The position numbers and the translations under genes were made by a program. From Isoetes taiwanensis (lineage: Eukaryota; Streptophyta; Lycopodiopsida; Isoetales; Isoetaceae), in NCBI GenBank assembly GCA_021234155.1, contig JAJEKV010000223.1, positions 124,001-188,000 on the forward strand: a stretch of DNA of 64,000 nucleotides. Reading direction: 5' to 3'. A model generated the notes under the pieces. It had not been told where the DNA came from, ran no database searches, and worked only from the letters and a program-made list of their open reading frames with translations. Shown in pieces: positions 1-64,000 of this stretch (positions are counted from its first letter, which is position 1; each line of letters begins with the position of its first letter).

Positions 1-13
1 AAGTAAGGAAGGG

Positions 14-1199
14 ATGCAAAAGCACCTAGATGTGTTGGCTTCTTTTTGTGATGCCAAGGGTTTACATGTAAACTTGAGCAAGACCAAAGTGGTGATATTT
101 GGAACAACGCTAGACAAGAACTATGAGTTCACTTATAAGGGCAGCGTGGTTGAGATCTCGACGTCCTATAAGTACACGGGCTTAATCGTGGACAAACACT
201 TTAGGTGGAATCGACATGTGGAGCAAAGGATAAAGCCGTGGGCTCAAAGCCTTTTTGCAATGAGAGGAAATGTGCAAAAGCAAACATATGGAAGTTCAGC
301 TTGAAGAGGATGCTTTTCAAAACACTAGTACAAAAGTGGTTCTATATGGATGTGAGGTTTGGGGGCCAGGGTTGCCTCAAGACCAATGGCAGAAAATAGA
401 GAAAGTGCAAAAGAAATTTCTACATGCAGAGCTAGGCGTAAAGGTACAAACTCCATATGAAGTAATGCTGGCAGAATGCGGAATGCTTCCTCTGGAATGT
501 GAAGCCTTATGCCAATTTCTTACATATTTGAGCAAGTTAGGCAATCAAGATGAAGACACTTACCCACGATTGGCACAAAAGGAGTCGTTTGAAAAAGGGT
601 GGTATGGGGATGGGATGGTATGGCTGAAGAAGTGGGGACTTAGCATTGAAAATCTAGGGAGTAATAAAGACAGGATTAAGGAATGGGTGAGAGAAACAGT
701 GATGAACAGGGTATGGCACAGGCCAGGCACGAAGATGATGCATTATAGAGAGTCTATGAATCCTCTGTTGCGTGAAATGGGCTATCTAAATGAAAATATT
801 TCCATAAAAAAAAGGCACGCTATATGCAGGATGAGAATGAGTGCACACCACCTTGAGGTGGAGGTTGGGAGATGGTACGCGATTGCTCGTGAATATAGAG
901 TATGCAGGGTCTGTGGGTCAAATGAGGTCGAAGATGAGGAACACGCAATTTTGAGATGCCCAGCTTATCAAGCTCTACGGGACAGGTTTGATGTAGATGT
1001 ACCTAATCTCCTAATGTTCTTTGAGCTACCAGCAACAAGAGTTGCTAGTTTTTTGCTAGATATGTTGCAAATGCGAGAGACGATACTAAAAGCTAACAAG
1101 GATGTGATGGAGGAAGGAGAGGATAGAGAGCCTGATGATGAGCCCAGTGAGGGCTTGTCACATGAATTTGTTTTTGACTATGAGACTGTGTTTTCTTAG
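14..1199 (+). pseudogene. LINE reverse transcriptase, C-terminal part, one frameshift
   Basis: Two overlapping open frames (14-304 and 270-1199) encode consecutive parts of one protein, so one indel lies around 250-300. The first holds the end of the RT palm/thumb (LSKTKVVIFGTT). The second holds a VVLYGCEVWG motif, a helical region and a Cys finger, CRVCGSNEVEDEEHAILRCP (C-x2-C...H-x4-C), near residue 210. The same finger occurs in the LINE copies at 6221-6910, 20907-21458 and 35365-36294. The frame ends at TAG 1197-1199, directly before the terminal hairpin. It acts, when intact, in target-primed reverse transcription. This copy is inactive. Confidence 0.88.
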
Positions 1200-1230
1200 C
1201 GTCTAATAGACCTGATGGTCTCACCAGACG
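1200..1230 (+). other. LINE 3'-terminal nested hairpin
   Basis: An outer stem CGTCT/AGACG (1200-1204 with 1226-1230) encloses an inner stem AGACC/GGTCT (1208-1212 with 1217-1221) with a TGAT loop. The position, just before the CTTCA tail, matches the other LINE ends in this window. A role as the RT recognition structure is inferred. Confidence 0.75.
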
Positions 1231-1235
1231 AAATA

Positions 1236-1305
1236 ATACACTTCACTTCACTTCACTTCACTTCACTTCTCTCTCTCTCTCTCTCTTTCTCTCTTCTCTC
1301 CCTCT

Positions 1306-1354
<49 letters not shown>
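1236..1354 (+). repeat. (CTTCA)n LINE tail followed by (TC)n microsatellite
   Basis: About five CTTCA units (1241-1265) form the retrotransposon tail and pass directly into about 85 bp of TC dinucleotide repeat with a few interruptions. The tail appears to have seeded the microsatellite. Confidence 0.9.
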
Positions 1355-1357
<3 letters not shown>

Positions 1358-1361
1358 GTGA

Positions 1362-1780
1362 TCAGATAATCACTCCCCTGAATGCCACCATATCAGAGCA
1401 TAAGGTGTGACATAGCAAATATTGTGTTCTTGGTCCTTCATCTTCTTGCTTAGAAATATGAATGCACCATATCAAGAGCTTTTGATAAATTATAATACCA
1501 TAAAGCCCTGGATCATTGTTATAGCAACCGTTAGCAGCAAATTGAACCACTGACATTAGAATATTGTTGCCAAAATAGAATAGAATATGATAGATTTTTT
1601 AACATCCATGAAAACCAAGAGGTCATGGGACCCATACAATAGGTTAGTACAATCATTACTACTAGGATTAAAAAACTCTTGCTTTGAAAGGTTTTCGAAA
1701 AACCTTTGCAGTAATGATGATACTAATCAATCAGGAAAAAATAAGTAAACCATGGTGACTACTAAGGGCTCAATAATTGA
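1362..1780. other. No recognisable gene
   Basis: AT-rich sequence between the (TC)n tract and the next LINE relic. The short open frames here show no family motif. Confidence 0.5.
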
Positions 1781-2600
1781 AGACGCTTATTTAGAACCTC
1801 AAGTATGTATAATGCCAAGTCATGCACAGATGGTGCTCTGAGAAGTTATGGGAGCATGGAATGGAATGGTAAGATCAAATAACGATTCCTGACCATCTTA
1901 AAATCAGGACATATTAGAAGAGTATGGCTTTTATCTTCAATAACATGTAACTCGCAACATGCATATAATCTCGCTTCTCGTGGCAATTGCAGCCGCTCCC
2001 ATCTATCTATCTCAATCCTTAGCTTGTGGGACCCTATGCGAATTGATGCAATAGCTACAAGCTTTTTCATGGACAAGGAAGCAAGCAAATAAGCTTGTGG
2101 TCCTGGTGCAAAAGTGGGATTTATATGTGCATGATAATGACCAGTTTGAACTTGGACTAAAGAAACTGCATCCTATATCTTTTGAAAAAAATGACCATTG
2201 AGATATTGTTGCAAAAGCCTAAGATCAGAACTAGCAAACACCGTGTAGTTTTCCCGTTGCACAAACTAGCAGGCAAACCATGCATTACATTGATCTTTCC
2301 AATATCGTTCCAAACGCCGATGAGACTCAGCAATGGCAAGCGCGAGAAGAGGGTACCTATCATCATCCATGTGATGCACCTAGCTGATATGGCAGAATAT
2401 TGAAGAGGCCAAAACCTATCTCTTGTAAAAGAATAACATAGGGCACCGTAGTTTTGACTCCTAGGCTGTAAGTGAGAAAAGACTTTTGCAACCATTTCGA
2501 GCTCTCCAAAGCACATACCAATGGCGGCCCCCTATACTTTAGAACCATACAATAAAACGGGCTCTAATAAAGCCTGAAACAAGTGGGCTGTCCGTGACTG
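1780..2600 (-). mobile_element. Decayed LINE fragment (RT C-terminal region)
   Basis: Minus-strand frames at 2548-2157 and 2088-1846 match the C-terminal part of the LINE at 1-1262 in order: a GPPLVCALESSKWLQKSF / SLGVKTTVPYVILL segment, then an IGSHKLRIEIDRWE segment, then a finger remnant (CCELHVIEDKSHTLLICP) that has kept the E-x-x-H-x4-C spacing. Several stops and shifts separate the pieces. No clear terminal hairpin or tail remains, so the element is older than its neighbours. Confidence 0.75.
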
Positions 2601-2918
2601 ATCATGAAACTCTGCGAGAAAATAATTGCTTCACATTGCATAGAGTGTTCTCCAGCCAACAGTCACATGCTTGGTAATACACTGCTCCCAAAGTGTGTTC
2701 TTACAAAATTATACACCAAGATACTTGTAGCAAAAACTATACTGACAAAATAGGCTGAGAATTATAGACCTTTTAAACATAAGTGCAAAGGCACATTAAG
2801 AATATATATTAGGCTAAAATATAGGCGCACGTAATATAGGCGCATACCGGTAGGCTCTCCTGTTACGATTTTGTAGGCAGGCCGGGGGGCTCATGGCGAA
2901 GGGCCGAAAGGCCAGCGG

Positions 2919-3560
2919 ATGTCTGGAGATGGAGAGGAAGAAATCTTGGAGCACCTTAGAGAATTAAAGGAGGAAATTGCAGTTATGAAATCATTGCTGG
3001 AGGAAACTCTAAAGGAAACCCGAGATGCAGCAGAAAAAACTCGGAAACTGCAGATTAGGGTATGTGAATTGGAAGCCCAACAGGTACGTGATAAAGAGCT
3101 CATCACATAATTGCAAACATAAAATGAAAGAATCACCAAAGCAGGACCTAGCATTCAATCGGCAGAATATGTGGTAGCTAAGTTCTCCACAAATATTGAA
3201 AACAGGGTAACAGATCTATTCAAACAGGGCCAGGACAGAGCATTGGAGCTGGAAGAACGCACAAACCGAGCTATGAATATAAAAGTATCTGGACTTCCAG
3301 AATTGGATGGGGAGAAGCTAACGGAAGTAGTAGATGATTTATTCAAGAATAAAATGTTCTTGAATGATCCAGGGGTTCGCTCATGTTCCAGAGTTGGCAG
3401 AAAATTGGAAGGACGTCATCGGCCAATTATTATAAGATTTTATTCGTAGATGCTAGAGAAAGGGTGATGCATAACAGGGCTAGTCTCAAAGGCCATCAAA
3501 TATGGCTTGATGACGATCTCACCTTGCAACAGCAGCAAGAAAGGCAGAAACTACTTGAAT
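2919..3560 (+). pseudogene. LINE ORF1: coiled coil plus RRM-like RNA-binding protein, broken
   Basis: One frame from ATG 2919 starts with an acidic leucine/glutamate-rich helix (HLRELKEEIAVMKSLLEETL), a probable coiled coil for trimerisation. It is interrupted by TAA at 3108 and 3120, then continues in the same frame from 3123. Next come ELEERTNRAMNIKVSGLPE and SCSRVGRK...RPIIIRF, the pattern of the RRM core of L1-type ORF1 proteins. A shift at about 3443-3449 moves the end (VDARERVM...IWLDDDLTLQQQ) into another frame. Such proteins bind element RNA as a chaperone. The family call rests on pattern only. Broken. Confidence 0.7.
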
Positions 3561-3633
3561 GAAAGCAGACGGGCAGCAGGCTTTTATCAGAAATGGTAAG
3601 GTTGTAATTAAGCAGGCAAACAAATAGGAAGAA

Positions 3634-6600
3634 GAGGCCCTCAAGGTTCTAGTCTGGAACATACATGGTGCAGATGAGAGCAAATTCATTGCCTGTAACA
3701 CGTTTTTTGATAGTTATGATGTGCTACTGCTTACGGAAACCTGGGAATATGATATGTCTCCATTAAAAAATATATCAGGTTTCACCAAAGTGCATTCTAT
3801 TTGGAATGAGAAGGGAAGTTGCCAAAGAGGATGGGGAGGAATAGCTTGTTATTCAAGGACAAGGATAGAAGAACACATTGAAATTGTCAAGACATGTCCA
3901 TATAAACAGTATTTATGGGTACATGTAAAAGGTGGCAGACCTTTGTATATTGCAGTAGTTTATTTTGCTCCACTTGATCCAGTGCCATCGCCGGTGTATG
4001 CACAGGGAGGTTTGGATGCCCATGACCCTTTCTTACATCTAGCAAGAGATATATTAGACTATCAAGCGAGCGGGGAAGTCTATGTGGTTGGCGATTTTAA
4101 TGCCAGGGTAGGAAATCAGCAAGCACCAATTTTTACCGAGGACTGTGCGGATCTCTTGCTAAGGGAAGCAGATGCAATAGACTATGGGCTTAATAGAGAG
4201 TCGCCGGACACAAATCAGAATCAAATGGGTAACTATTTACTACAAGCATGTGGTGCTTTGGACATGATTATCATGAATGGTCTTAAAAAATTTCCATATA
4301 CATGTAAATATACCTGCTTTCAACCCAATGGGAATTCTATGGTCGATTTTGTTATAGGCAGCCCAAAAAGTAATCAGCTTAAAGAGTTTCGGATCTTAGA
4401 CCGATTACCAGAGTCGGATCATGCTCCATTGGAGATGTCTTTGGGCGCAACCTTTAGGATAAAAAAAAAAGAGAAAGATTCATGTGCCGCGGCTGAAATT
4501 GTGGTATAATCAAGCACACGAGTATGCAAGCAAATTAGATGAATTGCTGGAGCAGCAGGAATGGCTGTCGGATCTTGGCAAATTTAACATGCTTTTGGTT
4601 ACTAGCATGCTTGCAGCAGCATCAGAAGTCTTTGGTTACACGAAACCAAGAAAATATGTCTCAAAAAGGTGGTTTGACAAGGATTGTGTTCAGGCGAGGG
4701 CATCATTTCGGCAAGCAGAGGATAAGGTGGCAGCTCGTAAAGCGTATTGGAGAGTGTTGAAGAAGAAAAAATCAGAATGGCAACAGTTGCATCACAAGCA
4801 AATGGAAGAGTATGTGGCGGATGAACCGAGAAAATTTTGGAGACTTACCAAAAGCCCAGCTATGGGTGGTGATTTTGCAGAAAATGAACTTATAGATCTA
4901 GTGAAGAGCTTATATATGATCGATGGACGTAGGCTCATGGCAAAACCAACAACAAATGACAGTGATTTATTCACTACAGATGATGTCCAAAATGCTCTCA
5001 GTGACATGAAGAATGGAAAAGCACCTGATAATTTAGGGGTTGTGGCTGAGCTTTGCAAATGGGGCAGCGAAACACTACATAAAAAGCTGGCTGAAGTATG
5101 CAATCTTGTATTGAAATGTGGATCATTCCCAGATGAATGGTGTATCAGCCGCGTTGTGCCCATTTATAAGAGTGGAGATAGAAATCTGGTTGCGAACTAT
5201 CGTACTGTATTGGTTGGGAATACACTATCTAAACTGTTTGCAAGCATGATTGAAGAAAAACTTTCACATTGGGCAGATCATGCAAATGTCAGGGCCGAAT
5301 GCCAGGCTGGTTTCCGGTCAGGGCACTCGACAGTGGACCATCTTGTCACATTATGGGTGATTCTAGAAAGCGCTAAGGGGCGAGGCAACAAGGTTTATTG
5401 TGCTTTTATGGATTTGTCAAAGGCATTTGACAGAGTTCATAGGGACAAATTACAAGCTAGACTGGAGGCTCTGTCTGTACCAGTGGAGCTGCGGGAAGCA
5501 GTGGCATGTCTCTATCAGCGTGTTCTTGTTGAGCTTTCATTCCCTTTTGATCAGGGCCAAAAAATACAAAGTACAGTTGGCGTTAAACGAGGTTGTCCCT
5601 GTTCACCGCTATTATTTGGGTTGTTTATCGGTGAGGTGGAGAAATGGATGCGGGAAAATGGAGGAACAGGAGTGGACCTCTGTGGGTATGTAGTGCAATT
5701 GTTGCTTTTTGCTGATGACATTGTGTTAGTCTCCCGGACTGAAAATGGTCTCCAAATACACCTAGATGTACTGCATGAGTTCTGTGAGACGCATGACATG
5801 TCAGTAAACAGGGGTAAATCAAAGATTATGGTGTTCGGAACTGTTGACAAGCCTGATTTCTCAATTGGAGGTGAGAGTTTGGATATGGTTCCAGCCTACA
5901 AATACCTGGGAATTGAAGTTAGTAGTAATTACAAGTGGTCTTTGGCTGCAAAAAAACGAGCTACTGTGCGGGGCTTAGGCATTATACGGAATGATCAAAA
6001 TATGTAAGGAGAACAACTTTGAAAATTGGAGCTTGAGGCGGTTGCTCTTGAGTTGTGGTAAAACCCGTCATCTTGTATGGATGTCGCATGGGCTCCCCGG
6101 ATTATCACGAAGCAGATTGGGCGCCGTATTGAAAAGGTACAAAACAATTTCTTCTTGCGAATTAGGTGTTAAAGCCCGCCCTTTATAAAATGCTCCCTGG
6201 CTGAAACGGATTTTGTTCCATTGAGTTGGAAGCACTTAGTGAAACACTTGCACTATCTTACCGGGGTAGTCGCTCTTGAACTGGACCGCTTACGCGATCA
6301 TGCGCTAAAAATGTCACAGGTGAAAGGGAATGGCTGGTATTCTCAGATCTTGAAATGGGCAGAACATTGGGATATTAAGGCATTCACCTGGCCAGAGAAA
6401 CTAGAAGATATTCAGGCATTCGTCCAGTTGAAAATGGTGCATAAGTTTTGGCAGACAGATGATATAAAGACGGAAGTAAAAGCACAATTTTATGTGAGCG
6501 AGGTGAACACGTTGGGAACATACTGTACTCAAGCATACTTGGAATCTGGTCTGGATAGGAAGTCAAGGCAGCTAATCTCACAACTAAGATTATCCTCACA

Positions 6601-6910
6601 TCATCTTGCTATTGAAGTCGGTAGATGGCATAATATCCCCCAATCTGATCGATTATGCCCCTGTTGTTTGGCATCTCCAAAGGTTGAAAGTGAGTCTCAT
6701 GCATTTCTAGAATGTCCATCTTATGATCACATTAGGCAGAATTTTGGTATCTTGTGCAATAACTTGCAAGAACTACTATGCATTGATCCACGAGTACTAA
6801 GTGCATATATAAAACATGTATACAAGGAAAGAACGGAGGTGATCAAGCTTTACGAACACATGGAAAATCTGCAAAAACAGGGTGTTTTTAATTTTGATTT
6901 TGATTCTTAA
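3634..6910 (+). pseudogene. LINE ORF2: AP-endonuclease, reverse transcriptase and CCHC finger, frameshifted
   Basis: The endonuclease runs from about 3640 (VLVWNIHGAD) through LTETWEY, GDFNARVG, MVDFVIGS and SDHAPLEMS, the usual metal-binding and catalytic stations. The RT follows at 4484-6007 with PIYKSGDRN, GFRSGHSTVDHL, FMDLSKAFDRVH, GVKRGCPCSPLLFGLF and the catalytic FADDIVLVS. The two parts lie in different frames, and the change coincides with a run of ten A (4461-4470). More shifts occur at about 6000-6220. The last part (6221-6910) carries CPCCLASPKVESESHAFLEC, then a short acidic tail. All domains are recognisable, but there is no single open frame. Confidence 0.88.
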
Positions 6911-6956
6911 AACTGTAGATATGGAATGAGTTATACTAAACCATTGTATCTGTTTT

Positions 6957-6987
6957 GCCATATAGGCCTTGTTGGGTCTCAAATGGC
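6957..6987 (+). other. LINE 3'-terminal nested hairpin, diverged copy
   Basis: Outer stem GCCAT/ATGGC (6957-6961 with 6983-6987); inner stem AGGCC/GGTCT (6964-6968 with 6975-6979), which pairs fully in RNA with one G-U. The bases differ from the GTCT/AGAC stems of other LINE ends but the pairing is kept. It is followed by (TAAAG)n at about 6988-7016. Confidence 0.72.
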
Positions 6988-7426
6988 ATGATTAATAAAG
7001 TAAAGTAAAGTAAAGAAATAGCGAGCCATTTTTATGACTGTACTGCTTGATGACACATGTGAACCTAACCTATTTGAGAGAGAGAGAGAGAGAATGAAGG
7101 CTAATATGAACATAGTTACCGAAAACGAAAACGGAATGAAAACGACAAGTTGAAATTGAAATTGAAAATGAAAACGGCCAAAAAAATGGCAAGTTCTAAA
7201 AAAATATATATATACACATCTGTACACTAACTCATCATATTAATATGGCGGACTTAATACAATATCATCTGAAATATGCTTGTCCAAAATAGCATATTTG
7301 CTAGTTAACCAACTCATATGATAAATTCCTTATACTTAGAACAACAAACTTTAAAGAACATGACATAACGTGAAACTAAATGATAACATGACATCAAAAG
7401 TTCATAATGTTCAAGGTTAGAGAGTG

Positions 7427-9999
7427 CTAGTAACGCATGGAATACGAATTCGTGGCAGAATCCCTGTAACGAATATTTGGATTTGAAGAACGAATGTAAT
7501 TCGGCGAGACGTAACAAGTTGCATCCGTATCTTCCTCATCTTCATAGTCACTATCATTCTTGTCACCATCACCTTCTTCTAAAACAATCTCATTCTCATT
7601 GCCAAGAGACAATCCCATGCCATCCACCTCTTGCACGAGTACTTGCTCATCTACCTCTTGCTCTTCCCCATCATCATCATTCCATTCCTGTGGTTTTGGA
7701 AGAGATGTTTGCAAAGCCAATATAAGGCTCTCTTCTCACTTGTCTATGAGATGGAATCAACTTCAAATTTGCACTTACAAATACCAAATCCGATGTTCTT
7801 GATGGAAGAAGTCTATTCCTTTTCTTGCTTGCCAAATGTGAGAAGACACTAAAAAGCCTCTCAAGTGGAGAGGAGGCCGCTCCTTGGCTAAGAATGGGAA
7901 TCGCCTTTGTTTGCAATTCCGGTATCTCCCCTCCATATTCCTCCCACCAAAGCGCGGATGCAAATTTGAAGCGAGCCCTTGCGCATCCGGGGTTCCAAAA
8001 CTCCCCTCTTTCTTCGTATAGATTGCATATTACTCTCTTATTTTCAATCTCTTATCAGCATCATCAACCATCCTGTTAAGCACGTCATTAAAGTGCCTCG
8101 AGATAGTGGGATCCGTCCATTGTTTTTGTCCTTGGAACTCATGATCCAAGTAAAATGCAGCAGCCTGAATTGGGGACTCATATTTATTCCATCTTTCATT
8201 GCACATTATCACCAACTCCGCTGCTTTTGTTGCATCTTTCTCCAATTTCATAATATGTTCATTCATCCTGTCAAGCCCTTCATAAACCTTTCCAAGGCAT
8301 GGATCATTTCCATCAACAAGGTGCAACATCAAAACAATTGGCTCTACAACCTCCACGTGATGTTTAACCTTCTTCCAAAATGCATCATAAAAACAATAGC
8401 ATTACATGCCCTTCAAGCAGCTGAGCGTCCAGGTGGACCCTTGCAAAAGACATCATCAACAAACAATGACCTCAACATCCAATGCAAATCATGCAATCTT
8501 TCAAGCATGATGAAATTGTAACCAAATCTAGTTTCACAATATTTTAGCAAAGTCTTACCGTTATGATTTGCAAGTGTGAATGTGTGGCCATTCACAAATG
8601 TAACCAAAGACTTTCCTTTTTGCACCAAATCTGCAACTTTAGGTAGGCTGCCAATATCTTTGAGAAAGTTATTGAGGCAATGTGCAATGCATGGGCAAAA
8701 GAAGACATGAGGAAACTCTGCCTCAATAATACATCCAGCTGCACGATTGGCATTCTCTCCATCACATACACTTTGCACAACATTTTGTGCATCCACATAT
8801 GTAATGCTTTCTTTCCATGTAGCTGCTAAATTTGAGGCCCCTTTTCCTGAAGCAGATATGTCATGAGACATGAGGAAATATACTTTGCCTCTACAATAGG
8901 CAATTGAACCTTCAATATGACGCCCTTTCTTATCAGTCCATCCATCAAATATGAGGGTGACTCCAAAATCAGCCCATTGGCTTCTAATATCAGACAAAAG
9001 AAGACATGAGGAAACTCTGCCTCAATAATACGTCCAGCTGCACGATTGGCATTCTCTCCATCACATACACTTTGCACAACATTTTGTGCATCCACATATG
9101 TAATGCTTTCTTTCCATATAGCTGCTAAATTTGAGGCCCCTTTTCCTGAAGCAGATATGTCATGAGACATGAGGAAATATGCTTTGCCTCTACAATAGGC
9201 AATTGAACCTTCAATATGACGCCCTTTCTTATCAGTCCATCCATCAAATATGAGGGTGACTCCAAAATCAGCCCATTGGCTTCTAATATCAGACAAAAGT
9301 TCATGCATAGTTTGCTTTTCCCTCTCTAAGAATGTTGTGCGATGTCCTCGTATTTAGGTGCCTCATAACCAGGCCCATAACTCGCAATAGCTTGCACCAT
9401 AGCTTGGAAAAAATCTGATCTAGCAACACGAAATGGGATGTGGTCATGATAGAACCATCTAGCAACCTGTCTATCCACTGCCTCTTGTTTTTTTGGATCG
9501 ATTAGCCTCTTTATTTCCTGCTGGCCAAGCTTCTTAGGTTGAAGAAAGCGTCGTAGTCCACTACTAGAAGCGAGTGTGCTTTTCTCCATTGGACTTTCAC
9601 GTCATTCTTGATCATAATGTGTACCTGTATCACGTCTATAAGGTGTATCACGGTGATCATCAATGCCCAAAGTAGCGGCTTCCCTTGCACATTCTTGTGC
9701 TTGCTTCTTAGCGGCTTTCTTCTCATCCAATTGCCTTGCAAATTCTAGTAGTTGGTGTCGCTTCTCATCTGGAATACTTGGACAAACTCAAAGTCTTGTC
9801 TCTCATGAATCAAAAGGCCTCTTACTCTTATCATGGAAGAAATGTGTTGCTCTTTGCAATAAGAACATATCCATTCTCTAGCACCTCCCGGTAGTTTTTG
9901 GCCATTTAACACAATTTCTACCTCTTTCCACCAATCACTAGGATCTGGACCTGTATTGTTACGCTTTCTTTTCCTATTGATGCTCATCATGGTGATCAC
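7427..9999 (-). pseudogene. hAT transposase (BED, DUF659, hAT dimerisation), broken
   Basis: It reads on the minus strand from ATG 9999. First is a BED-like finger (GAREWICSYCKEQ...RVRGLLIHERQ), then LQPKKLGQQEI, and then DUF659 with YGPGYEAP and VTLIFDGWTDKKGRHIEG. A middle domain follows (CIAHCLNNFLKDIGSLP, NHNGKTLLKYCETRFGY). The C-terminal dimerisation domain reads ILSQGAASSPLERLFSVFSHLASKKRNRLLPSRTSDLVFV. An acidic tail ends near 7427. Lesions include a 1-nt loss after the BED finger, TGA near 8413, TAA near 8030 (shared with the right copy) and a 299-bp internal duplication. When intact, such proteins cut and paste their own element. Confidence 0.85.
8701..9298 (-). repeat. 299-bp tandem duplication inside the left hAT transposase
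   Basis: Units 8701-8999 and 9000-9298 are nearly identical and cover the DUF659 segment. The motif CAAAAG occurs at 8696, 8995 and 9294, exactly 299 bp apart, so the breakpoints share 6 bp of microhomology. The right hAT copy has one unit, so the duplication arose after the palindrome formed. Confidence 0.9.
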
Positions 10000-10004
10000 A
10001 ATCT

Positions 10005-10140
10005 ATGGAAATAAGAGAACAAAGAACAAGTGAGCAAAAAAATATATCAAATGAGCAAATAAATAGCTTACTGTTTTTTTGTTACAGTAAAACAAACAAA
10101 GAACAAATAAGGAAAGAAATTTATCAAATGAGCAAAATTT
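10005..10140 (-). repeat. Tandem repeats upstream of left transposase start
   Basis: A TGAGCAAA...ATATATCAAATGAGC unit with an AACAAAGAACAA block occurs about twice. It mirrors the three-unit array at 12222-12425 in the right copy, showing copy-number change between the arms. Confidence 0.7.
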
Positions 10141-11050
10141 ACTCAATGTTTACTATTACGGAACAGTTGATCCCCTGCTCCTTGGAATGACACAGAAAAA
10201 TCAGGCACAAACACTTGAGAAATACAACCAGTCTGGGCTGTCATAAAAGGGTAACCAACAGACATAGTTCCCTGCTTTGATTGGATCAGGAAGGGGCGAA
10301 TATATTCGGCCACCGATCCATTATTAAGGACACATTTTTGCCAAAATGCATTTGTGGGAAGAGGCTGTGGCATTTTCGATTCAAGGCAGAGGCTGGCAGC
10401 TCGATTCAAGGCAGTGGCCCTGAACTGAAATCCGTGGCGTGTAACAGACCCAAAGCTATGAAAACTGAAATCCGAGGCTCGCAAATACCCTAATGTAAAA
10501 CTGTTTCCTCTTCACTCTTGCTCACGGAACTCCATGAAAAAATTTCCATACAAAGTCTTGGCTAGTGCATTCCCTCTAGCAAAGTTTGCTGAAGAAGTTT
10601 GCTATGATAATACAAGAAAGGCAGAGGCTGGCAGGTCGATTCAAGGCAGAGGCCATGAACTGAAATCCGTGGCGTGTAACAGACCCAAATCTGTGAGTGA
10701 ATGGCCTATTTCTAATTTGATTAAAAAGGCATTGGGCTATTTTTATCTAGACTATAAGGCAGTGGGCGATGATTTGAAGAGTGTTTAAGGATAAGATTGA
10801 ACAATCTATGATCATATGACAGATATATTGATTGAAACGAACTGTAATGTTGATTCATAATGATAATGCAAATGGAAATGCAAAAAATACCTACTGTTTC
10901 TCTGGGATTAAATGGGTTCCTTGTAAAATCGACCTTCTTGAATGGTGAATGGTGAATCGACCTTCTTGAATGGTGTTATTGAATGGGCTTCAGCTGAATC
11001 GACCTGCTTCCTTGAATTGATTTGAAACAAATCCCGTCATACAACCAGTT

Positions 11051-11259
11051 CTTTGCCTCAGCCTTTGCCTCCAAAAAAACAGAGGTCGAACTTTTCCCCC
11101 AAAACTTTTTGTCTGACAAAAAACGATTGTTTTTTTCCTAAAAAACGGGGAAAAAAAATCGCCACGTAGGCGTTTAAAGCACGTTTTCACGTTTGAAAAC
11201 GGCCATGGTTAAAAATTAAAAAAACGGCAAAAAAAAAGGCGAAAACGGCCGTTTTCGGT
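11051..11259. other. Palindrome spacer / left hAT 5' subterminal region
   Basis: This is the non-duplicated centre of the palindrome. It contains A-runs and several AAAACGG or ACGGC motifs like those next to the outer ends, and runs into the terminus CCGTTTTCGGTAAC (to 11262). I read it as the 5' end region of the left copy that the right copy has lost. In a transcript it would be the loop of a hairpin with arms of nearly 4 kb. Confidence 0.65.
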
Positions 11260-11655
11260 AACTGGCTGTATGACGGGGTTTGTTTCAAATCAATTCAGTA
11301 AGCAGGTCGATTCAGCTGAAGCCCATCTAGTAACACCATTCAAGAAGATCGATTCACCATTCACCATTCAAGAAGGACGATTGTACAAGGAACCCATCCA
11401 ATCCCAGAGAAACAGTAGGTATTTTTGCATTTCCATTTGCATTATCATTATGAATCAACATTTCAGTTCGTTTCAATCAATATATTTGTCATATGATCAT
11501 AGATTGTTCAATCTTATCCTTAAACACTCTTCAAATCATCGCCCACTGCCTTATAGTTTGGATAAAAATAGCCCAATGCCTTTTTAATCAAATTAGAAAT
11601 AGGCAATTCACTCACAGATTTGGGTCTGTTACACGCCACGGATTTCAGTTCAGGG

Positions 11656-11981
11656 CCTCTGCCTTGAATCGACCTGCCAGCCTCTGCCTTGAATCAATCT
11701 GCCAGCCTCTGCCTTTCTTGTATTATCATAGCAAACTTCTTCAGCAAACTTTGCTAGAGGGACTGCACTAGCCAAGACTTTGTATGGAAAATTTCTCATG
11801 GAGTTTCGTGAGCAAGAGTGAAGAGGAAACAGTTTTACATTAGGGTATTTGAAAGCCTCGGATTTCAGTTTTCACAGCTTTGGGTCCGTTACACGCCACG
11901 GATTTCAGTTCAGGGCCTCTGCCTTGAATCGACCTGCCACCCTTTCCCTTGAATCGACCTGCCAGCCTCTGCCTTGAATCG
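11656..11981 (+). repeat. Subterminal 25-bp repeats of the hAT element
   Basis: A 25-bp unit beginning CCTCTGCCTTGAATCGACC is repeated in tandem at 11656-11705 and again at 11916-11981. Each array follows a copy of a TTGGGTC(T/C)GTTACACGCC block. Mirror copies lie at about 10380-10450 and 10618-10695 in the left arm. Arrays of this kind near hAT ends often bind transposase; that role is inferred here. Confidence 0.75.
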
Positions 11982-12221
11982 AAAATGCCACTGCCTCTTC
12001 TCACAAATTCATTTTGGCAAAATTTTGTCCTTAATAATGGATCAGTGGCCAAATATATTCACCCTTTCCTGATCCAATCAAAGCAGGGAACTATGTCTAT
12101 TGGTTACCCTTTTATGAAAGCCCAGTCTGGTTGTATTTCTCAAGTATTTGTGCCTGATTTTTTTGTGTCATTCCAAGGAATAGGGATCAACTGTTCAGTA
12201 ACAGTAAACATTGAGTAAATT

Positions 12222-12425
12222 TTGCTCATTTGATAAATTTCTTTTCTTATTTGTTCTTTGTTTGTTTGACTGTAACAAAAAAACAGTGAGCTATTTCTTC
12301 TTTGCTCATTTGATAAAAATTTTTGCTCACTTGTTCTTTGTTTTTTTAACTGTAAAAAAAAAATAGTGAGCTATTTCTTTGCTCATTTGATATATTTTTT
12401 TGCTCACTTGTTCTTTGTTCTTTTA
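12222..12425 (+). repeat. Three tandem repeats just before the right transposase start
   Basis: Units of about 65-80 bp, each with TTTGCTCATTTGATA, a TTGTTCTTTGTTT block and AGTGAGCTATTTCT. The array ends in a T-rich tract and TCCATAG at 12433, which could be a splice acceptor for a 5' UTR intron ahead of ATG 12438-12449. Confidence 0.7.
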
Positions 12426-12437
12426 TTTCCATAGATT

Positions 12438-14752
12438 GTGATCACCATGATGAGCACCAATAGGAAAAGAAAGCGTAACAATACAGGTCCAGATCCTAGT
12501 AATTGGTGGAAAGAGGCAGAAATTGTATTAAATGGCCAAAAACTACCGGGAGGTGCTAGAGAATGGATACGTTCTTATTGCAAAGCGCAACGCATTTCTT
12601 CCGTGATAAGAGTAAGAGGCCATTTGATTCATGAGAGACAAGATATTGAGTTTTGTCCAAGTATTCCAGATGAGAAGCGTCACCAACTACTAGAATTTGC
12701 AAGGCAATTGGATGGGAAGAAAGTCGCTAAGAAGCAAGCACAAGAATGTGCAAGGGAAACCGCTACTTTGGGCATTGATGATCACCGTGATACACCTTAT
12801 AGACGTGATACAGGTACACATTATGATCAAGAACGACGTGAAAGTCCAATGGAGAAAAGCACACTCGCTTCTAGTAGTGGACTATGACACTTTCTTCAAC
12901 CTAAGAAGCTTGGCCAGCAGGAAATAAAGAGGCTAATCGATCCAAAAAAAAAAGAGGCAGTGGATAGACAGGTTGCTAGATGGTTCTATCATGACCACAT
13001 CCCATTTCGTATTGCTAGATCGGATTTTTTCCAAGCTATGGTGCAAGCTATTGCGAGTTATGGACCAGGTTATGAGGCACCTAAATACGAGGACATCCGC
13101 ACAACATTATTGGAGAGGGCAAAGCAAACTATGCATGAACTTTTGTCTGATATTAGAAGCCAATGGGTTGGAGTCACCCTTATCTTTGATGGATGGACTG
13201 ATAAGAAAATGCATCATATTGAAGGTTCAGTTGCCTATTGTAGAGGCAAAGCATATTTCCTCATGCCTCATGACATATCTGCTTCAGGAAAAAGGGCCTC
13301 AAATTTAGCAGCTACATGAAAAGAAAGCATTACATATGTGGGTGCACAAAATGTTGTGCAAATTACATGTGATGGAGAGAATGCCAATCGTGCAGCTGGA
13401 CTATTATTGAGGTAGGTTTCTCATATCCTCTTTTGCCCATGCATTGCACATTGCCTCAATAACTTGCTCAAAGATATTGGCAGCCTACCTGAAGTTGCGG
13501 ATTTGGTGCAAAAAGGAAAGTCTTTTGTTACATTTGTGAATGGCCACACATCTACTCGTGCACACTTTCAAAGGCTCACACTTGCGAATCATAACGGTAA
13601 GACTTTGCTAAAATATTGTGAAACTAGATTTGGTTATAATTTCATCATGCTTGAAAGATTGCATGATTTGCATTGGGTGTTGAGGTCATTGTTTGTCGAT
13701 GATGTCTTTCGCAAGAGTCCACCTGGACGCTCAGCTGCAGGAAGGGCATGTAATGCTATTGTTTTTGATGATGCATTTTGGAAGAAGTTAAACATCACTT
13801 GGAGGTTGTAGAGCCAATTATTTTGATGTTGCGCCTTGTTGATGGAAATGATCCATGCCTTGGAAAGGTTTATGAAGGGCTTGACAGGATGAATGAACAT
13901 ATTATGAAATTGGAGAAAGATGCAACAAAAGCAGCGGAGTTGGTGGCAATGTGCAATGAAAGATGGAATAAATATGAGTCCCCAATTCAGGCTGCTGCAT
14001 TTTACTTGGATCCTGAGTTCCAAGGACAAAAACAATGGACGGATCTCACTATCTCGAGGCACTTTAATGACGTGCTTAACAGGATGGTTGATGATGCTGA
14101 TAAGAGATTGAAAATAAGAGAGTAATATGCAATCTATACGAAGAAAGAGGGGAGTTTTGGAACTTCGGATGCACAAGCGGCTCAATTCAAATTCGCATCC
14201 GCGCTTTGGTGGGAGGAATATGGAGGGGAGATACCGGAATTGCAAACAATGGCGGTTCACATTCTTAGCCAAGGAGCGGCCTCCTCTCCACTTGAAAGGC
14301 TGTTTAGTGTCTTCTCACATGTGGCAAGCAAGAAAAGGATTCTTCCATCAAGAACATCGGATTTGGTATTTGTAAGTGCAAATTTGAAGTTGATTCAATC
14401 TCATAGATAAGTGAGAAGAGAGCCTTATATTGGCTTTGCAAACAAGGTATCTCTTCCAGAACCACAGGAATGGAATGATGATGATGGGGAAGAGCACGGG
14501 GTAGATGAGCAAGTACTCGTGCAAGAGGTGGATGGCATGGGATTGGCCCTTGGCAATGAGAATGAGATTGATGTAGAAGAAGAGGAAGGAGATAATGATG
14601 ACGATAGCGATGGTGACAAGAATGATAGTGACTATGAAGATGAGGAAGATACGGATGCAACTTGTTACGTCTCGCCGAATTACATTCGTTCTTCAAATCC
14701 AAATGTTTGTTACAGGGATTCTGGCACGAATCCATATTCCATGCGTTACTAG
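12438..14752 (+). pseudogene. hAT transposase (BED, DUF659, hAT dimerisation), broken
   Basis: The order mirrors the left copy: BED-like finger (REWIRSYCKAQR, second Cys partner at EFCPSIPDEKR), DUF659 (YGPGYEAPKYEDIRTTLLER, SQWVGVTLIFDGWTDKK), middle domain (LLKYCETRFGYNFIMLERLH), FYLDPEFQGQKQW and the dimerisation segment (ILSQGAASSPLERLFSVFSHVASKK). It ends in an acidic tail (VEEEEGDNDDDSDGDKNDS). Specific lesions are TGA at 12885 (CGA in the left copy), TGA at 13317 (TGG in the left copy), a shift near 13400, a 1-nt loss near 13790 and TAA near 14408. TAA at 14123-14125 is shared with the left copy. The first BED Cys is Arg here. Confidence 0.85.
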
Positions 14753-15034
14753 CACTCTCTAACCTTGAACATTATGAACTTTTGATGTCATGTTATCATT
14801 TAGTTTCACATTATGTCATGTTCTTTGTTATAACTAAGTAAATTTCAAAGTTTGTTAATTTCGACAAGCATATTTAAGATGATATTGTATTAAGTCTGCC
14901 ATATTAATATTATGAGTTAGTGTACAGGTATATTTTTTAGAACTTTCTGTTTTTTTGGCCGTTTTCGTTTTCGTTTTCAATTTTAACTTGCCGTTTTCAT
15001 TCCATTTTCATTCCATTTTCGTTTTCGGTAATAT

Positions 15035-16156
15035 AAGGAGAACTTGCGATCATTCATGTTTGAATTGGATGAGTTAGAGTGTTTATTAAGCACTCATGAT
15101 CTCAACGTGTATGATATTTCAAAGGGCGCATTGTGACACTCCTATTTATTTTTTTATGGTAATATATATACTAGACATGTTGGGGAATGGAGCATGGCCG
15201 GGAGTGTATCTTTTGCAAGCTGGGAAGGGGGTCATGCTCCATTCCCCAACAACACGAAAGTTGGGGAGCAATTTTGCCCATTTTTGTCTACAAATTTTTT
15301 GTTTGTCTTTCTGAAGCTCTTTTCACAAGATTCCATACTCCAGAAAAGAGAACGATCAACTATATCTTTGCCATGTGGCAGCTCTACAGTAGTTGAAACT
15401 GTATCACCCCCATGAAGATGGATGATGGTCTAAAAGGGGTCAGATTCTTCTCTGCACCTCTCGAACTAGCCTTAGAAAAGCTATAAAATAGTAGAAAGGC
15501 AATCCAACACCGATGTGAAGAAAAAATAGAGGATATTTGGGAGCATGGCCGAAAAACAAGGATTTTTTTCACAATTCTTCCATCGATCTTCCCTTTTCAG
15601 AGCCGATTAATGTTTTTATTTCCTTTCTATCTTCTTCCAGAAGCACTGGGAGTTTTTTCAGTGTGATTCTTCAGGAGTTTTTCTTACAGCTTGATTCTTG
15701 CATGCCAAGTCCAATCCACCGAATGAAGGCGGGGAAAAGGATGCAACATCGAAACTGTTCACAACACCTTTATTTGCAATAGAACTTGCACTTTTACTGT
15801 AAATCGGTAAAATTTAGCGTCTCCGAAATGGTGAGCCCGACTTCCATTCCGAAATGGAGAGGATGCCACGTAGCACCACGAGATTAACCCTCCACACAAA
15901 ATTTTCCGAGTTGCTTTTATTTCTGAGGATGCAAGGAATATTCCCAAACTCGTATGGGCATTGGGCATCGCCAAGGTTGTGCGCCCTAAAGAGTGTTTTT
16001 TGATCGCGAGGTTATTGTTAAACGGTGAAGATTGCCTAGCTGATGGCCATGATTGAAGCGATGGTTGGCTGCATTTCCTGAACATTCCGGCGCCGGATAT
16101 TTTGGCAGGAAACTATGTTATAACACCCGCCTAAAAACAAGTCCGGGCATCGAAGG
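15035..16156 (+). promoter_or_regulatory. Upstream region of the ABCA gene
   Basis: About 1.1 kb between the hAT palindrome and the first ABCA codon. It contains the 19-bp inverted repeat at 15178-15251 and a possible TATA box (TATAAAAT, 15482-15489). No other gene is supported. The transcription start cannot be fixed from sequence, and the promoter call is positional. Confidence 0.4.
15178..15251. other. Perfect 19-bp inverted repeat (hairpin)
   Basis: TGTTGGGGAATGGAGCATG at 15178-15196 is matched without mismatch by its reverse complement at 15233-15251, leaving a 36-nt loop. The stem does not extend beyond 19 bp. It could be a regulatory hairpin, a small-RNA precursor or the ends of a tiny element. 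It does not match a plant microRNA that I recognise. Confidence 0.75.
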
Positions 16157-19100
16157 ATGCGTAGCAACAGGAAGCACCAGCACCTTCGTGCCCTCCTTTG
16201 GAAAAATTGGCTCCTCAAGCTTCGGCATCCATGGATCACCCTTCTCGAGGTACCAAATGCTGACCCTACTCTTTCTTGGCTCCTATTTTACAGTGTGGTA
16301 TCATTTGCAGATTTCTCTCCCTTCAATTGTGATGCTGTTGTTGATGATTGTTCGGACAAAAGTCGATTTCCATACGCACCCTGCAGCAGAGTACGTCGTT
16401 CAGCCATCCCATTTGCTATGTTATGTCTGCTACTGTTAGCTTGAAGCACTGCACGACTATGAAAAGATTAGACATGTCGGCGAAGTGATTCAGCTTAGGA
16501 AAATCAATCTGGTTCAGTCAGGTAGCAATAGAAAACGGAAGAGAATTTGCTTGATCATAAACCCGGATAATCAAATTGGAAGAGAAGTTATATGATTGGT
16601 ACATCGTAAGTGCATGAACAATTTGGAGGGCACTGACGGTGTTTATGGCAGGTATGTGAAGACGGGGATGTTTGTTGAGGTTGGGAAAAGCAAATTTTCC
16701 CCTAGTTTTAATGACCTTCTAGGCCTTTGGGCCTCAAATGGGGAACACCTGGCATTCGTTCCAGATAACGAGGATACAAAGATGATGATCAACATTCTGT
16801 CTTTACGTTACCCATTGCTACAGGTATCCTTTCCTCATGAAAATGTTGTGGTATGTGTGATGTTTTAGATAAGTATTCCAAAAGTATGGACTCTATAGAT
16901 TAGTTTCTAAGGACATGGATTTGCACGATTTCTAGGTAAGTTATATGAAGAAGATTATATTAGGACTGTAATCAAATCTCTTGAGCATTAACTATCCATT
17001 CAGAGCTATTACGGATGGACTTGAACATGCCTGCATTAAGCAGACATTTGCACTTCAGCAACTTGATGCAAGTACCAAGCAGTGGTATAGCTCATTGAGG
17101 TGGAAGAAAACATACACAGATAGAATGCCTACTTATGCTTTAATTATTTCATTGCATGTTGTAGATTATATCCTCGTGTTGAATGTACTTTTGAGTTGAT
17201 TTCACACATACCATTTCACCAATATTGTCTGCCATGCAGGTAATTGGGAAATTGTACCCTGACGAGCTCTCATTGGAGGAGTATATACGTTCAGCAGATT
17301 ATGGAGTGGTTGATGGCTTAATGTGAACATTCTTTCCCTTTTAATAGATATTTGTTGCTTAAGGAGGCAAATGGTCATTGAATGTCTATCCTGATTCGTT
17401 CGCATTAGTGTCTGATTTTCGTCTGATTTTCGGTGTACGGTTGTGGTAGGAAAACACTCTAAACTGAAGAGAGGCTGTCTCATGCAAGGAGGGAAATTAT
17501 CTCATAGATTCATTATATATCATATACATAAACGTTGCCCTTGTCAAGTTGTCTCTGGCTTCCAAAGTCCAAACCCGAATGTCTAGGGGCCATCTTCCTT
17601 TATGAATCTGGGCTTCTATGTGTTCAAATGTGCGTCATGCTTCCCATGTTGATGATGCTATATTGATGTTCTCCCCTCAAGCTTTAAGAAACATTTGAGA
17701 CCGTTAGAGGCATTCTGCAAAGAAAGAGAACTGCAGGTAAGAAGAAGAGGATGGTGTTTAATACTTCTTGGAAGGGGTTGAAGGAGAATAATTTCTTCTA
17801 TGAGAGACAGCCCATGGAAATTGTACTTGCGAAAGATGATGGTGTTTAATACCTCTTTGAAGGGGTTGAAGGAGAATGATTTCTTCTTGGAAATTGTATC
17901 TGCATATACATATCCGGGGATGAAGTTTTCATGCGCACTTTTTAGATTGAAAAGTGCTGCCCAAGCTAGGGTTGTCAAGGGATACGCCACTCTTGCCCAG
18001 TTGGAGAAACAATCTTTTAAATGTACATTTTTAAGATGTTCACACAAAGCTCTTTCTATTTGACATGTTAGTAAAACCATCAGCTTTATATGGCTCACGG
18101 ATTTGGGGAGTGGATTTGCGAGCAGGTATAATGCTGGCTGAAATGCTAAACCCTTAAAGCTTGAAGTGGCTTTTCAAGTAATTTTTTTGTAACATAAGTT
18201 ACGCCACTTTGGGACCACACAAGGGGGCCAGCTGAGACTTGCTTGGCTGGCTTTTGTCTCATCAAAAGCAGTAGCTGATCAAGGTAGTACAACGTGCTGG
18301 TTTGCAAGATCAGTTAAGGCATTCACAATATTCTTGGCTTCTCAATGGATAGGATACCGCTATTTCAATATAATGGCAGCTCCCAATCCAAAACTGACAG
18401 GGCATGATTTGGAGCAGCTTTATGTATGGAACACTTGGCTGAATCCTTCTACGGAGTTGTCTTTAAGAGGAAGTTTCACAAGGAGAACTTTCTACATGTT
18501 TCAGCTGATGGCTTTATAGTAAGGTCAGGTTACCTTGAGACTGACCTTTAAAATAAGATGAAATTGTCTGTGGAACAGTTCAGGGCGTTTTCTCATTTGG
18601 GAATTTAGCTGGGGCGTGCTAAACATCTTAGTTTGAAGGATGTTACATCATAAGAAGGAGATATCATTGTCTCTTCAGACATCCAAAAACCTCACAGCAA
18701 CTCAGAATAGAAACAGCATCCCTAGTAGCCCAAAGCAAACAGAAATCATTTCATACTTTCTTGTGGATGACGAGGCAACAACAGACTAATGACAGACAGC
18801 TCCTTGGAAAAAGTAAACTTTATGATATTAAAAGGACCGACACTAGTGACATCTAAGAGGTCTTGGAGACGAAATAATCCCTCCCTCTCCTCCCATCATC
18901 TTTACCTGCCCAACCTATTATATTATAAGAGGTAGATATCATTGTCTTTTCAGGCACCCGACGACCTTGCAACAACACATGAAGTACCATAACCAAATTT
19001 GTGTAGTGCAATTTGTTCATGAGCTTGCTCAGAAGCGAAGGAGTGAACTTAGTTATAGAAGCAGCATCTGCCTAAAAAGCCTAAAGCAAACGGAAATCTC

Positions 19101-22100
19101 TTCATTCTTCCTTGTTGATGATGAGTCACAACAAATGGACGGCCACCCAAAGAAAAGAAAACTCCATGATATTAGAGGAGGTACAACTAGCAGCAAAACA
19201 GAAACACAAACAGTTCCTTAAGAAGAGAAAACATGGTAGAAACAAGAAGAACCAAACTGATATCAAAGTATTTTTGGAGCAGCTAAGATGGCAATAAGAA
19301 CATCGAATTAGGATCCTATTGATTGAAGTTTGATTAGATGTTCTCTAGGATTGAATATTTAATGTCTTGGAGGCTATCACCCTCCTTGGAGCTCCATAAT
19401 TCTTTATGTTTTCAGTCTCATAGACCCTATGGCTCTCCCATAGACATTTAAAAGAGCTCCCTCCCTCCCTTCTTCCCTCTCTCTCTCTCTCTAAACTGAT
19501 CACACATAGCTCCTTTCCGTCACCAAATGACTGTGCATAGAAGAAATCTGTTGAAGGAGCAAGCTAGGGGAAGATTGGCACAGGAAATTGACCCTACACA
19601 AAGGCTGATCACTCTCTCTCTCTCTCTCATTGGAGGTGATAATGATAATAAACGGAAGTCAGGTCCTCTTCCTGGACCATCTCATTCGATCTCAAAAGGA
19701 GTAACCATGAAAGTGTCTAGAGGAAGAAAGTGGACAGTAAAGGAAAAATATAAGCAGTCCTTCAAAAGAGAAAACAAGTCTGTCATCACTCTATACTTTG
19801 AGCCCGTGGCCATGAAGACAAAAGTTTTCTGATTTCATCGTCTCAATATCTCTAGAAGGCTGCAAATGTGCCCCTAGCTGGACATGATTGGTGTACATTT
19901 GGTCTCATAGACCCAAGTGGCCTCTCGCAGACATTAATATAACCTCCCTCCCTCCCTCCTTCCCCCTCCCTGATAGACCCTATGGGTCCCTACTACACAG
20001 CAATAAATCTCGTTTTCTTTCTCTCTTTGCTTTTACAACTAACTGCATAGCAAGCAGAGATAACTTCATTTGTTCCGTTAATGAAGAATCACAACAGAGA
20101 AATGATGTATTGGAGGTTGGCCACCAAGCAAAGAAATATTACAGTATTAAGGGAGTCATGTTACCCAGAGAATAAACGTTCAGCTTTCAAAGAGGAGGCC
20201 TGCATAAGAAACAGAATGTGCCAAATGCTAATATCAAGGCTTACTATGGACCAGCTATGTTGGCAAGTAAACGTCTATATGGAATTATTCTGTAAGATTT
20301 TTGTGTAGATGTTTTTTATCGATAGATAACATCAAATGACTAGAAGGCTCTACGCCCTCCTTTCAGAATGCAAAATGTTGTGTTTAATTGGTTTCATAGA
20401 CCAATCGGTCTCAAGTGGACAGTCATAAATCTCTATTTTTTCATGATCTTCTATAGTATATCCTAAATTGCTATTTTATTTTGCATGGAACAATATTTAA
20501 ATGTTTTCTTCTTGCTTTAATGGAATTATCTAGGAATGTCACGCATCCCAAGATCAAAGGGGCTGTTGTTTTCTTCGAGCAGGGGCCTTGCTTGTTCGAT
20601 TACAGTATACGCCTTAATCACTCATGGGCTTTTCATGGTTTCCCTGATGTCACTACGATTATGGATACAACTGGATCTTATGTTAATGATCTTGAGTTGG
20701 GTTTGGACCTTGTGCCAACATATGAGTACGGATACAGTGGATTTTTGACGGTAAGAATATTCATGTCAAATATTTATTTGGTTGAAATGAAATGAAATGT
20801 TTTATTGCGTCCTTTAGAGACATATCGGGTCTATAGAACGAGAATATACAAACCACAATATATCACCATAATCATAAACCTCCAACTCCTCACTCTCCAC
20901 ATGTTTTTACTTCTCTTTCAAGCAAGTACATCTTTTCTGTAGCACCTCATCTATATAAGAACACATATAAGAACACAAGTGTTTTGTTGAGAGTCCAAAG
21001 AGCGCAACTAATGAACTTTCTTGTATAGAGTATTGAAGTCTAATGTCTTCATAGCACTTACAGTATAACAAGGTGTGCGCTTCATCTTCAATCATGCCAT
21101 CTGGACACAATTCACATATACGGTCGGCCCTTTCTATCTTCTGCCATCTTCCAGTCTCAATTTTCAAATAGTGTGGGCTTAATCGCATGCGAGCAAGCAA
21201 ATGCCTATTTGAGATAGATATATTCTCTGACAAGTATTTTGCTACCTGTAAAGACGGATTAATAGATTGCTGGTAGAAAGACATCTTTACCTCTTGGACC
21301 GAGCTCCAGGTTTTAGTTTGAAACTTCTGTGAACGATTATATCTGATTTGAAATTGTTCAAAACAGATATAATCGTGTATACTGATATTTCGGCATGGAC
21401 GTGGCATCTTCAAATAATGGGAATTTGGATAACCTTGATCACAACTAGTAATGATCACTTTTGAGTTGTTTAGATTAGGTCTTTGACATGTAAAAACCTA
21501 TTTTAGCTTTTATGCTTGGGTGATGCGTGGATTGGGATTTCTAATGGTTGAGGATGGAATCTAAGTCTGATGGAGATTTAAGACGTTTCTAACGTCTTTC
21601 TATTAACGTCTTGATTCGAGGGCAAACATCGGCCGAATCTACTTGGGAAAATGTTTGCTAAAATGATGGACCATGCTTGGTATTCTTAAGCTGAAACTTC
21701 AGCATTCCTATCTGTGCTTTGAACTTTTTATCTTTGCACTACTCAATGGCCTAGTAAATACTAATGATCTGGTTCATAAAGCCAATTAAAATGCAGGTGA
21801 TTTCATGAATCAATGATGGTTGGGCATGCGATGTCTAAATTATATGGGACTGCTTTGGAACTGTCAATATGCAGGTCAAGGACAGTACAGAAAATACTTG
21901 TCGATAATAGACTGTCTTTATTGAGGACTGTTGAACGAACTTATTCGGGAGATGCTAACTCTCTATAGGAATTTCTTGGCAGAATTAAAATGGCTGGAAA
22001 GTGGCTATATGAGGTGAATATCTCAATTGGAGTATATCAGATTGGCCCAACTCTTGCCAACTCTGTTTGTGGCCTACATTGATGAGATAGGGAACTTCAT

Positions 22101-25100
22101 CAATGCATTTGGCAGGAATGGTCTTTGCTACACGAAAATGCATACCCGTTAGTCCTGATGTCTTCTTCCCCAGACTGGAGGATTCCGGAACACTTATTGG
22201 CATTGGATGCCGTTTTCATAGAATGAAATGAAATCTTTATTATTATGTCCGTGAGACCAACGAGAGCTGCTGATAAACTTGCAAGACCAAAGCAGCAATT
22301 CCAGGCCTGTCAGGTATATTAGTGCATTCTCTTTTCAAGGGCAGGCAGTGGAAATTGTCAGAGGTTACACAGCTGAGTCTGCAGGATCTCTCTTGAGTTT
22401 GGAAGCAGCAGCTCTGATGGAGAAACACGCATGCACAACAAGAGACCGTAGCGCAGCATAAAGGAGAGAATGGGAGAGCAAGAAAATGGACGCATCACTA
22501 TGGTTCAAAAGGGTTGAGTACAATACATGGAGACCTGATGCTATTTAAAAAAGACAAGAACACTAACATACTATTAACAGGACTTTCATCCACCACAGTT
22601 AGCTAGCTTGATTAAAAATTACAAACACGCTATACATTATATTACCTTTCACAAGTGTGTTGTTTTGGTGGAAGCCATGAAATGTTTGCAAATATCACTA
22701 AATGTGCACTAAAGAACACAGGTTCTAAGTTCTAACCAAATTTTCAGCCCAAACAGTTTCCCATTCCAAGATCACATGAATTTCCTGTAGTCCTACCTTA
22801 AACCATTTTGGAATGGCTTGCAATCTTCTACAAGAATTCAGAAAGATTTTAAGGATCTGACCCAGGTCTGCAAGGAGATTTCCAGATTCTCATGAAAATT
22901 TCTTTTGCAAAAAGACCTGATTGCAGTGGCGCTTTATGAAAATAAACTCCTGATTCAAAATTCAGGGAAATAGACAGAGAGAGACCGAGAACCATCATAG
23001 GGAGGAGATCTGATCTATTGAGAAAAACGTTTAACATAAATGCAACAATTACACCTTGTTTATCCACAACATTATAAGTCATAAGTGTAATCCATACCTG
23101 GTATCCCAATGTTAGTAACAAATGATGCAATATCTGTATGGACTTCATGATCTAAACGTTATGTTCATTTGTGGTCCAGTCTTACTGGGTAGAGAAAAGC
23201 TACTAACCTTATTCCTGTGGAAAATCTATTACAGATCCAACAGTTAATTGATTCCTATATCATACTGATTGCACAGCAACGGAACAAATGCAGTGTAAAT
23301 GGAAGTCGAGAAAATGAAGCTATTGACTTCCAGCATAATGTAAATGATGAGAAACTATATTTGCCAACTGAAGATGCAATCCAAAGAAATTTTATTGCCG
23401 ACAGCACATGGATGAATTATATTCCAAAAGAAATTAGCATTGTTCCTTTTCCAACACGAGAGTACACTGATGACGAATTCCAATCCATTGTGAAAAGTGT
23501 CTTAGGAATATTGTAAGTATGGCTACATCATCATGGCTCTTAGATGTAGTAAATATTATTTCTATCGTTATTCAATACAGCTTTGCCATGAAATTTTCAA
23601 TCACGAGTAGATGATAGTTTCTTATTGAACAAGAAGATTTGTAAGGATTGGTGGTACACGTAAGTTCAGCTACAAGATGTTCATGATCTTTTACTTTTCT
23701 TGTGTTTGTGTGTGCCATTTATACAAGTATTCTCATCTAAAAACCGCTGAGCATGTAATTTTGGTACTAGATAAAATAAATTCAGAAAAGATAAGAGAAT
23801 TTAGGATTTTATCTAGCAGGTGGAGGAAAGTATGAGGCGATACTTGTTCACTTCTTCTTGAGGGAATGTTAACAGATCTATGCCATTTTACTCTTTTGGA
23901 AACTTTTAAGAAGTGCCTGTAGAGCCAGAAGTGGAGCAGGTCAGATTTCAACTTGGAGAAGTTGCAAAACCTGCCTGCATGTGGAGATTCTTGAGCAAGT
24001 GTACAGGTCGGCTAAAAATTTGTCAGAATTTGGCTGATGCATTGCTGTGCAAGAGGTTCAGCATGTCTTCTCTGATTTTTGGTTGGATTCCAAAGGTCGA
24101 TTACTATGTCTTGGACAACATATTGAAGAGGCGAGGCTTTGGGCATTGGCTATGGGCTCTTGTTAACTCACTGTCTTGTAATGCCTTCTTCTGCCCAATA
24201 TTATTAAAATTTATTAAAACATGATCATATGGTTTCCCTTTTTTGAAATTGTCTTCAGATTTGTATTTTCAGAAGGAAACAGTCAAGAAGTTCTTCGATC
24301 CCATCAACTGTCATAAGGGTGAAATAGATGGACCAGTCTGGATCACAATTCTCTATTAAAGTATTGCAGGCATTGTGAATAAACAAACATCTTGAAAAAG
24401 TCATAAAGAGAATGTTGCGAGCACGAAGAAAACAATCTTCAAATATATTCAGATAATTGCCCTTGTAGAATTGTGATTTTAGTGGATAGCTCCTTCGAAG
24501 AGGTCCATTTGTTTGCCTAGTGTTTTAAGTCATGCTGAATAGTCATATTTGCCTCATGGTGTTTCAATCAAGTATTGGGCATTACATGTACTTGAGACAA
24601 TTACATTTCAAGGTACATGTAAGCTGAGACAATTTCCAGTGGTTGTCCTTGGAGGGAAAATTCACTATGGTTCATGACAGGCTTGGAAGTGTTGAATAAT
24701 CATGACTTCATCTTCTGCAAGTTTACCTGCAGTTCTTTCTTTGCATCTTTGAGCCAGCAAGGGCCCTTCTTTGCCAGTCACGTGAAATAAAAAGAGCTAT
24801 CATAAAACTGCCTCTAAAAGCACATTTGGAGATATCATTCAAGCTGTAACAATAAGCTGGGGATTGAAGTGTTCAATAAACAAGCATATGTGTAGCACCC
24901 TCTACAAAGTGTACAAAGCTGAACAATGGTTTGAGGTAGGGTCATACAGATTAACAGCTTCAGTAGGATAGCCAAGAGAACCAGCCCGTTAACCAAACTT
25001 GCATAAGTATATCTGTCTTCTTCCATAAAAGGCCTCAAAATGCATTTGGAAACGGCATTTGAAACAGCAAAGGCTTTAGTGAAAGCATGGTTAAGCTAGT

Positions 25101-28100
25101 ATGTGGCTGTACGAACAGCTTCATATTCGTGAAACTTACACCGTCCGCCTTGCAGAAGCATTTCCACTTCTGTTTGGAGGAAAATTAGTCTCCTTGGAAT
25201 TTCATAGTTGTATTGTGATAAATCCAAGTGGTATTTGCACTTTTGAGAGTGAGCATGTGACGTTTGTTTTAACCATGTTCGTAGGGTAATTAATTTAATT
25301 GTGACTTACCTCGTAGTTTTTTTCAGGTATGTTCTTGCATTCATCTTTCCGTTGTCACGACTTATTAGTAATGCAGTTCTAGAAAAGGTGGTTCAATTTC
25401 TGACATTTGTCTCATGTTTTCTTGGTTTATTTCTTTATGTCGATAACTGACATGTGTTTTGATTTTCAGGAAAGAAAAATTACAGAAAGCATGCACATGG
25501 TAGGTCTTAGTAAAGCAACTCCTTATTATGCCTGGTTCATTACCTATGCCTTGCAGGTACACTCTGTCCTTTTATACAACCAATAAAATAAGTGACTTAA
25601 ACCACTTTATTGTTATTGGTGCAGTTTGCAGTATCATCTGCTCTTATCACTGTTGTGACCATGGACAGTATTTTTCAATACAGCAGCAAGTCTCTTGTTT
25701 TTATGTACTTTCTCCTATTTGGCATCAGTGCAGTAACTCTCTCCTTTTTCATCGAAAGCTTCTTCTCACGTGCAAAAACTGCAATTGCCGTGGGTACTCT
25801 CTCTTTTATAGGGGCATACTTCCCTTACTACATGGTCGTGGATACAGAAGTGTCCATGTATACATCAAACCCTCATGATGTCTTTATTGATATGCTGCAT
25901 CTAGCTTTTGCTAACACTGCATGATGTGATAGGCCAATGAAGATGTTCGCATCCTTACTTTCACCAACAGCATTTGCACTTGGCACTGTTAACTTTGCCG
26001 ATTATGAACGTGCACATGTTGGCGTCCGCTGGAGTAATATTTGGAAGGTAGGTAAGAGAGCTTATTGTGTTATGTAAGTCGTCCGATGGTGTGGTTGGTC
26101 TATACAACAAAACTTAGTCCGGAACTTACAGAATAATGGTATCAACCGAGCCAACTTTTTCTGCTAAGATCTTTGTTCGAAGACCATTCCAACCATAAAA
26201 CGGCATGTACCGAAAACTCCTTGTTCCATTAGCAATATAGTGCCAATACCAGTCTGCTTCAATTGCTGAAAACTAGTCTGTTTGCACCCAGCGATGGAAA
26301 ATATAGCTGCATTGTGTGAACGCCTGCTGGAAAAAAGACTTCAGAGCGTGTTTTTTTCTTTTGGTATATTTTGATGACCTAAAATTATATAGCCAAGGCA
26401 TCTTGGTTTTGAGCATTCTGTTTCCTTTTTATTAGATAACTGTTAGATTTTGTCCATACAGTGGCAGAAGGTGTCCAATTTCTTCAAATCAAAGCTGTTT
26501 GTATCTGCTTATATGATCTATATAGTTGAGTACGAGTTTGCAGAGTTTAGAGGGAGTAGGGCGATACATGGAGGGGCCTAGCTCCTGTGACCTAATAGAG
26601 GAACTTATATAGTATAAAAATATGGCGACATGATGTTTATGATAGTCGCATGATGTCCTGCACACTCATCTCATTATTAGAGTGACCAGTTTAGCATTAA
26701 GGTTAGAAGGGAAAATTATATTAACTTCTGCGAGAGACCACTTGGGTCTATGAGACCACATATACACCAATCATGTACAGCAGGGTTAGAGAAAATCTAA
26801 AGGACAGCAACGTAATTAAGTCTTCTGTCCTTGGCTGAACTCCCAAGATGTGCTTCATATAGCTGAAACTCTGGTCTGCAAGTGGTTTTGTGAAGCTATC
26901 TGCAAACTGAAGCTCAATAGAACAGTATTGGAGAATAACAATACAGCTTCTAGCTGTTCTCTTATCAAACACACTTAAATGCTATAGCACCATAGCCAGT
27001 TTATCATTAAGGTTAAAGCTACATTTCTTATAGCACCAAAGGAAATCAATATGAACATAATGTTAAGTCTTCTGTCCTTTGAGTTTTGATGGCCGAACTC
27101 TTGTGCTGAGCTTCATATAGCTGAAACTTTGGCCTGGGGCCAGTGGGTGTACAAGAATGTTCAATGTATGTCATAAGGCCTTGGTCTTCTCAAATCAGTG
27201 TCTACCAATTCCTTTAAATGATCCAAGGCTTTTCCATCCTTGTCTGCATCTCTGATTGTTATCCACCAGATTTAAGAACAGAGTTAAGATAAATACTACA
27301 AGAGACTTCAAAGAGATCCTCTACCATCCAAAACAGGATTAACAGCCAGCTGCCAAGGATCAAAGAAACCCATAATGTAATGTTGCGTGGCTCTTTCCTT
27401 AGGGCCATGTTGGATGAAATTCAGCTTGCTAAAACTGATTATCCTGTTATTTTCTCCCAGTGCCACGAAAGTTTGCGAGAGACCACTTGGGTCTATGAGA
27501 CCACATATACACCAATCATGTACAGCAAGGTTAGAGAAAATCTAAAGGACAGCAACGTAATTAAGTCTTCTGTCCTTGGCTGAACTCCCAAGATGTGCTT
27601 CATATAGCTGAAACTCTGGTCTGCAAGTGGTTTTGTGAAGCTATCTGCAAACTGAAGCTCAATAGAACAGTATTGGAGAATAACAATACAGCTTCTAGCT
27701 GTTCTCTTATCAAACACGCTTAAATGATATAGCACCATAGCCAGTTTATCATTAAGGTTAAAGCTACATTTCTTATAGCACCAAAGGAAATCAATATGAA
27801 CATAATGTTAAGTCTTCTGTCCTTTGAGTTTTGATGGCCGAACTCTTGTGCTGAGCTTCATATAGCTGAAACTTTGGACTGGGGCCAGTGGGTGTACAAG
27901 AATGTTCAATGTATGTCATAAGGCCTTGGTCTTCTCAAATCAGTGTCTACCAATTCCTTTAAATGATCCAAGGCTTTTCCATCCTTGTCTGCATCTCTGA
28001 TTGTTATCCACCAGATTTAAGAACAGAGTTAAGATAAATACTACAAGAGACTTCAAAGAGATCCTCTACCATCCAAAACAGGATTAACAGCCAGCTGCCA

Positions 28101-31100
28101 AGGATCAAAGAAACCCATAATGTAATGTTGCGTGGCTCTTTCCTTAGGGCCATGTTGGATGAAATTCAGCTTGCTAAAACTGATTATCCTGTTATTTTCT
28201 CCCAGTGCCACGAAAGTTTCAGTTTTGTCAAGAGCTTCAGTATTTATTCTATGATAGCTAAGAATGCCAAGTACGTGCGTCAGCCATGCAAGCAGACACC
28301 CAGCCATAGGCATCTTCCAGGATTCCAATTCAGCTCGTGGATATTTGAAAACGTTTCCTGACATATTTGGACTGCAATATAAAAATGTGTCTAAAAGTTC
28401 TGACATAATGCTTTGTAATGTATTTTTGTGATTGCAGGAATCTTCAGGCGTGACTTTTCTTCTATGTTTTGTTATGATGGCCTTCGATGCGGTCTTGTAT
28501 ACTGTTGCTTGCTGGTGTCGTCACAAGGTGTTTCCTCTTTGAAGTTCTTGTGCTCACCATTTATAGTGCTATTTAGTGAATGCTCATCTGTGAATTCTCA
28601 TCTATGACCAAGATTGTAAGCTTGTTCAAGTGTCATTTCTACTCCCAAGCATTAGACAGTAAGAAGCGAGCGATGCAATATGCTTACAAATATATGAATG
28701 TAGACTTTGGAAATACTTTGTTTGATATAAATAATGAGTGGACTAGTTATGCTAAAGGTCAAGTGAGACTTGTCAAAATTATGCTATGGAGTGTTGTTGG
28801 ATTTTCTTTCTTAGTTAAGGTCTTTTTGTTTATGTATATGTAAAGAATGGTATTAGGGTTTACTGCATTTGTTTTGTCCATCTCTCTAGTTTGCTTTGAA
28901 TTGGGGTTAGAATCTCGTTGATCCGGCAGGCACTGAGTCCAAGTGTTTTTAATAAGCAAATTTGCTCGACATCTCCTTTTTCTTAGCAACGTAGTGCTGG
29001 AAGAGAGATATGGAAGTTGAGGGCTATATTTCTCATTTAAATTGGAACTTCTTATGGTGGAACGCCATGTAAGGTGTTCTTAACGCTTGCCAAATTTTTG
29101 CAGTTTTTTCAGTCTGGATACGAGGTTTGTTTGAGACGAATCTGGAGCTGGAGATATGAACAAAATCAGGCGGAAGCTAACGAAGGAGTTGTTAGTAATC
29201 AAGGTCCCAATGAGATTTTAGAAAATGAGCATTTTAATAGCAATACTGCTGGGTCTACTTTGTTCGGCCCTTCTTCATTTGAAAAGGTGTCCATGGATTT
29301 ACAGCAGCTGGAATATGATGGCCGGTATGCACGTAGATGAAATTTTATATTTGACAATTGTTCTTGTTCTAAAATTTTGTAGCAACAGTTGTATACAGAT
29401 GAAGAATCTGAGGAAGGTTTTCCACGCTGCAGATGGTGAATGCGTTGCTGTGCATTCATTGGATCTCACATTATATGAAGGACAGATTCTTTCATTGCTT
29501 GGTATGTATGTTTATAGACTGTATGTTGATTCAAGCCCTTCCCTGGAAGGTTTATCTATTTTTATGCTTTGACGTGCCTTTTATAAATATGGCGAAACTT
29601 ATGATCTAGGCTGAAACCAACAGCAAAGAACAAGAAAGAAATAGAGCCGGAGTGAAACTCAGAAAATGAAAGATGATGGATTGGATGTTTTCTTTTGCTA
29701 CTACAAAAGATAGTCACATATGTGATGTGTAGAGCATAGCACATGATTACCTTAACGTGCTAATTATATCCTAACCTAGTCAGCTAGAGACATACATAAA
29801 CATATGCCAAGACATTTAAACCATGGTCCTATGTAAATACATAGGCTGCCATGTCAGCACGTGTGCTTATAGCCATTAAGAGTTATATTTTGTCAAAATA
29901 CACAAGCAGACCACTATTTCTCCATGATCCTCTCACTATAAGCAACTTGCCGCAGGTAACTTTTGGTTACTGACAAGGCAATGCATTTTCTCCATGGTCT
30001 GCAGGATAGATTTTCCGTTTCTGGCTGCTATGAAAATGAAATTTTGTTCTCCAAATTGTCTATTTCTTTTCAGGTCATAATGGAGCTGGGAAGAGCACTA
30101 CTATTGCTATGCTTGTGGGTCTAACTCGCCCAACATCAGGAGACGCATTTATACTCGGCAGGAGTGTTAAGACAGATATGGTACCCACTTGTATTAAGTA
30201 GCCTTTCTCTATTGACAAATACAGTGAATGCCTTTCCTTCCTCATCTGTCCCAGCCAGAAGCAAGTAGATAGTCAAACAACATCACTGTGATGGAAAGTA
30301 GCATCAATTGGCAGATTGAGGTCCATATGGGTTTGCATGTTGCCATGTTCAACTCTTCAAAAGATACACCTGTTTTGTGACATAACTATCAATCTGCTGC
30401 TGAGACCAGATTACTCTCCTAGCCATTATTACCAATAAGAAACCATAGCAATATAGATTGTATGGGCCTGGCCTTTATGATGTTTGGCATAAACCCTAAA
30501 ATCAGTTTGCGGCTTTGTGTTTAGGACGAAATCAGAAAGCATCTTGGAGTTTGCCCTCAATTTGATACCCTTTTTCCTGAGCTGACGGTAAGCTTTGATG
30601 GTTTTGATGTGATTTAGTGCTAAATTAGTACAATTTCAGGGCTTGACTTGGTAAAGGAATAGCCTCCGCTTGGCAAATTCTTAAATTTTAAATGCATCGT
30701 TCCGAGAGCTACTTTCTCCATTTTGTTAGCATCTGGCTTAAAATTGAGTGCATCCCTTTGCAGCTAAAAGGAAGGCTCCTAAGTTAAAGGAATTGCCATT
30801 CATTCACTTGGACTGCAAAGGAATTCTTCAAAGAAATCAAGCCTCCTCTTTTGCTGCAAAACCAAGGACTCCGATTTTGTCTTTTTCCTTCTGTTTGTTT
30901 TGTTTTCTGCTTCTCAGTTCCCTTCTATTTTCTTTTGAAAGAATATTATTGTTCCGGTGAATTAGAAAAATTGGATTTATAACTGTTCGCATTGGATCCT
31001 TTGGTTCATAGCTTCCTCCTTGCATGGGCTCAGTGTGTGTGCCCATTATAAATTGTCGAGAAAGAGAGCCGAAAATATCAATCGAATACTGGGATGATAC

Positions 31101-34100
31101 ACAAAGTGAACTTTTTTATTTGTCTGATATGCATTTAACAATTTCTATGCAACGGAGAATTCAGGTCAGGGAGCATCTAGTGATGTTTGGGACTTTGAAG
31201 GGGATTGATCATGACAATTTGGAGACTCAAATCGTATCCATGATGAATGAGGTTTGGCATTGTCAAATTCTAGTATTTGCTGACTAGTCATGAATTGATA
31301 CTATAGGCTCCAGTGCGGCTATTTGACTTAAATTTCTCCAACCTCTCTGGCAGGTTGGGTTAATGCAGAAGTCAGAAACCATGGTTTGCCAGCTTTCTGG
31401 AGGGATGTGCCGGAAGCTTTCTCTTGCAATTGCATTGTTGGGAAACAGCAAGGCATGTCCTTGTCAATACTTTGTCGAATTTAGCTTGCATTGCATTTTG
31501 AGTTTCAATAGTTTCTAGGTCGGAGAAACATAAACTAGACATATGACTAGTTACTGTCAGAAAATAACAGGAGCTTGGTGATGCGTCAGAGGTCCCAGAA
31601 TGGATGCTATGATATTTTATCTCCAAAGATATGCATCTCTAGTAGATTTGAATCTTTCAGCATTTGCAGTGTGAGGTGCATAAGGAGGACATTCATATCA
31701 GAGAGTTGGCAGGAAAGGGAGCAAGCCGATACAGTAGTTTTGGAATATAAGAGTGAAATTTCAAAGATGGATTAAAACATTGATTTTAGGGCTGAAAGAG
31801 GGGTGCTTTTGCAGGAGAAGTGTTGCTTTATGTAACACTACGTGATATTATTTTCTGTTTTTAGGGGATACTCTACGTGCATCTATGTTTATATGCTTTA
31901 TTGATGCTAGCAAGTACATGTAGTCGCATTGCACTAGGCTGAGTTATCTTAGAGTGCAGAACGAATGAGGATTTGTTAATCAACAAGTATTAAAAATAAG
32001 ACATGTTAATTAATGGTTTAATATGTTCTAGCTAGAAGGATTCAGTGTCAAAGTTAATTTGGATGACTGACAGATGTGCCATTCTAAAATGGGGTAACTG
32101 TACAAGTTTCTCGTTTTGAAATGTAGACTGTTCTTTGGGTCTTAGAGAAACTCTTCCTGCAAGGGTTTATCCAATGAGTGAATTAAGGAAGCAAAATTGC
32201 AGACACAAGGAAATACTTGTCACAATACATGATACATTGGTAGTTACATTTGCATTTCATATATACAGACCTGTCAAAATGAAAGATGTCCATGCAGGTT
32301 TGACACACTTTGCGCAAGGGCATACTAGGGGAAACTTAAGTTTCATTGTTATTGAAGCAGGTGGTCATATTGGATGAGCCTACAAGTGGGATGGATCCGT
32401 ATTCCATGAGATCAACATGGGATTTGCTGAGACGTTTCAGGAAAGGTCGGATAATTCTCTTGACAACGCATTCTATGGAAGAGGCAGATATTTTAGGCGA
32501 TCGCATTGCAATAATGTCCAATGGGATTTTGCGTTGCTGTGGCAGGTACTTCTTTTGCATTTTTCTGCATCGCTTGTGAATGTGTTTTGTTAAATAGCAT
32601 GGAAAATGTAATCAGTAATTTAGAATGTTGAGCTTTTTCTGCTCAAGATCACAACTGGCCATGGAACAAAAGTTAAGGAAGTTCTGGAGCAGAAAGATTG
32701 GGTGAAGGAAATTCCAAAAAAAAAAGGAAGCGTCTTGATCCCAAGGGAGGGACATCGAAATAAAATGCTCAGTAATGCAAAAGCATAAGCAATCGTTTCA
32801 AAGACGAGGCAGAATAGCAAGGGACCAAAATCTGACATCAGAACCCATCTTAGAATGACTAAAAGCATTTGGACTCATCTCTAGAGTGACTATATCTGTT
32901 TTGTGTTTAGGCTGTCCTAGTTATATTAAATGATGAAGAGATGTCACTGTTGTATTTATTGGGTCGCGTAGACCCTACGGGTCTTTAGTAATAGACATTA
33001 ATAAATCCTTCCTTATATTAGAAACTAGTTGCATATGACGTATATTGGTCTTTTACTTAATGTTCTCTGCTTCACGTAGTTGCTCATTTTTGAAATTTTT
33101 TATCATGTGTATTCAGTTCTCTGTTTCTTAAGCATCAGTTTGGTGTAGGATATACACTCACACTTGTCAAGGTATGGCCTCTAGTTTTACATGAATTCAG
33201 GACTTCTCTCTCTTTCCAGTTATTGTTTTCCTTTTTTTTTGCAGAAAGGACTTGAATCCTGCGGCATTTTTGATGTCATACTTAAATATGTTCCGTCTGC
33301 AGCGCTTATAAGTGATGTAATTCCTACATTCATTATTCTCAGCATAATGCTTTGGTTCCTTACCATATTATACTGATGTTAGCCAGGCTAAATGCAGGTT
33401 GGCCAGGAAATGTCATTTCGTCTGCCATTAGCATCATCTGCAGCTTTTAAATCATTATTTGATGAGCTTGAGAAGCATGTTGAGCTAAATGCATCTGCTA
33501 CAGATTTGGACTCTGATTGCATTGTTGATGGAAACGCTTGGAAGATTGGAAGTTATGGGATCTCAGTTACCACTTTAGAAGAAGTATTTTTGAGGGTATC
33601 AAAAGGAACGCTTGAACCGGCTGACATAGCCTTAAGTAAAGATTTAGCTATTGAAAGTGATGACAGTTCATATATAGACAAAGGATATGTGAATCTGGAT
33701 GCTAAACTGAATGAAGAAATAGAAGAGGAGCAGTCCCGAGGAGTGGAGAAGAAAATTCCTTTCGGTTCAGTAGTTTGTAATATTGTTCAAAGCATTACTG
33801 GGAAGGTTCGAAGACATCCATTAGTTTACTTGGGTAGTGAAGAACGTTCCCTTTTCAGGAGGCACTTCTATGCACTTCTATTGAAGCGTGCATTGTGTGC
33901 CCGGAGGGACAAGAAAACAGTAATCTTCCAACTAATTATACCAGCCCTTTTCCTACTTTTTGGGCTACTATTTCTGATAGCTCAGCCGCATCATGATCAA
34001 CCATCTGTAACTTTAACGACTTCATATTTTAACCCTCTCGTAGGGGATGGTGGAGGTGGTGGACCTATCCCATTCAATCTGTCACTCCCATTAGCCACAG

Positions 34101-37100
34101 AGGTTTGTTGTGATGCTTTGTTCATCTCAGGCAGATGCAAAATGTTTCTATTATCTTGACATGGTTTGGCAGGTGGCAAGACATATCAAGGGTGGTTGGA
34201 TCCAAAAGGCCGAACAACGTTTCTTCAGCTTTCCAGATTATGAGGAGGACTTAGTTCAAGCCATTAATGTGGCTGGGCCTGAACGTGCATTGCCCCTTTT
34301 AACCATGAGTGGATATCTTCTCACGAGCCTCAATGAATCTTATCAGTCAAGGTATGTGAAGTAGAAGGCATACAAACAAATAGATTTTTTCTATAATACT
34401 CAAGGGCCAAATCCCTTTGAAGGTCTTTTGGATAACTTTTTAAACATTTCAGCTAATAGGTTTATTGTAACTTGTAACACCTGGCCTAGTATTCACCTCC
34501 TAAACAATGTGAGACTTGCAATGGGAGAACTTAAAGTGCCTTCCAAGCTGGAGATTCTGACTGGCTAGCATATTAATCGCGAGGACAAAAAATGCTCATT
34601 ATATACATTTCATTCTTGCTACATTATAAGAGGGAAATACCACTGCCTCTTTAGAGATCCAACAACTTTGCCATAAGGCGTTATGGCCAGAAAATCTGTA
34701 GCAAAAATGAAGGGGCATTCTCAAACGAAAAAAGGATTTAGCCCCAGGCAAGCAGAGATAACCTCATACTAGCCACAACAGGGAGACTATTCAAGCGAGA
34801 ACTCAAAGAGCGAATAATTATATTAATATCTGCAGGAGGCCAAATATTACATCAGATGGTGTACAGTTAGGGCACAATGTAGTCACCTAGAACGTGCACA
34901 AAAAGATAAACTAACTAAACCATGAAAATTTAAGAAACTTAAGAAATCTGTCTTCCCCTTAGCTGCAGGTGCGAAAAAATAGGTCATGCTGCTCTTGTTT
35001 TGTCTCTTAAATGCCTGTTTATGCTTTTTGTTTTTCCTGGCCGCTTTATCTTTCTAGAAAGAAAGAAAGAAAGATTATATTAACGTCTACAAGAGACCGC
35101 TTGGGTCTATGAGACCAAATATACATCAATCATGTCCAGCTAGGGGCGCATTTGCAGCCACCTAGAGATATTGCTTAAAAAAAGAAACAGAAAACTAAAA
35201 CAATGAAATAAGAAATTTTTGTCTTCTTGGCCACGGGCTCAAAGTATAAAGTGACGCCAGACTTGTTTTCTCTTTTGAAGGACTGCTTATGTTTTTCCTT
35301 TACTGTCCACTTTCTTCTTCTACACTTTCATGGTTACTCTTTTGAGATTGGATGGGATGCATGGTTACTCTTTTGAGATTGGATGAGATGGTCCAGGAAG
35401 AGAACCTGACCTCTGTTTATTATCATTATCACCTCCAATGAGAAAGAGAGTGATCAGCCTTTGTGTAGGATCATTTTCATGTCCCACTCTTCCCCCAGCT
35501 TGCTCCTTCAATAGATGTCTTCTATGCACAGTCATTTGGTGAAGGAAAAGAGCTATACATCTCTGGTCCTCATAGGCGATCAGTTTGGAGAGGGAGGTAG
35601 GTTCCTGAAATAGGCAATGGAATCTGCCCTGTATTTCATAATAGACTGGACATGTGAAGATGAAATGTTCCTCAGACTCAATTACATTCAAGTGACACAG
35701 TCTGCAGATCCTCTTCGAGCGCTCCACCTTGGGTCTACTAGCACGACCAGCTTCAATCTCAAGCTGATGAGGTGAGATCCTGAGCCGACCAATAGCTTGT
35801 CTCACTTTATGTGCAAGATGAATATTCAAATATCCTGGTCGCTCGATGAAACCATCTTCATTGAACTCAAGGAAGTGATCTTTGTAAAATTGCATCTTGG
35901 TAGGAAGATCTCTTGGAGTTAACCATGTCTTTGATATGTATAAAATTTCCAAATCGTGCTTATCTCTTTCAAGTCTCTTTTTTGCTCCAGATTTTATCAC
36001 AGTATTAGCTGCAGCCATGTTATGTTGAAAGGGAGGCAGGTTTCCCAAGCCAAATCCTAAAGAGGCAGCCCATTCCGATGCCTTTGCATACCAACATTCC
36101 TGCACTCCCTTTTCAGCCAAATCTTTTGAACTCTTGAGAGCAATCCATGGAAGCCTGCATTGGCCCTGCTGCGAGGACCCGAGTTGGTGCACTTTGTGCA
36201 AAAAGGAGACTAACTGGAATGCTGCGTCCAGTTTCAGCGGAGTGGCTGAAAATTCTGCCAAATTGATTGGATGCGGCACAGATGCTTTGCTCAATCATTT
36301 TCATTCTTTGGCTGTCATGTCCACCCCCCACATCAAAGCCCCGTATAGAGCAGCTGGTCTAACCAAGGTATTGAAAGGATGAAGCTTTGTGGGACATCCT
36401 GAAAATCTGCTTTGAAACATTTCTTTTCTAGGATTGCAAGCGAGGCTTAACCCTTTGTGAGTCTTCCATATGCTGCATCTTCCATGCTAAAGACGGGACC
36501 CTTAAATTGCACCCCTAAGTAGTATAATGAGAGACCACTTCCACTTGTTGATTCATGAAAAAAAAGGGGCTGCGGTGCATGTGAGCACGTGATGTGTTGA
36601 AAACCATCACTTTTGTTTTATCCAAGTTCACTTTAAGCTCTCTTTGAGCGCAAAATTTGTTGAGTGGAGAAGATGATCTGAACAGCAAAACACTATGGAG
36701 AGAAGAGGAGACGCACCAAGTAACAAAGGAGAAGCAGGAAACTTATGTATTACCCTAACTCATAAGGTGTACATATATATATGTGCCACGTCCTCATGTT
36801 GGGTGGCAAATAGGAAAAAGGTAAAGAATGGGGGACCCATGGGCTAATATAAAATGCCCCATGGGGTACAACGTTAAGTTACAACGTTATATATCACATT
36901 ATACTATTCTAACACTCCCCCTTAATGTGATATTCCAGACTCCTCTTTCCTCACGCCAAGAGCCAACCTGAAATCTTCAAACTTGGCTTTCCCTAATGGT
37001 TTTGTGAAAATATCTGCAATCTGATATTCTGACCTGCAGTATTGGATGTCAATTTCTCCATTCTCAACCTTTTCTCGTACAAAATGGTAGGTCGTCTCAA

Positions 37101-40100
37101 TATGCTTAGTTCTGCCATGAAAAACAGGATTGTTTGCAATGCGTATGCTGCTCATATTATCAGTAAAAATGCAAGTGGGTCTGCTGTCGTGAATCCCAAT
37201 TTCTTCCATGAATTTTTGAATCCAAACGGATTCACATGCTGCAATGCTGCAACCTTTATATTCTGCTTCAGCAGTGCTAATTGCAACGGTGCTTTGTCTC
37301 TTACTTTTCCAAGTTACAGCACCATTTCCAATTGAGAATGCATAACCACTTGTGGATCTTCTCGTGTCCACACAACCAGCCATATCAGAGTCTGTGTATC
37401 CAACTACATCAAGCTGACTATTTGATTCATACAAGATACCAAAATCATGTGTTCCCTTGATGTATCTCAGCACTCTCTTAGCAGCAATCCAATGCGTTTG
37501 AGTAGGATTAGCCAAAAATCTACTCAATACTCCTACCGCAAATGATATATCAGGTCTGGTCACAGTGAGATAGTTCAAGCTTCCTACTAATGCCCTGTAG
37601 AGTGTTGCATCGAATGATTTTGCACCTTTCTCATGAGCGGAAAGTTTAATGCCAACCTCCATTGGCGTCGAAGCTGGTTTAGCAGTCTCCATATGGAACT
37701 TCCTTAGTAAATCTGCTGCATACTTCTTCTGACAGATAAAGATTCCATTGGCAGCCTTCTGCACTTCAATGCCCAAGAAGTAGTGTAACTCTCCAAGATT
37801 TGTCATGTCAAAGAACTCTCCAAATTGTTTTATCTCATGCTCAATCAACTTGAGAGAACTGCCCGTGACAATGAGATCATCTACATACACTACGATCAAA
37901 GTAATGTCATCACCATCATGCTTAATATAGAGACTAGAATCTGCACTGCTCCTTACAAAGTTTTTGCTTAACAGGTAACTATCAAGTTTGGAATACCAAG
38001 CCCGAGATGACTGTTTTAGCCCATATAATGCTTTGTTCAGTTTGCAAACAAAATCGTTACCTTCATGCTTGTATCCGGGGGGTTGCTCCAAATAGACCAA
38101 CTCCTTGAGCTCACCGTTCAAGAAGGCGCTTTTCACATCAAGTTGATACAACTTCCATCCAAATTGAGCTGCAAGTTTATATGGATAACCTCACTGTTTC
38201 CATTTTGGCTACCGGAGCATAGGTGTCTAAGTAATCTTCCCTTCTCTTTGAGCAAAACCTTTTGCCACCAGCCTGGCTTTGTGCCTTTGAACAGTTCCAT
38301 CTGCATTATACTTTAGCTTATAGACCCATTTACATCCAATGACGTTTCTATTCTTTGGTCTTGGTACCAATTCCCATGTATTGTTGACTAGTATGGATTT
38401 GTACTCCTCATCCATTCGCGCCTTTCCATTCCTTAGAATGTCTGGCATCTTCAAATGAAATGAGTTCATGAATATTGGCAAAATTGCATTGATGAGCTGC
38501 TGCGCTTTGTTTCGACTCAATACTGCCTTGACTTCTTGTAAATGGCCTTTGTGCCCAAGGTGCCACATGAGTAGTAGGGGCTGATTTTGCATTCAGCTGA
38601 GTTGCATCAGACTTTGCCGTTGGCTTTTCACCAATATCTTCTTTTGCTACTTCCTTAGCAGCTCTCCTTTCATAGGTAAGCACTTTATCGGGCCAAACTC
38701 TTGGTTGACATTGAGGTGTAACAGGCCTGTTTTGATCTGATGCTTCATCTTGCTGCCATTTAAGTGGAAATTCAAATATTTCCTCCTCTTGCTCTTGCTG
38801 ATCAGTGACTGATATTGGACCGGCAGCGTTCTCATCAAACATCACGTCACGTGAGACAATTATTTTCTGCTTAGCAGGATCCCATAATCTGTAGGCCTTA
38901 GCCCTCAAACTATACCCAAGCATGGTGCAAACTCTTGCTTTGTCATCAAATTTCTTCCTGCCATCCTCCTTAAAGACATGCGCATATGCTTTACATCCAA
39001 ATACACGCAAATGATTCACACCTGGCTTTCTTTTGTAATAAACCTCGTGTGGAGTCTTTCCATCTAGAACTCCCGTCCCTGCTCTATTCAGCAAATACAC
39101 TGCAGTGAGTACTGCTTCAGCCCAAAAACGATGCGGCATCTTCCATTGAGCCATTAGGCAATTTGCCATTTCGCAAATTGTCCTATTTATGCCTTTCTAC
39201 TACTCCGTTTTGTTGTGGAGAGCGAGGCGTTGTCAATTGCCTTTTGATCCCATTGTCTTCACAAAATTGTTCAAACTTTGTGGACAAAAATTCTCCTCCA
39301 TTATCAGTCCTTAACGTGAGTATTTTCTACCCTGTTTCAGATTCCACTTCTTCCTTGAAGACTTTGAAATGATAAAAGGCCTCTGATTTTGTTTTCAGAA
39401 AATAAACCCACATTCTTCTTGAGTAATCGTCCACTAACAAGAAGAAATATAAGGATCCACCAATGGATTTTGTTGGCATAAAGCCGCAAAGGTCAGCATG
39501 CACTAATTCCAAAGGTTTTTGCGCTCTATATTCAGATTCTTGAGGAAACGGAACCCTATGCTGTTTTCCAAGAACACAAGGCTCACAAACCTGTTTTTCA
39601 TCATGTATTTGAGGTAAACCATGCACATTTTCTTGCTGGGACAGCGTGCGCAAACTTCCATAACTGATATGGCCATACCTTTTATGCCAAATCTCTGTTT
39701 GGCTGCTGCTACCTGCTACTATATTGGCCTGATTTTGGGCAGGGACAATCTCCATTTTATATAAATTGCCTTCTCTTCTTGCACGAGCAATCACCTTCAT
39801 ATTTCTAATCATCTTCATGAATTCTTCACTTGGCTGAAAAATTATTGCTTCATCTTCATCAAAGAAAACTTTGAAGCCCTTACGAGTAATGCAAGCAACA
39901 GAAAGCAGATTCCTCTTTAAATCCGGTACGAGTTTGACATTTTGAAATGTCACAATTGCGTCTCCTTCTCCTTTCACTCTTACATTTCCATTCCCTTCTA
40001 TTGCTAGTGAGGAATCATCTCCTAAAAGGATTTTATCTCCATCATACTTTGTGAATTTTGAGAAAAGGGATTCATCACCTGTTACATGAGTTGAGCAGCC

Positions 40101-43100
40101 ACTATCCAAACAAGCAACGCACCTATCAGACTTGTATCTTACATGATCGACTTCATCTACGAACATTGCAAAATCTTGTGCAGCCGTAGAGGTTTTCTCC
40201 CTTGAGCTTGAGGTTGACGGTGACCCTTCTTCAAGGTAATGCGACTCCTTCTCAAGTTTCATTTTCAATATACTCCTTTTTAGAGGGCAATCATTTACCA
40301 TATGGCCAACTTCATCACAACAATAGCATTTGATATTTTTGTTGGAGTATGAACTCCAACGTTCGCCTCTCCCTCTACCTCTATTTGTACGGCCTCTTTC
40401 ATGATCTCTTCCTCGTTGAGCTTCTCCTCGTTGAGCCACTCCTCGTTGAGCCTGATAAGATTGAGAATCATTTTTGGGAGTACCTTCTTCTTGGTGTTGG
40501 AAATTTCTCCAATTTCCTCGACCCCTGCTCCCCCTTCTTCTTGATTGGCTGAAATTCCTTCTTGATTGGCTGAAATTAACCTGCTCCGTTTGTTCCAAGA
40601 TTTGTGATCTCAAAACTTTCTGTTGTAGGGCTGCTGCAAGCTCTTCGAAGCTAGGCTCACTCTCCCGTGCTTGAAAAGCATCAAGGAAGTGCTCATATTC
40701 AGGTGCTCCTTGATATATGGCATTTAGGAGCTCGGCCTCTTCAACTTCAACTCCAATAGAAGCCAATTGTGCAGCGATTTCTGTGATCTTCGCAATGAAG
40801 TCACTCACATCTTTACATTCTCTTAACTTTAGACTGTTAAGCTGATTTCTTAACAGCTGCTTCCTTGTATGATTCTTGGTCTCATAGATTTGCTGAAATC
40901 TGCGCCAAGCTTCACTAGCACTTTTCACTCCAAGTATGTGCCTTTGCATGGAATCATCCACTGCAAGTTTGATGAGCAGCAGAGCCTTTTTGTTCAACTC
41001 CTCCCATTTGTCATCTTCATTTTGGTCTTCACCAGCTACTACATCCCAAACTCCAGCAAGATCAAGTGCCAAAGTCATCTTCTCCTTCCAATAGAGTAGT
41101 TCTTGCCTTTAAGCAAGAACTTTTCATTCATGAACACCTTTTCCAGGCTGTCCATTATAAAAAAACACAAGCCTCTTCTAATCAAAGCCACAAATCTGCA
41201 AACCCCTACTCTATCTTCAACATGCAAGGCAATATGCAAGCTGCTGCAAGAAATCTTTCAGATTTTGCACTCAAGGGCTGCTTTTAGCTTGGTTAATGCT
41301 GCATGCAACTCTCCATAACAGAAGAATGCTTAAGAATGCTTCTCTCTAGGCTCAAACAGAAGTTAGGGTTAAAATCTGCTCTGTTTTTCACAAGGCAGAA
41401 AAACCTTCCCAAAATACTTCCTCTCCTGCACAGAATGAAGCACCCAAGGATGAAACACCGCTCTGATACCAAATGTTGAGTGGAGAAGATGATCTGAACA
41501 GCAAAACACTATGGAGAGAAGAGGAGACGCACCAAGTAACAAAGGAGAAGCAGGAAACTTATGTATTACCCTAACTCATAAGGTGTACATATATATATGT
41601 GCCACGTCCTCATGTTGGGTGGCAAATAGGGAAAAAGGTAAAGAATGGGGGACCCATGGGCTAATATAAAATGCCCCATGGGGTACAACGTTAAGTTACA
41701 ACGTTATATATCACATTATACTATTCTAACAAAATTTCTCGAGTGCCAATAAATGATGCTGAAGGCCTTCAGGAGAAGAGGATATAAGTACCACCTCATC
41801 CGCATATAGAAGGATGGATATGCATTCATCAGCTAAAGCAGATCCATTGCCCCCAAGCGCTGCTACGAAGCGTTCCAGCTTGTCAATGTACAAACCGAAG
41901 AGTGTAGGGGATAAGGGACAGCCCTGTTTAACCCCAATTGTGCTGCTTATGTCATCTAACCCGCCCCCGGGCACTTTAATTCTTCCCAAAACATTTTCAT
42001 AGAGCATCAAAACGGCCCATATGACTTGATGCGACAATCCCAGCTCCGTAAGTTTATGAAATAGGCGGTTCCAAGGGTCTGTATCAAAGGCTTTGCGGAA
42101 ATCCACAAAGCAGCAATAAACTTTTGTTTTCTTTGCTTTAGCTTCCTCAATGATAGATCGCAAGGTAAAGATATGATCTATATAGGCACTCCTCTAGGGA
42201 GACAACTAAATGGTCCAAGTAAAGTACAGGTTTTCCATTTGATTCTTATCACCTCCAATGAGAAGGAAAGTGATTAGCCATTCCTTTCCTTGCCCCATCT
42301 TCCCACTAACATGCTGTTTGGTTATATTTCTTCTATCATCAGTCATTGATGAAGGAATAGAGCTATGCATTTCTGGTCCTCAAACCTAATGAGATTTGTA
42401 TCGTATTTTGGCCTAATCGCCTGCCCAACCTCATTTTCAAGCTGAAACACCATGAACTGACTTATAGCATGCTTTACTTTGTTTGCCAAGTGAATATTCA
42501 AGTACCCTGGCATTGTATGAAACCATTGTCATTGATATCCAAAAAGTAGTTATTAAAGAAAAGAAAAAGGGAGTAACTTGGCAGCTTCCAGAAAAATAAA
42601 AGGATCTGCAATGTAGACATGCAAGCAGTCATGTCGAAAGAGGAAACCTGATAGGAAACAAAGCGATCCAAGTGTGGACATCAGGGCTTAGAGTATACTG
42701 AATGGCAATCTCTGCAGGGTTTTGGAGGTTACTGTCCTTATAGACCTCCCGGGTCTTCATTAGACATTAATAGACCTTTTTTTGTTTAAGTTTGTGGTAG
42801 AAGGCAGAAACGACTATCTAGTACACAGGAATAGAAAGTAGATATACAAGCTAAATTCTTTTTGGGCATTTAGAGAGCATCTAAGACCTTGTTAAGCACC
42901 TCGCTTTGCCATTCTGAAATAACAATAACAATAACAGCGTTTTAATAGTCCAATTGTTTTTACGTTTTTTACATGTACCGGTGGGCATTGCTAGGTATGG
43001 TGCAGTTGTGATGTACGACCAAGAAACAGATGGGAGCCTTGGCTACACAATTCTTCATAATAGTACCTGTCAGCATGCAGCTCCAACATATATCAATGTC

Positions 43101-46100
43101 ATGAACAGTGCAATCCTTCGTCTTGCTACAAAAGATTCTGCTATGTCAATACAAACAAGAAATCATCCACTTCCTGTGACAGAGTCCCAGAAGGCTTTAC
43201 GCCACGTAAGTATTGTGCTCACATTCTTAAGAATTTGGGTTGTCAAAATGTGGTAAGAAGATAAAAGAAAGGTTTATTAACTTCTAAGGAAGAAAGAAAA
43301 GGAAATCTTTATCAATATGAATATGTGCATTACCGTCTCTCACAAGCCTTATTACAAGCTAGCAGAGTGACTCTCTGCTGCTGGCTCCTTAACTAGTCTT
43401 GCACCATTAACTGTTTATGGAAGATGGAATTAAACTTATCCCAAACAAGTGGAAAAAGATATGATCCTATATGGGAGATACATACCTTGATCTTCTCGAG
43501 TGATGATATTTGGAAAAAGCCCATTGCTATGTCTTTTTGCTTGATGACATCCATACGATTTAGGCTGTCAAATGCTCCATCAGAACTATGCTCATCGCAT
43601 GTCCATCACATTGTTATGACGACCATCACACTATGTCTAACTCATCCATGCATTCATGATATCATGACTTGAGGTAGCTTTCGCTTTGTGCTTCGAGAAT
43701 TGCTTCAACTTTGCTAGCTGTTGAAACTAAGTGTGGTGTGCCTTGCCAGCATATCGTATCAGCATGCAAGACTTACAGTTCATATTTTAGCATTAGCCAC
43801 ATTGTCAGAATAGGTTATGCAAAAATTGCTTTCATTTCAATCTAGTAATTTTCTCTCTTTTGCCTGGTTTGAAAAATGATGTTATCAAATGCGCTTCCAG
43901 GATGTCCATACGAAACTCCTTCTATTTGACATGTTGAAGAAACCTATGGATCACGAGTTGATTTATGATGCCCCTCAGCTCAATATCTATCCTCTCCAGA
44001 ATGATCAGGAATAACCCTATGTGCCTCATACTGTCTGAATGGTTAATTAACCTATATGACATGATTTGGAGAAGCTTCATGTCTCAAACCGGGTGTCTTC
44101 TCACCAGTTGGAGATTAAGTCTGGAAGGGCTAAGCAGGTCGGCAGGGAAGACAGAAAATGCTCATTATGTGATATAGGCATGGTAGAATCTGAGCATTTT
44201 ATGGATCGCAAATTTGTAGAGTTGGTCTGCGGAATGATGAATGGCCCCAGCTAGAAAGGCTTCAGATATCTATCCTCTCCAGAATGATCAGGAATAGAAT
44301 AATATAACAGTAACTGTTTCAAATTGCATAAAATATGCAATTTCAGCGGACTTCCTTGGCTGGCGTTTGGCTGGCGTTTGTTTTCTGAAAAGTTGTGGCT
44401 GATCATGGTAAAACATGTCGGTCTTCGAAAAAAGCTTAGCTGCTTAGTTCAATGGGCTTTTTAACAGATAAGGTCCTGCCATTTCAATACAATTTAACAG
44501 CCTGTAATCTGAAACTGTCTAGGGAGCAGGTTAATCAACTTATATGACATGATGATTTAAAGAAGTTTCATGTCTCAAACACCTGGTTAAGTACTTCCAT
44601 AAAGTTGTCTTCCATACAAAGAGATAAGACCAGTTTATCTAGATATTGGCCTTCTGAAAAATGGGAGGATTTCAATGGGTCAACTTAGGCTGTCTTCTAA
44701 CCAGCTGGAGATTGGTACCGGAGGGGCTAAGCAGGTCGGCCAGATGGAAAATGCTCATTATGTGATCTATGAGGAACATCTCATCTTTGTTTGCCATCAT
44801 AAGAGGAAGCCACCATTGCCTCTTTAAATCAGCAACTCTGCAGTAGCTCATGAATAATTATGACCAAAAATGCATATTGCTCATGAATGAGAAAGTGTTC
44901 TTAAAGAGAGAAGTACCAACAGCCCAAAAAGCCCAAGAGAAGCAGAGATGACTTCATTTTTCTCTTCTATTGAAGAGTATGTAATGGAGGACGGCTCTTT
45001 AAAGTGGTCTCCAGATACTAAGGGAGTTGCATTAGCGACTTTTAAGAGGATAAAATGATCACTCAGAACACAAGTAAAGTCTTGACAGAAAACAACATAG
45101 GTCCCTTTTTTTGGATTCGAGATTATTAGGATGGCGAATGGATGTTTTTTAGCAATGAGTTTTTTATTAAATTGCTTGGGCATCCTTGCAGGTTTATAGT
45201 GCTGTATGTTTTCCTTCTAATTTGTAGTAAACATTATAATTGGTGTCAGCTTATTTCTAACTGGATAAGGATTAAGAACAGCAGAATGCGTCTCCATTTT
45301 TCAGTATGCAGATGATGTTTTCTTATATTATCATTGCCATGTCGCTTAAAATACTTTCCAGTCTTCCATGTTCAACTACATGCTTCTGTTTTCTTATTAC
45401 TTGTGCATGCTTGATATATCCCTCCCGTAAAGGCCTAGTCCTAATATTTATTGTGGCTTTTTTGCAGGATTTAAATGCATTTTCGGCAGGTATTATTGTA
45501 AACGTTGCCTACTCTTTCATTCCAGCGTCCTTTGCCGTCCCAATAGTGAAGGTATGTTTGTATCCAATCTAGGTTTTAGATTTTCAGTTTAAGTTTACCT
45601 TTTGTGTCCTCTTCTCTATTCTATCTAATTCCAGGCATTGGTAATCCATAATGCGCTCAGTAAGCCTAACATGCGACCATGAAGATGGCCAGCTTGCATG
45701 TTTAACCTAATGCCTGCTTCAAGCTAAGTGCTCTATCACTCGGCTACTAGTTCTTTTCTGCCAGGTAGGCCCTTTTTACTGGGGCCATGCTGATCATTCA
45801 GAAGGTGTATTTCTTTTTGCCTCAAGTACAATCTCTAATCTCATGGTACTTACGAAGATGTTAAAATCAGTAAGTCAAGGTGACACTGATATTGGTCCTT
45901 GCCTCAAAACAGCCTTTTTCTTGACCGCCTTGCTCTTTGAAAAGGCCATTCAACAGTTGGATACAGGGAAACCAGTAGATTGTGAAGTGCTTCAAGCCGA
46001 AATGATCATGCACGGGACAAAAACTTTAGCACCAATCTCAGTTTCCTTAAGGAAACTGAGGCACCAATAATCACGGGAAACATGGGAAAACATAGGAGAG

Positions 46101-49100
46101 ATAGGAGGCAACTAGATTGATGAGGAAAACTGGTAAAAGATATGTGTAGTGACAATGTTATATAGCCATGCACTAGATGACTTGGAGTTGTCCTGTCATA
46201 TATTGTTGAGGAGTTAGAGTAGGGTTTCATACCTCTCAGCCAGCCTTATAAAAATGGTCTAATTATGTTATCAGACTGTACATAAAGCTGGTGATTCTAT
46301 GGACCTGTCAAATTATCAGCTAATCAGGATTGGCCATGTTATGGCAAAGTTATACGGATCTGCAATAGAGATGATTTTCCATAATTAGAGGGTTTTGAGA
46401 GCTGAGGGCCAGGTTGGGAACATTCTTTCTACTGTTGATCATAATTTCACGATGAGGGCGATTATTGAAGAAGCGAAGGCCAAAAAGAGTAGATTATATT
46501 GCAGAGTAAATTTTCTTGCTGCTTTGATACGGTTCCTCAGAAAAGACTTTCATAGACTCAAAATTTTATGCTTCCCTCATGAGCTGATTTTGGTAGTGTT
46601 GTCACTATATGAGAATGTCGTAGGCTGGGCTCCGTAGGCAACGGCATTGGAGTTAATCAGGGTCTATTTGGTTTTTACATTGATGAGCTGGGGACCTTGG
46701 GTGGAGAAGGCTCCATGCTCGCGGAAGAATGCATCCCAGATTTTCTTTATGCTGATGATATTGTATTGATGTCTTCCTCCCCTCAAGGCCTTAAGAAGTA
46801 CTTTGCCTTAAAGGCATTTTGTAAAGAAAGGGAACTACAAGTTAATCCGCAAAAGACGAAGGCGACGGTGTTTAACCCCTCTTGGAAGCTTCTTTGATGG
46901 GCATCCCATGGAAATTGTATCAGCATTAAACTTGTTAAGGAAACTTGAAAGAATAGGAGAGAGCCAAATGGACAACTGTATTTATGAATAACAAAGGTAA
47001 AATGTTACATTGTAAGGTGTGCCTTATATAGCCATTTTCGTTGACGTGGCACCATGCTGATGTATCTTCATCTGAGCCACTGATATGTTTTGGCAATAGA
47101 GCACCCGTCTGAAGCCTTGTATGAGATGTCCAAGACCTCAGGGTGTTTTTTTTATTGGCTTTTGCAGCCATATCTATGGAGCATCTCAAAAGAAACGTGA
47201 ACTCTCTCCAAAATCTACTGAGTGCATATTTGTTGCTATCCCACAAATCACAAGGGCTGAAAAATGTATGGTCCACAGTCACATCAAGTGTTGAAAATGA
47301 AGAATGGTTCTGGTCATGCCCATTGAGCAGGAGCTCATTATCAACTTTTCCGGCATCTTGGGTCATCAAGTTCTGATTCCTTGCACCTTCTCAAACTACT
47401 CCTAGTCTACTATCTTCTATCAGTGAAATAACTGACAGCCCTTTGCAATATCTTCCTACAGATGCTGTTCCTGTACATTAACTAGCATCTTTGAATGGCA
47501 TCTTCTTCCATTGCTTCTGGTAGAAGATGATGAGTTGGAGGATGCTTCTGCTCCCGGATCTGCGAACGGATGAATGGTCTTGTTTGGAGAAGCTTCAATT
47601 CTCAGAGTGATCTGGAGTAAAGCCTTGATGCCTCACAAAATAATTCTTGCTGAATTTAATGCTAATCCGAGCAGCGGCTTTCCAAACAGTGTCGTTGTTG
47701 ACGAGTCACAATTAAGACAGCTTTCCAAAGAGGCAGGAACATCATATTAATGGAATGGTCATACTGTGGAAGAAAAGAGGCCAAATGCTGATATCAGAGC
47801 ATTTCTTGGAGCAGTTAAGATGGCAATTGAAACATCTTCCTAGAGACTTTTGTTGAATTTGAGTTGATGTTTTCAATCATATGTTAGTGTCCTGGAGCTT
47901 GGAGATCCACAAATTTGTATGTTTTTGGTCTCATAGATCCTATGGGTCTTCTGTAGACGTTAATAAATCCTTTTTTTTTTCTTTCTTTCTTTTCTTCTTT
48001 CTTTCTTAATTTAGGTGACAACAATCACTGTTGTGCTTATAATGCCATGTTCTCTATTCGGCAGGAGCGTGAAGTGAAAATTAAGCATCAGCAGCTCATT
48101 AGTGGGGTTTGTAACCTTGTCTCCTCTCTATTCTATCATGTTTTGATTTCAGGCTCATCATTTATGCATTTGAATAAATGCTTCTCTTATATCAGGTATC
48201 ACTTTTAGCCTATTGGATGTCAAGCTATGTCTGGGATTTTCTGAGCTACTTGATGCCAGCTTCCCTTGCTATTGGATTATTTGCAGTTTTTGGTGGGCAC
48301 TTAACCTAATCATTTTGTTACCTCTATTGGGTTTCTTTCTCAATAGACAAGACTTGGGTGCCTGTAACTATTAAACCAGATTTGGTATATTTGCAGAGTT
48401 GGATGAAATATTCTGAAAATTATGTTGTACATAGGAATTGAAAGGGAGCAATATAATGTTAGAAATGAAAAAATTTATATAGATGTGTACAGATATGATT
48501 TAGGCTAAGGACGTCTGCAAGGTCGCAATCCTGAGTGCTTCTCTTGTGGTTGTCCTTTGTGCCACTTTGAGCCCGTCTTCTTGGATATTAACAAGGAGTG
48601 GGAATTTAATTTAAAGATTAAAATATGGCTGTACTACTTTTCTCTTAGAACTAGAAACATATTCCACTTAATGTGCATAAGCGTCAATAACATAAAAGAA
48701 ATTTATAGGCATGGAGGAGTTTGTCGGAAATGATTCTCTTCTAGCTACAGCAATACTGATGCTTGGATATGGACCTGCTATAGCAGCATCAACCTACTGT
48801 TTGACCTTCTTCTTTACTGACCATTCATTCGCACAGGTCTGTTGCCAAGGTGTACACCTCTGGTTTATTTGTTAAGCTTAGAAGGCAATATGAGTTTAAG
48901 ATTACATTACAATATGAGACATTGTAATTTCTCATCTGTTTGCCCCAATGTACAGCATTTAGCAATCTCCTTCCCCAAAATGTACTTGTTATATGTTTTG
49001 CATTTTGGATATGGGTGGACTGCTATGTTTGCGTGTTTCTGCATGTCTTTGATAGAGTTCATTGGAATAAATATGATGTGCATAGAATTTTGAAGCACGC

Positions 49101-52100
49101 ACCTGAATAGATTGATCTACTAGTGAAGAGATACTACCTTTTATAACAAGTCCTAATGTATGACGTTGCAGCATCTTTGCCATCCATCAATTTAAACTTC
49201 TATTTCCATTTATATGCTAAAACGAATAAACTCTATTAAAACCTAATGATTGCTAACTGCTGTGCAAGAAGAATTTGACATGATGCAAAGCAGGGCATGT
49301 GCGATTTGTTTTGCTTACTTATCCTGCTGAAGGCATATTATCATGCTAAAGGGGTAGCGATTTTAGTTACTGAAGATTAAAACCTAGGTCTGGCTCACCA
49401 AATTATGTGCATGTTACTTCTGTGTGACACAGGTGATGTGTGAAAACATATGATGATGTTTCACATGTAACTGCATTTCACTGCCTATTCACATTTATTT
49501 AGTTAATTGTTTTTCAAGTCTTCATGATGCTTCGTTCATGTCAGTTCTTGCTGTACAATTGGCAGTTCACAATGTAGCAGTATTTAAAGTAATTACAAAT
49601 TCATAATTAGCTGAAAACCAATATTTTGTGTTGCAGAATACAATTTTGCTTATACATTTCCTCAGTGGTATTGTGTTAATGGTTACCTCCTTCATCATGA
49701 GCTATATTCGTGCCACAAAACATACAAATCACATATTGAAGGTCTGGGTGGACATATGGATAATCTGTTTATGGCAAATGTTTATTCTGCAAGTTCTTTT
49801 TTGCAATAAAGTTGATCGAATTTCTATGTAATAATTTAATGACTGCTACTTTGATTGTTTGTGGCCTGCCACAGAATATCTTCAGGTTGTCTCCAGGCTT
49901 TTGCTTGGCTGATGGTTTAGCATCACTCGCTCTTCGAAGGCAAACTTTAAAGCCAAGTTCGGATTACAAACCTTTTGATTGGAATGTGGCTGGAGCTTCA
50001 ATTACATATTTGTTCTGCGAGGTTACTCCCTATCCTGGTTCTGTTATTGTTTTAGCTTCATAGAAGAGTTTAGAGTTGTGCTAGCAAGCCACCTAATCAT
50101 AAAGGCCTGCATTCACGTCATGAATGCTGACCATTTCCAGAGACATTGACTCCCATACCGTCCTTGTGTCTCAGGCTGTACTTGAGACCGTAATCTGTAA
50201 TGCATAAAGTGTGTATATAAATTCCCCCAAGATCTATGTGGTATTACATGGGCATTGTTTATTCCTTTTACAGTGCCAATGACTAACTGTTATTTCCAAA
50301 ACCCGTAGACATAATGCTTAGCTATTGTGACCGTATTACTTCATGTCTCTATGGGCAAAATTCTCTCTAGGGGCAAAGATATGGTCGTCCAATTGTATTG
50401 CTTGTTATATAAAATGTAATCTGTTGCTAGAAGGGGGAGGGGGACCTTAAAAAGTAAGAAAAAAATTCTCTTTTTCCTAGCCATTCGTTGAAGTATGAAG
50501 TGATGTAGGTCTTGTTTTCTCATATTGGTTGAAACAAATAATATGATCTGTAATCCTGACTCACGTGTTCTATTTAAACTCAGGCTATTGTATATCTGGC
50601 TTTGGTTTTCATGCTGGAACTGATGCCTCCAATTCATGTGCTCTTTGCCTGGCTGGGAAGTGCCTTTTCAATTTCCAAGTTCAAAATGGAAGCATTTTGG
50701 CAATATAGTACGATCTCTGAGCCTTTATTATCGGAGCAGTCCTATATATTACCACTGGAGGACGAGGATGCTGATGTTGCAAGAGAAAGATACCGTGTTA
50801 CAAATGGAGGTGGTAAAGAAAGTGTTGTCAAGCTAATTAACCTTCATAAGGTAGCTCATTGTTCATCTGCTGCTTATTTCTTCTGTTTCTGGCAGTCATT
50901 TACTAGAATCTTCTGTGTTTTGTTGCACTTCATGTCATCCTTCTACCTATGGAAACATGAGAAAAATTGCTGCATTTTGCAGGTTTATGGTGGGAGTGTG
51001 GGCCAACCGGCTAAAGCTGCAGTTCAGTCATTGACATTTGCCATAGATGCTGGAGAATGTTTTGGGTTTTTAGGTATCAATGGCGCTGGAAAAACTACTA
51101 CTCTTTCCATGCTCTGTGGTAAGCATTTGAGGCTTGTGGATATAGAATACCTCAAGTTTTTCAGGTTCTTGGGAAATTAAAGTTATGTACATTACCTCCA
51201 GGCCCAACCCAAAATATGGAAGAAGGGGTTGTCATTGTTTTATAGAAGTTTTAAGGTTCTTCTTGAAGGCGAGTTTTGCCACATTGTGATCTTATAGTTT
51301 TCTCTGGAATAGACAGATTGTAAATTTCTTTAGCTCAGACTTATGAGAAGCTTGCTGTGCTCAGCTCTAGAAATGACTGTTTACTACATGCTGCTGTGGT
51401 GCTGCAATTACCAAAGGGACCCCACCTGACCCCTCCACCTTAGAAGAAGAGGAAAGAAAGAGAAGGGACTTAGAAGACCATTTGGCTTTTTAGACGCCAA
51501 TGACAGCCCCCGTTTATCTCTATGTTCTGCACAGCAAAGTTTCTAGGAGTGCATGTTGGTGGAATTTCTTGTTAACAAACTTTTTCGCATAAATGGTTTT
51601 CTCGTTCATTACCTTCACATGGTGCATTTGTTAATTCGTCTTAGAGCATTACAGGAGAAATTATGCCAACCGGTGGTAAAGCATATATTGTTGGTAGGGA
51701 TGTGTGTAAGAACCCTACTTCCATTCGACGTCTGGTAAGCTTCATTTTGGTTAGCTGCTTGCTGTAGTATTTGCTAAAGCCTGCATTTGTCATTCCAGAT
51801 TGGTTATTGCCCGCAGTTTGATGCCTTAATTGATTTATTAACTGTTGAGGAACAATTGAAGCTTTATGCGAGAATTAAAGCAGTACCTGAAGATGAGATC
51901 AAGAAGGTCTAATACTTTTTGGATGCCTGCTACTTGCTTGTTGTACTTCTGAGGTCTTGATTCTCTATTGCACATGTAGATCCTTCATTGATATGTGCAT
52001 TCATGGTTCTTACGGGTGTGGAAATATTTAACAACTTTGCCTAAGATCTAATCTTGGTTTGTGAACATTTTATACTCCATAGAGAATATTTTAAATGCAA

Positions 52101-55100
52101 AGCTAGATGTTTTTTACCTCCAAATTTTCTGGTTCCCTATGCAAAACTTATGCACTACCTCATAAGAATAAACTCTTATGGTAAGCTTCAATCTACAGTT
52201 ACTAGAGTAGATTAGAGCTCACTATATGGATTTAGATCTTTGAGGAAATATTGGATCTTAGAATTATGCGTCTCCATTTTGATAGACTTTGTTTTGTCTC
52301 TCTCTAATGCACATCCTTCAAATTGTTCTTAAAGTAGTATGCTGTGTATACCACAGGTTGTCAGAGACAAGATGAAAGAATTTGATCTTGTTCAATATGC
52401 AAATCATACATCATGTTCACTCAGTGGTGGAAATAAGCGTAAGTTATCGGTGGCAGTGGCTATGATAGGAAATCCCCCAATTGTCATCCTTGATGAACCA
52501 TCAACAGGTCAGTGATAGGACTGTAAAGTTAAAGTTGCAAATGAATTATTTTGTCAAGCTTAGTCATAAACATGGAAATAAGCTCAAAATAGTTCAAATT
52601 TACTTTCTCTTCTCTTGCAGATCCATGATTTTGTATTTTGGTCTCATGAACATGTTAATCACCCCTATCAAATTTTGGGTTAATTCCTCTTTCGTAGACA
52701 CTAAGCATTCTTTCTTTCTTTCTTAAGAATAAACTAGTCAATACGTGTTATTCTACCACCAGATTGATAAAAAATAACTATTGTTAAGTTATTCCATTTA
52801 TATATTATGACTTACACCATATTGCAATTTACATACTGGGAATCTTTCACCATGTTATCCAGCTTTCTTAATTTTTTTGTTTCAGTATGAATGAAGGCAA
52901 CACATCCAAATATATATAAATGCCCAATTTTAGGTTCTACAATGAGAGCAGCTTCAGTTGAGTAAATAATTACAAGCTTCCAACTGCGGTTAATTAGTCA
53001 TATTTTTGGTTAAAGAGATTCTTCCCCGCCGCTACCCATTCTGAATTGAGAATCATAGAGCACCAAATTATTGTTGGATGCTGTTCTGTGAGAAAAATCA
53101 TCAAAGGCATGGTTGCAAAACTCTGTATTGTTGTTCGAGTCTATGTAGATTTTCCGAATTTTTATGGCAGAAAAACACCACTTTCTTCAGAAAGAAGGCC
53201 CAAGTAATCGATCTCTGATTTTGGTGAAGGCAGTACTAAAACGGGTGTTCTTCTAATGAAACCAACATGAGGTCCATGCAGCCCCTTGTCAGAAGTGTTG
53301 TTTACAGTTGCTCCACACTGCTCATCTCGAATCTAACTAAGTTATCCTGATTAGCATGAAAAGATGGTTTCTTGCTTTGATTTCAGATGTAAGAAGAATG
53401 TTAATCTTTGAGTATAAGTTCTGTCCATAGGTCTTGTAACCTCATATTGCTTAATTATTATTTGCCAAATTTCCTCAGTAAGCATACGACTTTGTTTTGG
53501 GGCATTTCTTAGGTATGGATCCAGTTGCCAAACGTTTTATGTGGGACGTGATAGCAAGTATTTCAACCAGGCAAGGCCTTTCTGCTGTCATACTTACTAC
53601 ACATAGTATGGCAGAAGCTCAGGCACTTTGCACACGTATTGGCATTATGGTATTGTATTCATTTTGCTGTATTATGATCTGGAACCTATTAAAGAATTGA
53701 GTATAGGTAAAATTCCCTTATCTACGCATACATGACAGCGATGAAAAAATTAGACTGCTAAATGAACACATTTTTCTAAAGGAATATATGTTCGTTTATT
53801 CTCTCTATTATTTTCTTTTCCCCTCATTTCATTTGTTCCTGTTCTTTACTTTCAAGGTGGGTGGTCGCCTCCAGTGTCTTGGTAGCCCTCAACATCTTAA
53901 AAACCGTTTTGGCAACTGTTTGGAATTGGAGGTAGTGAAACATGCTGACTGGTTTTTCTTACTGTAGTTTTTGTAAGCATTAAAAACCTGTGAATGGACT
54001 GGCTGGATATTTAAACCAGGAGCCCTTGCTTGGGAGCCAGCTGCACTAGGCTAACACTAAGCTATTGGCGCTTGTTGATTGCCAATCATATTCAACATTT
54101 CACCTTAAAAGCCACACTACCCAAGCCCTTTACAGTTTCTTTTGCTTGCAAGCCAACTGCTCTACCATTGTGGGTCAAATTCAAGTATCTATTCAACATC
54201 CTTAAAGGCCCACCATGCAAGGCCTTTCTGTCCTCTCTGGCTCAGTATTATTGAGTCCATGGACCAGCCAACCTTTACTCTGGTACCTGTCAGCAAGCTG
54301 AGGATGGACCAGCTGCTCTTGCTGGAAATCCAAGTGAGCTAACGCATCTTGCATTATCATGTTCAACATAAAGGTGACTGTATTATGGGGAGCCACTTAA
54401 GCTAGAAATTTAAATCATGGGAAGAGTTCTTTACACTTGGGCCAGTTTTATATTGAATTTTTTATAATAACTACTCATCCATAATTGTCTTTTAGCCAAT
54501 GGCATATCAAGTTCCATTTTATCTAAAAGAAAGGAAAAGCTTATTAACATATTTATCTACACTAACGCTCAAGTTTGTAGCTTATGTTAGGAGCTTACAA
54601 AAGCGCCATTGTTACTGCATTAGGATGAGCTATAGAAAGCCATGGAGAGCCAAAAGAGAGTTTGAAAGAACCTCTTAATTAGGTTAATAATCTATTTTAT
54701 CGGGCCTTTTGAATGTGACTAGCTTACCTGCTTACCTGATGCTTACCTGTGTCTATCTATCATTAATAATGGCCTTTTTATGTATGATGCTTAAATCATT
54801 TGGATCTAACTATACTGAACTTAATGTTTTTATGTTTACAGTCTTAATTGTTAGGCTCTAATATTTAAGCCCATGCTTCCCTTTTGGTATCTTTACAGGT
54901 TAAAGCAGCTGCAATTAGTCCAGCAGAAGTGGAGCAGCTTTGCATCCGTTTGCTTTCTTATTTTGCAGAATTTGGAGAATGGGGAGGTGAAAGGAGAAAC
55001 CTAGACAAGATCCTGCAGCAGAATGAGATTGAAGCTGCTGCTGCTTTTCTTGCTAAAGAGAAGTATGAAATGCTATCAACCCATTCTTTTAGTGGCGGCC

Positions 55101-55693
55101 CACCCATCTATGACTTTGTGGAGAATGAGCTAACACGTGATGGTGCGTCGCTTTCGCCTTATATTACCATTAATGACAATTATGATTTATTCATTTCCTA
55201 ATTCAGGTACCATACATATCAAAGTATTTTGTGAATGGTGGTTGGCTAAGGAACGCGCCAAGCGAGTTGATTCATTTATTCGACTGTCATTTCCAGAGGT
55301 TTCATTGCTTGAAAGGAATGGAAATAGTCTAAGATACAAGGTGAATAATGTGCCATCTTAGCCAAATTGGCTAACCTATGACTTTGATCGCAAGATGCAA
55401 CTTCGTTTCACTTAGCTTTGGGTTTTTGTTTGATCTTTAGTAAGGCCAACAGATATTGATTATCTTTTGTAATTTTCAGCTGCCATATGATAAGCGCTCA
55501 CTCCTAGCTGAAGTGTTTGGTCAAATAGAGCAGCACAGGTCTTATGTTTTGCCCTTCTTTACCCTTTCGTACATTTTCTTGAACAAAGGAATGTGGTGGA
55601 TTATATCGCAGGCTGGAGGTAGGCATTGCAGAATATAGTGTTGGTCAAGCGACTCTCGAAGCTGTCTTCAATGGCTTTGCTGCCCACCAGTAA
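16157..55693 (+). CDS. ABCA1: Full-size ABCA-family ABC transporter (ABCA1/AOH1-like), 40 exons
   Basis: Membrane ABC transporter, TMD-NBD-TMD-NBD, of the family that moves lipids. Exons: 16157-16249, 16311-16390, 16652-16823, 17240-17322, 20534-20750, 23235-23512, 25327-25387, 25470-25556, 25625-25857, 25933-26047, 28438-28527, 29104-29324, 29389-29501, 30074-30180, 30525-30587, 31165-31251, 31354-31452, 32361-32545, 33117-33171, 33245-33316, 33398-34102, 34173-34351, 42995-43205, 45468-45551, 48065-48106, 48196-48292, 48709-48836, 49637-49741, 49875-50021, 50584-50850, 50983-51118, 51655-51734, 51799-51906, 52357-52507, 53513-53649, 53858-53931 (end uncertain by 1), 54899-55142, 55207-55340, 55480-55538, 55612-55693. 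All phases join, giving 1,893 residues against about 1,880 in Arabidopsis ABCA1. ATG 16157 is the first in frame after a stop. All introns are GT-AG except intron 17 (GC-AG). A short stretch before NBD1 was not located. Confidence 0.93.
17650..18540 (+). mobile_element. LINE RT fragment with short internal duplication
   Basis: The sequence parallels 46740-46930 (CTCCCCTCAAG...TTAAGAA, then GCATTCTGCAAAGAAAGAGAACTGCAGG), the end of the RT core. A block of about 92 bp beginning GATGGTGTTTAATAC occurs twice (near 17748 and 17840). An LFDML...[11 protein letters not shown] remnant follows near 18055-18105, matching the VVLYGCEVWG motif of other LINEs. Reading frames are heavily broken. Confidence 0.65.
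18640..19490 (+). mobile_element. Two partial copies of a LINE 3' region
   Basis: A block starting CATAAGA(A)GG...ATCATTGTCT(C/T)TTCAG occurs at about 18648 and again at about 18925. Each copy continues into AGCAGCATC(T/C)...AAAGCAAAC(A/G)GAAATC, so two copies of the same 3' region are stacked. The first ends near 18895 with a remnant hairpin and CTCC repeats. The second ends with the hairpin GTCT-AGACCC-GGCTCT-AGAC (19415-19445) and a CTCC/TC tail. Related sequence lies at 34630-34800 and 44786-45100. Confidence 0.65.
19415..19445 (+). other. LINE 3'-terminal nested hairpin
   Basis: Outer GTCT/AGAC (19415-19418 with 19442-19445), inner AGACCC/GGCTCT (19422-19427 with 19431-19436, one mismatch) around TAT. 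Followed by ATTTAAAAGAGC and a CCCT/TC tail. Confidence 0.6.
19527..19990 (+). mobile_element. LINE 3' end, same subfamily as 35055-36652
   Basis: The frame 19527-19832 ([13 protein letters not shown]...DPTQRLITL...[11 protein letters not shown]) matches the end of the minus-strand frame 36294-35365 almost residue for residue. The 3' UTR also matches (GAGCCCGTGGCCA, GCCCCTAGCTGGACATGATTG). It ends with the hairpin at 19901-19932 and a (CCCT)n tail. This is a 5'-truncated insertion. Confidence 0.82.
20040..20440 (+). mobile_element. LINE 3' end fragment
   Basis: A further short 3' region ending with GTTT-AGACC-AATC-GGTCT-GGAC (20390-20420). The inner stem is perfect and the outer stem pairs through G-U. 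The following tail is AT-rich and decayed. It ends about 90 bp before ABCA exon 5. Confidence 0.55.
20784..21458 (-). mobile_element. LINE C-terminal fragment with (ATTTC)n tail, ABCA intron 5
   Basis: The minus-strand frame 21458-20907 carries [20 protein letters not shown] and the finger [19 protein letters not shown], as in the other LINEs. The 3' hairpin is at 20809-20839 (outer GTTC/GGAC with a G-U pair, inner AGAC/GTCT). The tail, read on the minus strand, is three ATTTC units (20784-20799). The insertion starts only 33 bp after ABCA exon 5. Confidence 0.82.
22206..22262 (-). mobile_element. Very short LINE 3' end
   Basis: On the minus strand it reads GGTCTCACGGAC, ATAATAATAAAG and then (ATTTC)2. 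This is the 3' half of the terminal hairpin and the same tail as 20784-20799, probably a severely 5'-truncated insertion. Confidence 0.5.
22263..23234. other. Rest of ABCA intron 5, nothing recognised
   Basis: AT-rich intron sequence with no domain, repeat array or RNA gene that I can support. Confidence 0.5.
23513..25326 (+). other. ABCA intron 6, no element identified
   Basis: A 1.8-kb GT-AG intron. Only a weak inverted repeat (TTACATGTAC, about 24581 and 24613) stands out. It may contain old repeat debris beyond recognition. Confidence 0.5.
26723..28219. repeat. 745-bp tandem duplication in ABCA intron 10
   Basis: Units 26730-27474 and 27475-28219 are nearly identical, with a handful of substitutions. 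Each contains a LINE 3'-end remnant, a Copia RNase H fragment and unidentified sequence. The second unit is complete to CGAAAGTTT (28211-28219). The duplication lies wholly inside the intron and leaves the exon 10 and exon 11 splice sites untouched. Confidence 0.92.
26726..27000 (-). mobile_element. Chimera: LINE 3' end joined to Copia RNase H fragment
   Basis: On the minus strand a frame gives [20 protein letters not shown], the typical end of Copia RNase H (Q-x-AD-x-FTKPL). It passes at about 26790 directly into the LINE 3' end (GTACATGATTGGTGTATATG, then hairpin GGTCT-AGACC-GGTCT). A second copy lies at 27476-27740. The join suggests template switching during reverse transcription, or insertion followed by deletion. 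Confidence 0.65.
31453..32360 (+). other. ABCA intron 17 with GC donor (GC-AG)
   Basis: Exon 17 ends ...GGAAACAGCAAG and the intron starts GCATGT. The acceptor is GAAGCAG before exon 18. Using the GC site joins LLGNSK directly to [10 protein letters not shown] in frame, exactly as in the family. No GT site nearby keeps the frame and the Walker B context. The rest of the intron shows no clear element. Confidence 0.85.
32880..33015 (+). mobile_element. LINE 3' end in ABCA intron 18
   Basis: The hairpin at 32961-32996 has a perfect inner stem AGACCC/GGGTCT around TAC and a weak outer stem GTC/GAC. It is followed by ATTAATAAATCCTTCC, which matches the 47959-47975 tail. The body upstream is not recognisable. 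Confidence 0.6.
35085..35116 (-). other. LINE 3'-terminal nested hairpin
   Basis: On the minus strand: GGTCT-CAT-AGACCC-AAGC-GGTCT-CTTGT-AGAC. Outer GTCT/AGAC and inner AGACC/GGTCT both pair perfectly. Followed by GTTAATATAATC and (TTTCT/TTTC)n. Confidence 0.75.
35365..36652 (-). pseudogene. LINE reverse transcriptase C-terminal part
   Basis: The open frame 36294-35365 (309 codons) encodes the region after the RT core: [37 protein letters not shown], the finger [19 protein letters not shown], then [15 protein letters not shown] and a Gly/Asn/Asp-rich end. The part at 36652-36300 is in other frames ([16 protein letters not shown] near 36620). The C-terminal half is well conserved, so the insertion is not very old. 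Confidence 0.85.
36658..36914 (-). repeat. Copia 3' LTR
   Basis: 257 bp, begins TGTTGAGTGG and ends TTCTAACA on the plus strand. It includes the (AT)-rich ACATATATATATG and the CCATGGGG motif also in the other LTR. The purine tract AAGGGGGAG (minus strand, 36915-36923) lies directly upstream in element orientation. Confidence 0.93.
36915..36925 (-). other. Polypurine tract of the Copia element
   Basis: Minus strand AAGGGGGAGTG immediately before the 3' LTR, the expected primer site for plus-strand synthesis. Confidence 0.8.
36922..41078 (-). pseudogene. Copia gag-pol polyprotein, frame broken
   Basis: The frame 41078-39327 has a gag UBN2-like region, the zinc knuckle [14 protein letters not shown], the protease motif [12 protein letters not shown], the GAG-pre-integrase finger (HKRYGH...CEPCVLGK) and the start of the integrase core ([15 protein letters not shown]). 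TAG at 39324-39326 interrupts the integrase between TG and [14 protein letters not shown] probable 1-nt loss in an A-run near 39186 and shifts near 38410 and 38160-38230 follow. The last frame (38151-36922) is open through RT ([25 protein letters not shown], the catalytic [11 protein letters not shown]) and RNase H ([28 protein letters not shown]). Confidence 0.92.
41459..41472 (-). other. Primer-binding site, initiator Met tRNA type
   Basis: Minus strand TGGTATCAGAGCG just inside the 5' LTR, the classic complement of the 3' end of plant initiator methionine tRNA. Confidence 0.9.
41474..41731 (-). repeat. Copia 5' LTR
   Basis: 258 bp, same sequence as 36658-36914 apart from one extra G. It carries the element's promoter by analogy with other Copia LTRs. 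Confidence 0.93.
41737..42163 (-). pseudogene. LINE reverse transcriptase core fragment
   Basis: The open minus-strand frame holds [51 protein letters not shown] and the catalytic region as [13 protein letters not shown] (YADE in place of YADD). It is the upstream continuation of 36652-35365 and is cut by the Copia insertion after LLALEKFC. Confidence 0.88.
42230..42560 (-). mobile_element. LINE C-terminal fragment
   Basis: The minus-strand sequence matches 35400-35900 in patches (CATTGGAGGTGATAAGAATC, the region of AAATGACTGTGCATAG, and GAGGACCAGAAATGCATAGC), but the Cys finger stretch between them is deleted. No long frame remains. Confidence 0.65.
42600..42785 (+). mobile_element. LINE 3' end
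   Basis: Ends with the hairpin at 42733-42765 (inner AGACC/GGTCT perfect) and ATTAATAGACC(T)n. The body is short and decayed. It stops about 210 bp before ABCA exon 23. Confidence 0.6.
43960..44785 (+). mobile_element. Two LINE C-terminal fragments in ABCA intron 23
   Basis: Near 44066-44220: [36 protein letters not shown], the [11 protein letters not shown] plus finger region of the 35365 LINE. Near 44690-44770 the same stretch recurs ([16 protein letters not shown]). A 31-bp direct repeat (43983-44013 and 44266-44296) brackets the first. Neither has a clear 3' hairpin. Confidence 0.7.
44786..45180 (+). mobile_element. LINE 3' region remnant
   Basis: CATAAGAGGAAGCCACCATTGCC and CAAGAGAAGCAGAGATGACTTCAT match 34630-34790 and 18648-18790. 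This looks like the 3' UTR region of the same LINE family. No tail was identified. Confidence 0.5.
46037..46060. other. Perfect 24-bp palindrome
   Basis: CTCAGTTTCCTTAAGGAAACTGAG, with no loop. GCACCAAT lies on both sides in direct orientation. It may be the joint of an inverted repeat deletion or an element end. Confidence 0.8.
46390..46930 (+). mobile_element. LINE reverse transcriptase fragment
   Basis: [17 protein letters not shown] matches the start of 42163-41737, and [22 protein letters not shown] has the intact catalytic [23 protein letters not shown] follows. Frames change several times. The subfamily is that of 35055-42190. Confidence 0.8.
47500..48015 (+). mobile_element. LINE 3' end with hairpin and (TTTCT)n tail
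   Basis: The 3' UTR-like sequence ends with GGTCT-CAT-AGATCC-TAT-GGGTCT-TCTGT-AGAC (47927-47958), then GTTAATAAATCC, a T-run and TTTCT/TTTC units to about 48008. Both stems pair (the inner with one mismatch). It ends about 50 bp before ABCA exon 25. Confidence 0.75.
48837..49636. other. ABCA intron 27, nothing recognised
   Basis: An 800-bp GT-AG intron with no supported element. Confidence 0.5.
52508..53512. other. ABCA intron 34, nothing recognised
   Basis: A 1-kb GT-AG intron splitting the second Walker B motif (PSTG|MDP). A TTTCTTTCTTTC run near 52705-52724 may mark an old LINE tail, but no hairpin is visible. Confidence 0.5.
53932..54898. other. ABCA intron 36, nothing recognised
   Basis: About 0.97 kb, GT-AG, AT-rich, with no supported feature. 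Confidence 0.5.
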
Positions 55694-57400
55694 TTGGGTG
55701 TTATAGTACATTGGCGAAAGTTTTATACGCAGATAGGGCCCTCATATACGACAGCAGTGTTGCATAGAAAGAAGAGTTGGATCATTTGTATATATTTTGT
55801 ACTTTTTTGGGCGGATGGGTAGGGGAACTACCATTTATCCTCTTTTAAGTTCAATCTTGCCCCTACTGGGGTTATATAGCAACGTTCCCTTATTGTATTA
55901 ACGATTAATCTGCAAAATAAATGGACACATTTAAGAGATCAATCCATATTTTACTTGATTCAATAAACAGTCCTATGTGAGAGTTGAAACAAATGAGGAG
56001 TATGGGGAGGATGGATCTCAGTAATGGAATTTGAAGAAAATTACAAGTGAAAATGAGAAAATAACATGACATAGCACATGTGTTGATGTCTATACATGCC
56101 GTTTTAGTGCTGAAGGGGTTCTAACATTCATCTCAAACTGAATTTTAAAAAGAAAGTTGGGAACTCTGAAAAATATAAAAAGAAAAAAAAGCCTGCCCCC
56201 AGAATGAAAGATGATCTACATGCACTATTATCATACTTAACCTACAATATTTCTGGTAGCAAACACAGTACTAAGTACACAGTATTGGTTTCTTTGTGTT
56301 TTTTGCAATATACGACAGCAAGAAGCTCTATGCATATGTATTATATTATTATATGTGAGTTAAGAAAAAGTGTTGTCTTGATTAAATAATTCAAATTTGA
56401 CAGGTCCATAACTATTTATATTTATATATTTAAATCTTGCAACTACTATTTCACTTTCACATGAAATTTGAAATCTATGTTGCAAATGAAGGCTTGCATT
56501 CATTAAAAATATAGCATTTCATAACAGATGAACTATTTGTACAATTAGCACAAACTCCAATACAGTGTAGTCACAAACACAACTAAATGTAGAGAATGCA
56601 AGATGAGCTACTACATATAGGTTGACAAAATTATAATCTGCATCTTTTATTACTCTTTTAAAGATGATATATGGGTTTTATCAAATCATTTTAGATTTAT
56701 TTTTGTCTTGAACTTATGAACACTTCAAGAAAACATCGAACTATAGCTCTTAGAATCAATATATGACCACAAGAATTAGACACAAATTTGTAATAGTAAG
56801 AGAGAAATAGTTCATACCCTCAAACAACTCTTTTGAACAAACTGAAAAAACTTGGGAACATGCAAATCAATATGTTTTATCATAAAAAATCATTTACATT
56901 TGATTTTAGCAAGGTTTGGACCCTTTTATGCTAGAAAATATGACAAATGCAGTTCTGGACTAGTACAAAAATTGCTAAATTATATGAGATTTGAACAATC
57001 GCCACAACATATGAATGAATCCATTGGTCATGAAATTCTTGCAAATCATAAAGAATCAAGTGAAAAGTCAAAAGGTGGTGATAGATTGTAAAATAAAGAA
57101 GTTTCTCTCTAGATATATGGGTTTAAATGGTAGAGGTACGATAGACCAATTCTGGTCCATGGACCACAGATGGTTCAGTGGATAACTATAGTGTTAATTC
57201 TCCGACGTGAGGTGTAGCCATCTACACGAAAAAATACAATGCGCCTATTTTCTTGGAACTTTTGTCTTTTCCCACTATTTTCTATTCGAATCCATTTCTT
57301 GGCAAATTTTTTCCTAAAACTATCAATTTGTGCTTGATCTTGACCAAATTTGAAGGAGATCCATCTGCTGCCCGTGTAGAAGGCCAGCATCAATCGATTC
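55694..57400 (+). other. ABCA 3' UTR and intergenic sequence
   Basis: AATAAA-type signals lie near 55917 and 55965, about 220-270 bp after the stop codon, so polyadenylation is likely around 55.95 kb. From 56000 to 57400 the DNA is AT-rich and I see no gene, RNA or repeat family. Confidence 0.45.
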
Positions 57401-58269
57401 CTTATGTTCTGAGCTTTTCATGGAAGTAAAAATCTTCACCATTATCAAACAGGGACCAAGATTTACTTGTGTTTTCTCTCAGGATCCCCTCGGAATTGTG
57501 GAATTCTCTGGTAACAAATAATTTCTTCTATAATTCCCTATTCCATCAAGAGTATACCTTTATTCCTAGTTGCACTGAATTTGAAACAGAAATGCTAAAT
57601 TCTTGGTTGAAAGAATTCATAGGAGATAGTAAAATTTCGGCAACAGGAATTTTCAGAATAAATTGTGACTGGACAGAAGAAAAGATCATTGTAAAGGTGT
57701 ACTCCAAGCATTAGATCAGATCAATTGTAACAAAAATCATCTTGAATTGTTCCTTTATGTTGAATTTATGGTTTTCTGATCCATCTTAGATGTAGGATTC
57801 CTTCTTCCCCATAATCTCTGCTGTTTTTTCCTTTCTTGAGCCTCTTCTTTCATTCTCCTGGCATTTTCCTTTCATAAATGGAATCGTCTGTTAATCCTAA
57901 AAAAGTTTATACCCAGAAAACCCTAAGTGTTCAAACCATTTCGATTCTTCATCAGATTTTGCAGCTCCCTCCTTCCAACAAAGCCGATCTCCTTCTCCAG
58001 CTAAGTGAATTTGAAAAAAAAAAACCCCTCTGGATTTCTTAAATTTGGGGACTTTACTTAGGTCTTCAAAATAAAGGAATGCATCCGCTCGATCATTTCC
58101 CACCTATCTGGGATAATTTATACAAGGATCCAGGGTATAATGGCATTCCTGCCCTCGATGCAAATCGTGTCCCCATTTAAACTAGAATTCCAAGGCCCTT
58201 GGCTCCAATTCGATCAGATCGACAACTTGCAAATGACCTGGACCTCCGAAAGCTCTGACTTCGCCATTT

Positions 58270-60301
58270 GTGCATATGTTTCAAGATATTACCTTACAGT
58301 CTCCTTTGATAGCCTCTAGAATCAAAACTTTGAAAGATAATGTTGTGATTGTGAGAGTTAACAATGTTGGCCTCAAAATTGATAGAATGTGGGACCAGCT
58401 GCTCAGGTTCCACAAAGGGATAATTATAAACTCAAATTTCTGGCTAAATTATCCCTATCTTATGATTGAATTTGGCAACTCTCGAACTGCAAACTATTTT
58501 CTTAAGACTGGTAATGCATCTGTGATTCTTTCTAGTTATCCTTCCTGAAATGAGATCCGTCTATGCCTCTAAATAAACTTGAGAGATTATGTATTGCCTT
58601 AGTCTCAATGAATGATCTAAGTCTTATTTACTGGCATGAAGAATGCTTCTCTGTTATCTTCAATTCAATTGAGACCTATATTGCTTTTGAACTTTCTCCA
58701 TATAGGCCACCAGAATGCTATATCCAACTTGATCTTTCGAAATCTGTTCCAACTTCTATTCCCTATACTAATTTTTATGGTCTCCATGCTTCCTTACATC
58801 TTAGATGGATTGGTTTTCCATGTATTTGCCAAAAGTGCAATTCCAGACATTTTGCAAACACTAGCTGCTTTGTAAACAACAATCCACAGATTGAAAAGGA
58901 GAAAGATGAAGGTGATAATCATAACCACAAAGTACAGGAAATATTGCTCCAACAGGGAAAAGAAATTCTCGATTCACAAAAAAAAACAATTTGATTTTCA
59001 AATTGGATAGAATAAAAACACTAATGGCAGCTTCAGGATAATTCAAAGAAAGATAAAATGGCCAATGAAAGGAGCACTAATCTAATTGCTCCCATGAACT
59101 CAAAAAGTCAATTCTTTGGCTCCTCTTCTCTAGAACAACCTCCCATCAAAATCTCTGTCTTAAATAGAGGATCCTTAAGCATGGGCAACACTAGCTCTTG
59201 CACTAAGAAAAAATATTGTCTCTCCAGTAAAAAAGCAGAATAAAAACTTGGAGAGTCCTAGTGTACCAGAGAACACTGAGAATAACAAAAGGTTATTGAA
59301 AGGGAAATCTTTAATGGTTGGTGACACCTCTGGACTGCACAAAACCCCGAATACTATTATGAAGGACAGCTTGAAAATCTTTCAGCATCAACTCCTCATT
59401 GGGAACAGGAAAGCAAATAAGGGAATTGTTATTCATTCAAGAGTACAGACACCTGCTAATGGCACAACCAAATCTACTCAACAAAACAAAGTGGCTGATA
59501 TCATTACCGGAAAAGAAAATGAGATTTCATTAATTAAAGATCAAAAAGGTCAAAATACACACAAAGGCTCTCTGACAACAGTGGTTAATCAACAGAGTTT
59601 GAATTCTGAGATGCTGGCTTCTTCAACTAATACAGATACTTCTCAAGATGTTCAAGAAAAGGGTGGTTTTACTGATTATGGTGGTAACAACATTAATGTC
59701 ACTGACACATCAGATAAGGTTATATGCTCAAATAGTTTGAATATTTTAACTGATCTAATGGATGAATTTTGTGCAGATTCAATTGAGCCAAATATTTTAC
59801 CATACCCTCCTACTACCCCCTTTACCCAAAACATTATCTCATATGCATGCCTTATACCTATCCCCGGATTCCTCTCCTAACCACTCTATCACAGATAAGG
59901 TTGACTACATTTCTCCACACATTGCTCTTCAAATGACAGAACTGCAGGACCGAAAATTAAACAGTTTAGTAGGACAGAAAGATCAGGGAGACAGTTATAG
60001 ACATGAGCCAGATGATGCCAAGGTTCGGGAAGCAGATGATCAAATCAATCTGCAAGTAACAAAAGGGTCAGATGCAGTAGCAGTTACCCAAATAGTGCAT
60101 TGTGAAACTCAACTTTGTGATACAAATACTGAAGTTGTTCCAGATACTCTAATCAGGGAGGCAAATAATGAGGTAACTGTGCTCAAGGGAGAACAGCATT
60201 TGGAGTTTCTAGAAACCAGGCAAGATTCAAATCCCACTTATATTGTTAAATTCGATTCTAATAATTTAAATTTTCAAGATTTATCCAAGTCCAAATTCTG
60301 A
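58270..60301 (+). pseudogene. Plant L1 ORF1 (zinc-knuckle RNA-binding protein), broken
   Basis: 58270-58548 (NVVIVRVNNVGLKIDRMWDQ...NYPYLMIEFGNS) resembles the N-terminal RNA-binding region (DUF4283-like) of plant L1 ORF1. 58563-58994 continues with PYTNFYGLHASLHLRWIGFP and the knuckle CQKCNSRHFANTSC (C-x2-C-x3-H-x5-C). 59248-60301 is a low-complexity Ser/Thr/Asn-rich C-terminal region in two overlapping frames. Such proteins package the element RNA. At least three frameshifts are present. Confidence 0.7.
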
Positions 60302-60584
60302 GAATATTCGCCCTTAAATCCAATATTTGTGATAAAGAAAACTCCAATCCCAATATTGTTTGGGATGATGACATATTCTTTGATAAGCCCCCAGACTCCA
60401 TGCTAGAATGCATTAAAATTATACAGACCGGTGATTTTGAAGTCAAAAGAAGGAAAAAGACAACTAAAAAGTTGCCTAAAATTTCTGGAACCCCTACAGC
60501 CAATACCAGACACAAAACCAACAGGAAAACTAGAAGCCACCATCAGTTGGTCTGCCTCCTTTTATCTGTCTCCAGATTTCTCTG

Positions 60585-62105
60585 ATGAAGATTGTGTCCT
60601 GGAATTTGAGAGGGATAAAAGGTCCCCTCAAAAGAAGAAGGGCCATTGCACAATCAGACAATATAATGCTGATATCATTCTCCTCCAAGAGCTCAGATTG
60701 CCTTTCTTTGAATGTTCTAATCTTGCAGACTGGATCTCCCCTGAATATTCCTCAATTTGGATTGAGGCCACGGGAACTTCAGGTGGCCTTTGTATCATCT
60801 GGAGAAACTTGTCTCATATTGCAACTTATAATAGCCCCTGCAAGACCTGGCAAGTTGTTACCTTCTCCCTCAATGGTATGGATTTTGGAATAATCAATAT
60901 TTATGCCTCAACCAATCCCAAAATCAGGGAAGTAACTTGGTCCCAAATTGACAGTTGGCTTCATGAACAGAATATTATCTCTTGGATTCTTGCTGGAGAT
61001 TTCAATAATACCCCCTCATGGAATCTGAAAATTGGTAAATATATTAATATGTCTGCCAAAGAAAAAAAAGATTCTCTAATTGGAGACCAATATTTTTAAC
61101 TAATACTTCTTACAAGATATGTGCAAAAATCATTGCAAACAGAATTAAGGGTTATCTGCAGGATAAAATTAGTCCTTGCCGATCTGCATTTCTACCAAAC
61201 AGATACATCTTGGATAACTATCTTGATGCCATGGAAGGCCTCCACTGGAATAAACACACCAACCAGGATTGCATTCTCTTAAAGCTTGATTTCTCAAAGG
61301 TTTTTGACTCTGTGCATTAGGATTTCATTGATTTTGCTTTTAAAGGGAATTGGCTTCTTAAACAAAAGTATCCATTTAATTCATAGCCTTAATTCTAGAT
61401 CTCAATCATCTGTGCTTATCAATGGATCTCCAGGGGCTTTCTTTCCATTAGCAAGAGGTGTGAGGCAAGGTTGCCCCCTTGCTCCTTACATATTTATTGC
61501 TGTAGCTGAAATTTTGACTCGAGTTATTAATCACCAACAGCAAATTGGCAATATTAAAGGCTTGATCCTCCCTGACAGTACCTCAAACATGAATATTTTA
61601 CAGTATGCTGATGACTCCTTTAGTTTTCTCAAAAAATGATATCCAAAATATTGCTGTTTATCTAAATATCATTAATTGTTTTGGTGTTGCTTTTGGTATC
61701 AACCTAAACTTAGATAAGTGCTATATCATTGGGGAAATTAATCTGCCCTCCATTTTGGGGATCAAATGCTATCACCCCTCTCAGGCTATCAATCTTTTGG
61801 GAATGCCTCTGTCTTTCGACACAAACATTAACGGTCTATGGTTCCCTATTCTCTCTCGGATTAAAAGGAAATTAAATAGTTATGGTAATTGCCTGTTCCT
61901 TGCAGGTAGATCCATTATTGCAAATGCTGTTATTGCCAGTTCTCATATCTATTTTTCCTCTGCTTTACTTGCTCCAAAATACATTTATCTTCAACTTGAG
62001 AGAATCATCAAAAACTTTATCTGGGGAAAGAAACACTTGGTCAATTGGAACTATACCACCAGATCTAAAGCCCATGGTGGTCTAGGTTGCAAGGAACTGC
62101 TTTAG
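60585..62105 (+). pseudogene. L1 ORF2: endonuclease and reverse transcriptase, deleted and frameshifted
   Basis: The endonuclease starts MKIVSWNLRGIKGP (60585). It shifts frame near 60650 and shows ADIILLQELR and WILAGDFNNT. At about 61085 it passes directly into RPIFLTNTSYKICAKIIANRIKG, the RT motif usually preceded by roughly 200 more residues. The RT continues with SAFLPNRYILDN, KLDFSKVFDSVH (then TAG at 61318), GVRQGCPLAPYIF and the catalytic ILQYADDSFSF. After a shift near 61630 comes CFGVAFGINLNLDKC and a plant L1 thumb region ending KAHGGLGCKELL. Confidence 0.85.
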
Positions 62106-62518
62106 CTGGTAAACATGTTTGGAGGACAATTTTTTCACAAAATTAACCCAGCCTCTTGTCTTCATTAAATATTGGTTTCAAAAGTGTGGAATTACAGGGC
62201 ATCCCTCCAATCAGTCATCAGCTACCTTCCTCGATTTTCGTTGATATTCATCATCCTCAGAACATTTCTCCTCTTATGAGAAGTTTGGTTTTAGCTTGGA
62301 ACAAGATTTCTAAAATCTTGACTCATAACGATCCTGACCTGTTTCAGAGGAGCACCTCCATCTTCTGGAATCCTTATTTATCTTAGGCAAATGGTTATCT
62401 TCTAGCTATCAATCACCCTAAGATTTATAAGAAATGGTCTCAATCGGGTATTACTACTCTAGGGGATCTCAGACAGGACAACAGGTGGATCTCTTGGACT
62501 GCTCTCAAAAGAAAGGTT

Positions 62519-63299
62519 ATGGGGACTTCTTCTGATAGGATCCTTTTTAATCATCTTAAAGCTAATTTATTTACTCTGAATCTGAATCCTCTGAACTTCC
62601 ATATTGACTGCACTTGTAAGGAAAAGTATAACTACAAAGTCTCCATTGTTTATAAATTGTTAGCCTACAATAATTCTCCTTCAAAAGCTAAAACCTATTG
62701 GAATCTTAATGACAATGAGGAGATTAGGCTTCATAAGAATATCTGGCTATCTTATTGCCCTCCAAAAGTTTCTTATTTTATCTGGTTATTGGCCAATAAA
62801 AGTTTATCCAATCGCTAAGCACTACAATCCTAGTAGACATAAATTTGGTCTTAATCCTATTTCTGCTAATTGCCATCTTGATTGCAATAATAATGAATCT
62901 TTGAATCATATTTTTAATTGTCCGAAATTAGATCCCTTATGGATTTGGTATGCTCTGTTCATAAATAAGCCAAATAATCTGATTGATTTCTTCATCCATG
63001 ATGACAAGTTTGATAATACTTTATTCTTCATTGTTTCATGGAATATATGGAAGTACCGGAGTAGATGTCTCCATGGGGGACATGCTATCTCTATATGCTG
63101 GATTAAGATTAACATCAAGCATGACATACAAATCTCTGCAACTGCTCATAGGTTTCAAAGTGAACAGAACATTTATGATGACAAATGGAACTCTATTGGT
63201 TATTTTTTTGGTCAACATAATTTGTTTAAATTACAGTGCTCTGAAACGGATACTAACTCATCTTCTGATGTTGATGCTAGAATATCTGGAGTTTTGTAA
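62519..63299 (+). pseudogene. L1 zf-RVT domain
   Basis: The frame 62519-62818 ends IWLSYCPPKVSYFIWLLANKSL, the conserved entry to zf-RVT. 62709-63299 continues with SANCHLDCNNNESLNHIFNCPKLDPLWIW, with the C-x3-C...H-x4-CP zinc pattern. This domain follows the RT in plant L1 elements. One frameshift lies between about 62790 and 62820. Confidence 0.78.
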
Positions 63300-64000
63300 A
63301 CGCATCTTGGATACAAGCTTTGATTGTTTTGAGAAGGAATTGGGAACACTTTGACACGCAAGTAAATGCCCTTGCTGATATGATTGGAAATAAAAAATAC
63401 CAGGCTGGTTGTTCCCAAAGTTCCATGAATTTCCAGTCAGAGAGGTTCAGTGGGCATATGAATTCTGCAAGAGTACCTATCAGATGACTACCCTCTTTTG
63501 GTTTCTGGAAATCAATCATACGCAGATGACATATAGCCACTTTGAGTTTTACAGAGAGTGATATTATTATCATAGAGGGAAAGCAGATGCTTATGGAAAT
63601 CTCATGCTAATCATGGCTACTTCTTATGTTACTAATCTACTGGAGGCTCTAGATTGGGGAAATGATACCGACCATATCTTACAGCCAGCCTTCTCTAACC
63701 ATTTTTCCTATCTTGACCCTTAAGCTCAATATATATACCATAAATTTCCTGCTTCTCATACATTTTGGCTCAATTATGTTTACACAGGTTCATATTCAGC
63801 TAGATCAACTACATGAGAAGTGGAGAACTCGGAATATTTATGCTACTGCTACATTATACAAACTTTTAAAAAGCCTTCAAACATTAAGACTATTGACACT
63901 AGAGTTATTACTGGAACTATCCAGGGTTCATCCACCAGAATTGATCCAGCATACCCTCTGCCACTTAAATCCAGATATCTAACAAGAGAGATTTCCATTT
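63300..64000. other. Unassigned sequence at the right edge, possibly LINE 3' part
   Basis: The open frames here (e.g. 63662-63982) show no recognised domain. An RNase H domain often follows zf-RVT in plant L1s, but I cannot identify its catalytic Asp/Glu pattern here. Confidence 0.35.

Follow-up and report, generated by a model that had tools for sequence, protein, structure and literature searches.

A hairpin near the 3′ ends of LINEs in Isoetes taiwanensis and its probable role as a recognition element

The window (the whole 64,000 nt stretch of Isoetes taiwanensis DNA analysed here) carries LINE sequences with a short four-armed motif near their 3′ ends. The arms are labelled A (GTCT), B (AGACC), C (GGTCT) and D (AGAC). 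Two pairings are open to them: a nested structure, in which A pairs with D and B with C, and a tandem pair of hairpins, in which A pairs with B and C with D. The features are as follows, including two extra copies (1604 and 27471).

264-1199, LINE ORF directly upstream of the hairpin at 1200..1230 (+)
1200..1230, +, nested hairpin CGTCT/AGACG and AGACC/GGTCT; tail (CACTT)n from 1239; nested minimum-energy fold
1604..1631, −, extra copy, GTCC/GGAT and GACC/GGTT; tail of ATTCT-like units; LINE coding 1768-2491(−) upstream
3628..6910, +, LINE body of the 6957 copy, in separate open frames: endonuclease 3628-4509, reverse transcriptase 4463-6007, C-terminal part 6173-6910
6957..6987, +, nested hairpin GCCAT/ATGGC and AGGCC/GGTCT, 3′ of the LINE frames 3628-6910; tail (AAAGT)n; nested fold
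19415..19445, +, hairpin arms, one mismatch in inner stem; minimum-energy fold not nested; LINE C-terminal coding 18850-19218 upstream
19901..19932, +, hairpin arms, one mismatch in inner stem; minimum-energy fold not nested; LINE coding 19506-19829 upstream
20390..20420, +, nested hairpin GTTT/GGAC and AGACC/GGTCT; no coding match found close upstream
20809..20839, −, nested hairpin CGTTCT/AGGACG and AGAC/GTCT; tail (TTCAT)n; LINE coding 20910-21497(−) upstream
26726..26757, −, hairpin arms, outer stem decayed (AGAA); minimum-energy fold not nested
27471..27502, −, extra copy, duplicated with 26726; last arm lost; matched by model R1 but not by model R2 at E ≤ 0.1
32961..32996, +, hairpin with inner stem AGACCC/GGGTCT and outer stem of 3 pairs; tandem fold lower in energy
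35085..35116, −, nested hairpin GTCT/AGAC and AGACC/GGTCT; tail (CTTT)n; LINE coding 35214-36294(−) upstream
35365..36294, −, LINE C-terminal reading frame, the query that found fern relatives
42733..42765, +, nested hairpin TGTC/GACA (one-base shift) and AGACC/GGTCT; no coding match found close upstream
47927..47958, +, nested hairpin GTCT/AGAC and AGATCC/GGGTCT; reverse transcriptase coding 46275-46873(+) about 1 kb upstream

The eleven copies listed in a sequence-only reading of this DNA are all present, each at its given place and strand, and the special cases singled out there are as described: CGTCT/AGACG at 1200, GCCAT/ATGGC with an inner G-U pair at 6957, and GTTC/GGAC at 20809. The accompanying statement that the stems stay while the loops vary goes too far. 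It holds for seven of the eleven copies, in which both stems have at least 4 contiguous standard pairs (the 42733 copy only with its one-base shift), but on reading the letters the stems are weaker elsewhere: the inner stem is mismatched at 19415 and 19901, and the outer stem is down to 3 pairs at 26726 (last arm AGAA) and at 32961.

The LINE ending in the 6957 hairpin is of the APE type, with Pfam domains PF03372 (endonuclease/exonuclease/phosphatase) and PF00078 (reverse transcriptase) in frames 3628-6007, and a C-x2-C...H...C motif, seen by eye, in its C-terminal part. When solved chains were searched with phmmer, the R2 element (distinct from model R2 below) gave the best score, followed by human LINE-1 ORF2p, a ranking that is not a clade placement. 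An Rfam scan of the window gave nothing at gathering scores, ARAGORN found no tRNA genes in it, and a crude script for target-site duplications at the eleven copies gave nothing firm.

Two models were used. R1, with the tandem structure, served only for finding copies, while R2 has the nested structure and was built from 15 sequences. The copy at 1604..1631(−), absent from the R2 training set, scores E 8.7e-5 with R2 and 0.68 with R1. The held-out copies recovered by R2 include 26712, 20381 and 1590 in the window and, in 200 kb sampled at round coordinates, L036, L050, L037:6009 and L041. On a probable Azolla contig, two held-out copies were matched at E 1.3e-9 and 1.1e-5. Both were found again when R2 was run on the 5.9 Mb MAG (E 3.8e-8 and 3.1e-4, with 150 of 878 candidates scored); among those 150 of 878, two more matches are listed at E ≤ 1, one of them a copy from the training set and the other with E 0.307.

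In the 1.66 Gb genome, three core patterns of the motif occur 263, 6,017 and 1,392 times, compared with 0 for each reversed control, so the motif is commoner than chance. The 1,392 places are those of the arm combination GTCT with GGAC; a count was obtained for this one of four combinations, and no conclusion on covariation is therefore drawn from it. The core patterns are absent from the viral_contigs set, and a LINE protein found no relative in viral_contigs or plasmids. The earlier placing of the motif at LINE 3′ ends is favoured by a sample of 20 genome hits: same-strand LINE coding lies upstream of ten and opposite-strand coding upstream of none, the other ten having no LINE coding within 2.5 kb upstream. 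That it is common to several subfamilies does hold, as it accompanies LINEs whose C-terminal parts differ widely, with identities down to 28%. The association is not universal, since a related LINE copy in L050 (9489-9974, minus strand) has an ATAG tail and lacks the hairpin.

The hairpin lies within the last ~60 nt of the LINE and is followed by a short repeat tail, as in stringent-type LINE stem-loops. Homology between close copies stops in the tail: for three copies that are 96-98% alike, the match ends about 50 nt past the hairpin start. Repeat tails vary between families while the hairpin stays. At the other side, the similarity of L030 and L034 to the rest of the sample begins no more than about 6 nt from the hairpin. 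This fits a 3′ priming element, and speaks against a genuine structure with a different function, such as 3′ end formation, RNA stability, export or packaging. An AATAAA-like stretch does often follow the hairpin, and by eye an A-rich stretch (e.g., TTAATAAA or GATAAAA) comes after the last arm in many copies, as such a role might predict. The position just before tandem-repeat tails is nevertheless that of described recognition stem-loops (PMC4176376), and a role in another step is considered unlikely, at something like one chance in eight.

The form of the structure was less clear from the window itself. RNAalifold gives a tandem fold as the consensus of the eleven listed copies, so that those copies alone leave the fold unsettled. 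Minimum-energy folds are nested in seven of 12 window copies (20390 and 20809 with shifted pairs) and tandem or otherwise non-nested in five; in a set of 15 folded copies, four were not nested, and energy z-scores ranged from −0.55 to −3.43. Arm A also resembles C, and arm B resembles D. The RNAalifold consensus, the five non-nested window copies and the likeness between arms would suit arms that form two tandem hairpins, or that alternate between tandem and nested pairing. In contrast, the four copies folded from outside the window (L049, two of L037 and the probable Azolla copy L005) are all nested, and covariation, described below, is absent from the tandem pairs, leaving tandem or alternating pairing improbable.

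The claim that pairing is kept despite base changes is thinly supported within the eleven copies, and stands once further families are added: it is these families (from the same genome and the probable Azolla contig), rather than the eleven copies, that favour nesting. Changes on both sides of a stem occur in several lineages (GTCC/GGAC, GCCA/TGGC, AGGCC/GGCCT, GGACC/GGTCC). The covariation score for nested pairs is 0.319, compared with 0.214 when shuffled (0 of 500 shuffles as high), while the tandem score does not differ from its shuffles (0.242 and 0.245). Doubly changed cells number 16 for the nested pairs against 5.3 (0/500 shuffles), though two of five covariation measures were not unusual (84/500 and 143/500 shuffles). 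When each lineage's own arms were compared with swapped ones across 17 lineages, A:D (P = 0.00025) and B:C (P = 0.009) stood out, and A:B (P = 0.71) and C:D (P = 0.36) did not. A fixed-offset-window test on 22 of 53 rows agreed (A:D 0.0019, B:C 0.0003; A:B 0.47, C:D 0.35). These permutations are not fully phylogeny-aware, and compensatory change is recorded by permutation, not by R-scape.

Because model R2 is nested, the alignment made with it (A6), and counts taken from A6, lean towards nesting. Reliance was therefore placed on the fixed-offset-window test, although its copies and its arm B starts were taken from A6, and on the shuffle and swap tests, in which arms C and D were chosen by a sequence rule. 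When those arms were chosen, one row of A6 (window 52631-52713) was removed as misaligned, leaving 52 of 53 rows, 28 of them distinct; L049:1263-1290 lies outside A6. The 17-row set has one row per lineage, with lineages assigned by judgement. Many A6 rows belong to loci retrieved with a search pattern in which A, B and C are constant, an origin shared by three of the 17 lineages.

A structured RNA at these LINE 3′ ends is well supported, and the nested pairs covary between families. Recent common descent without a selected structure, for which the near-invariance of much of the arm sequence (B most of all) and the close relationship of many copies might be cited, is very improbable given the both-sided changes, a covariation score reached in 0 of 500 shuffles, and carrier proteins as little as 28% identical.

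Since the bases of the hairpin change in matching pairs, it is probably a handle by which the LINE enzyme finds its own RNA. The preferred reading, given a probability of about three in four, is that a stringent-type LINE superfamily uses it, in a nested two-stem fold, as its 3′ recognition element. In this APE-type superfamily the final 50-60 nt of RNA would fold so that the outer stem GTCT/AGAC is separated by a small internal loop, mostly CAT, from the inner stem AGACC/GGTCT with its loop of 3-6 nt; A-rich sequence comes next, and then a short tail of tandem repeats differing by family. An ORF2-type protein, presumably through its reverse transcriptase, may bind the hairpin on its own RNA and set the tail on the nicked target, where target-primed reverse transcription would start. 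The feature common to the families is the hairpin, not the tail.

On this best reading, the hairpin adds to the known class of LINE 3′ recognition stem-loops. UnaL2, ZfL2-1 and ZfL2-2 are described as similarly having a 3′-tail stem-loop with upper and lower stem regions, a short repeat unit, and loops varying between elements (PMC4176376). ZfL2 ORF2 binds its own 3′ stem-loop, and deletion or swapping of the latter abolishes transposition (PMC4176376); in these systems the binding and the need for the stem-loop are documented by assay, whereas the present hairpin is known from sequence. Among plants, a 3′ hairpin with compensatory changes and a proposed stringent-type recognition is reported for a monocot L1 lineage (ME1, monocot 1a) and for maize and sorghum SINEs (Ohshima; PMC3747384). 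In that hairpin the stem varies, the loop is a conserved UCU and CGAG flanks it on the 3′ side (PMC3747384), while the one described here has two nested stems, a strongly conserved inner arm (ATAGACC) and a 3′ flank near TTAATA, and its LINEs have non-poly(A) repeat tails and relatives among fern proteins. Flanks and loops, compared with the published description, show neither the CGAG flank nor the UCU loop. Chlamydomonas L1-1_CR and SINEX-3_CR also represent a green-lineage LINE with a conserved 3′ end, but by description share about 80 nt between LINE and SINE and end in poly(A) (PMC3747384).

In Ohshima's proposal, the L1-clade LINE ancestral to those of green plants depended on a specific 3′ RNA structure for recognition, a requirement relaxed later (PMC3747384). 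A more far-reaching reading of the present hairpin, rated somewhat below even odds, is that it is a very old recognition element, already found on LINEs of the lycophyte-fern common ancestor (or carried between the two groups), and kept by paired changes through many families as their tails, and the greater part of the 3′ UTR, were replaced. If so, it would show how a LINE RNA handle and its enzyme co-evolve. Covarying, and present in thousands of copies in a lycophyte genome and on a probable fern contig, the hairpin offers a dense natural mutant collection for testing how plant LINE enzymes choose their RNA.

It could also guide the search for partner SINEs. In the ten sampled loci without LINE coding, ARAGORN detected no tRNA gene. 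Loci L022 and L032 have 329 nt in common (79.6%), of which only about 120 nt are in common with LINE 3′ ends, and in the L022/L032/L029 group the part common with LINE ends is confined to the last ~120 nt.

At least ten LINE 3′ ends in the window had been described by the sequence-only reading as carrying a nested hairpin, in which an outer stem of arms A (GTCT) and D (AGAC) encloses an inner stem of arms B (AGACC) and C (GGTCT). Inspection of its 11 stretches showed that the description holds for 11/11. The hairpin was present at all 11 sites, but the claim that the stems stay was too strong: some copies have stems that are not intact. A model built from these copies (R1, carrying a tandem structure) recovered its 11 source copies in a window search, together with a twelfth at 27471-27502(-), part of a 745-nt-spaced duplication (26729-27773) that has an edge inside the last arm of the hairpin. 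A nested model (R2, n = 15 training sequences) gave no match at E ≤ 0.1 for 27471-27502(-) in its window search, and matched one further copy:

1590-1641 (core 1604-1631), minus strand, further hairpin copy; R2 E 8.7e-5, outside R2 training; R1 0.68

This copy has LINE C-terminal coding upstream (1768-2491, minus strand). Six of the 11 listed copies (1200, 6957, 19415, 19901, 20809 and 35085) likewise follow closely after such coding on their own strand, and the 47927 copy has reverse transcriptase (RT) coding about 1 kb upstream; the close upstream regions of the 20390, 26726, 32961 and 42733 copies gave no coding match. Weaker or altered versions were also seen: a LINE 3′ remnant, TTTGGCCTCCTGCAGATATTAATATAAT, at about 34817-34845 (minus strand), with arms A and B seemingly lost; 19968-20028 (+, E 1.5), where arm A is missing, arms B and C are present and a T-rich tail follows; and 22215-22292 (-, E 0.48), with GGTCTCACGGAC, an ATTTC tail and altered A and B arms.

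The LINE of the 6957 copy encodes endonuclease and RT domains and, by eye, a C-x2-C...H...C arrangement in its C-terminal part. In a phmmer comparison of the carrier RT with solved chains, that of the R2 retrotransposon ranked best and human LINE-1 ORF2p next, a ranking by similarity and not a clade placement. C-terminal parts of the window copies share 27-39% identity, except for 19500-19829 and 35365-36294 (76%). Tails vary between copies (CACTT, AAAGT, TTCAT, CTTT, CTATT/ATTCT, CTTCC, GATT). An element that appears Copia-like by eye (36658-41731), between repeats 36658-36914 and 41474-41731 that are 95-100% alike, lies inside minus-strand LINE coding (42193-41729 and 36294-35214). Reading frames at 60407-63299 (+) resemble, by eye, those of ordinary plant L1; from these to the window end the nested model gave no match at E ≤ 0.1, and the 3′ end of the L1-like element was not located. 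A 299-nt unit is present in two tandem copies at 8696-9299, within a reading frame that looks transposase-like by eye.

Arm A resembles arm C, and arm B resembles arm D, so the four arms could in principle pair nested (A:D and B:C) or as two tandem hairpins (A:B and C:D). The tandem fold was the RNAalifold choice for the 11 window copies, nested folding was found by energy in 7 of 12, and the 11 listed copies alone do not decide between the two. When 15 copies were folded one at a time, 11 came out nested or nearly nested and four otherwise (z-scores between -0.55 and -3.43). The covariation proposed for the nested stems was supported, A:D and B:C exceeding swapped partners or shuffles and A:B and C:D not doing so. 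For 22 copies, duplex energies calculated on segments at fixed offsets were compared between own and swapped partners (20,000 permutations); P was 0.0019 for A:D and 0.0003 for B:C, against 0.47 for A:B and 0.35 for C:D. Arms from 52 copies fell into 28 distinct sets. Compared with 500 shuffles of these, nested pairing gave 93.2% of cells paired (88.6% shuffled), 16 doubly changed cells (5.3 shuffled) and a score of 0.319 (0.214 shuffled), each reached by 0/500; two of the five measures were not unusual (pairs changed on both sides, 84/500; further pair types, 143/500). Tandem pairing gave 87.8% against 87.7%, and a score of 0.242 against 0.245 (283/500). Pair counts over 17 lineages gave P of 0.00025 (A:D) and 0.0093 (B:C), against 0.71 (A:B) and 0.36 (C:D). 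Covariation supports the nested structure. Arms C and D were selected by a sequence rule in the latter two tests, and kinship among copies was handled by lineage choice only. The outer stem of the 42733 copy scored as mostly unpaired because the tests disallow its shifted pairing.

Core patterns were sought across the genome of 1,658,258,908 bases (1110 contigs). GGTCTCATAGACC-N3..7-GGTCTC occurred at 263 places, GGGTCCCATAGGCC-N3..5-GGTCTC at 6,017 and GTCTCATAGRCC-N3..6-GGYCTC-N2..5-GGAC at 1,392, with 0 for each reversed control; the latter two sets are known as positions and counts, not sequences. Closer inspection covered the 263-place set, as 20 loci (every fifth among 100 matches listed of 263). 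The expectation that genome matches sit at LINE 3′ ends was borne out in part: LINE coding lay upstream on the same strand at 10/20 and on the opposite strand at 0/20, and 10/20 had none within 2.5 kb. At one locus (L031) coding ends 725 nt upstream of the hairpin, with another hairpin copy between. Three loci (L017, L028, L035) are 96-98% identical across 529-1261 nt, their match ending in the tail, 49-52 nt past the first hairpin base, and in L030 and L034 likeness to other sampled copies begins no more than about 6 nt away from the hairpin.

The hairpin occurs across LINE families. In 200 kb of the same genome (20 stretches at round coordinates), R1 gave 13 matches at E ≤ 10 and R2 nine at E ≤ 5, seven of them below 0.01, three of which are in its training set. 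Variants were:

L037:5068, L036 and L050, GTCC..GGAC with AGGCC..GGTCT
L049:9017, GTCT..GGAC with AGGCC..GGCCT
L037:8065, GCCAT..ATGGC with GGACC..GGTCC

Same-strand LINE coding lies upstream of L037:5068 (about 750 nt), L037:8065, L049:9017, L050:2689 and L049:1263 (R1 E 1 only), and was not found upstream of L037:6019; L036 and L041 lie too near a stretch edge for a call. One counterexample is L050:9489-9974(-), a LINE whose 3′ end has an ATAG tail and no nested hairpin. Other LINE fragments (L037, L039, L040, L046, L049, L052, L053) had no nearby hairpin match, the 3′ side being inspected for L049:7133 only. By eye, members of the GGGTCCCATAGGCC group and their close relatives (L037, L036, L041, L050, L022, L032) have a second hairpin, AAAACCCT..AGGGTTTT, some 40 nt before the nested one; it is shorter in some copies, mostly has TTAATCC next, and in L041 shows a paired change, AAAACCCC..GGGGTTTT.

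Among ferns, Adiantum and Ceratopteris have relatives of the LINE C-terminal protein (39-49% identity). A search of genome-collection contigs matched two loci, each belonging to the same MAG, labelled uncultured Trichormus sp. (CAKZGI01). Azolla is the symbiotic host of this cyanobacterium, and the LINE contigs (L001, L002, L005) are probably from that fern. L001 carries the hairpin (R1 E 0.0085 over two loci) and was in R2 training. Contig C88 holds two more copies outside training (R2 E 1.3e-9 and 1.1e-5), with E of 3.8e-8 and 3.1e-4 across the 5.9 Mb MAG and 0.307 for a fourth match (150 of 878 candidates scored). Same-strand LINE coding was found upstream of the C88 copy L005:2611 and not of L005:2065, where GTCT..AGAC encloses AGGTC..GGCCT and folds nested. 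The stretch available past the coding end of L002 lacks the hairpin.

An ORF2-type protein probably binds the hairpin, and target-primed reverse transcription would then begin in the tail. For zebrafish ZfL2, PMC4176376 describes binding of the 3′ stem-loop by the ORF2 region between endonuclease and RT, and loss of transposition upon deletion or swap of the stem-loop. Copies with little beyond hairpin and tail agree with ORF2 binding and priming, short of proof. No account of a comparable hairpin for LINEs of lycophytes or ferns was found in the open-access literature (titles and abstract openings of top-ranked matches for broad queries; subscription literature falls mostly outside). As a plant precedent, the 3′ end of a monocot L1 lineage also has a hairpin with compensatory changes, according to PMC3747384.
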